The position numbers were made by a program, and so were the translations under genes. Below, one piece after another: positions 1 to 64,000 of a DNA stretch of 64,000 nt (position 1 is its first letter; each line of letters begins with the position of its first letter). The notes beneath the pieces are model-generated. The model had not been told where the DNA came from, did no database searches, and saw only the letters and a list, made by a program, of their open reading frames with translations. Source of the stretch: Membranipora membranacea (Eukaryota > Bryozoa > Gymnolaemata > Cheilostomatida > Membraniporidae); contig OU612067.1 in the NCBI GenBank assembly GCA_914767715.1, positions 26,012,162 through 26,076,161 of the forward strand, in the 5' to 3' direction.

Positions 1-329
1 CACAGACATCATAAATACATATTCTATACACATTTAATCCTGGCAATTTTCAACATGGAACTCAATATTAAGACGGCTGCACTGTCTTACAGTATTATCA
101 CAGACAGTCTATCGCATTTCCAATATTATTCTCACCAAGTGCGTTTCAGTGTCAAGGCTGAATATTATAGTCAATACACCTCATATAGCTAAGGCTACAC
201 AGTTAAGGTTCCGGGTGTGTCTCGGTTAATCTGCTCTGAGGGCAAGGTCAGGGTACATCCCACTTCGCAACGTATACTATCAGACGTAAATGCACCCGCT
301 ACAAGCTCCGCTTGTAAGCTTTTTTAGAC
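1..329. other. Non-coding, nothing recognised
   Basis: I see no coding exon, RNA gene or clear mobile element here. If the gene whose first exon is at 785-1146 continues leftwards, this stretch may lie in its first intron. Confidence 0.4.
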
Positions 330-510
330 ACCAGCTCTGCTGGGATGGCTTCGCCACCAGTACGACCCTCAGTACACAGCTCTGCTAGGTTGGCTTTGCC
401 ACCAGTACGACCCTCAGTAAACAGCTCTGCTAGGTTGGCTTTGCCACCAGTACAACCCTCAGTAAACAGCTCTGCTAGGTTGGCTTGGCCACCAGCACGA
501 CCCTCTCTAG
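330..510. repeat. 45-bp tandem repeat, four units
   Basis: The motif CAGCTCTGC recurs at 332, 377, 422 and 467, an exact 45-bp period. Each unit continues with a conserved stretch holding TTGGCT, GCCACCAGTA and CGACCCTCAGTA. The units differ at only a few positions. 45 is a multiple of three and one forward frame is open through the repeat, but neither flank looks like an exon, so I treat it as a non-coding minisatellite. Confidence 0.8.
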
Positions 511-784
511 GCTGAAGTTATCTATCCAGGAGTTCTATACCCAGGAGTTATCCTCTCTCGGCTCATTCATGGTGAGTTTGTTTCGCTAGATACAGTTAGC
601 CTGAAAACCAAACCCTAGCAAGGTAACGGCCAGGTGTTCCACCCTTTTGATATTTCTCGTACCACAACAGCAATTTTCTGAGCTAGTCGATTCGACAAGC
701 TTTAAGAAGTTATGAGCCATTATGGCATATTCAGTAACGTTGAAGTTGAACAATGACAGAAAGATTGCAGATAAAATTACTCAC

Positions 785-1146
785 CATATGATCGGGTTAG
801 GATGGTAGTACTTCCCATGTCTCATCCATGGAATCAGTTTCTTTTTAACTAAAACGTCTAGGTTTGAGGAATGATTTAGACCATATGTGCTAGCTTTGTT
901 GGCTCCATCTCCTGTAATACAGTCCTTTCTTTTTCTAGGAGTGTTTCCCTGTTTTACGTCCAAAGACTTGCACTGTAGGGGAATGTAGTCCTGCTGTTTT
1001 TCTAGATTTGGCGTGTTTGGATTTGTATTGTTTGTCATAATAATATCACCTTGTTTTGATGAGTTTGAGCTTTCCCAGATTCTCAACCAGTGCTTGAAGG
1101 CAGGACCTAACTGTTCTGGAGTGCACCAACCAATCCGCGGATCCAT
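785..1146 (-). CDS. First coding exon of an unrecognised gene (partial)
   Basis: An open frame starts at an ATG at 1146 and reaches a strong GTGAGT donor at 784-779. It encodes about 120 residues and is broken mid-codon at the donor, so the gene continues left of the window. The same frame is closed by a stop shortly upstream of the ATG, which fits a first exon with a 5' leader. The peptide begins MDPRIGWCTPEQLGPAFKHW, is followed by a polar Asn/Thr/Lys-rich stretch, and ends in a basic, aromatic segment. I recognise no domain. It lies downstream of, and in the same direction as, the caspase-containing gene. It could instead be an exon of a degraded transposon. Confidence 0.4.
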
Positions 1147-3519
1147 AAACCAAAAGGTTTCGAAATTGTGGACAAAGTTTCACCAGCTGGGTGTGGTGGG
1201 TGGGTCTGTTCGGTTACAAGTGAGAATTGAATCTAACGAGATTTATGTGCACGCATGCGTGAATTTATCAGGACTATACGGGGTACGACCAGTGGGCCCC
1301 AGCTAATAATTATAATAAATTTGCAGGAACTCGTTCTACATAATAATGTTTATTCCAGGGCAAAATAATAGGAGTCGGTCAATGATAAGTGCGATGTACT
1401 ATCAGAGGATTTTAATTGGCTGAGTCTTCAAGTAATTGCCAAGTACATAAAAGGTAACCTCGGTTTAAGCAGAACACACGTGCTTGAAAATGTGATTCGG
1501 AGAACTAAGTGAGGGTAACTCCTAGAAATATATACGAACCAAGTTTCCAAACTCAATATAATTTCTAGCAGGGAGGCCCCCACCATTCTCCCTGCCCCCA
1601 CCCTCCCTGATTCTAGTCAGAGTCTTGCCATATTTTCTGATGATTTTTAAACAACAATTTTATGAGAGAAAGAGGAGACGGTATGTGAAAGTATAACGCA
1701 GTGACAAAGATATACAGCAGGCTGCAGCTTGAATGCATGTTACTTCTTTTTACTAATTACTATAACTGAATGAACATCTTCAAAGGATACTGGGGAGTAT
1801 GAAATCCTGTGTGAAGACGTCAAATATGCTGAAAGGTGCAAATATTGAAGAGCGTAAGTATAAGTGATGACAGAAGAATAATGTCACTATTTAGACATCC
1901 CTTATGGAATGGAAATAAGATGATGTTGTCATGCCAGCCAAGTCCCATCTGACCTCACAATGCAGCTGCCTACTTGTTGTCTTTTGTTTTGCGAAAGGGG
2001 TTAAACATATGTTTTAGTGCATTGAAACGGAACCAGATGAAAATGTCACTGGAAGCTGTGAGCATACCTGACAAGTTAGCTGGGCGCTATATCTGGTGGT
2101 GCATCACCTTGCGGGTGGGATGGTCTGAGGGACACTCAAACCCTCCCGCCGATGGCACAGGGCAGCACCCAAGCCGCCAAAGCTCTTAGTGGTGGATAAC
2201 TAAAATTTTCCCAATTCTAGCAAGTTAAACAACTTTCAAACTAAATGGAATTGGTAATAATAGGTTATAGTAGGTAGAAAACTAGACCTCATCTCAGTTG
2301 ACTATGCAAACAAAATTTCGCTAAGCTCTTAGGCGCATAAGTGGGGTGGTTATATGGTTGTCTGGTATCATATGGTCATCAGTTCAAATATCTGGTGATA
2401 CCCTATCAAATAGGGCTGGAAGCAGGGAGTTTGGGACCAAGCTCCCAAACTCCCTGCTCGAAGTGAGGATCTGAGATTGCAGCATGTAGTTATCTACACA
2501 TATCAAATGAAAGGATAACTCCAAAAATTATTAAAACCTCATAACCATAAGAATCCTTGTAGAAACCTGTATTTGACAGAGGTAAATCAAGTTTGTTCCC
2601 TCTGCGGTGGTGAAGTGATAATTGCAAAATTCATGTATCGAGGCGCTGTACCACAACACACATATGTGGCTTTAAATATTCCTCCAGATCAGCAGAATCA
2701 CATGTTCTAAGATGGAGGCGCTTCTAGCATTTCAACCATTCTGTCTTTGGATCATGTTTTGGCAGTTTTGACATTGAAATTTCAAGGATGTTGCACTTAA
2801 GAACTGTGAGTGCCGTGCCAATAACTTATTACGTAAATGTAGCTTATTAAGGTCAGAAGGATAATTTTGTACATAAATTTGATTTCTGATTGGATATTTC
2901 AGCTAGCAAAGTATTAAGAAATAGTCTCAAATTCTGCGTGCATGCCATATTACCATTACCTTACCTTAGAGAAGCTATGTCAATGTTATGCTTATCCTAA
3001 TATATTTTATTTGTTGTGGATAGAAATGACCAAAGTAATATCACATGATATTGATTAGCCATATACGTAGTAGGCCTAGAGAGTAAAACGATCAGATTGT
3101 AATCATTCTCAAACTTGGTCAATCTAATAAAAATGGATTCGATCCTGCCAATTGCTGGTCTGGTATGTTTGTAAGATATAAAGTATATACATCATTACAG
3201 GGAACATCGTACAGTGATAGAGCCCCCATAAACATTTTCAGAAGTATGGTCAACAAGAGCAAGTGTAAAAAAAATGGTTTGCAGCATATCGGCTAAGTAA
3301 TTGATGGCGCCATAACATATATGAGCGGAACAGTTATGCAGTGTAGCAATTATCAAAAAGTTAAAAACTACCTTTGAACAAAGCAACATAGACATGGAGC
3401 TAAATGTCCAACTCATTACAGGGCACTCATAATAGAAGGATATGTCACCGACAAAAATTGTGATTCAGTTTACAGTATGAATCACATTCACTCTGAGTTG
3501 GCGAGTTTACTATACACAA
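1147..3519. other. Intergenic region, including probable 3' UTR of the receptor gene
   Basis: There is no convincing exon. A possible minus-strand AATAAA polyadenylation signal lies at 3011-3006, about 510 nt after the receptor gene stop codon; other AT-rich sites could serve. A GC-rich stretch at about 2080-2190 looks repeat-derived but I cannot name it. Short open frames at 1974-2189 and 3195-3416 lack splice context or protein-like composition. Confidence 0.4.
2421..2458. repeat. Perfect 16-bp inverted repeat
   Basis: The arm AGCAGGGAGTTTGGGA (2421-2436) is followed after six bases by its exact reverse complement (2443-2458). Related foldbacks lie at 27375-27405, 28995-29030 and 36421-36565. 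It could form a hairpin on either strand; its position after two same-strand genes does not settle a role. Confidence 0.85.
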
Positions 3520-3897
3520 TCACTTTGTACTATAACCGAGCTTCTGAAGAAGACTTTCCTTAGTAGACTTATTGTTACACTTTGTAGTGTCTCGTTTGTC
3601 TACTGCTGGATGGAGTATGAGCATCTTCTGCAGAGTGCTTCGTACTTCTGGGTCCTGGCTGTAACCTTTCTTCTTCATACACCAGATTGCATTAGTTGTC
3701 ATGTCATGCATTGATGTTTTGCCATCAGCTTGCTTAATCTGATCAGCAATAGCACCAAGGAATGCTCCTCTTTCTGACATTCCTCCAACTACTGTTGAAA
3801 TCAATAACAGAGTGTGCGCCCTGTCCAGTACTATGCTATTTCGCTGGCTGGTGGAGAGTCCAGAATATACGGGTTGACAAGCCTGAATTATGACCAC
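3520..3897 (-). CDS. Terminal exon: caspase-like catalytic Cys and p10-like region
   Basis: The exon starts after a TTTTACAG acceptor at 3898-3905 in phase 0 and ends at a TGA at 3522-3520 (125 codons). It opens with VVIIQACQP. This matches the caspase active-site strand IIQACRG with the nucleophilic Cys in place, although the usual RG is QP. The segment around QDPEVRSTLQKMLIL resembles the last part of a caspase p10 subunit, preceded by a helical stretch as in that fold. A polar tail follows. It joins directly to the exon carrying the catalytic His. An active protease is plausible, but the altered residues after Cys mean activity cannot be assumed. Confidence 0.8.
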   Translation of the reverse strand: MVIIQACQPVYSGLSTSQRNSIVLDRAHTLLLISTVVGGMSERGAFLGAIADQIKQADGKTSMHDMTTNAIWCMKKKGYSQDPEVRSTLQKMLILHPAVDKRDTTKCNNKSTKESLLQKLGYSTK

Positions 3898-6800
3898 CTG
3901 TAAAATTCAATCATAGATATGTGTTGAATTTGCAAAGTCTTCAGACTCAGACATCGTAGAGGTAAATTCTAAGTCAAAGTGATAACTAAAAGTCTCAAAC
4001 ACAGGGGAGGACGATTAACGGATAGTAACATTGTAACGAATTTGTACTTTGATCCACACAGCGGATATCCTGGTGCTATCTCCAGAATATCCAGTTATGA
4101 TCCAATCTATGTAATATATATTCTAAGATAAACCGCAGGTTAACTTACCAATGGGATGTGCGCAGGTAGCCTCGCCTTCAGCAGATCTAGAATATTCGAT
4201 ATCGGCATTTTAGAGTCATTGGCACCTGCTAGATTTCCGGCTTCTCCGTGTGACATCAGCGAGACAACAAGTAGTGAGAGGCCTTCAGATAGCAGCTTAC
4301 TGAGCTCACTATCGATGGTGGGAGGTAGCTTTTTCGCATCAGTCCATTCGAATAAGCTGGTCGTGATCCCAACATGCGTTAAGCTGTCTCCGATGGCGTT
4401 AGCCTCCTCAGTAGCACCCTCTCTCTGATCTGTGCTATACAGCACTAATCCAAACGACTTGACATGAGTCTGCATGATTGGTATGATGTACTGATCACTT
4501 CTATCAAAGAGCAGACTGATATCTTCTGTGTTTAGTGGGTGTTTCTCTACAAGCTCCTTCAGTGTCTTCGCCTCACCTGATCAAAAACACATCGTTCAAA
4601 TGATAGTTTTAACCAGTTATATATTTCGTATAGCTCATCTGGGCATGGCCACAGTATAATAAGCGTATAATTCTCAGTTTTTTATTTTTTTATCAAAATT
4701 GAAGACTGGAAGAGATATAAATCGCAGGGTACGATCAACATTGCTGCCCTTAATGTTGTACATATTTTATGCATATTTTATACTTACTTGATAAGTTGAT
4801 GTTTGAAACATACTGCTTGAGCACATCCTGTCCCTTTTCAACAACGGCTGAACCTGAAATGGAGATAATTGGGTGTTTAAAGCTGCTGATAGAGAGACCA
4901 AATATTCATTGATTCGTTGTGTAGAGTGATCAAAGCTCAGATGCGTGTTAACACATCGATTCTAAAGTGGAACACCGGAGCCACTCCCATAAACCTCACA
5001 TGTTCTCTATTCCATTCTAGTTCTCGTTCTAAAAATCGGCCCAGGGAGTGTGAAAATGAAGACCAATTACATTTTAGTGCAAACATATAGATCTTTTAGC
5101 ACTCATGTCGGAATAAATCAGCAAATTTTGATACTCTTCAGGTATATTTGATTCATGAATATCTACTCACATGGATACATCAGCGGTGTTGGGATATCAG
5201 CATCCTGTGCACAGCTGAAAACCTCATCCCCACTGTAGATGTTACGAGCTGGTTCATTGGCTGCTAGAGTTTCTGTTTGAAACCAGGAGGGATCCACTTC
5301 TGTATGAGGAGACGGGTTGCTTGTAAGCAAGCAATGTGAACAATAGAAAACAGTCTCATAACGCACTCCTCTCCAAACAGATTTCAGCTCAGCAATCAGC
5401 TGTTGAAGAGAAGCCAGTTGTTTTGTCCAAGCCTCAGCGACGTTTTTAGGAAGAGCGAGAGTCAGTAGTGTGACACGGTTGTCAGAAGCATTGTGCAGCA
5501 GGTATTTCTGTATTCTGTTGCTTTGGGATACAACAGCACCATTAGTACCAACAGCAGGAGAAGAGAATGGCTCGGAATTTTTATCCAGATATGCCGCTGT
5601 GATTAGTGAGAACACGTAGCCTGGAACTTTAAAACCACGCAGGTATAGATCTACTTTAAGAGGTATACGGTTAGTAAAATCCCCTGGCGCTTTGATCTTT
5701 CTAGTGGCAAAGTATGGTATGATGTATTTCTGATCACATGGTCTAGCATCAGGCCCACATAGATGGACTAGGTGAAATGATCTCAGAATTTCCACTGCAG
5801 CATTAGCTGGTAGTTGTGATTCTCTCTCCAACATATTTACGAGTAAAGCTGCTTCCATGACCCCAGACCTATTGTAAGTCGTTATCATATCCTGATATTT
5901 ATATTCTCCTATTGACTTGCCGTCATGTTCAAAAGGGATAAAATTATCCAAACGGGTCGACCAGTCTTTATCATGGGTGTGGCTATAGAGGATTTCTATC
6001 AGGCCAGTTATGATCTGGTGGCGGTGGAAGACATAACAGGAGAGCTTAGGATTGTTTTTGAACCACATCAGTCGTCCGATTTCATGTAGATATTCCAGGG
6101 TCACGTGATCAGGGTCATTGGGGAACTTGATATCAATCTCTGAAAGTTTGATAAACGGCTTGGTTGTTTCTGACTCGATATCAACAAGCATAACATACCA
6201 GCTGCCAGGTATTTCAGTATTCAATACGGCGCCTACAGCTACCAGCATTTCTTTAAGTGAGTCAATATCAGGTTTAGATGATTTGGTCGAGAAACCTGAA
6301 ATCATATTAACCCTTATCAGAAGCTCTGAAATGTCAGTGAAGCTTTTCATGATGAAAATTGGACTCAGGGATGATGCCACATGTGTTTCGGACTTGATTA
6401 TTTTGTGGCGTAATTTCTCGGTTGTGTCAATAAGCTGCTGTTTCCTCAGATTGTAGCACTCATCAGATATCTTATCACAGTGAGTTAGAACTACTACTGG
6501 TCGACAGAGAGTAGGACAAGCTATGTACATGTGGGACAGCCAGTCGAGGCAAACATCCTGACATGCAGCTTCCTCTCCCTGCTGTACTACTAATCTGTCA
6601 AACTCTGCAATGTCTATCACAAGGAGTGGAACACTTTGCGACTTAAATGACAGTTGGTAGGCAAAGTTATAGATTTTATGCCTTCCAAAGTCAACAAAGA
6701 CCAGCTTAGTGTTCTGGTCGACAGCTGCCTCACAGACTTTGAATACTTTGGTAGCCTCATCTAACATCCCTTCAGTAGATGTTCGTGATGTGAGTACTCT

Positions 6801-9800
6801 TTTGTTCTGCTGAACACTCTTCACCAGACTTGTTTTCCCTGCTTCACTCTTTCCGATAACAGTCACAGGTATGAATCGCAGATTACTACCTTTTTCCAAT
6901 TTTAGGTCTGAATAGTATTTTCTCACAGCAGTCACACCCTGTTTGCAGACAGCATATGGAGGAGATGTTAGTGCAGTACAGCCGTCACAGTCAAAAGTTG
7001 TGAGTGTTTTGATGCTGAACAGGCTCTCAGGTAGTGTGGTGAGTGATGAGTTATCACTGATATCCAGTGCACGAAGGTTACTCAGCTCTCCTACGCTGCA
7101 ATAATAAATTATGTTTTTTACTTAACGAGGAAAATATACAATCTTCACTGTGTATATATTTCTTACTTGCTGAATGAAAATCTCCATTTGCATTAGCATC
7201 ATTAAAACTTTTTTGCTTTTTTGTTCTTTACTTGTCGGATAACCATGTTTGGTTTGGTAGGTAGTAATGAGTCAGAAAATTTACTAAAGACTGTCCGCTA
7301 TATCTTTAGTCCTTAATTTAGCATATTGCCGAATCCTGGTGTCAAGTTCTCAAACTCCTACTCAATAATGTAAGAACCCAATTTAGCTAGCAATTGCCAA
7401 TAAAACCTTCAGGTGGTAGTGGGTAGACAACTAGTGCTAAAACAAAGAGGATTCTCACTCCGTCTCGGACAGCATCGGGAAGGTTCGACGCTTACGAACT
7501 TTCCAGATACTGTCCCAGACGGACCCAGACAGTCTGGGATTGTGTCATTTTCATTTTCACATTAACTGGGATGGTTATCTGGGATGGTCATCTGGGACAA
7601 TGTTCACCAGCCATTATGGCTGGTGCACATTGTCCCAGACTACCATCCCAGATAACCTAACCTAACCTAACCTAACCTAACCTGATACATTTTAATGCCT
7701 CCAGCTGAGTCAGTGAACTGATGCTGTAATAAATATACATGTATATTAATACATAATGTCAGATGAGGAACCAGATCCGCCTCATTTCTTCTATATCATT
7801 TTCGCACCAGGCCGTTATCCCACCTCCCGTTATCCCATGAAGCCATTTCCCCCCTGGATGAGTTACCATGCTGCCATTTTCCTGCTTTGACAATTTCTCA
7901 CCAATCAATTTTTCCACCAAGACATTTTCAGTTTGGGCTGTTTTCCGAACAAGCCAATTATCCTCCAAGAAAAATTCCAAATGGACTGTTTTCCCACCAA
8001 GACCATTTATCACACCATGCAGTTTTCCCGGCATAGTTTTTTTTAACATAATACTAACAGTTTTCATGTCCAGCCAACGTTGTAAAAGGCAGTTTGGGTA
8101 ATGGACCTGTGACTTGATTTCATTGTTAAAGTTTGTGGATTTTGTTTTGAGTTTTCCAGCGCACAAGTAATTGTACAACTGACTGATTTCAACAAGATGG
8201 TCTCAATGTTATAAAATACTTTTTCAGCAAAAGAACTTTATTGTTCCTATAGCCTTTTCTGTACCAATCAGAGAAGAACTGCGAGATCATATTAATGTAA
8301 TTGATAAATTACTGACCAATGACATTTTTTCACACGCCATTTTGCTACTACACATTATTTATAAGTTGTACAGCATTCTACGAGCCATATGTATTGCTGA
8401 AGAGATATCTGGTAAACGCTGACAAGGTTATTGGCAAAATCCCTCTTTAAAATGAAGCTTACACCATGTGTGTACACTGCATGGCCTGACCATGCATGTT
8501 AAAGTTTGTTGTACTAATTTTCAAGCTATTATCAATAACCACCAAACAATGTAAAGAAAATTAAACTCCTTTTGGGGTTTGAGGCTACCATTTTTTTCCG
8601 AGACAATTTCATAACATCCAAGCTTTATCAAACTTTGGAATTGTTTCCTCTTGTAATAGTTTGGGATCCCAGGGTCAAAATCCATGTTGAAAGTGTAAAA
8701 GCTGAGTTTCATACATTATTTAGTATAAGTGTTATATTTTTGTATTCCACTCTCAGACCAGAAATCACAAGGGTTGTTTTATGGAATTTCACTCATCTTA
8801 ATCAGGGGGGACATCTTTTTCCATAATCAACTTTTCAGAACATATCTTTAACTTGTGATTAGCTTTGTATAGGAATTAAAAATCATTTACCCAGATTGTT
8901 GATGTGCTGCCAATTGCGCAACGTCATGACCTTACATTAATTTTCTGTGTTTGTCATCTTGAAAGGTATTTTTCAATTATCTATGGGCTTGTCAGATAAA
9001 CTGAATCAGCAGAAATTTTTTTAAGTGTCTAGAGAAAAATAATTGAAAAATTTATTCAGCTATCTCTGATCAGTTGGAAATTATAATGAATTCAATCGAG
9101 TATGCCCCTTTATGAATGAAGTGAATTGACGTAACGCTAAACAATCATGATCGTATTGCGTGTAATTGTTGCAAATTTAAGTGTTTAGCTGTTTTAAAAA
9201 AGCTCTACATTAACAGAAATCCAGGCTTGAGACATTCTGAACGATATCATATAATTCTAACTCATTATTCAGACACAATTAACCTGTTTTTAACTATATA
9301 TCATTATTTATTTTTCGTTTTCTATTCGTAACAGATGATTCTCAACAGTGCATTTACGATGTGTTATGTCTCAAAAACCAATTCAGACAAAATTGTGCGA
9401 TCAAGCTATACTTTCATCAATTTTAATCACTGAAATCAAGACAATATCATTTTAAGTTACAGAAGATTGGGGATGCACAGGAAAGATTCCATTCTATCGG
9501 TGAACACAAGCAGATGAATGAGCTGCCACAGATACTATGATTCAATTTTGCTTGCCATTGGTTTTTCTAATTAACACATTATGTAGGACAGTAAAACAGT
9601 TAGATATAAATGTCAGACAAATACACTCAACCTAAACCATGAGTTAATAAAGTTGCTAGCTCTGTTTAGTTACCAGGTTACAAACTCCAGCCTATCCAGC
9701 TTGGACTTGAAGGAACCTATAAGTCATGCTCCGTTAACCAGTCCAGGTCAATCCTGTAAATAAATCTGAAAAGCCTAACGATTACTATGAGATGCACACT

Positions 9801-12800
9801 TGGGGAGGTAGTAGGCAAATATTTATGAGAATGACGCCTTGCTGAGGTGTGTTGATCTTGAGAGATGTTCTCACTAAGTACTTAAGCATTGTTGTCGTGG
9901 TAATGGCTAAACACTTTGAGTCTGCGGTCACATCTGCGTCCGAGAGCTTGGGAAGTTTTGGAGTTCTAAAGACCAGTGGTGTTTGTTTTTTTGTTATTCC
10001 GTCTCATTATGCAGAAAAGACTTGCAGCCCTCCTTTGCACAGCTTCAAGCCTGTTGGCCAGACCATCATTCACACAGTTTCATGCGGCCAATGCAAATCA
10101 GCACCAGTCTTACTGGTTGGCTGTATGTGTCTTTTTCACAGCTTTGGAGATGGTCAGAACGTTGCACCTATTAAACCTTAATGTGCTGTTAGTTTTGGAA
10201 GTGATGTTGATTATGTGAGTTCGCCAGGTTAGCTTGCTGTTAAAGGTAACTCCTAGATATTTGACACCTTTGAGCTCTAAGTATTTTAGTGTGGTGTTGT
10301 TACAGTGGCGCTGAGGGGGCCAATAATGCTTTGAGAAAGTCAAGAGTTGCCTTCTCATGTGGTCGATCTCAAAGTCAAATCTTCCAACAAGCTTGTGAGG
10401 GTTTGAAGAACATCCTGCAAGTCCTGGCGGTTTTGAGTTGTATTGTATACCATTATGTCTTCCAGTAGTGTATTCATAGCATGGGCCAGGGGGCCATGGT
10501 CCTACCATCCTACCACTACCACCCCATCAATTTTGAAAAAAACTCTTAAAATTGCCATAAGTGTTTTAAATACGCAATGACTCTATTTACGATTATCAAT
10601 AACAGGTAATCAGGGGGCGCCTTGTGTAATATGAATGGATAATGAAGCAATAAAGCACCAATGAAGCTGTTTTATAATGGCAAATTTCAGCTTGCTATGA
10701 GGTTTAGAGTTCATCAACACATCAAAACTGATACATGTGAGCTATCCTTCAGCGCCATGGCCGGCCCTAAAACATACTTCGGGCCAACTTGAACAAACAG
10801 CCTCTGAACATTGCATGTTCTAAATTGGTTCCACACTATATAATAAATGTTCACCGTTTCTTTTTCAGTTCTAAGTATCGATCACAGTAGAGATTAAATG
10901 ATGTCCCTCCCTGTAACCCTAAGATCCCTGTGGCCAAATTATTGTCAATTTTCTTCTCAAAAAGGACTGGAATGTCTCACAACTGCCTCTGATTTTTGAT
11001 AGTTTCCTGGGGGAGGTTCCCCTTACCCTCTGGCGGGAAGGCGCTGAAGCACCCCTCCCGCCCCAATCCCGCCTGGCCCCACCACTTCAAAACCCATGGA
11101 CACAGCCCTGATGTCATCTGCAAATAAGCGGACTATGCATTTAGTGTTCTCAGGTAAGTCATTTATGTAATACTTGAACAGAGTAGATTCTATGACTGAT
11201 CCTAGGGGTACTACTGATATCACATCGGCCATTGATGATTCATCACTATCACCCAACGCTCTCTGCTTTCTTCCAGACAAGAAGTCTTCTATGAATAAGA
11301 CAACTTGGAACATTGAACTAGCTTGTCAACCAGAAAACAGCAATCAGAGTTACCTGAATCTGAAAAAGGACTTACCAGGGGTTGCTTGTCCTCAGGGAAG
11401 GTGGTCGAGGGCTGGAGACCTGACCGTCATTCTTTTGAGAACTCTGGTACTAACACCATCTTGTCCGGGTGCCTATTTGACTTTCAGGGATATTAGGTGT
11501 TTCTGTACACCCTAAGGGGCAATGATGTTTTCAGGCATCTTGGAGGCGAGTGTGAGGTATTGGTATGGGATGGGGTCTGAAGGATGTGAGAATACTGACG
11601 TGAATTGTTTATTTTGAACTTCTGCCTTGCCTGCCAGTCAAATATGCCAAAAATCTGTTGAGCTATTCCTCTTGACTGTTATCCTCATCAGTAAACATTC
11701 TGTGGACATACTCCGGATGTTGTTTCCTCATCATTTTTGACCACTTGACCGCAGGTGATACAATTAACCTTTATTTACTTACTTACTTTACTAAATAAGG
11801 CTACTGTGCCTTTTACACCTCTTTTTCAATCTGTTCATCTTCAATCTCATGGAGTTGCTTGTCAATCCAGGGATGCGAATCTCTGCGTCATTACTGCTTC
11901 TGGGGCACATAGATGTCGATGCCTTGAGATTCGTGACAACAAGGGTGTTATTCTGTCAGGAGGAGAGGCTCAAAGATGGACTGTGTTAAACCGTAATTGC
12001 CGAGTATGTCTCTGAATTTGGTATGTAGGGTTGGTATGTGGAGCCAGATGTAAGTGTCATATTTGACCAATCGAAGCTATAAACTAGAGTAGGCCATCTT
12101 GTTTCTGTTATATTAAAGCATTCTGAAATTGATTCGCCTCAACTCAAGCCTGGTAATGTGAAGGTACGTAATTTTTGCTACAATATTTGTGGAATTTCTG
12201 TGTCGGGGATCCAACATCAGAAGATAAAATATAGTGGTTGTGGTCTGAGAAAACTACCTGGCGTTATTCGGGGCCTTAGATATCCTATCTTCTCAAATAA
12301 ACTCCTTTGTGATTATTCGGAACCAACAGTGATGCCACAACCTTTCCATCAGCGGTGTAAGGAAGATGAAAAGATAGTTGGGACATTAAACTGGAAAGCG
12401 AGTCATACATCTTTCCATCATTCAGTGAGTGCCCAAGGTTTTTCCATGACCATCCCTTGTGCACAACAGGAATTCTAAATTTTCGGCAGCAAAAAAAAAC
12501 AAATCTTCTTGGTGTAATGAACCCAAAAATGACCAAAAGTGTAATTGATTGAATTTCCTAGTTGAGGCGCAGTTCTAGACTGATGAAGCTATTATATGGC
12601 CAATTTTGATCAAAATGTGGTGCGTTTTTTTTATCTTGTAACTGTATGCGTGATTGTTACTGCAATAGACATGTGCTTTTCCCCTGTGCATCCTACGATG
12701 AGATTATGAATCAATTAGTCTCCAAATGAACCTTCATCCATTTTGATGACTTGCAATTACTTTTCTAACAGCTTTATTCCCTGTACAATACGGGACCTGA

Positions 12801-15800
12801 AACTGACCAAGCACTAAACAAGGCTAATACACCAATGTAGGATGGGTAACGGTTACTGCTCTTAACCTGACGCCCCTACCCACGGGATGGTAAAATGGAA
12901 AAAATGTTATTCTATTATGTAGGCTAAACCTATGTCCAACAATCAAGGCACGACTCTTCTGCCAGCTAGGCATCTATAGTGATGTTGTCTTGATTTCAGT
13001 GATTTAAGTTGATGAAAGTATAGCTTGGTCACAAAATTTTGTCTGAATTGGTTTTTGAGACATAACACATCTTAAATGTACCGTTGAGAATCATCTGTTA
13101 CAAAAGGAGAAGAAATTCTAAATAATTTTGTGGGTAGTAAAAAACAGGTTAACTGTGTCTGAAAATGAGTTAAAATTATATGATAATGTTCAGAGTGTCT
13201 CTAGCTTGTATTTCAGTTAATGAAGACCTTTTTTAAAACAGCTAAACACTTAGAATTTGCGACAATGACATACAATACGATCATGATCGTATAGCATTAC
13301 GTCAATTCACTCCATTCATAAAGGGGCATACTCGGATTGAATTCATTATACTTCCCAACTGATCGGAGATAGCTGAATAAATTTTTCAATTATCATTCTC
13401 TAGACACTTATAAAAATTTCTGCTGATTCGGTTTATCTGACAAGCCCATAGATAATTGAAAAAAAAACTTTGAAGATGACAAACACAAAAAATTGATGTA
13501 ATGTCATGACGTTGCGCTATTGCCAGCACATCAACAATCTGGGTAAATGATTTTTAGTTCCTATGCAAAGCTAATGGTATCGGGAAACTATATCCAGATT
13601 AACATTAGTGAAATTCCATAAAACCCCCCTTGTGATTCCTGTTCTGAGGGTGGAATACAAAAATATAACACTTATACTCGATAATGTATGAAACTCAGCT
13701 TTTACACTTTTAACATGGATTTGGACCCCGTGATCCCCGACTATAAAGAGAAGAGACAGCCGCTTAAAATCCGAAAGGCAATTCGTGAAGACCAATGAGC
13801 ATGAACATTAATAATTCCATTGAAGAATCTGTCCTATCAAAATAAGGGTGGCCATTCATTGTAGGCCAGACATAGATGATGTCTGGTAATCTATACTTAC
13901 ATAACTTGTCATTGACCTTTGCGACAGTTTTCCAAGTGCCAAATGGGATTTCGGCAAACAAAAATCAATAAACACCTTTAGAACAAAAAATATCAACCTA
14001 ATTTTAATTAATCGTCCTATCCTTCCAAATCACTTTGAAGTACATCAGACGACATCTGAAACTGAATCTCATGAAGATGAGAGGAGTTAAGAAATTTAGT
14101 GTATGAATTCAAAGCATCCAATTTTGAGAGATACAGCAGAAACTCATTTAAAACAACTTAGAGGGGTTCAATAACTTGTAATGACAGGTCTTCTAAAAGT
14201 GAATCTTAGTGGACATATAATTCTTTGTTTTCAAAAGACAACATTTAGAAAAAAAGGGATAAAGAGGCACATTGCAGAGAGATGATTAATGCATGTCTTC
14301 TTGTTTACAAGAAAAGGCAAAGCTGTGATCTATTTCTATGAGAATTGTTCCACATGCGCACTGTACTCGCTGTCTACCGGGGGCCCATGGGCTTTTCACC
14401 AGCTTCACTAGGAATTAGGCTAATGACTGCCCACTCTCCTCAGAGCTGTATTGGTGAAAGTAATACTGATTGAATGCAAAATATTATTTACAATAATGAA
14501 TTATTGTGGGGATATGGCTAAGTGGGAAAATCACTTGCATGCATGACGGGAGGTGGGAAAAGGACATTGAGAAGTTTTCCTATACTATATACTAACTAGA
14601 AATGCAGGGGTGTATACTAAGAGATGTAATAGAGATGTAAATAAAATCTGGCTTCACCGGGATTCGAACTCAGGCCTCTCGTGCAAAGCCATCTAATCCA
14701 GGTGTTTAAATATAATGATGTAGTGGGTGTAAGTATTAATGAATAGAAAAGTAAACCCCATAGTAGTGGTGTAACTCCTCCTTTGTCACTCTGGTCTAAG
14801 AACCAATTTGGCTTCACCAAGAATTAAACTTGGGCCTCTTGCGCTGTGATCGAGCGCACTAGCCACACAGCCACGCCTGCCCACTGGAGCTCATGGATTT
14901 AAATTGAATATGAATTGGAAAAGTAAGCTGTTGTGTAATTTTGTTTAAACTTATGTTTTTCAAGCTTTCATGGCAGAAATCAGGCAAAAAAAGTGTAAAA
15001 TATATTATATGCACACCCTCACCTGGTTTTACTATACATTTATGGTTGAAGACGGGGCTTTGATTCAGCCATTTCTTCTATTTTTTTAAAAAACACGTTT
15101 TGAAAAAGTAATATGAGGCACTGGATATGGGTTTCTTTAATTTTAGTTTGTATACATATACATTTATCATAAAAAGAGAACTTAGAATTTGTGGACAAGT
15201 TACCCAAAGTTGTACTTAACTGTGAACTGGTTCAGTTACAAAGTTGAATATTTAAGAACCAAAATTAAATCTTATAGCCTTCTAATATAAAAACACAGAA
15301 ATAAATTTACCCTTTAATGATCTTTTTTATCCAAAATAAAATTTATATTGATCATCAGACTGAGAATAGCAGGTACATACTCACCACTCAGGTAGCTGTT
15401 TGAGGTCACAGCCGCTCACACGTAACTCACTCAGTGCTCTCAGCTCACACAGCCACTCAGGTAATGTGTGTAGAGCTCCATTACCTGATACACCTAATAC
15501 CTCCAGCTGAGTCAGTGATCTAATACTGTAATATATAATATATAATATAGATAATTATTAATACATCACATGAAATGAGAGGAGGTGCTTTGTAAACAAG
15601 TTATGTCGTATATCATAAGGATCTAATGGCAGCCCCTCAGTACGTAATCTTGTGTTTATAAAATCATCTCAAAAGTATAATTTCCTTAGCACCGATCTCT
15701 CTGCGACCGGGGAGGGGGGGGGGAAATTCTCCTTGCTGTGACAGATAGTTGACAACAAGAAGTGAAACGACAAATAATTATTTGCATGTCATACGCTATA

Positions 15801-18800
15801 TGATATAAGAATTCAAGACTAACTTCTAGTTATATAGAAATAGAGGGCATTGGATATCCTACATTCCATTTCTACATTGATTAACAATCGAGGATAACAA
15901 CTTCATATCTGCATCCAAAGATCAAAATTCAATAATAGCAAAACCTCAAATTTAAAAATGAAATGCTCATTTATTGAAGGTGAAGAAAAATGATAGATAG
16001 TCATGGCTGAACAATATTAGTAATTATTTTTGAAAAAATAAATTTTAGTCTGCATCCTTACTATGCAGCCACTAAGTCATAGCTGGCAAGAAGGCAACCC
16101 ATTTTTTCATCACTTTATTTGTAAGTTAACATTTCAAAAAATTGAAGATTATTGCAAAAATCTTTTTATCAGTGACAATGCTGTAGTAATTGATAGACTG
16201 AAAATAGCAGGTACAGACTCACCACTCAGGTAGGTGTTTGAGATCACATCCGTCCACACTTAACTTTCTCAGTGATCTCAGCTCACACAGCCACTCAGGT
16301 AATGTGTGTAGAGCTCTATTAAATGATACATCTAATACCTCCAGCTGAGTCAGTGATCTAATACTGTAATATATAACATATATAGATAATTATTAATACA
16401 TCACATGAAATGAGAGAAGGAGCTTTGTAAACAAGTTATGTCGTATATCATAAGGATCTAATGGCAGCCCCTCAGTACGTAATCTTGTGATTATAAAATT
16501 ATCTCAAAAGTATAATTTCCATAGCACCGATCTCTCTGCGACCGGGGGGGGGGGGGGGGAATTCTCCCTGCTGTGACAGATAGTTGACAACAAGAAGTGA
16601 AACGGCAAATAATTATTTGCATGTCATACGCTCTATGATATAAGAATTCAAGACTAGCTTCTAGTTATATAGAAATAGAGGGCATTGGATATCCTACATT
16701 CCATTTCTACGTTGATTAACAATCGAGGATAACAACTTCATATCTGCATCCAAAGATCAAAATTCAATAATAGCAAAAGCTCAAATTTAAAAATGAAATG
16801 CTCATTTATTGAAGGTGAAGAAAAGCTTAGTCAGTGATCTAATACTATAATATATACATGTATATATATAATAATACATCATGCGAGATGAGGAGCAGGA
16901 TCCACCCTATTTCTTCTATCTCATTTTCGCACCAGACCGTTACATAGTCACGGCTGAACAACATTAGTAATTATTCTTGAGACATATAATTTTTAGTCTG
17001 CATCCGTACTATGCAGCCTTACAATAAGTCATAGCTGGCAGGAAGGCAACCTATTTTTTCATCACTTTATTTTTTAAGTTATTTATGTTTTTATTTTATG
17101 TATTTATTTTATTTTATGTAGTTATTTTAAGTTATTTATGTGATTATTTAAGTTATTTAAGCCATTTATGTCACATCATGAAAAACATTAGTAATAATGA
17201 ATTGTTGCTGACACTAAAAGTATATATTTATATATAAGTTAATATTTCAACAAATTGAGGATTGCAAATATCTTTTATCAGCAGTGACAATGCTGTAGTA
17301 AATGATAGACTGAGATTAAGAGATACAGACACACTGTCAAACAACTCGCTATGATGGAATTTTCTACACTTGATTACTACATTAGTTAATCAACGGCATA
17401 TTATAATTTTATATTTGAATCCTAAAATCTAGAATTAAGACAGAAGTTTGGCAAAATTCGAATGTGAAGGCTAATTTATTGGAATGTAGAATTAAAAGAT
17501 AATATAGTTATTGTTATCAACGTTAGACATTATTCTTAAACTTGACAGATTTCCCAAGTCTGAATCCTTATAACACAGCCTTTTGATAATGTATCGCTGG
17601 TAAAAGACAACCTGTTTATTCACTTTAGCTTAGTTATTAATATTTCACAGCCTCTTCAAAGGTAAGGATTATTGAAGAAATAAAAAACAAAATATGAATC
17701 GACTCGACAGACTCACCACTCAGGTAGCTGTCTGAGATCACAATCTCTAACACGTAACTCCCTCAGTGCTCTCAGCTCACACAGCCACATAGGTAATGTG
17801 TGTAGAGCTTTATTACCTGAGGATTATGCTGATTGACTTGAATTTTTAGAGCTGCTTACTCTCTGTGATTTTATTTCTGAGATGTCTAAAACTGTTTTTA
17901 ACAATATTGTATATATATTAGTTGTGTTGTTTTTAACTGTGCAAAGGTATCCTCTTGCCTACATACCATCTATCGCCCACCAAAGTGCAGGGCTCAAAAG
18001 CGTTTAAAGAGATTTTTTCCTTACCACATGTCAGCTTTCAACAAAGTTTAAATTTCACATTTTCATGTACCGATCCAATTATATCGCTTGCTGATACATG
18101 GATTAAAATAATATACCTATCCTAACCTTACCTAATGGCTGGTTCACATTGTCCCAGACGACCATCCCAGATAACCTAACCTAACCTAACCTGAGACAGT
18201 TAATACCTCCAGCTGAGTCAGTGAACTGATGCTGTAATTAATATACATGTATATTAATACATCATGTCAGATCAGGAGCCAGATCCGCCTCATTTCTTCT
18301 ATCTCATTTTCGCACCAGGCCGTTATCCTACCTCCCACTAACTCATGAAGCCATTTCCCCCCTGGATGAGTTACCATGCTGCCATTTTCCTGCTTGGAAA
18401 ATTTCTCACCAATCCATTTTTCCACCAAGACATTTTCAGTTTGGGCTGTTTTCCGAACAAGCCATTCTTCCTCCAAGAAAAGTTCCAAATGGACAATTTC
18501 CCATTTATCACACCATGCAGTTTTCACGGCTTAGTTTTTTTTTAACATATATGAACAGTTTTCACGTCCAGCCAATGTTGTAAAAAGCAGTTTGGGTAAT
18601 GGACCTGTGAGTTGATTTCATTGTTATAGTTTGTGGATTTTGCTTTGAGTTTCCAGCGCACAAGTAATTGTACAACTGACTGATTTCAACAAGATGGTCT
18701 CAATGTTATAAAATACTTTTTCAGCAAAAGAACTTTGTTGTGCCTATAGCCTTTTCTGTACCAATCAGAGAAGAACTGCGAGATCATATTAATGTGATTG

Positions 18801-21800
18801 AATGAATTACTGGGCATTGGGACATTTTTTCACACGCCATTTTGCTACTACACATGAGCCAAAAGTCGTACAGCATTCTTCGAGCCAAATGTCTTCCTGA
18901 ATAGATATCTGGTAAACGCTGACATGGTTATTGGCAATATCCCTCTTTAAAATGAAGCTTACACCATGTGTACACTGCATGGCCTGACTATGCATGTTAA
19001 AATTTGCTGTACTAAATTTCAAGCTATTATCAATAACCACCAAACAATGTAAAGAAAATTAAACTCCTTTTGGGGTTTGAGGCTACAATTTTTTCCGAGA
19101 CAATTTCATAATATTCAAGCTTTATCAAACTTTGGAATTGTTTCCTCTTGTAAAGAGAAGAAACAACCGCTTAAAATCAGAAAGGCAATCCGTGAAGACC
19201 AATGAGCATGAACATTAATAATTCCATTGAAGAATCTGTCCTATCAAATAAGGGTGGCCATTCATTGTAGGCCAGACATAGATGATGTCTGGTAATCTAT
19301 ACTTACATAACTTGTCATTGAACTTTGCGAAGAGTTTTCCGAGTGCCAAATGGGATTTCGTCAAACAAAAATTAATATACACCTTGAGAACAAAACATAT
19401 CAACCTGATTTTAAGTAATCGTCCTATTCTTCCAAATCTCTTTGAAGTACATCAGACGACATCTGAAACTGAATCTCATGAAGATGAGAGGAGTTAAGAA
19501 ATTTAGTGTATGAATTCATAGCATCCAATTTTGAGAGATACAGCAGAAACTCATTTAAAACAACTTAGAGGGGTTCAATTACTTGTAATGACAGGTATTC
19601 TAAAAGTGAATCTTAGTGACCATAAAACTCTTTGTTTTCAAAAAACAACATTTACCAAAAAGGGATAAAGAGGCACATTGCAGAGAGATGATTAATCCAT
19701 GTCTTCCTGTTTACAAGAAAAGGCAAAGCTGTCATCTCTTTCTATGAGAACTGTTCCACATGCGCACTGTCCTCGCTGTCTACCGGGGGCCCTTGGGCTC
19801 TTCGCCAGCATCACTAGGAATTAGGCTAAAGATCTGTTATAAGATTTCTGTTATATTAAAGCATTCTGAAATTGATTCGCCTCAACTCAAGCCTGGTAAT
19901 GTGGAGGTACGTAATTTTTGCTACAATAATTGTGGAATTTCTGTGGCGGGGATCCAACATCAGAAGATAAAATATAGTGGTTGTGGTCTGAGAAAACTAC
20001 CTGGCGTTATTCGGGGCCTTAGATATCCTATCTTCTCAAATAAACTCCTTTGTGATTATTCGGAACCAACAGTGATGCCATAACCCTTCCATCAGTGGTG
20101 TAAGGAAGATGAAAAGATAGTTGGGACATTAAACTGGATAACGAGTCATACATCTTTCGATCATTAAGTGAGTGCCCCAGGTTTTTCCATTACCATCCCT
20201 TGTGCACAACAGGAATTCTAAATTTTCGGCAGCAAAGAAACACAAATCTTCTTGGTGAAATGAACCCAAAAATGACCAAAAGTGTAATTGATTGAATTTC
20301 CTACTTGAGGCCCAGTTATAGACTGATGAAGCTATTATATGGCCAATTCTGAACAAAATGTGGTGCGTTATTTTTTATCCTGTAACTGTATGCCTGATTG
20401 TTACTGCAATAGACATGTGCTTTCCCTTTGTGTAGCCTACGATGAGATTATGAATCAATTAGATCAAATGAACCTCCATCCATCTTGATGACTTGCAATT
20501 ACTTTTCTAACAGCTTTATTCCCTGTACATTACGGTACCTGAAACTGACCAAGGACTAAACAAGGCCAATACACCAATGTCGGATGGGGAACCGTTACTG
20601 CTCTTAACCTGACGCCCCTACCCACGGGATGGTAAAATTGAAAAATGTGATTCTATTATGTAGGCTAAACCTATGTCCAACAATCAAGGCACGACTCTTC
20701 TGCCAGCTAGGCATCTATAGTGATGTTGTCTTGATTTCAGTGATTTAAGTTGATGAAAGTATAGCGTGGTCACAAAATTTTGTCTGAATTGGTTTTTGAG
20801 ACATAACACATCTTAAATGTACCGTTGAGAATCATCTGTTACAAAAGGAGAAGAAAATCTAAATAATTTTGTGGGTAGTAAAAAAACAGGTTAATTGTGT
20901 CTGAAAATGAGTTAAAATTATATGATAATGTTCAGAGTGTCTCTAGCTTGGACTTCTGTTAATGTAGACCTTTTTTAAAACAGCTAAACACTTAGAATTT
21001 GCAACAATCACACACAATGCGATCATGATTCACAGCAATTCACTACATTCATAAAGGGGCATACTCGGATTGAATTCATTATAATTCCCAACTGATCAGA
21101 GATAGCTGAATAAATTTTTCAATTATCGTTCTCTAGACACTTATAAAAATTTCTGCTGATTCAGTTTATCTGAAAAGCCCAAAGATAATTGAAAAAAAAC
21201 CTTTCAAGATGACTAACACAAAAAATTAATGTGATGTCATCACGTTGCGCTATTGCCAGCACATCAACAATCTGGGTAAATGATTTTTAATTCTTACGCA
21301 AAGCTAATGGTATCAGGAAACTATATCCAGAGTATTAGCTCTAAGTATTGAACAATTTAATCACAAGTTAAAGATATGTTTTGAAGGGGTGATTATGGAA
21401 AAAGTTGTTCCCCCTGATTAACATGAGTGAAATTCCATAAAACCCCCTTGTGATTCCTGTTCTGAGGGTGCAATATAAAAATATAACATTTAAACTCAAT
21501 AATGTATGAAACTCAGCTTTTACACTTTTAACACGGATTTTGACCCCGGGATCCCCGACTATAAAGAGAAGAGACAGCCGCTTAAAATCAGAAAGGCAAT
21601 TCGTGAAGACCAATGAGCATGAACATTTATAATTCCATTGAAGAATCTGTCCTATCAAATAAGGGTGGCCATTTATTGTAGGCCAGACACAGATGATGTC
21701 TGGTAATCTATACTTACATAACTTGTCATTGTCAGTTTTCCGAGTGCCAAATGGGATTTCGGCAAACAAAAATTAATAAACACCTTTAGAACAAAAAATA

Positions 21801-24800
21801 TCAACCTAATTTTAAGTAATCGTCCTATCCTTCCAAATCGCTTTGAAGTACATCAGAGGACATCTGAAACCGAATCTCATGAAGATGAGAGGAGTTAAGA
21901 AATTTAGTGTACAAATTCAAAGCATCCAATTTTGAGAGATACAGCAGAAACTCATTTAAAACAACTTAGAGGGGTTCAATTACTTGTAATGACAGGTATT
22001 CTAAAAGTGAATCTTAGTGACCATAAAACTCTTTGTTTTCAAAAGACAACATTTACAAAAAAGGGATAAAGAGGCACATTGCAGAGAGATGTGTAATGCA
22101 TGCCTTCTTGTTTACAAGAAAAGGCAAAGCTGTCATCTATTTCTATGAGAATTGTTCCACATGCGCACTGTACTTGCTGTTTACCGGGGGCCCTTGGGCT
22201 CTTCGCCAGCTTCACTAGGAATTAGGCTAAAGATCTGCCCCACTCTCCTCTAAAACTCACATTGGATTGGTGAAATTAATACTGATTGAATGCAAAATAT
22301 TATTTACAATAATGAATTATTATGGGGATATGGCAAAGTAGGAAAATCACTTGCTTGGATGACGGGAGGTGGGAAAATGACATTGAGAAGTTTTCCTATA
22401 CTATATACTAACTAGAAATGCAGGGGTGTATACTAAGAGATGTAATAGAGATGTAAATAAAATCTGGCTTCACCGGGATTCGAACTCAGGCCTCTCGCGC
22501 ACAGCCATTTAATCCAGGTGTTTAAATATAATGACTTAGTGGGTGTCAGTAGTAATAAATAGAAAAGTTAACCTCATAGTAGTGGTGTTACTCCTCCTCT
22601 GTCACTATGGTCTAAGAACCAATTGGCTTCACCAAGAGTTAAACTTGGGCCTCTTGCGCTGTGATCGAGCACACTAGGCACTCAGCCACGCCTGCCCACT
22701 GCAGCTCACGGATTTAAATTCAATATGAATTGAAAAAGTAAGCTGTCGTGTAATTTTGTTAAAATTTTCTGTTTTTCAAGCTTTCATGGCAGAGATCAGG
22801 CAAAAAAGGTGTAAAATATATTATATGCACACCCTCACCTGGTTTTACTATACATTTGTGGTTGAAGACAGGGCTTTGATTTGGCCATTTCTTCTATTTT
22901 TTAAAAAACATGTTTTGAAAAAGTGTTATGAGGCACTGGATATGGGTCTCTTTTATTTTATATGCATATACATTTATCATAAACACAAAACTTAAAATTT
23001 GTGGACAAGTTACCCAAAGTTGTACTTAACTGTGAAGTGGTTCAGTTAAAAAGATGAATATTTAGGAGCTAGCCTGCAATAATTATGCAAGAACCAAAAT
23101 TAAACGTTACAGCCTTCTAACATAAAAATACAGAAATAAATTTACCCTTTTATGATCTTTTTTATCCAAAATAAAATTTATATTGATCATCAGACTGAGA
23201 ATAGCAGGTACATACTCACCACTCAGGTAGGTTTTCAAGACCACACAAGCTCACATGTAACTCTCTCAGTGATCTCAGCTCACACAGCCACTCAGGTAAT
23301 GTGTGTAGAGCTCTATTCCATGATACATCTAATACCTCCAGCTGAGTCAGTGACCTGATACTGTAATATATACATGTATATATATAATAATACATCATAT
23401 GAGATGAGGAGCAGGATCCACCCCATTTCTTCTATCTCATTTTCGCACCAGGCTGTTAGATAGTCACGGCTGAACAACATTAGTAATTATTCTTGAGACA
23501 TATAACTTTTAGTCTGCATCCGTACTATGCAGCCTTACAATAAGTCATAGCTGGCAGGAAGGCAACCTATTTTTTCATCACTTTATTTTTTAAGTTATTT
23601 ATGTATTTATTTTATGTATTTATTTTATTTTATGTAGTTATTTTAAGTTATTTATGTGATTATTTAAGTTATTTAAGCCATTTATGTCACATCATGAAAA
23701 ACATTAGTAATAATGAATTGTTGCTGACACAAAAAAGTATATATTTATATAGAAGTTAATATTTCAAAAAATTGAGGACTACGGATTGCAAATATCTTTT
23801 ATCAGTTACAATGCCGTAGTAAATAATAGACTGAGATTAAGAGATACAGACTCACTGTCAAACAACTAGCTATGATGGAATTTTCTACACTTAATTACTA
23901 CATTAGTTATCAATGGAGGATTTTCATTTTATATTTGAATCCTAAAATCTAAAACTCAGACGGAAGTTTGGCAAATTCCAATGTGAAAGCTAATTTATTG
24001 GAATGTAGGGATAAAAGATAATATAGTTATCGTTATCAACGTAAGACATTATTCTTACTTAAACTTGACCGATTTCTCAAGTCTGAATCCTTATAACACA
24101 GCCTTTCGATAATGTATCGCTGGTAAAAGAAAACCTGTTTATTCACTTTAGCTTAGTTATTTATATTTCACAGCCTCTTCAAAGGTAAGGATTATTGAAG
24201 AAATAAAAAACAAAATATGAATTGACGCGACGTGACAGCCTCACCACTCAGGTAGCTGTCTGAGATCCAATAACTCCCTCGGTGCTCTCAGCTCACACAG
24301 CCACACAGGTAATGTGTGTAGAGCTTTATTACCTGAGGATTATGCTAATTGACTTGAAATTTTAGAGCTGCCTACTCTATGTGATTTTATTTCTGAGATG
24401 TCTAAAACTGTTTTTAACAATATTGCGTCCAATGAAGACCATCCTCTTTTTTGTTGTGTTGTTTTTAACTGTGCAAAGGTATCCTCTTGTCTACATACCA
24501 TCTATCGCCCACCAAAGTGCAAGACTCAAAAGCGTTTAAAGAGCTATTTTCCTTACCACATGTCAGCTTTCAACAAAGTTTAAATTTCTCATTTTCATGT
24601 ACCAATCCAATATTACCGCTTGCTGATACATGGATTAAAATAATAAATCTCCCCTAACCTAACCTAATGGCTGGTTCACATTGTCCCAGACGACCATCCC
24701 AGATAACCTGACCTAACCTAACCTAACCTAACCTGATACATTTTATACCTCCAGCTGAGTCAGTGAACTGATGCTGTAATAAATATACATGTATATTAAT

Positions 24801-27800
24801 ACATAATGTGAGATGAGGAACCAGATCCGCCTCATTTCTTCTATATCATTTTCGCACCAGGCCGTTATCCCACCTCGCAATATCCCATGAAGCCATTTCC
24901 TCCCTGGATGAGTTACCATGCTGCCATTTTCCTGCTTGAACAATTTCTCACCAATCCATTTTCCACCGAGACGTTTTCAGTTTGAACTGTTTTCCGAGCA
25001 AGCCATTTTTCCTCCAAGAAAAATTCCAAATGGACTGTGTTCCCACCAAGACCATTTATCACACCATGCAGTTTACCCGGCATCGTTTTTTTTAACATTT
25101 ATTAACTGTTTTCACGTCCAGCCAACGTTGTAAAAAGAAGTTTGGGTAATGGACCTGTGAGTTGATTTCATTGTTATAGTTTGTGGATTTTGTTTTGAGT
25201 TTTCCAACGCACAAGTAATTGTACAAATGACTGATTTCAACAAGGTGGTCTCAATGTTATAAAATACTTTTTCAGCAAAAGAACTTCGTTGTGCCTATAG
25301 CCTTTTCTGTACCAATCAGAGAAGAACTGCGAGATCATATAAATGTAAGTGAATAAATTACTGACCAATGGGCAGAACATAAATTAGAACATTGGGGCAT
25401 TTTTTCACATGTCATTTTGCTACTACACATTATTCAAAAGTCGTACAGCATTCTTCTAGCCATATGACTTGCTGAAGAGATATCTTGTAAACGCTGACAA
25501 GGTTATTAGCAAAATCCCTCTATAAAATGAAGCTTACACCATGTGTGTACACTGCATGGCCTGACCATGCATGTTAAAGTTTGTTGTACTAATTTTCAAG
25601 CTATTATCAATAACCATCAAACAATGTAAAGAAAATTAATCTCCTTTTGGGGTTTGAGGCTACAATTTTTTCAGAGGCAATTTCATAATATTCAAGCTTT
25701 ATCAAAATTTGGAATTGTTTCCTCTTGTAAAGAGAAGAAACAACCGCTTAAAACCAGAAAGGCAATCCGTGAAGACCAATGAGCATGAACATTAATAATT
25801 CCATTGAAGAATCTGTCCTATCAAATAAGGGTGGCCATTTATTGTAGGCCAGACACAGATGATGTCTGGTAATCTATACTTGCATAACTTGTCATTGAAC
25901 TTTGCGAAGAGTTTTCCGAGTGCCAAATGGGATTTCGGCAAACAAAAATTAATAAACACCTTGAGAACAAAAAATATAAACCTAATTTTAAGTAATCGTC
26001 CTATCCTTCCAAATCACTTTGAAGTACATCACACGACATCTGAAACTGAATCTCATGAAGATGAGATTCAGTTTCAGGCTAAAGATCTGCCCACTCTCAT
26101 CTAGAACTCACATTGTATTGGTGAAATTAATACTGATTGAATGCAAAATATTATTTACAATAATGAATTATTGTGGGGATATGTCTAAGTGGGAAAATCA
26201 CTTGCTTGGATGATGGGAGGTGGGAAAATGACAATGAGAAGTTTTCCTATACTATATACTAACTAGAAATGCAGGGGTGTATACTAAGAGATGTAATAGA
26301 GATGAAAATAAAATCTGGCTTCACCGGGATTCGAACTCAGGCCTCTCGCGCAAAGCCATCTAATCCAGGTGTTTAAATATAATGATGTAGTGGGTGTAAG
26401 TAGTAATAAATAGAAATCTTACAGCCTTCTAACATAAAAATAGCAGGTACAGACTCACCACTCAGGTAGGTGTTTCAGACAACAGGAGTCCACTTGTAAC
26501 ACTCTCAGTGCTCTCAGCTCACACAGCCACTCAGGTAATGTGTGTAGAACATTATCTGATACTTTAAATACCTCCAGCTTAGTCAGTGATCTAATACTGT
26601 AATATATAATATAAGCTGATTGGTGTATTTATACACAATTGTATGAATATTGGTTTAATATTTCACTCGGCTGACAAAAAATGGGATCAGGGAGGAATAT
26701 CCTCTATCACAGTGTCTCATACATGTTCATACTCTCTAAACAGGATTGTGATTTCTGTTTGGAGATCAATTATGATAACACAATTAAACTTCATAATGAG
26801 ATCTATACGAGCTTGTAATCTCTAAACAAAAAGCTTGAACCATGGCAAAACACCAGAAAGACAAATTTTCAATACGGCTCAATTGTGTGTTTAAGAGAGA
26901 ATGTCATCTCAAAAAGCAGAGTTGACTCCGCAATGAGATACCATAACTCACTTCTGTAGCTGACCACAGTTTGTTATGTCTCTCAGTGTGATCTCTCTCA
27001 GGTTAGCGGCTATCTTATCTAGGTTAGGTGGGATATCACCCTTAATGTACATATGTGTGATCTCCAGTCCTTGTGTAGCTGCTGATAACTCATCAGGTGT
27101 ATATGATGTGAGAACACTATCACTTATATAGGGGATGGAATCGATGTCTCGCTCTGAGGTATGACGGTACCAGATCTCATACTTAGAACCTGTAAAAGTG
27201 AGTCAATATATCACTGATTGGGATAGCAAGACTAGAAATAATTCATACAATGACACATTTTAAAATTAAAATTTCTGCCAAGCGATCTGTTGGATACCTC
27301 CACATCAACCACGGGGAGACAACTCACAATATTGATTTTATAATAAGCATAAAAATCTAAATTAAAATCAATATCAGAGCAGGGTGTTTGGGACCAAACT
27401 CGCTGATCATAGGCCACCTGATGTTTCTCTTCTTGTAGTTGCGCCTTCAAACGGTTGCTAGTATGTGGTATCCGTTAGCAAAGTTTGATTATGTGATACC
27501 ACAAATTCGTACTCCCAACAGTGTGGGCAGTAGTGGCAGTAGTGTCACTGGTGATTATCATACTGACTCTCGTGATCTGACTGGGCATGTAGATCACTGA
27601 TAAACTAGGCTATAGTTACCACAAAGTAGATGTCGTAAGGCTAAGTATAAATCATGCGTGACTTTAAATTGCGCATGTGCAAGAACAATGAGTTTAGTCT
27701 AGGTCCTGAGAGAAAATTTGGTCAGGGAGAATGGGATAGCCCCTGCATGAACTGCCAATCAAAATCAGCTAATAGTGACAAGAGAGAATAACTATCAATA

Positions 27801-28067
27801 TCAATTCCGCACGCATTGAAGAGCATACCACCAGAGCAGGTAGCCAATCAGATGGCTTCGGAATTCCGAGGCTCAATTTTGCAGAGATCAGCTCATGCCC
27901 AGAGCTGAGCATGCGCAGAATGGGTGATTATTATAATCCAGCATTATAATCAATCAAATATACAGCAGACTTCATAGGCTATTATCATACTCACCAGTGG
28001 CCGATAGTCCGGCTCTACTGTCAACATGATCTCCTCTCCGGTTATGTGTTCCAAAATAATTCTCCAT
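3520..28067 (-). CDS. LRR-Roc-COR-caspase-like multidomain gene (whole gene span)
   Basis: The gene is assembled from exons whose splice phases agree throughout: 28067-27995, 27189-26952, LRR exons 26596-26459, 23360-23220, 18231-18191 plus 17816-17717, 16363-16223, 15525-15385, then 7095-5171, 4853-4788, 4576-4149 and 3897-3520. Predicted order: short N-terminus, LRR cap, about ten to twelve LRRs, Roc GTPase, COR, short linker, caspase-fold peptidase. ROCO proteins are large GTPases that couple ligand or partner binding to an effector domain, often a kinase or death domain. Here the effector appears to be a protease. I see no signal peptide or membrane segment, so a cytoplasmic sensor is the likely role. 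The exon chain is inferred from splice signals and phase; no transcript was available. Several intronic LRR remnants are probably skipped. Confidence 0.75.
4149..4576 (-). CDS. Caspase p20-like exon with catalytic His
   Basis: The exon (428 nt) runs from an ATCAG acceptor to a GTAAGT donor at 4148-4143, starting in phase 1 and ending in phase 0. After about 45 residues of linker, the caspase fold begins near FGLVLYSTDQREGATEEANA. This corresponds to the first p20 strand and the following Arg-containing segment, then a helix ending at a glycine-rich turn. LLVVSLMSHGEAG carries the catalytic His in the expected SHGxxG context. The last strand begins at HIPL and continues into the next exon. Caspases are cysteine proteases of cell-death and inflammatory signalling, usually cleaving after Asp. 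Confidence 0.8.
4788..4853 (-). CDS. Short linker exon between COR and caspase domains
   Basis: A 66-nt exon sits between an ATTTCAG acceptor and a GTAAGT donor at 4787-4782. Phase fits both neighbours: the COR exon leaves one base and this exon supplies two; this exon leaves one and the next supplies two. It encodes about 22 residues, including AVVEKGQDVLKQYVSNINL, which with the start of the next exon looks helical and charged. The combined segment is too short for me to call a death-fold domain, though a reduced CARD-like module cannot be excluded. Confidence 0.6.
5171..7095 (-). CDS. Last LRR, Roc GTPase and COR domain exon
   Basis: A single 1,925-nt exon (641 codons) runs from a TTATTGCAG acceptor to a GTGAGT donor at 5170-5165. 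Residues 1-45 are the last LRRs (GELSNLRALDISDN). Then comes the ROCO junction PPYAVCKQGVTAVRKYY. The Roc domain follows: P-loop GKSEAGKTS near residues 81-89, switch II VFVDFGRHKIYNF in place of DxxGxxxY, and base-recognition THCD. From about residue 250, COR is recognised by GRLMWFKNNPKLSCYVF and by its C-terminal half ending with the Cys pair in VFYCSHCLL. All P-loop Lys/Thr residues are present, so nucleotide binding is plausible. COR normally dimerises ROCO proteins. The exon is uninterrupted, unlike the LRR part. Confidence 0.88.
7096..7456. other. Intron, duplicated at 37.3-37.65 kb
   Basis: Intronic sequence upstream of the Roc-COR exon. It is nearly repeated, base for base, at about 37290-37650, upstream of the truncated Roc exon of the second array. 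Nothing coding is seen. Confidence 0.6.
7457..7681. mobile_element. Inverted-repeat element fragment with TTAGG array
   Basis: The sequence is built of GTCTGGGA / TCCCAGAC motifs and the palindromic centre CCAGCCATTATGGCTGG, ending in five CCTAA units on the plus strand. A fuller copy lies at 56524-57013. This copy starts abruptly at about 7457, so it is truncated. Confidence 0.6.
7682..7723 (-). pseudogene. Orphan 5' half of an LRR exon
   Basis: It has the acceptor ATTACAG and then the first 42 nt of an LRR cassette, up to the TCAG where other copies carry the TTAGG-bearing insertion. One extra base shifts the frame (intact copies have 41 nt) and the matching 3' half is absent. Splicing from here to the exon at 7095 would break the reading frame, so it is probably skipped. 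Confidence 0.7.
10150..10508 (-). pseudogene. Non-LTR reverse transcriptase, C-terminal fragment
   Basis: The frame contains LKGVKYLGVTFNSKLTW followed by HIINITSKTNSTLRF, the typical motif after the RT palm in Jockey/CR1/RTE-like elements (KYLGV...LTWxxHI). Upstream residues resemble the preceding thumb region (FDFEIDHMRRQLL). No complete ORF is present and the palm region lies separately at 11023-11313. It sits in the core of the long inverted-repeat element. Confidence 0.7.
11023..11313 (-). pseudogene. Non-LTR reverse transcriptase palm fragment
   Basis: The frame contains DFLSGRKQRALG, VPLGSV (usually VPQGSV), YYINDLPENT and the catalytic box FADD at residues 64-67. These blocks, in this order, are diagnostic of the RT palm of LINE-type elements such as Jockey or CR1. 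After FADD it runs into unrelated Gly-rich sequence, so the ORF is truncated. A near-identical copy lies at 59539-59901. Confidence 0.85.
11755..12478 (+). other. Open frames conserved between element copies, unknown
   Basis: Two plus-strand frames, 11755-12015 and 12158-12478, recur in the second element copy (60342-60602 and 60745-60927); the latter also recurs at 19910-20083. Both have Cys- and basic-rich stretches (for example GCGLRKLPGVIRGLRYP). Conservation may only reflect recent duplication. I recognise no domain and cannot claim they are genes. Confidence 0.25.
14649..14880 (-). repeat. tRNA-derived SINE-like pair, copy 1
   Basis: On the minus strand, a tRNA-like unit with an A-box (GTGGCTGAGTGG context, partly changed here) and degenerate B-box is followed about 120 bp later by a tRNA 3' half with the canonical B-box GTTCGAATCCC. 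Both end in GGTGAAGCC. A tRNA-headed SINE is the likely source. There is no complementary acceptor stem, so it is not a tRNA gene. Confidence 0.6.
15385..15525 (-). CDS. LRR cassette exon (141 nt)
   Basis: Acceptor ATATTACAG, donor GTGAGT at 15384-15379, one base completing a Cys codon at the start and two bases left at the end. It encodes two LRRs: LEVLGVSGNGALHTLPEW and LSELRVSGCDLKQLPE. This is the last intact LRR cassette before the Roc-COR exon, with phase fitting the TGC junction at 7095. Confidence 0.85.
16223..16363 (-). CDS. LRR cassette exon (141 nt)
   Basis: Acceptor TATTACAG, donor GTGAGT at 16222-16217. It encodes LEVLDVSFNRALHTLPEW and LRKLSVDGCDLKHLPE. It differs from the 15385-15525 exon mainly at the residues between the Leu/Val of each beta-strand. 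The downstream intron is almost the same as in other copies. Confidence 0.85.
16542..16560 (+). repeat. Poly-G tract in LRR intron
   Basis: A run of about 17-18 G. Corresponding, differently sized G-rich tracts lie near 15710, 38556, 39040, 39870 and 40707 at the same place in each short LRR unit. On the coding (minus) strand they read poly-C, about 200 nt from the next exon. Confidence 0.9.
16845..17716. other. Intron of the long LRR unit
   Basis: It corresponds to 23361-24244, 41009-41891, 44532-45414 and others. It contains AT-rich TTATTTATGT-type simple sequence at about 17080-17170. No exon is seen. Confidence 0.6.
17717..17816 (-). CDS. 3' part (100 nt) of a split LRR exon
   Basis: Follows the acceptor ATCCTCAG (17824-17817) of an inserted sequence and ends at a GTGAGT donor. 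Joined in phase to 18191-18231 it gives TCA-GGT (Ser-Gly) and a full 141-nt LRR cassette, with ALHTLPMWLCELRALRELR followed by VRDCDLRQLPE. The frame is open. Confidence 0.75.
17817..18190 (-). mobile_element. Transposon-derived intron inside an LRR exon (374 nt)
   Basis: On the coding strand it starts GTTAGGTTAGG and ends AATCCTCAG, so it has GT...AG ends. It lies exactly at the TCAG|GTAAT position of the cassette. CTCAG on both sides may be a target duplication. Removing it restores 41+100=141 nt in frame. Paralogous insertions are at 24333-24732, 41980-42384, 45503-45892 and 56209-57013. Confidence 0.75.
18191..18231 (-). CDS. 5' part (41 nt) of a split LRR exon
   Basis: Acceptor ATTACAG at 18238-18232; the exon reads SSLTQLEVLTVS and ends at TCAG just before the GTTAGG donor. 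Intact, unlike the homologous half-exons at 7682 and 24733. Confidence 0.75.
19840..21560. mobile_element. Half copy of the long inverted-repeat element
   Basis: The sequence matches the right part of the 8657-13743 element (from about 12105 to its right end GATCCCCGACTA). The left half, including the RT fragments, is missing; it starts abruptly after a unit-specific AAAGATCTG. It arose by deletion or recombination between repeat copies. Confidence 0.7.
22465..22700 (-). repeat. tRNA-derived SINE-like pair, copy 2
   Basis: The same paired structure as at 14649-14880, with B-box GTTCGAATCCC in the 22465-22520 half and an A-box-like GTGGCTGAGTG in the other. Confidence 0.6.
23220..23360 (-). 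CDS. LRR cassette exon (141 nt)
   Basis: Acceptor ATATTACAG, donor GTGAGT at 23219-23214. It encodes LEVLDVSWNRALHTLPEW and LRELHVSLCGLENLPE. Phase and length equal the other cassettes. Confidence 0.85.
24245..24332 (-). pseudogene. Shortened 3' part of split LRR exon
   Basis: 88 nt instead of 100: twelve bases in the beta-strand region are missing, in frame. The donor is the weaker GTGAGG. The partner half at 24733 has a stop codon, so this copy is probably not used. The same 88-nt form occurs at 41892 and 45415. Confidence 0.65.
24333..24732 (-). mobile_element. Transposon-derived intron, copy 2
   Basis: GTTAGG...CCTCAG ends as at 17817-18190, with a TTAGG array at 24653-24665 and 24706-24732 around a short remnant of the GTCTGGGA inverted-repeat element. 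Confidence 0.65.
24733..24773 (-). pseudogene. 5' part of split LRR exon with premature stop
   Basis: Same 41-nt half-exon, but a T-to-A change turns the codon after GAG-GTA into TAA. Because the cassette is phase-symmetric, skipping it keeps the transcript in frame. Confidence 0.7.
26316..26400 (-). repeat. tRNA-derived SINE-like fragment, copy 3
   Basis: Only the half with the GTTCGAATCCC B-box remains; a recombination junction at about 26415 removed the rest. Confidence 0.55.
26459..26596 (-). CDS. First LRR cassette exon (138 nt)
   Basis: Acceptor TATTACAG, donor GTGAGT at 26458-26453. It is one codon shorter than the others: LEVFKVSDNVLHTLPEW then LRVLQVDSCCLKHLPE. The first base completes AAT after the AA left by the cap exon (27189-26952), so it is the natural first cassette. 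Confidence 0.82.
26952..27189 (-). CDS. LRR N-terminal cap exon
   Basis: 238 nt, acceptor TTTTACAG, donor GTGAGT at 26951-26946. It encodes SKYEIWYRHTSERDIDSIPY, then an acidic-hydrophobic segment with DELSAATQGLEITHMYIKG and NLREITLRDI, which looks like a capping region leading into LRRs. Two bases (AA) remain for the next exon. Confidence 0.8.
27995..28067 (-). CDS. Start exon of the receptor gene (proximal copy)
   Basis: ATG at 28067-28065, 24 codons plus one base, donor GTGAGT at 27994-27989. It encodes MENYFGTHNRRGDHVDSRAG and four more residues; the last G plus GT of the next exon gives Gly. It is not hydrophobic, so there is no signal peptide. Confidence 0.8.
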
Positions 28068-28139
28068 AATACCTCAATCTGTCAATCTAGTCGGGTCTAA
28101 TATTGTGGCTATCTGATTGTGACAGTGAGTGTCAGGTAC

Positions 28140-28350
28140 ACTCAAAGATAATAAAATTCTTGATACTTATAGAGTGATAATTTAACAATGGTCAAAGACT
28201 GCACTAAAGACTCTTGATGATGTAATCGATCTTTCACAATTCTAGTTCAAAGTATCTTTGACTACTCAAAGATAGTAAAATTCTTGATGCTTTATTAGGA
28301 TGATAATTTCGCAAGGTCAAAGACTGTGTTAACGACTCTTGAATCCTGAT
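28140..28350 (-). promoter_or_regulatory. Two ~85-bp imperfect repeats upstream of the proximal ATG
   Basis: 28140-28222 and 28265-28350 share CTCAAAGATA, AAAATTCTTGAT, GATAATTT and GGTCAAAGACTG. They lie 70-280 nt upstream of the start codon, so they could hold promoter or control sites. The pair is repeated at 29378-29590 upstream of the distal start exon. Confidence 0.45.
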
Positions 28351-28576
28351 ACAAAAAATGGGATCAGGGAAGAATATCCTCTATCACAGTGTCTCATACA
28401 TGTTCATACTCTCTAAACAGGATTGTGATCTATACGAGCTTGTAATCTCTAACCAAAAAGTTTGAACTATGGCAAAACGGCAGAAAAATAAGTTTTCAAT
28501 ACGGTTCAATTGTGTGTTTTGGAGAGAATGTCATCTCAAAAAGCAGAGTTGACTCCACAGTGATACCATAACTCAC

Positions 28577-28814
28577 TTCTGTAGCTGACCACTGTTTGTT
28601 ATGTCTCTCAGTCTGATCTCTCTCAGGTTAGCGGCTATTTTATCTAGGTTAGGTGGGATATTACCCTTAATGTACATATGTGTGATCTCCAGTCCTTGTG
28701 TAGCTGCTGATAACTCATCAGGTGTATATGATGTGAGATCTCTATCTCTTATAATGGGGATGGAATCGATGTGTGGCTCTGAGGTATGACGGTACCAGAT
28801 CTCATACTTAGAAC
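28577..28814 (-). CDS. Alternative LRR cap exon (distal copy)
   Basis: 238 nt with the same splice sites and phase as 26952-27189. The peptide differs at scattered residues, for example SEPHIDSIPIIRDRDL. It leaves two bases, so it can splice to the LRR cassette at 26596. It cannot splice in phase into the proximal cap exon, which needs one leftover base, so the two pairs would be mutually exclusive. Confidence 0.75.
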
Positions 28815-29236
28815 CTGTAAAAGTGAGTCAATATATAACTGACTGGGATAGCAAGACTACAAATAATTCATACAATGAAACATTTTAAAATTAAAATTTC
28901 TGCCAAGCGATCTCATGGTTACCTCCACACCAACTACAGGGAGACAACTCACAATATTGATTTTATAATAAGCATAAAAATCTAAATTAAAATCAATACC
29001 AGAGCAGGGAGTTTGGGACCAAACTCCCTGATCAGAGCCACCTGATGTTTCTCCTCTTGTAGTTGCATCTTCAAACGGCCGCTAGTTTGTGGTATCCGTT
29101 AGCAAAGTTTGATTATGTGATACCACAAATTCGTACTCGCAACAGTGTGGGCAGTAGTGGCACTAGTGATTATTATAATCCAGCATTATAATCAATCAAA
29201 TATACAGCAGACTTCATAGGCTATTATCATACTCAC

Positions 29237-29303
29237 CAGTGGCCGATAGTCCGGCTCTACAGTCAACAAGATCTCCTCTCTGTGTTCCAAAATAATTCTC
29301 CAT
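29237..29303 (-). CDS. Alternative start exon (distal copy)
   Basis: ATG at 29303-29301, 22 codons plus one base, donor GTGAGT at 29236-29231. It encodes MENYFGTQRGDLVDCRAGLS and two more residues, two residues shorter than the proximal copy. Confidence 0.75.
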
Positions 29304-29377
29304 AATACCTCAATCTGTCAATCTAGTCGGGTCTTATAATTGTGGCTATCTGATTGTGACAGTGAGTGTCAGGTACA

Positions 29378-29590
29378 CTCAAAGATAATAAAATTCTTGA
29401 TGCTTATAGAGTGATAATTTAACAATGGTCAAAGACTGCACTAAAGACTCTTGATGATGTAATCGATCTTTCACAATTCTAGTTCAAAGTATCTTTGACT
29501 ACTCAAAGATAGTAAAATTCTTGATGCTTTATTAGGATGATAATTTCGCAAGGTCAAAGACTGTGTTAATGACTCTTGAATCCTGATACT
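29378..29590 (-). promoter_or_regulatory. Two ~85-bp imperfect repeats upstream of the distal ATG
   Basis: The duplicate of the repeat pair at 28140-28350, in the same position relative to the distal start codon. A candidate alternative promoter. Confidence 0.4.
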
Positions 29591-30005
29591 CGGTGGTTGT
29601 TTACAATTCAGTAATTTAATCAAGCGGATGCTTATTTGAGGTCAATACAAGTATTTATTTTGTTCCAAATTTAGAAGTGAATACAAAATGCCCATTTAAA
29701 ATTGTAAAAGTATAAAGATATTAATTCAAAAGAAAATGATAATAAGCTTATCAAACGAAAGTGTAATTACCAATATATCCTGGGTCCTCTTGCTTATAAT
29801 ATATCCAGTCTCCAAAATGTAAATAATCCAGAGTAAAAATAATTCATGGTAAAATTAATTATCAAAATATATATCTGATGGGACCATTTTAAATATAGGC
29901 CTACAGCACTTTGATTAAATTTCAATACCAATAGTACTTTCCCCGAGCCAGACACTCAAAGTAAATAAAGACATGTGCTTACATTCATATTTCATGCTAT
30001 TTTAG
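29591..30005. other. Non-coding, nothing recognised
   Basis: AT-rich sequence upstream of the receptor gene. No exon, repeat match or RNA gene is seen. Confidence 0.4.
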
Positions 30006-30174
30006 GGGTGCTGAGAAAGGAAAGGACGGCGCATTTCGGAGTGCATATGGCAGACTCAACAGCTTGCACTCCTTTCAGAGGAGTGTGCCTAAAACTATCG
30101 ACGAGACTGAGGCAGCTTATATGAGGGTCAGTGATATGGTGTTAAGGAAGATTTCGAATATTATATCTGGTTAG
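30006..30174 (+). CDS. Possible terminal exon or fragment of a RecQ-like helicase
   Basis: An open frame follows TATTTTAG and ends at TAG (30172-30174), 56 codons. It starts GAEKGKDGAFRSAYGRLNSL and ends MRVSDMVLRKISNIISG. The spacing resembles the stretch of RecQ-like helicases around motif III (FRxxYxxLxxLRS...VPxxALTATAT...RVxDML), but the TATAT motif itself is not preserved. No upstream exon was found, so it is more likely a pseudogene or transposon-carried piece. Confidence 0.3.
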
Positions 30175-31963
30175 AGTATGTATATGGAATCGCTTATAAA
30201 AAAAATATCCCAAGACTTTAGCGTAACACAGTGAATAGGACCAGCCCTTCTTGTGAAAGTTGAGTTGTTTTTCATCATCCTCATGTAGATATGCCTAAAT
30301 TTTCTCTACTAGCAAAATTTTATATTCTCCCTTGTTTGCCCAAACACAGATGGAATTCTCTTTTGAGGTGTCAAACACCAAACCAATATTGAATTATATG
30401 GGGAAAATTGACCTGCTTTTTTAGGCCTATGAGGGTATTTTTCCATCGTGACTTTGGGCAGAACATTGAGAGTACTGATCTCACTATCGATGTATTTGTG
30501 AAAGCCTGCAATACACACCAACATGGCCACCCCTCATAGCAAGTCATATCAGCCTTCGGATTATTATGGTAGATTATCATATCCAAAAACACGTATAATT
30601 GTCCCGGTTACTGTCTGAAACTAGCGATGGTTGCTATTTCCTGACCTGACTGGCTTGTTGGCGGGAAGAGAGCCAATCTCAGGTCGCTGAAAGCATTTAC
30701 TGAGATAATATTGAAAGTGAAACTAAAATTCACTTTATCAACATTATTCATGGCAAATGATAATAAAGCTCAAGGTTATGTATTACTTAGCGATATAATA
30801 TTAGTGGTCTCAAATTTCCGGATTTGTAAGGGCTTGGTGGTCTAAAAGTTTTGGTCTCGAAGTTCTTCTGATGGCTCGAATTTTTTGCCACAAAGTTTAA
30901 GTTTCTCAAGTTGTGTGCCAGTTGGCAGGAATGTCTTTGGGGTCCTTGCTACTGAGCACTCTCAGAATCTTTGACTGTCCAGAGTGAAGCTATATGTTAT
31001 GAGAGGCATCCAGTATCAGCGTTTATACTTGTGTTTGTATAAAAAACATTCCTACTTTTGTGGGCACATATCACATCATATCTATCATTTGAAGCCGCTC
31101 TGATAATTTATTTTCATATCCTGCACAACAAAAACTCCTGAGCGTCACACCACAGCTTGTGCTTATTATCCCGGTAACACACGACTTGCCATTAGTAAAA
31201 ATATCAATTTTAAATCTTGTTAATGTCACAAAACTTTCTCTTATAGAATTAACAGACAGTGCCTAAGCAATTCAAAAGATTATGATGGTGATTAATAGTT
31301 TCTATAATCTGCTCATAAACTGTGATAATATTTGATAAAATAACAGTTACTTGTAACCAGAATAACCAGGATAATGAAGGATTGGAAGAGATATCAAAAA
31401 TAAATCAGGCGAAAAGATTATAAAGATTTATTTTGTTGATCTGATAAGTTTTCTATAAATAGAGTGAGTTTTTGAGCATATCGTACAAAAATATGAGTCA
31501 TAAAACAGATGTGGGGAGATAACCACTGATGGTGCTTGGTATGCAATTGGTTAGCTACAAATTCTCTACGGACCGGACCTGGACACAGCACTCCTGTGGC
31601 AACAATTGCCTTGCGGTTAAGAGCCCATCTCTTTTTATCCAGTATGAACTGCTTGGAGTGTGAATGGGATCCATTGTGAGACATATCGTGAAAGTTTGCT
31701 GGAATGAACAAAGTTGACTAAGGATACAAGTGAAAAACCAGGCTCAATTGCATTAGTGTTGGCAAGAGCTCTGCAGTTGCTTCACATTCTCCCATCACCA
31801 CCTTGGTGCCTGTATACTGAGAGTTAAAGTTATCGGCGAATGAATATATCCCATCCCGTGAATATATCTACTTACAACAGAGCTCAATTAATCGAAGCAT
31901 ATTCAAAATCACTGTTCGTTTACACTTAGCACATTGAACATGGACAAAGTAGGTGAACACGAA
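30175..31963. other. Intergenic, no supported gene
   Basis: Contains short frames (minus 31418-31711, 30309-30530) without clear splice sites or known domains. A minus-strand AATAAA near 31430 could be a polyadenylation site for the coiled-coil gene, which would make 31430-31963 its 3' UTR. Confidence 0.35.
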
Positions 31964-32361
31964 TCAGCCAATACGTGGCACCAAGAGAAGCAGATCACGT
32001 ACATGACCATTATAATCTATATCAATGCGCTGATTAGTTTGTTCTATTCGCACACTGTGATGTGCTAACATATCACTACACAACGTAATCCTGTTGTTGT
32101 GATCAGTAGTGGTAGTATTAAGTTCGTTTATGTTGCGTTGTACCTCTGCGGCAGCAACACTTGAAGCATTCGATTGCGCTTCAAGTGTTGTTAAGTTCCC
32201 ACGGAGCGCCATATTATCATTGATTGCTCGTTGAATCCTGATGGTTTGATCCTTTTGCATCTGCCTCATCGTAGTCTGTCTAACAACAATCTCTCGTACT
32301 TGTTGCTCAATTTGTTTAACAAGAGGAGCTTTTCTGTCACCACCAGTGTTTTGAAGTTCGT
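31964..32361 (-). CDS. Terminal exon of a coiled-coil protein
   Basis: Acceptor TTTATTCAG at about 32370-32362; stop TGA at 31966-31964; 132 codons. It begins with two bases that complete GAC after the G left by the exon ending at 35107. The peptide is rich in Gln, Asn, Arg and Leu with heptad-like spacing (VKQIEQQVREIVVRQTTMRQ), then a Ser/Thr/Asn-rich stretch and another helical segment. No catalytic domain is recognised. The longer open frame upstream of the acceptor looks intronic. Confidence 0.55.
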
Positions 32362-32657
32362 CTGAATAAAAAATAGACAAAGCAAAATTGACAGATGCAC
32401 AAGCACGGCATAATCCATCAAGCTCCGCCAAGAAACATTCCTCAGTTGAACAGCTTTGCTTTTCAAGCAAACATATTTCATATAAATAATAACTTAAGCC
32501 ATTATTATTACAAAACATGTGGTAGGAAATAAAAAAATAACCACTGTTCACATCAAAGTATTCTCATAGCAAAGGACAAAAAGACTAATTTTACTGGCGC
32601 AAGAACATTATGGAATGATCTAATCGATTTCAATTTGCGAAAACTCAGGGTCTGGAG

Positions 32658-33060
32658 CAGCCGTAGGCAACCCGCGGCCTTTTCGCCGGTGCGGCGTAAT
32701 GGGTTATATTTAGTGGTCTTATTTTGGTATTATTTCATTCGCCATTCTGCTTTAACATGAGCTTCAATTTGAAAAAAGCCTCGAGCATGGAAAGAGAATC
32801 CTTTCCTAACTTTTGGATGTTGAAGTTACAACATTCTAGGAAGTTAAAGTTGTTATATCTGTTTGCAAAACTGTCATTTTGATTGTTCTGAAGTGATTAT
32901 AATCCATTGATTCAGTTGTGGGTTAAGGACAATACTTTCGTCCGGTAGTGAAACAACCAAGAATATATATAATACAAGAAAGGCAGATTTGTAACAAAAA
33001 AGTTGCTCCAGATTTTTCGCTGAAATGTTCCAGGGTGACTCCCATTTGACAATCATTTAT
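32658..33060 (+). mobile_element. hAT-type element end, degraded copy 1
   Basis: Begins CAGCCGTAGGCAACCCGCGG, a diverged version of the end at 34147 and of the inverted end finishing at 49523. GTAATGGG and GGCCTTTT sub-motifs follow in the same order. Downstream at about 33010, TGAAATGTTCCAGG matches 34631 onward in the second copy. It lies in the intron of the coiled-coil gene. Confidence 0.5.
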
Positions 33061-33337
33061 ACAAAAATTTCCTTGCCTTTGCTCAACCACTTGAAACTTA
33101 GATTATAATTGTAACTTGAAGACTTACTTTGAGGCTGCTATTTTGCATCACATCTTATACACCACATTTTATTGTATCATGGGAGCAATTTCCAGCTTTA
33201 AAATCCAAATATTGAGGATGCTATGGCATGGCCTCTCAAACTTTCAGGTGATCACCTTCAATTGGCATTGGGAATCAGCGAGCACTCCGTGTGGGACGTC
33301 ACAATGCATCATACTTATTATGATAAAAATATTCTGG

Positions 33338-33405
33338 GATTTAGTTGGGCTCGAACCTAGGTCCTTAAGGCTCAGCAGGCAACATCGCTACAACTGATCT
33401 ATATT
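33338..33405 (-). repeat. tRNA-like SINE fragment
   Basis: On the minus strand it has a B-box GGTTCGAGCCC and an upstream stem-like region, but no matching acceptor stem and a poor A-box. Confidence 0.4.
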
Positions 33406-34146
33406 GTATACTGGTTTACAGAGCTAGACCTTGTTGTGCGATGGCAGCGGCATTGCCTGCTGGTGTGAAAGTCCCAGGTATGGATTTTAATCATCATCCT
33501 ATCAGTGGAATTATTAGTAGAATATACTCATAATAAGTATGACGCGTTGTGACGTGATTCTTAATGCCGATTGACTATCATCACTTTGAAAGCTTGAGAG
33601 ACCATAACTTCCTCAATATTTGGATTCTAAATCTGGAAATCTCCCACATGATAGAATCAAATATGGAGCATAAGATGTGATACAAAGTAGCAGACTTAAA
33701 GTAAGTCACAAAAGTCACAAAACAAGATAAAATTTAAGTACTTTTTTGGAGCTTATGCGGAGTCTTATCTTAAAACAAGGCCTCGCTGATGGTTGTTTGC
33801 AAGATTGGCTTATGTTAGGGGGATATGCATTGATATGAATTCATGGATTAGTGGTAAAATACACAGTGTGGCTATTAGTGGAGAAATTTCATCAGTATAT
33901 AACATTGTGTCAGTAATTAGATGTAGCTGAAATTCTGACAGCTCAACCATTCTTCGTTAACTGAAAGTGACGTCCCAGTAACAACCTTAAAAAAACAGGC
34001 AAGCTATTTGACATATGTTTACAAGGGGTCAGCTGAAGCATTACTGAACTTTTGGACCAATCAAAGATGAGAAATTGTTTCCAGCAAGCATACATAAATT
34101 GCCATATGCCTGTACTGTGTACAGGATCAGACATATTCTTCTAATC

Positions 34147-34850
34147 CAGCTGTGGGCAACCTGCGGCAGTTTTGCCAGTGCGGCCTAATGGGTAATCTGT
34201 TTTGGCCTAATTGTGGCCTTATGTCTGTGAAAATCACACATTCAAGTTTCAACTGTCATGTGGATGTCCAAGTATGCATCACCCTGTACAAGCACAATTC
34301 ATTGTTGGGATATCAAAATATTGGCATTCTGTATCAACCATGCGCTAAGTTACTTACATGTAGAAACAAAAGGAACTTCCCAAGCCATTCTACACAAAAG
34401 CATCATGAATGTACTGGTGCCAACTACTTTTTCACGCGCTTCCATTTCAACAAATATCCCAAACAGTGAAGAAATTGTCGTAATATTGTGAGAGAAAAGC
34501 AATTTAATCAATTCTTTCACCTTTGGATATTCAACTACAAACTGTGTTTTGCAAAGCTGTAATTTTGAGCAAGAATGGAAAAGTGGTTCCATCAAAAATT
34601 TGACATTGTTACAAGTGCGCCAGCATTTTGCCTGAAATGTTCCAGGTTGAATCTCATTGACAAGTATGAAAATATTTACTGCACTTCTTGAGCGCCCATC
34701 CTGCCCTTTGCCCTACTGCTCGAAACACTGGGAAACAGCCATGTACACAACCGTTTCCCAGACACAAAAATTCAGTAGATTAGATAAACAAGATAAAGTT
34801 AAACTGATGCAGTTGAAAAATCTGATGCTTATTGCAACATAACAATAAAA
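34147..34850 (+). mobile_element. hAT-type element end with degraded transposase, copy 2
   Basis: Begins CAGCTGTGGGCAACCTGCGG, typical of ends of hAT elements in the GTF2IRD2/Charlie-like group. Around 34620-34700, frames with LPEMFQVES and, after frameshifts, IDKYENIY recall the C-terminal region of such transposases (LPExxQxELIDLQ). No intact ORF. The family call is from the terminal motif; the transposase match is weak. Confidence 0.45.
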
Positions 34851-35106
34851 TTTTTATCGACACATAATTCTGCATTAGTTTGTATAAAATACACAGTGCA
34901 GAATTATACTTAGCGTTACAAGTTTGTGCTGGAAAAATATGTTGTGGCCTTTTGTGTTGATTCTGCTGATTCTATTTACATGGTTGCTTCAAACTTTAGT
35001 TTCTCAGATCTTAAAGAGTTCCAAGATTACTACGGTGTAAATATCCGTTTTCACAAGACAACCGTACAAAAATAGCATCTCACTCAACTCAAATTCCAAT
35101 ACTCAC

Positions 35107-35907
35107 CGTTCTCTTTCTTATCGATCGCATTACCAGCAGGTGGAATATTTTGCGTGAATTCAACACAAACCCCAACGGATGGAAAACCCCCATCACCGCT
35201 AGTCTCATCTGTGTCTTCTAGAAGAAGCTTCGGTTTGCGCCTCATATTTTCGCAAGAAGTAATCCTTACATTCAAATCCTGTCTTAGCTCTTTCATTTGC
35301 TCAGTAATCTGCTCACGAGCAGATGTCATTCGTACTTCTATTTTACGTTGTAGCTTTTGTTTGTATAGTACCAAGTCACGTTTACTGTAATTGGTGGAGA
35401 CAACTTCATCAGAGTGAGCTTTCAGCTTCAGTTCTCTGAAACTCTTCTGCAACTTTTTCTTAGATGCTTCGAGATTTTCTATTCTTGTTGATTGAATTGT
35501 CACTTTCTTATCTAATTTGATGCACTTTTCCTCGCCTCGTTGAATTGCATCCTTTAGATCTGCAATCATCGCGGTCTTTTCAACATTTTGTTCTTTGAGC
35601 GATTGAATAGAGTTCTTGAAAAGTTTCATGTCATCACATATTTTAGTCTGTAGACCAGTTATAACTGCCTTCCACTCCTCAATCCCAGAGAATTTTGATT
35701 CGAGGTCTGAAATCTTTTCCTCATATCTTGACAGTTTGGGTTTGATGGTTTCATGTATGACTTGCCCGTTGATTACAGTTTGGCTTTGTATATCCTGCAA
35801 GTTTTTGGCCTGTTGATCTAGACATCCCTGTTGGTGGGTATATTCTTGCTTTGTTGGTAAATCTTGTTCACGTTGTGTCAGTTTGTATTGCACCTCTTCA
35901 TCAAATG
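35107..35907 (-). CDS. Long coiled-coil exon
   Basis: 801 nt with acceptor TTTTTCAG and donor GTGAGT at 35106-35101; first two bases complete GCA, last base leaves G. It encodes about 266 residues starting FDEEVQYKLTQREQDLPTKQ, with long charged heptad stretches (YEEKISDLESKF, LKDAIQRGEEKCIKLDKKV, QITEQMKELRQDLNVRI) typical of an extended coiled coil, then an acidic linker (LLEDTDETSGDGG). No known domain. It may be an oligomerisation or scaffold protein. It is adjacent to the truncated LRR-Roc exon on the same strand. Confidence 0.7.
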
Positions 35908-36069
35908 CTGAAAAATTAATTATGACAAACTGTTACCACACAAAGCTCTTTATCAATTGCTGGAATATTACGACCCTGATGAAATTCTATTGCGCCAGTA
36001 CTCAGGACATTTGACAAGCAGCCTTTCACATGCAGGCAATGGCCATGGTTACGGAGTGGATTGTCTTAC

Positions 36070-36161
36070 CTGTTATCTTTTCTCTGATGAGCTTTTCCAC
36101 CTCAGTCATCAACTCTCTTCTGAACTCAACCAATCCTGCTGATCTGGTGAAATACCTCTGC
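36070..36161 (-). CDS. Upstream exon of the coiled-coil gene
   Basis: A GTAAGA donor at 36069-36064 leaves one G that completes GCA with the next exon. The peptide ends FRRELMTEVEKLIREKIT and is helical and charged, like its continuation. Its 5' limit is uncertain: acceptors at 36162 and 36158 are possible, or the ATG at 36109 may be the start codon (13 codons). Confidence 0.5.
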
Positions 36162-36420
36162 CTGTACTTGTGTCTGCCTCATCTAAGTCTAAGTCTAACT
36201 CTACAATACCAAAAGATTTAGTTAGCATCAGTTTGGCAGAGCATTTTCATATATCATGTTTTCATAATCTTCCTTGACTCTTTCTTCATTTGCAAACCTC
36301 CGAAACCTGTGGTTCATATTTCATCTACTTGCATTACACTGTATGAGGGAATCTTGTTCCGTTGAGCCTATCTTCATGCATGCATGTTCTATGTGTGTAC
36401 AGACATGCAGGGGTTGTATT

Positions 36421-36565
36421 AGTCTAAGTGCTCAGACTCCGATCCAAGGCGCAGGGAGTTACTCGGCAAGTAACTCCCTGCGCCCTGCTCAGACTCCAAG
36501 GCGCAGGGAGTTACTTGCGCAAGTAACTCCCTGCGCCTTGGATTGGAGTCTGAGCACTTAGACTA
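36421..36565. repeat. Nested ~145-bp palindrome
   Basis: Outer arms AGTCTAAGTGCTCAGACTCC (36421) and its inverse ending at about 36564 enclose further inverted copies of GCGCAGGGAGTTAC. The inner part 36499-36538 is an essentially perfect palindrome centred on TTGCGCAA. It could extrude a cruciform or form a long hairpin in RNA. Confidence 0.9.
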
Positions 36566-36740
36566 AGTTTAGCTGATGTATTCTATTTATGCAGTTGCTG
36601 CCAATATTAAAAGAAGAGTGAACATAAGTATTTTGTCGGGTCATCATACTCATCACTAAGAGTTTTCTGTGTTAACAGAAATTGTGAGCGGACAATTCGA
36701 ATGGAATGCTTTCGATTTCCATCATGACTAAAAGAAAAGA

Positions 36741-36806
36741 TATGCCCCGGCAGGGATTTGAACCCGGGCCTCCTACGTTATAGACTTTGATGCTACCTTG
36801 CACAGC
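36741..36806 (-). repeat. tRNA-like sequence, probably SINE-derived
   Basis: On the minus strand it ends GGGTTCAAATCCCTGCCGGG, with a perfect B-box and T-arm. The 5' acceptor strand that would pair with CCGGGGCA is absent within tRNA distance, so it is not a functional tRNA. Confidence 0.5.
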
Positions 36807-36952
36807 AATATCTATTCATCACAGGAGATCTTGCCTGGTCATCTAAATACAAACTCATTGAATACAATGTCAATCCAATGATATAATATTGACTAGAACT
36901 ATAACTATACAATAGCAATAATGAATGTAATTTATTTAGCAGGCAGGGTTAA

Positions 36953-37289
36953 TTACACAATAATGGTTGCTGGTTGGGTAATGATATATGGGTCAGTTTC
37001 AAACAATTCTAGAATTGTACAGAATTGTCTAACAATTCTTGGGTATGAAATGAAGTGAGGTATGAATCGCAGATTACTACCTCTTTCCAATTTTGGTTCT
37101 GAATAGTATTTTCTCACAGCAGTCACACCCTGTTCGCAGACAGCATATGGAGGAGATGTTAGTGCAGTACAGCCATAACAGTAAAAAGCTGCAGTGAGTG
37201 TTTTGATGCTGAACAGGCTCTCAGGTAGTGTGTTGAGTGATGAGTTATTAGCGATATTCAGTGTACGAAGGTTACTCAGCTCTCCTACG
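36953..37289 (-). pseudogene. Truncated copy of the LRR-Roc exon
   Basis: It starts at the same TTATTGCAG acceptor as the 7095 exon and reads GELSNLRTLNIANN ... PPYAVCEQGVTAVRKYY. It follows the Roc exon up to NLRFIP, then diverges at about 37058 just before the P-loop into unrelated sequence and stops at TAA (36955-36953). It lacks Roc, COR and caspase. The frame is open throughout (111 codons), so it may be a real terminal exon of a shortened LRR protein, or splicing may occur at G|GTAGTA (37081). It serves the second cassette array, which lies upstream. Confidence 0.7.
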
Positions 37290-38233
37290 CTGCAATAATA
37301 AATTATATTTATTACTTAACGAGAAAAATCTACGATCTTCACTGTGTATGTATTTTTTACTTGCTGAACAAAGATCTCCATTTGCATTAGCATCATTCAA
37401 ACTCTTTTTCTCTTTTGTTTTTAACTTGTCGGATAACCATATTTGGATATGGTGGGTAGTAATGAGTCAGAAAATATACTAAAGACTGTCCGCTATATCT
37501 TTAGTCCTTAATTTAGCATATTGCCGAATCCTGGTGTCAAGTTCTCAAACTCCTACTCATTAATTTATGAACCCGATTTAGCTGGCAATTGCCAATAAAA
37601 CCTTCAGGTGGTAGTGGGTAGACAACTAGCGCTAGAACAAAGAGGATTCTCACTCTCCCCTAAATCCCCTAAATCCCCTAAATTCCATTAGATCAGCAGT
37701 TGTAAGTTTATTAACAAAGTCACAAAAAAACCTCCCATTACAATATACCTATACATACTTTAATTTGCAAACAGATGATATATATATATATATATATATA
37801 CTCTGCTTCTCCACAGACTAACCACATACATTAAATGTAGTCAGAGCCATGTTTTGATATTTGGCCATAATTGTTTGCAATTTAGTAGATGGCTAAATTT
37901 TAACTGTGACCAACTAGTGAAAAATTATAATATTTCTTGATATTAGTATATACCAGTTCATCATGTCATGTGAGATGTGATGATGACCATTGTAAATAAA
38001 TTATATTGTTTATCAAAAACGCAAATTACTCAAAATTACATTTTATGTTGATGTTCTTGCAGTATCGTTTTAATACATTTATCTAAAGTGATGAAATGAT
38101 ATTACAACCAAAATTTCATTAGCCATAGAATGACTTCCTTGTGATCCAATGTACATCTTTCATCAAAATGATTTGATAGGTAAATGCTAGATCGATTTGC
38201 AGACTCAGACTAAGTATAGGATGTCACACTCAC
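37290..38233. other. Intron with TA microsatellite
   Basis: 37290-37650 duplicates 7096-7456. A (TA)n run of about 24 bp lies at 37776-37800. Nothing coding is seen. Confidence 0.6.
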
Positions 38234-38374
38234 CCCTCAGGTAGCTGTTTGAGATCACAGTAGTCCACATGTAACTCTCTCAGTGCTCTCAGCTCACACA
38301 GCCCCTCAGGTAATGTGTGTAGAGCTCCATTCCATGATACATTTAATACCTCCAGCTTAGTCAGTGATCTAATA
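38234..38374 (-). CDS. LRR cassette exon (141 nt)
   Basis: Acceptor TATTACAG, donor GTGAGT at 38233-38228. It encodes LEVLNVSWNGALHTLPEG and LRELHVDYCDLKQLPE. The usual Trp after LPE is Gly. It is the last cassette of the second array before the truncated Roc exon. Confidence 0.83.
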
Positions 38375-39549
38375 CTGTAATATATAATATATATAGATAT
38401 CTATTAATACATCACATGAAATGAGAGGAGGAGCTTTGTAAACAAGTTATGTCGTATATCATAAGGATCTAATGGCAGCCCCTCAGTACGTAATCTTGTG
38501 TTTATAAATCATCTCAAAAGTATAATTTCCTTAGCACCGATCTCTCTGAGACTGGTGGGGGGGGGGAGGGATTTCTCCCTGCTGTGACAGATAGTTGGCA
38601 ACAAAAAGTGAAACGACAAATAATTATTTGCATGTCATACGCTATATGATATAAGAATTCAAGACTAACTTCTAGTTATATAGAAATAGAGGGCATTGGA
38701 TATCCTACATTCCATTTCTACATTGATTAACAATCGAGGATAACAACTTCATATCTGAATCCAAAGATCAAAATTCAATAATAGCAAAAGCTCAAATTTA
38801 AAAATGAAATGCTCATTTATTGAAGGTGAAGAAAAGCTTAGTCAGTGATCTAATACTGTAATATATAATATATATAGATAATTATTAATACATCACATGA
38901 AATGAGAGGAGGAGCTTTGTAAACAAGTTATGTCGTATATCATAAGGATCTAATGGCAGCCCCTCAGTACGTAATCTTGTGTTTATAAAATCATCTCAAA
39001 AGTATAATTTCCTTAGCACCGATCTCTCTGCGATCGGGGAGGGGGGGGGGGAAATTCTCCCTGCTGAGACAGATAGTTGACAACAAGAAGTGAAACGACA
39101 AATAATTATTTGCATGTCATACGCTATATGATATAAGAATTCAAGACTAACTTCTAGTTATATAGAAATAGAGGGCATTGGATATCCTACATTCCATTTC
39201 TACATTGATTAACAATCCTTATAACAACTTCATATCTGAATCCAAAGATCAAAATTCAATAACAGCAAAAGCTCGAATTTAAATATGAAATGCTCATTCA
39301 TTGAATGTGAAGAAAAATGATAGATAGTCACTGCTGAACAATATTAGTAATTATTTTTGAAAAAAATTAATTTTAGTCTGCATCCTTACTATGCAGCCAT
39401 TAAGTCATAGCTGGCAAGAAGGCAACCCATTTTTTCATCACTTTATTTTTAAGTTAACATTTCAAAAAATTGAAGATTATTGCAAAAATCCTTTATCAGT
39501 GACAATGCTGTAGTAAGTGATAGACTGAGAATAGCAGGTACAGACTCAC

Positions 39550-39690
39550 CACTCAGGTAGCTGTTTGAGATCACAGTAGCCCACATACAACTTTCTCAGT
39601 GATCTCAGCTCACACAGCCACTCAGGTAATGTGTGTAGAGCTCCATTCCATGATACATTTAATACCTCCAGCTTAGTCAGTGATCTAATA
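39550..39690 (-). CDS. LRR cassette exon (141 nt)
   Basis: Acceptor ATATTACAG, donor GTGAGT at 39549-39544. It encodes LEVLNVSWNGALHTLPEW and LRKLYVGYCDLKQLPE. Confidence 0.83.
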
Positions 39691-40383
39691 CTGTAATATA
39701 TAATATACATAGATAATTATTAATACATCACATGAAATGAGAGGAGGAGCTTTGTAAACAAGTTATGTCGGATATCATAAGGATCTAATGGCAGCCCCTC
39801 AGTACATAATCTTGTGTTTATAAAATCATCTCAAAAGTATAATTTCCTTAGCACCGATCTCTCTGCGACCGGGGGGGGGGGGGGAATTTTCCCTGCTGTG
39901 ACAGATAGTTGTCAACAAGAAGTGAAACGGCAAATAATCATTTGCATGTCATACGCTCTATGATATAAGAATTCAAGACTAACTTCTAGTTATATAGAAA
40001 TAGAGGGCATTGGATATCCTACATTCCATTTCTACATTGATTAACAATCGAGGATAACAACTTCATATCTGCATCCAAAGATCAAAATTCAATAATAGCA
40101 AAACCTCAAATTTAAAAATGAAATGCTCATTTATTGAAGGTGAAGAAAAATGATAGATAGTCATGGCTGAACAATATTAGTAATTATTTTTGAAAAAGAT
40201 AAATTTTAGTCTGCATCCTTACTATGCAGCCACTAAGTCATAGCTGGCAAGAAGGCAACCCATTTTTTCCTCACTTTAATTTTTAAGTAATTATTTCAAA
40301 AAATTGAAGATTATTGCAAAAATCTTTTATCAGTGACAATGCTGTAGTAATTGATAGACTGAGAATAGCAGGTACAGACTCAC

Positions 40384-40524
40384 CACTCAGGTAGCTGTTT
40401 GAAATTACAGGAGATCACATATAACTCTCTCAGTGCTCTCAGCTCACACAGCCACTCAGGTAATGTGTGTAGAGCTCCATTATATGATACATATAATACC
40501 TCCAGCTTAGTCAGTGATCTAATA
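40384..40524 (-). CDS. LRR cassette exon (141 nt)
   Basis: Acceptor TATTGCAG, donor GTGAGT at 40383-40378. It encodes LEVLYVSYNGALHTLPEW and LRELYVISCNFKQLPE, among the most divergent beta-face residues of the array. Confidence 0.83.
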
Positions 40525-41891
40525 CTGCAATATATAACATATATATAGATAATTATTAATACATCACATGAAATGAGAGGAGGAGCTTTGTAAACAAGAT
40601 ATGTCGTATATCATAAGGATCTAATGGCAGCCCCTCAGTACGTAATCTTGTGTTTATAATATTATCTCAAAAGTATAATTTCCATAGCACCGATCTCTCT
40701 GCGACCGGGGGGGGGGGGGGGGGAATTCTTCCTGCTGTGACAGATAGTTGACAACAAGAAGTGAAACGGCAAATAATTATTTGCATGTCATACGCTCTAT
40801 GATATAAGAATTCAAGACTAACTTCTAGTTATATAGAAATAGAGGGCATTGGATATCCTACATTCCATTTCTACATTGATTAACAATCGAGGATAACAAC
40901 TTCATATCTGCATCCAAAGATCAAAATTCAATAATAGCAAAAGCTCAAATTTAAAAATGAAATGCTCATTTATTGAAGGTGAAGAAAAGCTTAGTCAGTG
41001 ATCTAATACTATAATATATACATGTATATATATAATAATACATCATGTGAGATGAGGAGCAGGATCCACCCCATTTCTTCTATCTCATTTTCGCACCAGG
41101 CTGTTAGATAGTCACGGCTGAACAACACTAGTAATTATTCTTGAGACATATAATTTTTAGTCTGCATCCGTACTATGCAGCCTTACAATAAGTCATAGCT
41201 GGCAGGAAGGCAACCTATTTTTTCATCACTTTATTTTTTAAGTTATTTATGTATTTATTTTATGTATTTATTTTATTTTATGTAGTTATTTTAAGTTATT
41301 TATGTGATTATTTAAGTTATTTAAGCCATTTATGTCACATCATGAAAAACATTAGTAATAATGATTTTTCGCTGACACTAAAAGTATATATTTATATATA
41401 AGTTAATATTTCAACAAATTGAGGATTGAGGATTGCAAATATCTTTTATCAGTGACAATGCTGTAGTAAATAATAGACTGAGATTAAGAGATACAGACTC
41501 ACTGTCAAACAACTAGCTATGATGGAATTTTCTACACTTGATTACTACATTAGTTATCGATGGCGGATTTTAATTTTATATTTGAATCCTTAAATCTAAA
41601 ACTCAGACGGAAGTTTGGCAAATTCCAATGTGAAAGCTAATTTATTGGAATGTAGAAATAAAAGATAATATAGTTATCGTTATCAACGTAAGACATTATT
41701 CTTACTTAAACTTGACCGATTTCTCAAGTCTGAATCCTTATAACACAGCCTTATGATAATGTATCGCTGGTAAAAGAAAACCTGTTTATTCACTTTAGCT
41801 TAGTTATTTATATTTCACAGCCTCTTCAAAGGTAAGGATTATTGAAGAAATAAAAAACAAAATATGAATTGACGCGACGTGACAGCCTCAC

Positions 41892-41979
41892 CACTCAGGT
41901 AGCTGTCTGAGATCCAATAACTCCCTCGGTGCTCTCAGCTCACACAGCCACACAGGTAATGTGTGTAGAGCTTTATTAC
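41892..41979 (-). CDS. 3' part (88 nt) of split LRR exon
   Basis: In frame after an ATCCTCAG acceptor, but four residues short in the second LRR beta-strand (RELLDLRQLPE). Donor GTGAGG. The frame is open with its partner half at 42385; function of a shortened repeat is doubtful. Confidence 0.5.
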
Positions 41980-42384
41980 CTGAGGATTATGCTAATTGAC
42001 TTGAAATTTTAGAGCTGCCTACTCTATGTGATTTTATTTCTGAGATGTCTAAAACTGTTTTTAACAATATTGCGTCCAATGAAGACCATCCTCTTTTTTG
42101 TTGTGTTGTTTTTAACTGTGCAAAGGTATCCTCTTGCCTATATACCATCTATCGCCCACCAAAGTGCAAGACTCAAAAGCATTTAAAGTGCTTTTTTCCT
42201 TACCACATGCCAACTTTCAACAAAGTTTAAATTTCTCATTTTCATCTACCAATCCAATATTATCGCTTGCTGATACATGGATTAAAATTATAAATCTCCC
42301 CTAACCTAACCTAATGGCTGGTTCACATTGTCCCAGACGACCATCCCAGATAACCTAACCTAACCTAACCTAACCTAACCTAAC
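41980..42384 (-). mobile_element. Transposon-derived intron, copy 3
   Basis: GTTAGG...CCTCAG ends, with TTAGG arrays at both sides of a short GTCTGGGA remnant. Same insertion point as the other copies. Confidence 0.65.
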
Positions 42385-42416
42385 CTGATACCTCCAGCTG
42401 AGTCAGTGAACTGATG
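42385..42416 (-). CDS. 5' part (32 nt) of split LRR exon
   Basis: Nine bases shorter than the intact 41-nt half (the codons between GTA and TCA are lost), so still in frame. The exon reads SSLTQLEVS before the intron. Confidence 0.5.
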
Positions 42417-43632
42417 CTGTAATAAATATACATGTATATGACTTGCTGAAGAGATATCTTGTAAACGCTGACAAGGTTATTAGCAAAATCCCTCTAGAAA
42501 ATGAAGCTTACACCATGTGTGTACACTGCATGGCCTGACCATGCGTGTTAAAGTTTTTCGTACTAATTTTCAAGCTATTATCAATAACCACCAAACAATG
42601 TAAAGAAAATCAAACTCTTTTTGGGGTTTGAGGCTACAATTTTTTCCGACATAATTTCATAATATTCAAGCTTTATCAAACTTTGGAATTGTTTCCTCTT
42701 GTAAAGAGAAGAGACAACCGCTTAAAATCAGAGATGCAATTCGTGAAGACCAATGAGCATGAACATTAATAATTCCATTGAAGAATCTGTCCTATCAAAT
42801 AAGGGTGGCCATTTATTGCAGGCCAGACACAGATGATGTCTGGTAAACTGTACTTACATAACTTATCATTGAACTTTGCGAAGAGTTTTTCGAGTGCCAA
42901 ATGGGATTTCAGCAACCAAAAGTTAATAAACACCTTTAGAACATAAAATATCAACCTAATTTTAAGTAATCGTCCTATCCTTCCAAATCACTTTGAAGTA
43001 CATCAGACCATTCTCCCTGATCAGACGACATCTGAAACTGAATCTCATGAAGATGAGAGGGGTTAAGAAATTAAGTGTATGAATTCAAAGCATCCAATTT
43101 TGAGAGATACAGCAGAAACTCATTTAAAACAAGTTAGAGGGGTTCAATTACTTGTAATGACAGGTATTCTAAAAGTGAATCTTAGTGACCAAAAAACTCT
43201 TTGTTTTCAAAAGAAAACATTTACAAAAAAGGGATAAAGAAGCACATTGCAGAGAGATGATTGATACATGCCTTCTTGTTTACAAGAAAAGGCAAAGCTG
43301 TCATCTATTTCTATGAGAATTGTTCCACATGCGCACTGTACTCGCTATCTACCGGGGGCCCTTGAGCTCTTCGCCAGCTTCACTAGGAACTAGGCTAAAG
43401 ATCTGCCCACTCTCCTCTAGAACTCACATTGTATTGGTTAAATTAATACTGATTGAATGCAAAACATCATTTACAATAATGAATTATTGTGGTGATATGG
43501 CTAAGTGGGAAAATCACTTGCTTGGATGACGGGAGGTGGAAAAATGACATTGAGAAGTTTTCCTATACTATATTCTAACTAGAAATGCAGGGGTGTATAC
43601 TAAGAGATGTAATAGAGATGTAAAAAAAAAAT

Positions 43633-43870
43633 CTGGCTTCACCGGGATTCGAACTCGGGCCTCTCGCATAAAGCCATCTAATCCAGGTGTTTAAATATAA
43701 TGATGTAGTGGGTGTAAGTAGTAATAAATAGAAAACTAAACCTCATAGTAGTGGTGTAACTCCTCCTTTGTCACTATGGTCTAAGAACCAATTTGGCTTC
43801 ACCAAGAATTAAACTTGGGCCTCTTGCGCTGTGATCGAGCACACTAGCCACTCAGCCACGCCTGCCCACT
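43633..43870 (-). repeat. tRNA-derived SINE-like pair, copy 4
   Basis: The same pair as at 22465-22700, with the B-box form GTTCGAATCCC, preceded on the plus strand by an A-rich run (43621-43631). Confidence 0.6.
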
Positions 43871-44390
43871 GGAGCTCACAGATTTAAATTGAATATGAAT
43901 TGTAAAAAGTAAGCTGTTGTGTAATTTTGTTAAAATGTTCTGTTTTTCAAGCTTTCATGGCAGAGATCAGGCAAAAAAAGTGTAAAATATATTATATGCG
44001 CAACCTCACCTGGTCTTAGTATATATTTGTGGTTGAAGACAGGGCTTTGATTCAGCCATTTCTTCTATTTTTTAAAAAACACGTTTTGAAAAAGTGTTAT
44101 GAGGCACTGGATATGGGTCTCTTTTATTTTATATACATGAACATTTATCATAAACACAGAACTTAAAATTTGTGGACAAGTTACCCAAAGTTGTACTTAA
44201 CTGTGAACTGGTTCAGTTGCAAAGTTGAATATTTAGGAGCTAGCTTGCAATAATTATGCAAGAACCAAAATTAAATCTTACAGCCTTCTAATATGAAAAT
44301 ACAGAAATAAATTTACCCTTTTATGATCTTTTTTATCCAAAATAAAATTTATATTGATCATCAGACTGAGAATAGCAGGTACAGACTCAC

Positions 44391-44531
44391 CACTCAGGTA
44401 GGTGTTTGAGACTACAGTAGCTCACATCTAACTCTCTCATTGATCTCAGCTCACACAGCCACTCAGGTAATGTGTGTAGAGCTCGATTCCATGATACATC
44501 TAATACCTCCAGCTGAGTCAGTGACCTGATA
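44391..44531 (-). CDS. LRR cassette exon (141 nt)
   Basis: Acceptor TACTTCAG, donor GTGAGT at 44390-44385. It encodes a double LRR with MRELDVSYCSLKHLPE, the same second repeat as the 47898 exon. Confidence 0.83.
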
Positions 44532-45414
44532 CTGAAGTATATACATGTATATATATAATAATACATCATGTGAGATGAGGAGCAGGATCCACCCCATTTC
44601 TTCTATCTCATTTTCGCACCAGGCCGTTAGATAGTCACGGCTGAACAACATCAGTAATTATTCTTGAGACATATAATTTTTAGTCTGCATCCGTACTATG
44701 CAGCCTTACAATAAGTCATAGCTGGCAGGAAGGCAACCTATTTTTTCATCACTTTATTTTTTAAGTTATTTATGTATTTATTTTATGTATTTATTTTATT
44801 TTATGTAGTTATTTTAAGTTATTTATGTGATTATTTAAGTTATTTAAGCCATTTATGTCACATCATGAAAAACATTAGTAATAATGATTTTTCGCTGACA
44901 CTAAAAGTATATATTTATATATAAGTTAATATTTCAACAAATTGAGGATTGAGGATTGCAAATATCTTTTATCAGTGACAATGCTGTAGTAAATAATAGA
45001 CTGAGATTAAGAGATACAGACTCACTGTCAAACAACTAGCTATGATGGAATTTTCTACACTTGATTACTACATTAGTTATCGATGGCGGATTTTAATTTT
45101 ATATTTGAATCCTTAAATCTAAAACTCAGACGGAAGTTTGGCAAATTCCAATGTGAAAGCTAATTTATTGGAATGTAGAAATAAAAGATAATATAGTTAT
45201 CGTTATCAACGTAAGACATTATTCTTACTTAAACTTGACCGATTTCTCAAGTCTGAATCCTTATAACACAGCCTTATGATAATGTATCGCTGGTAAAATA
45301 AAACCTGTTTATTCACTTTAGCTTAGTTATTTATATTTCACAGCCTCTTCAAAGGTAAGGATTATTGAAGAAATAAAAAACAAAATATGAATTGACGCGA
45401 CGTGACAGCCTCAC

Positions 45415-45502
45415 CACTCAGGTAGCTGTCTGAGATCCAATAACTCCCTCGGTGCTCTCAGCTCACACAGCCACACAGGTAATGTGTGTAGAGCTTTATT
45501 AC
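45415..45502 (-). CDS. 3' part (88 nt) of split LRR exon
   Basis: The same shortened form as 41892-41979, with donor GTGAGG and acceptor ATCCTCAG. It pairs with 45893-45924. Confidence 0.5.
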
Positions 45503-45892
45503 CTGAGGATTATGCTAATTGACTTGAAATTTTAGAGCTGCCTCCTCTATGTGATTTTATTTCTGAGATGTCTAAAACTGTTTTTAACAATATTGCGTCC
45601 AATGAAGACCATCCTCTTTTTTGTTGTGTTGTTTTTAACTGTGCAAAGGTATCCTCTTGTCTACATACCATCTATCGCCCACCAAAGTGCAAGACTCAAA
45701 AGCGTTTAAAGAGCTATTTTCCTTACCACATGTCAGCTTTCAACAAAGTTTAAATTTCTCATTTTCATGTACCAATCCAATATTACCGCTTGCTGATACA
45801 TGGATTAAAATAATAAATCTCCCCTAACCTAATGGCTGGTTCACATTGTCCCAGACGACCATCCCAGATAACCTAACCTAACCTAACCTAAC
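45503..45892 (-). mobile_element. Transposon-derived intron, copy 4
   Basis: As copy 3, with fewer TTAGG units, which shows that the array length varies between copies. Confidence 0.65.
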
Positions 45893-45924
45893 CTGATACC
45901 TCCAGCTGAGTCAGTGAACTGATG
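45893..45924 (-). CDS. 5' part (32 nt) of split LRR exon
   Basis: Matches 42385-42416, including the in-frame 9-nt loss, so the loss predates the unit A/B duplication. Confidence 0.5.
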
Positions 45925-47140
45925 CTGTAATAAATATACATGTATATGACTTGCTGAAGAGATATCTTGTAAACGCTGACAAGGTTATTAGCAAAATCCC
46001 TCTAGAAAATGAAGCTTACACCATGTGTGTACACTGCATGGCCTGACCATGCGTGTTAAAGTTTTTCGTACTAATTTTCAAGCTATTATCAATAACCACC
46101 AAACAATGTAAAGAAAATCAAACTCTTTTTGGGGTTTGAGGCTACAATTTTTTCCGACATAATTTCCTAATATTCAAGCTTTATCAAACTTTGGAATTGT
46201 TTCCTCTTGTAAAGAGAAGAGACAACCGCTTAAAATCAGAGATGCAATTCGTGAAGACCAATGAGCATGAACATTAATAATTCCATTGAAGAATCTGTCC
46301 TATCAAATAAGGGTGGCCATTTATTGTAGGCCAGACACAGATGATGTCTGGTAAACTGTACTTACATAACTTGTCATTGAACTTTGCGAAGAGTTTTTCG
46401 AGTGCCAAATGGGATTTCAGCAACCAAAAGTTAATAAACACCTTTAGAACATAAAATATCAACCTAATTTTAAGTAATCGTCCTATCCTTCCAAATCACT
46501 TTGAAGTACATCAGACCATTCTCCCTGATCAGACGACATCTGAAACTGAATCTCATGAAGATGAGAGGGGTTAAGAAATTAAGTGTATGAATTCAAAGCA
46601 TCCAATTTTGAGAGATACAGCAGAAACTCATTTAAAACAAGTTAGAGGGGTTCAATTACTTGTAATGACAGGTATTCTAAAAGTGAATCTTAGTGACCAA
46701 AAAACTCTTTGTATTCAAAAGAAAACATTTACAAAAAAGGGATAAAGAAGCACATTGCAGAGAGATGATTGATACATGCCTTCTTGTTTACAAGAAAAGG
46801 CAAAGCTGTCATCTATTTCTATGAGAATTGTTCCACATGCGCACTGTACTCGCTATCTACCGGGGGCCCTTGAGCTCTTCGCCAGCTTCACTAGGAACTA
46901 GGCTAAAGATCTGCCCACTCTCCTCTAGAACTCACATTGTATTGGTTAAATTAATACTGATTGAATGCAAAACATCATTTACAATAATGAATTATTGTGG
47001 TGATATGGCTAAGTGGGAAAATCACTTGCTTGGATGACGGGAGGTGGGAAAATGACATTGAGAAGTTTTCCTATACTATATTCTAACTAGAAATGCAGGG
47101 GTGTATACTAAGAGATGTAATAGAGATGTAAAAAAAAAAT

Positions 47141-47378
47141 CTGGCTTCACCGGGATTCGAACTCGGGCCTCTCGCATAAAGCCATCTAATCCAGGTGTTT
47201 AAATATAATGATGTAGTGGGTGTAAGTAGTAATAAATAGAAAACTAAACCTCATAGTAGTGGTGTAACTCCTCCTTTGTCACTATGGTCTAAGTACCAAT
47301 TTGGCTTCACCAAGAATTAAACTTGGGCCTCTTGCGCTGTGATCGAGCACACTAGCCACTCAGCCACGCCTGCCCACT
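47141..47378 (-). repeat. tRNA-derived SINE-like pair, copy 5
   Basis: Near-identical to the unit A copy, so duplicated with the unit and not inserted separately. Confidence 0.6.
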
Positions 47379-47897
47379 GGAGCTCACAGATTTAAATTGA
47401 ATATGAATTGAAAAAGTAAGCTGTTGTGTAATTTTGTTAAAATGTTCTGTTTTTCAAGCTTTCATGGCAGAGATCAGGCAAAAAAAGTGTAAAATATATT
47501 ATATGCGCAACCTCACCTGGTCTTAGTATATATTTGTGGTTGAAGACAGGGCTTTGATTCAGCCATTTCTTCTATTTTTTAAAAAACACGTTTTGAAAAA
47601 GTGTTATGAGGCACTGGATATGGGTCTCTTTTATTTTATATACATGAACATTTATCATAAACACAGAACTTAAAATTTGTGGACAAGTTACCCAAAGTTG
47701 TACTTAACTGTGAACTGGTTCAGTTGCAAAGTTGAATATTTAGGAGCTAGCTTGCAATAATTATGCAAGAACCAAAATTAAATCTTACAGCCTTCTAATA
47801 TGAAAATACAGAAATAAATTTACCCTTTTATGATCTTTTTTATCCAAAATAAAATTTATATTGATCATCAGACTGAGAATAGCAGGTACAGACTCAC

Positions 47898-48038
47898 CAC
47901 TCAGGTAGGTGTTTGAGACTACAGTAGCTCACATCTAACTCTCTCATTGATCTCAGCTCACACAGCCACTCAGGTAATGTGTGTAGAGCTCTATTAAATG
48001 ATACATCTAATACCTCCAGCTGAGTCAGTGACCTGATA
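47898..48038 (-). CDS. LRR cassette exon (141 nt)
   Basis: Acceptor ATATTACAG, donor GTGAGT at 47897-47892. It encodes LEVLDVSFNRALHTLPEW and MRELDVSYCSLKHLPE. The first repeat matches the 16223 exon, the second matches 44391, which suggests conversion or recombination within the exon. Confidence 0.83.
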
Positions 48039-48908
48039 CTGTAATATATACATGTATATATATAATAATACATCATATGAGATGAGGAGCAGGATCCACC
48101 CCATTTCCTCTATCTCATTTTTGCACCAGGCCGTTAGATAGTCACAGCTGAACAACATTAGGAATTATTTTTGAGACATATAATTTTTAATCTGCATCCG
48201 TACTATGCAGCCTTACAATAAGTCATAGCTGGCAGGAAGGCAACATAATTATTCATCACTTTATTTTTTAAGTTATTTATGTTTTTATTTTATGTATTTA
48301 TTTTATTTTATGTAGTTATTTCAAGTTATTTATGTGATTATTTAAGTTATTTAAGCCATTTATGTCACATCATGAAAAACATTAGTAATAATGAATTGTT
48401 GCTGACACTAAAAGTATATATTTATATATAAGTTAATATTTCAACAAATTGAGGATTGAGGATTGCAAATATCTTTTATCAGTGACAATGCTGTAGTAAA
48501 TAATAGACTGAGATTAAGAGATACAGACTCACTGTCAAACAACTAGCTATGATGGAATTTTCTACACTTGATTACTACATTAGTTATCGATGGCGGATTT
48601 TAATTTTATATTTGAATCCTTAAATCTAAAACTCAGACAGAAGTTTGGCAAATTCCAATGTGAAAGCTAATTTATTGGAATGTAGAGATAAAAGATAATA
48701 TGGTTATCGTTATCAACGTAAGACATTATTCTTAAACTTGACAGAATTCTCAAGTCTGAATCCTTATAACACAGCCTTATGATAATGTATCGCTGGTAAA
48801 AGACAACCTGATTATTCACTTTAGCTTAGTTATTTATAGTTCACAGCGTCTTCAAAGTTAAGGATTATTGAAGCAATAAAAAACAAAATATGAATCGACT
48901 CGACAGAC

Positions 48909-48954
48909 TCACCACTCAGGTAGCTGTCTGAGATCACAATCTCTAACACGTAAC
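48909..48954 (-). pseudogene. LRR exon remnant truncated by an insertion
   Basis: Only the last ~46 nt of the split cassette remain (VRDCDLRQLPE and donor GTGAGT). The rest is replaced by an hAT-type fragment. The unit D counterpart is at 52504-52548. Confidence 0.7.
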
Positions 48955-49523
48955 TCACGCAGCGAAAAAATTTTTGTAATTTTTTGTGCCTTGTCAGAAT
49001 TTTCATCTGACAGCGCCCACCCTCTTGCAAGGAGGGAATTTTTTTCCAAAGGTTTGTGAAATGAAAGGTTATATGGAACTTTTCAGTGATAATGCAGAAG
49101 CACTTGTAACAAAAAGACTTTTTAATACAAATCTGCCCTTCGTCCAAAAAGATGGTTTTGCAAGAAATACTAATTACTAATTTGTTTGAGAACTTTGTAA
49201 TTTTAACAATAACATCCTAAGGTCACTGTTTTGTGTTATTTCGAAAAGAAAACAACATGAGAAAGTTGTTGGTACCAGTAACACAGTTCTGATGATTTTG
49301 TGTAGAGTGGCTGGGGAAGCTTTGCTACATCATAATACTGAATGGGCACTATTTTAAAATATCTTGTACTTACAGAGCGTTATGCATTCTTGGGTCTCCA
49401 CATAACGAAAGAGGAATCAAATTTGATGTGTAATAACTTTTGTAGGCACAAGGCCACAAGTAGGCCGCAAAAGATTACCCATTAGGCCGCACAGGCTAAA
49501 AGGCCGCAGGTTGCCCACAGCTG
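48955..49523 (-). mobile_element. hAT-type element fragment, copy 3
   Basis: The right edge, read on the minus strand, starts CAGCTGTGGGCAACCTGCGG, the same end as at 34147. The left edge lacks the matching inverted terminus, so this end is truncated. Short frames inside (48986-49180, 48830-49147) show no transposase motif I can name. The insertion coincides with loss of the exon's 5' part and its TTAGG intron. Confidence 0.6.
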
Positions 49524-50736
49524 AATTAGGGCATTGGGACATTTTTTCACACGCCATTTTGCTACAACACATTATTCAAAAGTCGTACAGCATTCTTCGA
49601 GCCATATGTCTTGCTGAAGAGATATCTGGTAAACACTGACAAGGTTATTGCAATATCCCTCTTTAAAGTGAAGCTTACACCATGTGTGTACACTGCATGG
49701 CCTGACAAAGCATGCTAAAGTTTGTTGTACTAATTTTCAAGCGTTTGGGGTTTGAGGCTACAATTTTTCCCGAGACAATTTCATAATATTCAAGCTTTAT
49801 CAAACTTTGGAATTATTTCCTCTTGTAAAGAGAAGAGACAACCGCTCAAAATCCGAAAGGCAATTCGTGAAGGCCAATGAGCATGAACATTAATAATTCC
49901 ATTGAAGAATCTGTCCTATCAAATAAGGGTGGCCATTTATTGTAGGCCAGACACAGGTGATGTCTGGTAATCTATACTTAGATGACTTGTCATTGAACTT
50001 TTCGAAGAGTTTTCCGAGTGCCAAATGGGATTTCGGCAAAAATAAATCAATAAACACCTTTAGAACAAAAAATATCAACTTAATTTTAAGTAATTGTCCT
50101 ATCCTTCCAAATCACTTTGGAGTGCATCAGACGACATCTGAAACTGAATCTCATGAAGATGAGAGGAGTTAAGAAATTAGGTGTATGAATTCAAAGTATT
50201 CAATTTTGAGAGATACAGCAGAAACTCATTTTAAACAACTTGGAGGGGTTCAATTATTTGTAATGACACGTATTCTAAAAGTGAATCTTAGTGAACATAA
50301 AATTCTTTGTTTTCAAAAGACAACGTTTACAAAAAATGGATAAAGAGGCACATTGCAGAGAGATGATTAATGCGTGTCTTCTTGTTTACAAGAAAAGGAA
50401 AAGCTGTGATCTATTTCTATGAGAATTGTTCCACATGCGCACTGTACTCGCTGTCTACCGGGGCCCTTGGGCTCTTCGCCAGCTTCACTAGGAATTAGGC
50501 TAAAGATCTGCCCCACTCTCCTCTAGAACTCACATTGTATTGGTGAAATTAATACTGATTGAATGCAAAATATTATTTACAATAATTTATTATTGTGGGG
50601 ATGTGGCTAAGTGGGAAAATCACTTGCTTGGATGACGGTAGGTGGGAAAATGACATTGAGAAGTTTTCCTATACTATATACTAACTAGAAATGCAGGGGT
50701 GTATACTAAGAGATGAAATAGAGATGTAAATAAAAT

Positions 50737-50975
50737 CTGGCTTCACCGGGATTCGAACTCAGGCCTCTCGCGCAAAGCCATCTAATCCAGGTGTTTAAAT
50801 ATAATGATGTAGTGGGTGTCAGTAGAAATAAATAGAAAATTGAACCTCATAGTAGTGGTGTAACTCCTCCTTTGTCACTATGGTCTAAGAACCAATTTGG
50901 CTTCACCAAGATTTAAACTTGGGCCTCTTGCGCTGTGATCGAGCGCACTAGCCACTCAGCCACGCCTCCCCACTG
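50737..50975 (-). repeat. tRNA-derived SINE-like pair, copy 6
   Basis: The same pair; B-box GTTCGAATCCC intact, A-box GTGGCTGAGTGG intact. Confidence 0.6.
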
Positions 50976-51489
50976 GAGCTCATGGATTTAAATTGAATAT
51001 GAATTTGAAAAGTAAGCTGTTGCGTAATTTTGTTTAAATTTTCTGTTTTTCAAGCTTTCATGGCAGAGATCAGGCAAAAAAAGTGTAAAATATATTATGC
51101 ACACCCTCACCTGGTTTTACTATACATTTGTGGTTGAAGACGGCTTTGATTCAACCATTTCTTCTATTATTTAAAAAACACGTTTTGAAAAAGTGTTATG
51201 AGGCACTGGATATGGGTCTCTTTTATTTTATATACATATACATTTATCATAAAGACAGAACTTAAAATTTGTGGACAAGTTACCCGAAGTTGTACTTAAC
51301 TGTGTATTGGTTCAGTTACAAAGTTGAACATTTAGGAGCTAGCCTGCAATAATTATGCAAGAACAAAAATTAAATTTTACAGCCTTCTAATATAAAAATA
51401 CAGAAATAAATTTACCCTTTTATGATCTTTTTTATCCAAAATAAAATTTATATTGATCATCAGACTGAGAATAGCAGGTACATACTCAC

Positions 51490-51630
51490 CACTCAGGTAG
51501 GTGTTCGAGATCACATCGGCTCACATGTAACTCTCTCAGTGATCTCAGCTCACACAGCCACTCAGGTAATGTGTGTAGAGCTCCATTAGCTGATACATGT
51601 AATATCTCAAGCTGAGTCAGTGACCTGATA
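51490..51630 (-). CDS. LRR cassette exon (141 nt)
   Basis: Acceptor ATATTACAG, donor GTGAGT at 51489-51484. It encodes LEILHVSANGALHTLPEW and LRELHVSRCDLEHLPE, identical to the 55086 exon. Confidence 0.83.
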
Positions 51631-52548
51631 CTGTAATATATACATGTATATATATAATAATACATCATGCGAGATCAGGAGCAGGATCCATCCCATTTCT
51701 TCCATCTCATTTTCGCACCAGACCGTTAGATAGTCACGGCTGAACAACATTAGTAATTATTCTTGAGACATATAATTTTTAGTCTGCATCCGTACTATGC
51801 AGCCTTACAATAAGTCATAGCTGGCAGGAAGGCAACATAATTTTTCATCACTTTATTTTTTAAGTTATTTATGTATTTATTTTATGTATTTGTTTTATTT
51901 TATGTAGTTGTTTTAAGTTATTTATGTGATTATTTAAGTTATTTAAGCCATTTATGTCACATCATGAAAAACATTAGTAATAATGAATTGTTGCTGACAC
52001 TAAAAGTATATATTTATATATAAGTTAATGTTTCAACAAAGTGAGGATTGAGGATTGCAAATATCTTTTATCAGTGACAATGCTGTAGTAAATAATAGAC
52101 TGAGATTAAGAGATACAGACTCACTGTCAAACAACTAGCTATGATGGAATTTTCTACACTTGATTACTACATTAGTTATCGATGGCGGATTTTTTAATTT
52201 TATATTTGAATCCTTAAATCTAAAACTCAGACCGAAGTTTGGCAAATTCCAATGTGAAAGCTAATTTATTGGAATGTAGAGATAAAAGATAATATAGTTA
52301 TCGTTATCAACGTAAGACATTATTCTTAAACTTGACAGATTTCTCAAGTCTGAATCCTTATAACACAGCCTTATGATAATGTATCGCTGGTAAAAGACAA
52401 CCTTATTATTCACTTTAGCTTAGTTATTTATAGTTCACAGCGTCTTCAAAGTTAAGGATTATTGAAGCAATAAAAAACAAAATATGAATCGACTCGACAG
52501 ACTCACCACTCAGGTAGCTGTCTGAGATCACAATCTCTAACACGTAAC

Positions 52549-53117
52549 TCGCGCAGCGAAAAAATTTTTGTAATTTTTTGTGCCTTGTCAGAATTTTCAT
52601 CTGACAGCGCCCACCCTCTTGCAAGGAGGGAATTTTTTTCCAAAGGTTTGTGAAATGAAAGGTTATATGGAACTTTTCAGTGATAATGCAGAAGCACTTG
52701 TAACAAAAAGACTTTTTAATACAAATCTGCCCTTCGTCCAAAAAGACGGTTTTGCAAGAAATACTAATTACTAATTTGTTTGAGAACTTTGTAATTTTAA
52801 CAATAACATCCTAAGGTCACTGTTTTGTGTTATTTCGAAAAGAAAACAACATGAGAAAGTTGTTGGTACCAGTAACACAGTTCTGATGATTTTGTGTAGA
52901 GTGGCTGGGGAAGCTTTGCTACATCATAATACTGAATGGGCACTATTTTAAAATATCTTGTACTTACAGAGCGTTATGCATTCTTGGGTCTCCACATAAC
53001 GAAAGAGGAATCAAATTTGATGTGTAATAACTTTTGTAGGCACAAGGCCACAAGTAGGCCGCAAAAGATTACCCATTAGGCCGCACAGGCTAAAAGGCCG
53101 CAGGTTGCCCACAGCTG
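52549..53117 (-). mobile_element. hAT-type element fragment, copy 4
   Basis: The unit D counterpart of 48955-49523, at the same junctions, so copied by unit duplication. Confidence 0.6.
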
Positions 53118-54330
53118 AATTAGGGCATTGGGACATTTTTTCACACGCCATTTTGCTACAACACATTATTCAAAAGTCGTACAGCATTCTTCGAGCCATA
53201 TGTCTTGCTGAAGAGATATCTGGTAAACACTGACAAGGTTATTGCAATATCCCTCTTTAAAGTGAAGCTTACACCATGTGTGTACACTGCATGGCCTGAC
53301 CAAGCATGCTAAAGTTTGTTGTACTAATTTTCAAGCGTTTGGGGTTTGAGGCTACAATTTTTCCCGAGACAATTTCATAATATTCAAGCTTTATCAAACT
53401 TTGGAATTATTTCCTCTTGTAAAGAGAAGAGACAACCGCTCAAAATCCGAAAGGCAATTCGTGAAGGCCAATGAGCATGAACATTAATAATTCCATTGAA
53501 GAATCTGTCCTATCAAATAAGGGTGGCCATTTATTGTAGGCCAGACACAGGTGATGTCTGGTAATCTATACTTAGATGACTTGTCATTGAACTTTTCGAA
53601 GAGTTTTCCGAGTGCCAAATGGGATTTCGGCAAAAATAAATCAATAAACACCTTTAGAACAAAAAATATCAACTTAATTTTAAGTAATTGTCCTATCCTT
53701 CCAAATCACTTTGGAGTGCATCAGACGACATCTGAAACTGAATCTCATGAAGATGAGAGGAGTTAAGAAATTAGGTGTATGAATTCAAAGTATTCAATTT
53801 TGAGAGATACAGCAGAAACTCATTTTAAACAACTTGGAGGGGTTCAATTATTTGTAATGACACGTATTCTAAAAGTGAATCTTAGTGAACATAAAATTCT
53901 TTGTTTTCAAAAGACAACGTTTACAAAAAATGGATAAAGAGGCACATTGCAGAGAGATGATTAATGCGTGTCTTCTTGTTTACAAGAAAAGGAAAAGCTG
54001 TGATCTATTTCTATGAGAATTGTTCCACATGCGCACTGTACTCGCTGTCTACCGGGGCCCTTGGGCTCTTCGCCAGCTTCACTAGGAATTAGGCTAAAGA
54101 TCTGCCCCACTCTCCTCTAGAACTCACATTGTATTGGTGAAATTAATACTGATTGAATGCAAAATATTATTTACAATAATTTATTATTGTGGGGATGTGG
54201 CTAAGTGGGAAAATCACTTGCTTGGATGACGGTAGGTGGGAAAATGACATTGAGAAGTTTTCCTATACTATATACTAACTAGAAATGCAGGGGTGTATAC
54301 TAAGAGATGAAATAGAGATGTAAATAAAAT

Positions 54331-54570
54331 CTGGCTTCACCGGGATTCGAACTCAGGCCTCTCGCGCAAAGCCATCTAATCCAGGTGTTTAAATATAATG
54401 ATGTAGTGGGTGTCAGTAGAAATAAATAGAAAATTGAACCTCATAGTAGTGGTGTAACTCCTCCTTTGTCACTATGGTCTAAGAACCAATTTGGCTTCAC
54501 CAAGATTTAAACTTGGGCCTCTTGCGCTGTGATCGAGCGCACTAGCCACTCAGCCACGCCTCCCCACTGG
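54331..54570 (-). repeat. tRNA-derived SINE-like pair, copy 7
   Basis: The unit D counterpart of 50737-50975. Confidence 0.6.
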
Positions 54571-55085
54571 AGCTCATGGATTTAAATTGAATATGAATTT
54601 GAAAAGTAAGCTGTTGCGTAATTTTGTTTAAATTTTCTGTTTTTCAAGCTTTCATGGCAGAGATCAGGCAAAAAAAGTGTAAAATATATTATGCACACCC
54701 TCACCTGGTTTTACTATACATTTGTGGTTGAAGACGGGGCTTTGATTCAACCATTTCTTCTATTATTTAAAAAACACGTTTTGAAAAAGTGTTATGAGGC
54801 ACTGGATATGGGTCTCTTTTATTTTATATACATATACATTTATCATAAAGACAGAACTTAAAATTTGTGGACAAGTTACCCGAAGTTGTACTTAACTGTG
54901 TATTGGTTCAGTTACAAAGTTGAACATTTAGGAGCTAGCCTGCAATAATTATGCAAGAACAAAAATTAAATTTTACAGCCTTCTAATATAAAAATACAGA
55001 AATAAATTTACCCTTTTATGATCTTTTTTATCCAAAATAAAATTTATATTGATCATCAGACTGAGAATAGCAGGTACATACTCAC

Positions 55086-55226
55086 CACTCAGGTAGGTGT
55101 TCGAGATCACATCGGCTCACATGTAACTCTCTCAGTGATCTCAGCTCACACAGCCACTCAGGTAATGTGTGTAGAGCTCCATTAGCTGATACATGTAATA
55201 TCTCAAGCTGAGTCAGTGACCTGATA
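55086..55226 (-). CDS. LRR cassette exon (141 nt)
   Basis: Acceptor ATATTACAG, donor GTGAGT at 55085-55080. The same peptide as 51490-51630. If both were spliced in, the protein would contain two identical double LRRs. Confidence 0.83.
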
Positions 55227-56108
55227 CTGTAATATATACATGTATATATATAATAATACATCATGCGAGTTCAGGAGCAGGATCCATCCCATTTCTTCCA
55301 TCTCATTTTCGCACCAGGCCGTTAGATAGTCACGGCTGAACAACATTAGTAATTATTCTTGAGACATATAATTTTTAGTCTGCATCCGTACTATGCAGCC
55401 TTACAATAAGTCATAGCTGGCAGGAAGGCAACATAATTTTTCATCACTTTATTTTTTAAGTTATTTATGTATTTATTTTATGTATTTGTTTTATTTTATG
55501 TAGTTGTTTTAAGTTATTTATGTGATTATTTAAGTTATTTAAGCCATTTATGTCACATCATGAAAAACATTAGTAATAATGAATTGTTGCTGACACTAAA
55601 AGTATATATTTATATATAAGTTAATGTTTCAACAAAGTGAGGATTGAGGATTGCAAATATCTTTTATCAGTGACAATGCTGTAGTAAATAATAGACTGAG
55701 ATTAAATGATACAGACTCACTGTCAAACAACTAGCTATGATGGAATTTTCTACACTTGATTACAACATTAGTTATCAATGGCGGATTATAATTTTATATT
55801 TGAATCCTAAAATCTTAAATTAAGACAGAAGCTTGGCAAATTCCAATGTGAAAGCTAATTTATTGGAATGTAGAAAAAAAAAGATAATATAGTTATCGTT
55901 ATCAAAAATAGATATTATTCTTACTTAAACTTGACAGAGTTCTCTAGTCTCAATCCTTATAACACAGCCTTTTGATAATGTATCGCTGTGGCAAAAAGAC
56001 AACCTGTTTATTCACTTTAGCTTAGTTTTTTATATTTCACAGCCTCTTCAAAGGTAAGGATTATTGAAGAAATAAAAAACAAAATATGAATCGACTCGAC
56101 AGACTCAC

Positions 56109-56208
56109 CACTCAGGTAGCTGTCTGAAATCACAATCTCTAACACGTAACTCCCTCAGTGCTCTCAGCTCACACAACCACACAGGTAATGTGTGAAGAGC
56201 TTTATTAC
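56109..56208 (-). CDS. 3' part (100 nt) of split LRR exon, full-length form
   Basis: Acceptor ATCCTCAG, donor GTGAGT at 56108-56103. It encodes ALHTLPVWLCELRALRELR then VRDCDFRQLPE. With 57014-57054 it gives 41+100=141 nt, open in frame. Confidence 0.75.
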
Positions 56209-57013
56209 CTGAGGATTATGCTGATTGACTTAAATTTTTTGAGCTGCCTACTCTCTGTGATTATATATCTAAGATGTCTAAAACTGTTTTTAACAATATT
56301 GCGTCCAATGAAGACCATCCTCTTTTTAGTTGTGTTGTTTTTAACTGTGCAAAGGTATCCTCTCGCCTACATACCATCTATCGCCCACCAAAATGCAGGA
56401 CTCAAAAGCGTTTAAAGAGCTTTTTTCCTTACCACATGTCAGCTTTCAACAAAGTTTAAATTTCTCATTTTCATGTACCAATCCAACTTTATCGCTTGCT
56501 GATACATGGATTAAAATAATAAACCAAACCTAACCTAACCTAACCTAATGGCTGGTTCACATTGTCCCAGATGACATCGGGATGCCATCCCAGATGCTTA
56601 TCCCAGATGGTCCCAGTCTTATGTTCACATTATAAAATTCATCCCAGACAAGCAGTTAGGTTTTTGTCTGGGATAGTGCTGGGCTGATGTTCACATTGTT
56701 TAGGATCGTCCCAGATAGTCTCAGATCGACCCACATCATGCAAATGTCTGGTTCACATAGCACCCAGATGCAAAATGAGTCCGGGTCCGTCTGGGACAGC
56801 ATCGGGAAAGTTTGACGCTTACGAACTTTCCAGATACTGTCCCAGACAGACCCAGACAGTCTGGGATTGTGTCATTTTCATGTTCACATTAACTGGGATG
56901 GCTATCTTGTATGGTCGTCTGGGACAATGTTCACCAGCCATTATGGCTGGTGCACATTGTCCCAGACGACCATCCCAGATAACCTAACCTAACCTAACCT
57001 AACCTAACCTAAC
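56209..57013 (-). mobile_element. Transposon-derived intron, largest copy (805 nt)
   Basis: It starts GTTAGG and ends CCTCAG on the coding strand. Between TTAGG arrays at 56524-56547 and 56974-57013 it holds an inverted-repeat element: AATGGCTGGTTCACATTGTC at 56546 is mirrored near 56915-56945. Other copies keep only a ~45-bp remnant of that element, so this copy may show the least deleted form. Confidence 0.7.
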
Positions 57014-57054
57014 CTGATACATTTAATACCTCCGGCTGAGTCAGTGAACTGATG
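57014..57054 (-). CDS. 5' part (41 nt) of split LRR exon
   Basis: Acceptor ATTACAG; reads SSLTQPEVLNVS and ends at TCAG. Leu-to-Pro at the fourth LRR position is unusual. Confidence 0.72.
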
Positions 57055-58459
57055 CTGTAATAAATATACATGTATATTAATACATCATGTGAGATGAGGA
57101 GCCAGATCCGCCTCATTTCCTCTATCTCATTTTCGCACCAGGCCGTTATCCCACCTCCCGTTATTCCATGAAGCTATTTCCCCCCTGGATGAGTTACCAT
57201 GCTGCCATTTTCCTGCTTGGACAATTTCTCGCCAATCCATATTCAGTTTGGGCCGTTTTCCGAACAAACCATTTTTCCTCCAAGAAAAATTCCAAATGGA
57301 CTGTTTTCCCACCAAGACCATTTATCACACCATGCAGTTTTCGCGGCATGGTTTTTTTTAAACATATATTAACAGTTTTCACGTCCAGCCAACGTTGTAA
57401 AAAGCAGTTTGGGTAATGGACCTGTGAGTTGATTTCATTGTTATAGTTTGTGGATTTTGTTTGAGTTTTCCAGCGCACAAGTAATTGTACAACTGACTGA
57501 TTTCAACAAAATGGTCAAAATGTTATAAAATACTTTTTCAGCAAAAGAACTTTATTGTGCTTACAGCCTTTTCTGTACCAATCAGAGAAGAGCTGCGAGA
57601 TCATAATAATGTAATTGAATATCTTACTGACCAATGGGCAGAACATAAATTAGAGCATTGGGACATTTTTTCACACGCCATTTTGCTTCTACACATTATT
57701 CAAAAGTCGTACAGCATTCTTCGAGCCATATGTCTTGCTGAAGAGATATTTGGTAAACGCTGATAAGGTTATTAGCAAAATCCCTCTTTAAAATGAAGCT
57801 TACGCCATGTGTGTACACTGCATGGCCTGCTCATGTATGTTAAAGTTTGTTGTACTAATTTTCAAGCTATTATCAATAACCACCAAACAATGTAAAGAAA
57901 ATTAAACTCCTTTTGGGGTTTGAGGCTACAATTTTTTTCCAATACAGTTTCATGACCTTCAAGCTTTATCAAACTTTGGAATTGTTTCCTCTTGTAATAG
58001 TCGGGGATCCCAGGGTCAAAATCCATGTTGAAAGTGTAAAAGCTGAGTTTCATAGATTATTTAGTATAAGTGTTATATTTTTGTATTCCACCCTCAGAAC
58101 AGGAATCACAAGGGGGATTTATGGAATTTCACTCATATTAATCAGGGGGGACAACTTTTTTCATAATCAACTTTTCAGAAGATATATTTAACTTGTGATA
58201 AAAGTTTTCAATATTTAGAGCTAATACTCTGTATATAGTTTCCTGATACCATTAGCTTTGCATAGGAATTAAAAATCATTAACCCAGATTGTTGATGTGC
58301 TGCCAATAGCGCAACGTCATGAGAGTACATTAATTTTTTGTGTTTGTCATCTTGAAAGTGAAGTGAATGAATTTAATCCGAGTATGCCCCTTTATGAATG
58401 GAGTGAATTGACATAACGCTATACAATCATGATCGTATTGTGTGTAATTGTTGCAAATT

Positions 58460-59166
58460 GTTGTGGATTGATCAAAGAAGTTTTCTGTATTGTCTTTGTA
58501 CATAACCTAGTTAGAGCCAGCCGCTGGATGGATCCTGACGTACCAATATTAATTTTAAATGATAAGTCAGCGGCCAGACAGACAAAGTCCTCTATGCCGT
58601 AACAAATTACCTGTTTATTCACCCTACACAAGAAAATGTTATATAAAACTTTAATCTTAGAGTTCAGCAATTGGCGTGATCTAACTCCACGCCAATTAGG
58701 AGTGAAGGTTTCCCACGTAGAATTATGTTGTTATCGGACCATTATGATTTTATCGGACAGTTATATATGATTTGTACCTTTTGATTGTGTGTCCATGTAG
58801 ACCTGGTGTTGTGACCGCTGCCTATATAAATGAGAACTTTGATATTCATTGGGAGTCGGTTAGTTGAGTTTTACACTTATAGTTGAGTTTTGATGTATAC
58901 AATTTTAACTGAGTTTTAACTTTGAATTTTAATAGACATAAAATAAAGTATTTTAGAGCGTTTTCAATAACTAGACTTTTTTATTGTACATGTTGAGTTA
59001 ATGGTAAATTTGGATATCTATTGAGTTAGTGGTAATTATGATACAAAACAGACAGTGAATAATTGATAATTATCCCTTATCGCTAAAAGGGGCTGCTCTG
59101 GTAGCGTATACAAAAGTAGTCGTCATGGACGGTCACCTTAGTACCACCATGAGGTGAAGCCAACAC
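58460..59166 (-). mobile_element. Probable solo LTR (orientation uncertain)
   Basis: A ~707-bp insertion in the left arm of the element, flanked by AAATT on both sides (58455-58459 and 59167-59171); the element at 8657 lacks it. Read on the plus strand it has TATATAAA at about 58823, then about 115 bp later AAATAAAG (~58940), the promoter/polyA order of an LTR. The ends are not a clear TG...CA, and strand is given as minus only as a placeholder; internal signals favour plus. Confidence 0.5.
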
Positions 59167-59444
59167 AAATTCTAAGTGTTTTAGTTGTTTTAAAAAAGCT
59201 CTACATTAGCAGAAATCCAAGCTTGAGACATTCTGAACGATATCATATAATTCTAACTCATTATTCAAACACAATTAACCTGTTTTTTACTATATATCAT
59301 TATTTATGATTCGTTTTCTATTCGTAACAGATGATTCTCAACTGCGCATTTACGATGTGTTATGCCTCAAAAACCAATTCAGACAAAAATGTGCGATCAA
59401 GCTATACTTTCATCAATTTTAATCACTGAAATCAAGACAATAAG

Positions 59445-59901
59445 TATTTTAGTGTGGTGTTGTTACAGTGGCGCTGAGTGTGGCCAATGATGTTTTGTAA
59501 AAGTCAAGAGTTGCGATCTCATGTGGTCGATCTCAAAGTCAAATCTTCCAACAAGCTTGAGAGGGTTTGAGGGTCTGATTTTTGATAGTTTCTTGGGGGA
59601 GATCCCCCTTACCCTCTGGCGGGAAGGCGCTGAACCAGGTCCCTCCCGCACCCATCCCGCCTGGCCCTACCACTTCAAAACCCATGGACACAGCCCTGAT
59701 GTCATCTGCAAAGAAGCGGACTATGCGTTTAGTGTTTTCAGGTAAGTCATTGATGTAATACTGGAACAGAGTAGATTCTATGACTGATCCTAGGGGTACT
59801 ACTGATATCACATCGGCCATTGATGATTCATCACTATCACCCAACGCTCTCTGCTTTCTTCCAGACAAGAAGTCTTCTATGAATAAGACAACTTGGAACA
59901 T
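59445..59901 (-). pseudogene. Non-LTR reverse transcriptase fragment, copy 2
   Basis: Carries the same palm blocks as 11023-11313 (FLSGRKQR, VPLGSV, YYINDLPENT, FADD), here directly joined to the tail region after a deletion. Not functional. Confidence 0.8.
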
Positions 59902-62474
59902 TGAACTAGCTTGTCAACCAGAAAACAGCAATCAGAGTTACCTGAATCTGAAAAAGGATTTACCAGGGGTTGCTTGCCCCCAGGGAAGGTTGTTGAGGGC
60001 TGGAGACCTGGCCGCCATTCTTTTGAGAACTCGGGTACTAATACCATCTTGTACGGGTGCCTATTTGACTTTCAGGGATATTAGGTGTTTCTGTACGCCC
60101 TAAGGGGCAATGATGTTTTCAGGCATCTTGGAGGCGAGTGTGAGGTATTGCTATGGGATGGGATCTGAAGGATGTGAGAATACTGACGTGAATTGTTTAT
60201 TTTGAACTTCTGCCTTGCCTGCCAGTCAAATATGTCAAAAATTTGTTGGGCTATTCCTCTTGACTGTTATCCTCATCAGTAAACATTCTGTGGACATACT
60301 CCGGATGTTGTTTCCTCATCATTTTGACCACTTGACCGCAGGTGATACAATTAACCTTTATTTACTTACTTACTTTACTAAATAAGGCCGCTGTGCCTTT
60401 TACACCTCTTTTTCAATCTGTTCATCTTCAATCTCATGGAGTTGCTTGTCAATCCAGGGATGCGAATCTCTGCGTCATTACTGCTTCTGGGGCACATAGA
60501 TGTCCATGCCTTGAGATTCGTGACAACAAGGGTGTTATTCTGTCAGGAGGAGAGGCTCAAAGATGGACTGTGTTAAACCGTAATTGCCGAGTATGTCTCT
60601 GAATTTGGTATGTAGGGTTGGTATGTGGAGCCAGATGTAAGTGTCATATTTGACCAATCGAAGCTAAAAACTTGAGTAGGCCATCTTGTTTCTGTTATAT
60701 TAAAGCATTCTGAAATTGATTCGCCTCAAATCAAGCCTGGTAATGTGGAGGTACGTAATTTTCGCTACAATATTTGTGGAATTTCTGTGACGGGGATCCA
60801 ACATCAGAAGATAGAATATAGTGGTTGTGGTCTGAGAAAACTACCTGGCGTTATTCGGGGCCTTAGATATCCTATCTTCTCAAATAAACTCCTTTGTGAT
60901 TATTCGGAACCAACAGTGATGCCATAATCCTTCCATCAGTGGTGTAAGAAAGATGAAAAGATAGTTGGGAAACTGGATAGCGAGTCATACATCCTTCCAT
61001 CTTTCAGTGAGTGCCCCAGGTTTTTCCATTATCATCCCTTGTGCACAATAGGAATTCTAAATTTTCGGCAGCAAAAAAATACAAATCTTCTTGGTGTAAT
61101 GAACCCAAAAATGACCAAAAGTGTAATTGATTGAATTTTCTTACTTGAGGCTCAGTTCTAGACTGATGAAGCTATTATATGGCCAATTTTGATCAAAATG
61201 TGGTGCGTTTTTTTTATCCTGTAACTGTATGCCTGATTGTTACTGCAATAGACATGTGCTTTCCCTCTGCGCATTCTACGATGAGATTATGAATCAATTA
61301 GTCTCCAAATGAACCTCCATCCATCTTGATGACTTGCAATTACTTTTCTAACATCTTTATCCCCTGTACAATACGGGACCTGAAACTGACCAAGCACTAA
61401 ACAAGGCCAATATACCAATGTAGGATGGGTAACGGTTACTGCTCTTAACCTGACGACCCTACCCACGGGATGGTAAAATGGAAAAATGTTATTCTATTAT
61501 GTAGGCTAAACCTATGTCCAACAATCAAGGCACGACTCTTCTGCCAGCTAGGCATCTAGAGTGATGTTGTCTTGATTTCAGTGATTTAAGTTGATGAAAG
61601 TATAGCTTGGTCACAAAATTTTGTCTGAATAGGTTTTTGAGACATAACACATCTTAAATGTACCGTTGAGAATCATCTGTTACAAAAGGAGAAGAAAATC
61701 TAAATAATTTTGTGGGTAGTAAAAAATAGGATAATTGTGTCTGAAAATGAGTTAAAATTATATGATAATGTTCAGAGTGTCTCTAGCTTGGACTTCTGTT
61801 AATGTAGACCTTTTTTAAAACAGCTAAACAATAAGAATTTGCAACAATAACACACAATATGATCATGATTGTATAGCGTTACGTCAATTCACTCCATTCA
61901 TAAAGGGGCATACTCGGATTGAATTCATTATAATGCCCAACTGATCAGAGATAGCAGAATAATTTTTTCAATTATCATTCTCTAGACACTTATAAAAATT
62001 TCTGCTGATACAGTTTATCTGACAAGCCCATAGATATTTGAAAAACAAACTTTCAAGATGACAAACACAAAAAAATTAATGTAATGCCATGACGTTGCGC
62101 TATTGCCAGCACATCAACAATCTGGGTAAATGATTTTTAATTCCTATGCAAAGATAATGGTATCAGGAAACTATATTCAGAGTATTAGCTCTAAATATTG
62201 AAAACTTTTATCACAAGTTAAAGATATGTTTTGAAAGGGTGATTATGGAAAAAGTTGTCCCCCTGACTAACATGAGTGAAATTCCATAAAACCCCCCTGG
62301 TGATTCCTGTTTTGAGGGTGGAATACAAAAGTATAACACATATACTCAATAATGTATGAAACTCAGCTTTTACACTTACAGATTTTGACCCCGGGATCCC
62401 CGACTTTAAAGAGAAGAGACAACCTCATAGTAGTGGTGTAACTCCTCCTTTGTCACTATGGTCTAAGAACCAAT

Positions 62475-62546
62475 TTGGCTTCACCAAGAATTAAACTTGG
62501 GTCTCTTGTGCTGTGATCGAGCACACTAGCCACGCCTGACCACTGG
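62475..62546 (-). repeat. tRNA-derived SINE-like fragment, copy 8
   Basis: Only the unit with the degenerate B-box is left; a deletion from about 62420 removed the other half. Confidence 0.5.
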
Positions 62547-63062
62547 AGCTCACGGATTTAAATTGAATATGAATTGGAAAAGTAAGCTGTTGTGTAATTT
62601 TGTTAAATTTTTCTTTTTTTCAAGCTTTCATGGCAGAAATCAGGCAAAAAGTGTAAAATATATTATATGCACACCCTCACCTGGTTTTACTATACATTTG
62701 TGGTTGAAGACAGGGCTTTGATTTCAGCCATTTCTTCTATTTTTTAAAAAACAGGTTTTGAAAAAGTGTTATGAGGCACTGGATATGGGTCTCTTTTATT
62801 TTATATACATATACATTTATCTTAAACACAGAACTTCAAATCTGTGGACAAGTTACCCAAAGTTGTACTTTACTGTGAAGTGGTTCAGTTACAAAGTTGA
62901 ATATTTAGGAGCTAGCTGGCAATAATTATGCGAGAACCAAAATTAAATCTTACACCCTTCTAATATAAAAATACAAAAATAAATTTACCCTTTTATGATC
63001 TTTTTTATCCAAAATAAAATTTATATTGATCATCAGACTGAGAATAGCAGGTACATACTCAC

Positions 63063-63203
63063 CACTCAGGTAGGTGTTTGAGGTCACAGACCCTCACATG
63101 TAACTCTCTCAGTAATCTCAGCTCACACAGCCACTCAGGTAATGTGTGTAGAGCTTTATTATCTGATACCCTTAACACCTCCAGCTGAGTCAGTGATCTG
63201 ATA
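63063..63203 (-). CDS. LRR cassette exon (141 nt)
   Basis: Acceptor ATATTACAG, donor GTGAGT at 63062-63057. It encodes LEVLRVSDNKALHTLPEW and LRELHVRVCDLKHLPE. The array continues upstream beyond the window, since no start exon for this second array is present before 64000. Confidence 0.83.
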
Positions 63204-64000
63204 CTGTAATATATACATGTATATATAATAATACATCATGTGAGATGAGGAGCAGGATCCACCCCATTTCTTCTATCTCATTTTCGCACCAGGCCAATAG
63301 ATAGTCACGGCTGAACAACATTAGTAATTATTCTTGAGACATATAATTTCCAGTCTGCATCCGTACTATGCAGCCTTATAATAAGTCATAGCTGGCAGGA
63401 AGTCAACCCATTTTTCACCACCTTATTTTTTTAAGTTATTTATGTATTTATTTTATGTATTTATTTTATTTTATGTAGTTATTTTAAGTTATTTATGTGA
63501 TTATTTAAGTTATTTAAGCCATTTATGTCACATCATGAAAAACATTAGTAATAATGAATTGTTGCTGACACTAAAGGGATATATTTATATATAAGTTAAT
63601 ATTTCAACAAATTGACGATTGACGATTGCAAATATCAGTGACAATGCTGTAGTAAATAATAGACTGAGATTAAGAGATACAGCCTCACTGTCAAACAACT
63701 AGCTATGATGGAATTTTCTACACTTGATTACTACATTAGTTATCAATGGAGGATTTTAATTTTATATTTGAATCCTAAAATCTAAAACTCAGACAGAAGT
63801 TTGGCAAAATTCCAATGTGAAAGCTAATTTATTGGAATGTAGAGATGAAAGATAATATAGTTATCGTTATCAACGTTAGACATTATTCTTAAACTTGACA
63901 GATTTCTCAAGTCTGAATCCTTATAACACAGCCTTTTGATAATGTATCGCTGGTAAAAAGACAACCTGTTTATTCACTTTAGCTTCGTTATTTATATTTC
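63204..64000. other. Intron of the long LRR unit, reaching the window end
   Basis: It matches 51631-52430 and 44532-45330, including the TTATTTATGT-type simple sequence. The split LRR exon expected next would lie just outside the window. Confidence 0.6.

Follow-up and report, generated by a model that had tools for sequence, protein, structure and literature searches.

The LRR cassette exons of the window (the whole stretch of 64,000 nucleotides that was analysed) belong to two tandem genes on the minus strand, here called gene A and gene B, and not to one array. On balance, the two probably arose by segmental duplication within an animal-type family of LRR-Roc-COR-caspase receptors that is diversified in the germline and whose caspase would be triggered by ligand.

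Cassette anatomy and splice sites

The 11 start coordinates of intact cassettes given in an earlier note on this DNA (15385, 16223, 23220, 38234, 39550, 40384, 44391, 47898, 51490, 55086 and 63063) are all correct, as are the equal length of 141 nt with phase 2 at both ends (11/11 cassettes), the 138-nt length of the first cassette (26459-26596) and the six motifs quoted as examples of variation (LHVSRC, LYVISC, LSVDGC, LRVSGC, LYVGYC and LDVSYC). The description of the cassettes as in-frame modules, any number of which can be joined, also holds, the 141-nt and 138-nt ones being phase 2-2 and a multiple of 3 in length. Each of the 11 encodes two LRRs in 46 full codons free of stops and is bordered, on the minus strand, by GT-AG sites with an AG acceptor and a G|gtgagt donor; all 12 unsplit cassettes are open. 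From a comparison by eye, with unscored sites, the gtgagt donor is common to the 12 unsplit cassettes, exon 1, exon 2 and the Roc exon, while the cassette acceptor tracts contain 9-10 pyrimidines in 17 positions (9 for the Roc exon). The introns between cassettes measure hundreds of bases or more.

Five further cassettes are split by an insert with CAG|GT...CAG|GT ends. Removal of the insert leaves 141 nt in an open frame at 17.7k and 56.1k, and 120 nt, also open, at 41.9k and 45.4k; at 24k a stop remains after removal. The ends of the insert and the recovery of 141 nt are compatible with a gained, introner-like intron, and any intron at that site would show them likewise. Cassette fragments are found at 7680, 48913 and 52507, together with 21-nt stubs at 16824, 38835 and 40988 that are weak singly (E 0.086) but positioned on repeat boundaries.

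Two genes and the boundary between them

Gene A extends from 28.1 to 3.5 kb on the minus strand. It opens with exon 1 (27995-28067), which carries the ATG and ends in phase 1, and exon 2 (26952-27189, phase 1 to 2), in which the LRR region begins; a second copy of exon 1 (29237-29303), the only other one within the window, is a possible alternative 5' end, and a second copy of exon 2 (28577-28814) is 95.4% identical. The 138-nt cassette is followed by a split cassette (24245-24773) whose 5' part contains a stop and which was excluded from the model, an intact 141-nt cassette (23220-23360), the split cassette that reads open over 141 nt once joined at CAG|GT (17717-18231), and two more intact cassettes (16223-16363 and 15385-15525). 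The fragment at 7680-7722, the 5' part of a split cassette whose 3' part is absent, was likewise left out of the model. The last LRRs share an exon with Roc-COR (5171-7095, phase 2 to 1, P-loop GKSEAGKTS), after which come a linker exon (4788-4853), a caspase exon with the SHG (His) motif (4149-4576) and the last exon, with the caspase QACQP (Cys) motif (3521-3897).

Gene B, also on the minus strand, has as its most 5' element within the window the intact cassette at 63063-63203, followed by a split cassette that is open over 141 nt when joined at CAG|GT (56109-57054), intact cassettes at 55086-55226 (identical to that at 51490), 51490-51630 and 47898-48038, a split one (45415-45924; 120 nt and open when joined), an intact one (44391-44531), another split one (41892-42416; again 120 nt and open) and intact cassettes at 40384-40524, 39550-39690 and 38234-38374, the last with a GGG|gtgagt donor. 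It ends in a truncated copy of the LRR/Roc exon (36953-37289; 229 of 1925 nt matched, 92.7%), which matches that exon from 37289 to 37058 and then continues into an unrelated tail with a stop at 36953. This exon is in frame with the upstream cassettes and is without Roc-COR-caspase.

Inside the span of the cassettes lie the start exons 1-2 in two copies (29303-26952) and the truncated Roc exon. The reading as one array, or one gene, was rejected because the phase 1 acceptor of exon 2 cannot join the phase 2 donor of a cassette in frame, because the truncated Roc exon at 37.3-36.95 kb has a terminal stop, because only one Roc-COR and one caspase are present within the window, and because long ORFs are located in between. 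A transcript jumping from 38234 to 26459 may occur. The single combinable repertoire that the earlier note placed over 15385-63203 is therefore not sustained, in that the gene boundary parts the eight unsplit cassettes of gene B from the four attached to the Roc-COR-caspase gene A.

Exon-plus-intron units of approximately 3.5 kb have recently been duplicated as wholes. The exons at 51490 and 55086 are identical, and seven consecutive 250-nt windows are without mismatch, although part of such identical stretches could come from the assembly. In a mosaic analysis, the introns 142-700 nt downstream of four type-2 lineages were nearly equidistant (approx. 5%), so that the order of duplication is not clear; exon distances correlated at 0.13 with the 142-700 nt stretch and at 0.76 with the stretch past 700 nt.

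The predicted LRR-Roc-COR-caspase protein of gene A

With the stop-bearing split cassette at 24k omitted and that at 17.7k joined over its inferred intron, gene A yields an open frame of 1269 residues with the order LRR-Roc-COR-caspase. The N-terminal LRRs, detected by Pfam, share the reading frame with Roc-COR, which bears out the earlier assignment of the cassettes to a ROCO protein. Peptidase_C14 scores 40.9 bits in Pfam (cut-off 21.4), and SHG and QAC line up with an amphioxus caspase, pointing to predicted catalytic His and Cys residues; the QACQP motif differs from QACxG. In Pfam, Roc scores 22.6 bits and COR-A 12.5 bits, both under cut-off. The structure model of the Roc-COR region (pLDDT 81) found as its top PDB folds Chlorobium tepidum Roco (6hlu/3dpu; E 1e-17), LRRK1 and LRRK2, with Roco/LRRK chains ranked 1-14 and TM-scores, by query length, that are modest (0.42-0.54). 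As modelled, the product would be a Roco protein, with Roc followed by COR and LRRs at the N-terminus. Gene A has a G-to-R replacement where at least 90% of 18 aligned sequences have Gly. Neither the caspase domain nor the brown-algal precedent considered below appeared in the earlier note.

In searches of protein collections, with approximately 8000 candidates scored per search, one search gave 44 matches, comprising relatives of the Roc-COR exon (P0001-P0036, 32-98% identity, on contigs of 2-13 kb) and eight weaker LRR/ROCO proteins, as judged from their domain lists. Among the 120 of 201 matches listed for another, P0045 is a further relative, P0047 alone has a caspase in its Pfam list, and the best named protein with the same domain order is from amphioxus. 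For spliced close relatives of the cassettes, the protein collections gave 52 matches, none above 45% identity, and therefore no transcript joining close cassettes was found there. Searches of the viral contig and genome contig collections gave no related DNA.

Exon and intron divergence and the predicted concave face

Pairwise comparison of 12 cassettes gave 66 pairs, of which those within type whose flanks could be aligned over 400 nt or more were counted. The claim that introns are more alike than exons was borne out, since in 23 of these 25 within-type pairs pN over the whole exon is larger than the divergence of the flanks, the two exceptions being the recent duplicates 44391/47898 and 51490/55086; within type the introns differ by at most 6%. 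In six cross-type pairs, with only 130 nt of flank and uncounted, pN was higher in 6/6, and 35 pairs without alignable flank were also uncounted.

That the changes focus on the beta-face was likewise confirmed, taking the concave face as ten predicted codons. Codon positions 1+2 vary at 12/20 sites in four type-2 units, compared with 114/1200 in the introns (p=5e-8), and at 11/20 in three type-1 units, compared with 39/819 (p=1e-9). The gene B cassettes by themselves give 12/20 versus 108/1200 (p=3e-8). Variability at framework codons is no different from that of introns, and not significantly lower. The dN/dS analysis that had been called for, a codon model over 13 distinct cassettes, returned an omega of 8.9 for the face and 0.76 elsewhere (LRT 65 versus omega=1); with the 10 distinct intact cassettes, omega was 18 on the exon tree (LRT 69) and 12.5 on a star tree (LRT 82). 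No random ten-codon class matched the face signal (0/20000). The excess of substitutions at the predicted concave-face codons fits diversifying selection.

The same exon divergence might arise from local hypermutation or micro-conversion, without selection. The third positions of the concave-face codons vary too (6/10 in type-2 units), and over 14 cassettes the third positions of interleaved framework codons are more variable than those of other framework codons (5/8 versus 6/28, p=0.04). However, interleaved framework codons vary little within types (type 2, 1/24 versus 18/30, p=1e-5; type 1, 2/24 versus 13/30, p=0.006), which disfavours a hypermutated patch and makes this explanation very improbable. 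It is also conceivable, albeit distinctly unlikely, that gene B, if not the entire locus, is an array of pseudogenes in decay, the exon pattern being left from earlier selection. The truncated Roc exon of gene B, the dead cassette fragments, the stop in the 24k cassette, the repeats throughout the array and the framework codons lacking significant constraint relative to introns would all agree with decay, but all 12 unsplit cassettes have open frames, as does the gene A model, and the cassettes of gene B keep their face excess when taken alone.

The DNA sequence lends no support to alternative splicing or somatic recombination, although splicing may be compatible with it. A repertoire in which cassette subsets differ between transcripts, as in brown-algal LRR-ROCO genes, is rather unlikely. 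Any subset would stay in frame, two sets of exon 1/exon 2 are present, the acceptor tracts are not rich in pyrimidine, and up to nine splice variants are described for ROCO genes of brown algae whose LRRs lie on phase-2 exons (PMC11378527). On the other hand, exon duplication alone explains the symmetry, 8/12 unsplit cassettes are cut off by the boundary from the Roc-COR-caspase gene, and no close spliced cassette relative emerged from the protein collections. The Dscam-like choice evoked earlier also finds no counterpart, as far as sites compared by eye can tell, in any feature for exclusion, with donors uniform and introns long. The likeness to lamprey VLRs fared no better, in that the gene A model is whole in germline DNA and gives its full reading frame through ordinary splicing, with no assembly needed. 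Somatic recombination of germline cassettes is accordingly judged extremely improbable: near-identical introns would permit cassette exchange and very recent unit duplications exist, but Roc-COR and caspase of gene A are of intracellular kinds, and no recombination signal was noticed, repeats being what was examined.

Comparison with known systems

Arthropod Dscam contains tandem arrays of homologous exons for extracellular Ig domains, among which the choice is mutually exclusive. The cassettes resemble them as tandem homologous exons differing at binding residues, but they give no sign of exclusive choice. The lamprey VLR gene is incomplete in the germline and is assembled somatically from flanking cassettes into an extracellular receptor; concave-face diversification of LRR modules is shared with it, whereas the completeness of gene A sets the two apart. 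Brown-algal LRR-ROCO genes are reportedly exon-shuffled, as papers citing Zambounis 2012 have it.

The closest precedent, within the portions of the articles used, is the brown-algal LRR-ROCO family of Ectocarpus and Saccharina (Teng 2024, PMC11378527), with phase-2 LRR exons, concave-face selection and alternative splicing. The passages used, which also mention arthropod Dscam, describe the same LRR-Roc-COR order, tandem symmetric phase-2 LRR exons of fixed length, diversifying or positive selection at concave sites, LRR-only pieces and candidate immune receptors. They differ from the present case in one LRR per 72-nt exon rather than two per 141-nt exon, in having no further domain rather than a C-terminal caspase, and in that alternative splicing is reported there while the cassettes are known from DNA alone. 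The fusion with a caspase is already present in amphioxus, for which LRR-caspase hybrids are noted in the part of the literature cited (PMC2575513). The Branchiostoma belcheri protein Bbelb_339110 (P0047) has an identical LRR-Roc-COR-caspase order and is collinear with gene A, with 24% identity over LRR-Roc-COR and alignment of the caspase His and Cys motifs, but its LRRs, by eye, are not one near-identical 47-residue module. The placozoan Trichoplax adhaerens has a comparable lineage-specific expansion of at least 17 ROCO genes, with LRR, CARD and death domains, and the excerpted text does not mention a repeated LRR exon array (PMC4104024). No sponge ROCO exon arrays were described in the titles and abstract openings of the literature on sponge ROCO/Amphimedon.

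Proposed mechanism and significance

As judged from the sequence, the locus most likely encodes an intracellular immune receptor that is diversified in the germline and coupled to a caspase. Since the gtgagt donors are uniform, the introns long, and nothing observed forces exclusion, joint inclusion was taken as the default; thus, all intact cassettes of each gene would normally be spliced into a single mRNA. The length and binding face of the resulting LRR solenoid would be altered in the germline through unequal exchange and selected point mutation. Binding of a ligand, probably microbial, to the LRRs would then switch the Roc-COR GTPase and bring caspase domains together, leading to cell death or inflammation, all in one polypeptide. 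Gene B may be an LRR-only decoy, a cassette reservoir or a recent pseudogene.

A bolder proposal, which we consider unlikely, is that this animal caspase-fused intracellular receptor combines its LRRs variably, by regulated splicing, somatic change or rapid germline exchange, to form an anticipatory repertoire, in convergence with the one suggested for brown algae. If the locus is indeed of animal origin, brown algae and an animal, from very distant multicellular lineages, would both have placed ROCO LRRs on uniform phase-2 exons selected at the face, a shared exon-modular pattern that would argue for recurrent use of ROCO proteins as immune receptors. The array also permits selection on a binding surface to be gauged with unusual clarity, its introns providing the neutral standard, and the caspase fusion would offer a one-protein path from recognition to cell death that is directly testable.

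Two LRR genes on the minus strand

The window has a GC content of 36.8% (32–43% per 2 kb), and its minus strand carries the genes of interest. The earlier note had read the LRR cassettes as one array of a single gene, a view that had to be abandoned: two genes, A and B, are found, with their boundary within the span. Gene A opens with the start exon (28067-27995) and exon 2 (27189-26952), which are followed in order by the LRR cassettes 26459, 23220, 17.7k (spliced), 16223 and 15385. The final LRRs and Roc-COR come next, on one exon of 1925 nt (7095-5171), and after a short exon (4853-4788) the caspase is encoded by two more (4576-4149 and 3897-3521); all lie on the minus strand. The joined exons encode 1269 residues free of stops, in a model that omits the split 24k cassette, which contains a stop, and a 7.7k fragment.

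In Pfam searches the LRRs of gene A are well over cut-off, and Peptidase_C14 scores 40.9 bits against a cut-off of 21.4, while Roc (22.6 bits) and COR-A (12.5 bits) each fall under their own. For the Roc-COR exon, an AlphaFold model (pLDDT 81, pTM 0.78; alignment of 18 sequences) finds its best solved folds in C. tepidum Roco (6hlu, 3dpu), LRRK1 and LRRK2, at modest TM-scores (0.42-0.54 by query length, ranks 1-14). The Roco assignment of gene A rests on the modelled fold and on domain order. Both the caspase His (SHG) and the Cys (QAC) have aligned counterparts in P0047, an amphioxus LRR-Roc-COR-caspase (B. belcheri Bbelb_339110) of the same domain order and 24% identity across LRR-Roc-COR. 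One relative of the Roc-COR exon, P0001, is 98% identical across 83% of the query and may represent another allele or a near paralogue. At codon 6681-6683, in the DFGG[H/Q] stretch of Roc, gene A has Arg, and P0001 and at least 90% of aligned sequences have Gly.

The gene B cassettes (63063, 55086, 51490, 47898, 44391, 40384, 39550 and 38234, minus strand) lead in frame to a truncated LRR/Roc exon copy, of which 229 of the 1925 nt are matched (92.7% identity) before an unrelated tail with a stop follows. Roc-COR and caspase each occur only once within the window. The 5' end of gene B was not found, the sole start-exon copies in the window being two at 26.9-29.3 kb. The intergenic stretch also contains a second copy of exons 1-2, as well as two long minus-strand ORFs (35084-35932 and 31964-32563, region 31964-36150), coiled-coil-like by eye and with no Pfam match at E 0.001. 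Because gene B lacks Roc-COR and caspase, and exon 2 cannot be joined in frame to an upstream cassette, the signalling end is not connected to eight of the 12 unsplit cassettes in this haplotype, unless cassette 38234 is spliced directly to 26459.

Cassettes and inserts

The phase symmetry previously described was confirmed for all 11 listed 141-nt cassettes and the 138-nt one (26459), each with an AG acceptor, a gtgagt donor, phase 2 on both sides and no stop. The product, of approximately 47 residues, comprises two LRRs (LTxLEVLxVSxNxALHTLPEWLCELRxLRELxVxxCxLKxLPE). Five further cassettes are split by inserts (17817-18190, 24333-24732, 41980-42384, 45503-45892 and 56209-57013) with CAG|GT at both ends and (GTTAG)n at the start; once the insert is removed, two of the five return to exactly 141 nt, and it looks like an intron gained within the exon. 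By eye, the 56.2-57.0 kb insert holds a longer nested inverted-repeat element; a short one, with end GGTTATCTGGGATGG, adjoins (TTAGG)n runs at 7459-7683 and 56575-57000, and in the other split cassettes only one end of it is apparently left.

Probable selection on the predicted binding face

In 23 of the 25 within-type pairs whose flanks could be aligned over 400 nt or more, whole-exon pN is higher than the divergence of the flank; the two exceptions are the recent duplicate pairs. As the earlier note had claimed, changes cluster at the concave face. At positions 1+2 of the ten predicted face codons, 12/20 sites vary among the four distinct type-2 units versus 114/1200 in introns (p=5e-8), with 4/72 for the framework codons (p=0.40 against introns). 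Gene B type-2 units by themselves give 12/20 versus 108/1200 (p=3e-8), and the three type-1 units 11/20 versus 39/819 (p=1e-9). A two-class codon model yields omega values of 8.9 for the face and 0.76 elsewhere with 13 distinct cassettes, and of 18 and 1.14 with the 10 distinct intact ones (12.5 and 0.88 on a star tree). With the latter set, none of 20000 random ten-codon classes matched the observed likelihood. The absolute omegas are approximate, given the scarcity of silent changes and the disruption of any tree by recombination; the intron comparison is sturdier.

A mutational patch, rather than selection, could be invoked for the exon divergence, and third positions of the framework codons interleaved with the face do vary more than those of other framework codons (5/8 versus 6/28, all 14 cassettes, p=0.04). 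However, the interleaved framework codons themselves vary at 1/24 sites versus 18/30 for the face in type-2, and at 2/24 versus 13/30 in type-1, and we regard a patch as very improbable. Decay of gene B, perhaps of the whole locus, as a pseudogene gains some weight from the stop-bearing cassette left out of the gene A model, and is considered unlikely.

Alternative splicing of the cassettes is a possible but fairly unlikely reading. The 12 unsplit cassettes share the gtgagt donor with exons 1 and 2 and with the Roc exon (gtaagt is found in the next two exons), and cassette acceptor tracts contain 9-10 pyrimidines in 17, several constant exons being alike. No feature marking exclusive cassette choice was seen in the splice sites, as compared without scoring. 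Joint inclusion would not be punished, because all cassette lengths are divisible by three, and from the sequence inclusion of the cassettes together in one mRNA would be the default.

Array turnover

The repeated units are of approximately 3.5 kb with 92.5-98% identity. The exons of 51490 and 55086 are identical, with seven consecutive 250-nt windows without mismatch, and in the pair 44391/47898 the downstream sequence is nearly the same, with a 3% difference upstream. At 16824, 38835 and 40988 there are 21-nt stubs that correspond to the start of a cassette; the matches are weak (E 0.086) but lie at repeat boundaries, and the stubs likely mark old breakpoints within exons. The pattern looks like unequal exchange in progress; the identical stretches are possibly an assembly effect instead. 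Copies of a repeat of approximately 2.6 kb adjoin the arrays and may promote such exchange (10988-13598, 19845-21576 and 59574-62421; two copies at 95.7% and one further, partial copy of approximately 1.7 kb at 93.6-94.5%). Other repeats are a 277-bp one (9172-9446 and 59166-59442, 95% identical, with an inverted match also at approximately 85%) and a 45-bp tandem repeat at 332-505 (3.9 copies, 93% matches).

Relation to known systems

Among the systems compared, the nearest is the brown-algal LRR-ROCO family, in which LRRs are encoded singly on phase-2 exons of 72 bp, positive selection acts on four concave-face sites, splice variants join LRR exons in different combinations, and LRR-only pieces have been proposed as a shuffling reservoir (PMC11378527). 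By analogy with the latter, one reading of gene B would be that of an LRR-only reservoir. In amphioxus, LRR-caspase hybrids described in 2008 were seen as potentially connecting recognition directly to apoptosis (PMC2575513). In the portions of the two accounts available, neither combines exon arrays with a caspase link, and a literature search at the level of listings found no account in which an animal has arrays of this kind.

On balance, the explanation we favour, as reasonably probable, is that of two tandem genes of the LRR-Roc-COR-caspase family with germline-diversified LRRs, in which recognition would be wired to a caspase. Selection and domain order together suggest an immune role. 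The caspase, and the domain order in common with amphioxus, make an animal source likely; a sponge would be a guess. Since protein searches retrieved 36 proteins related to the Roc-COR exon (P0001-P0036, at 32-98% identity), this receptor family probably has many members in the source group.
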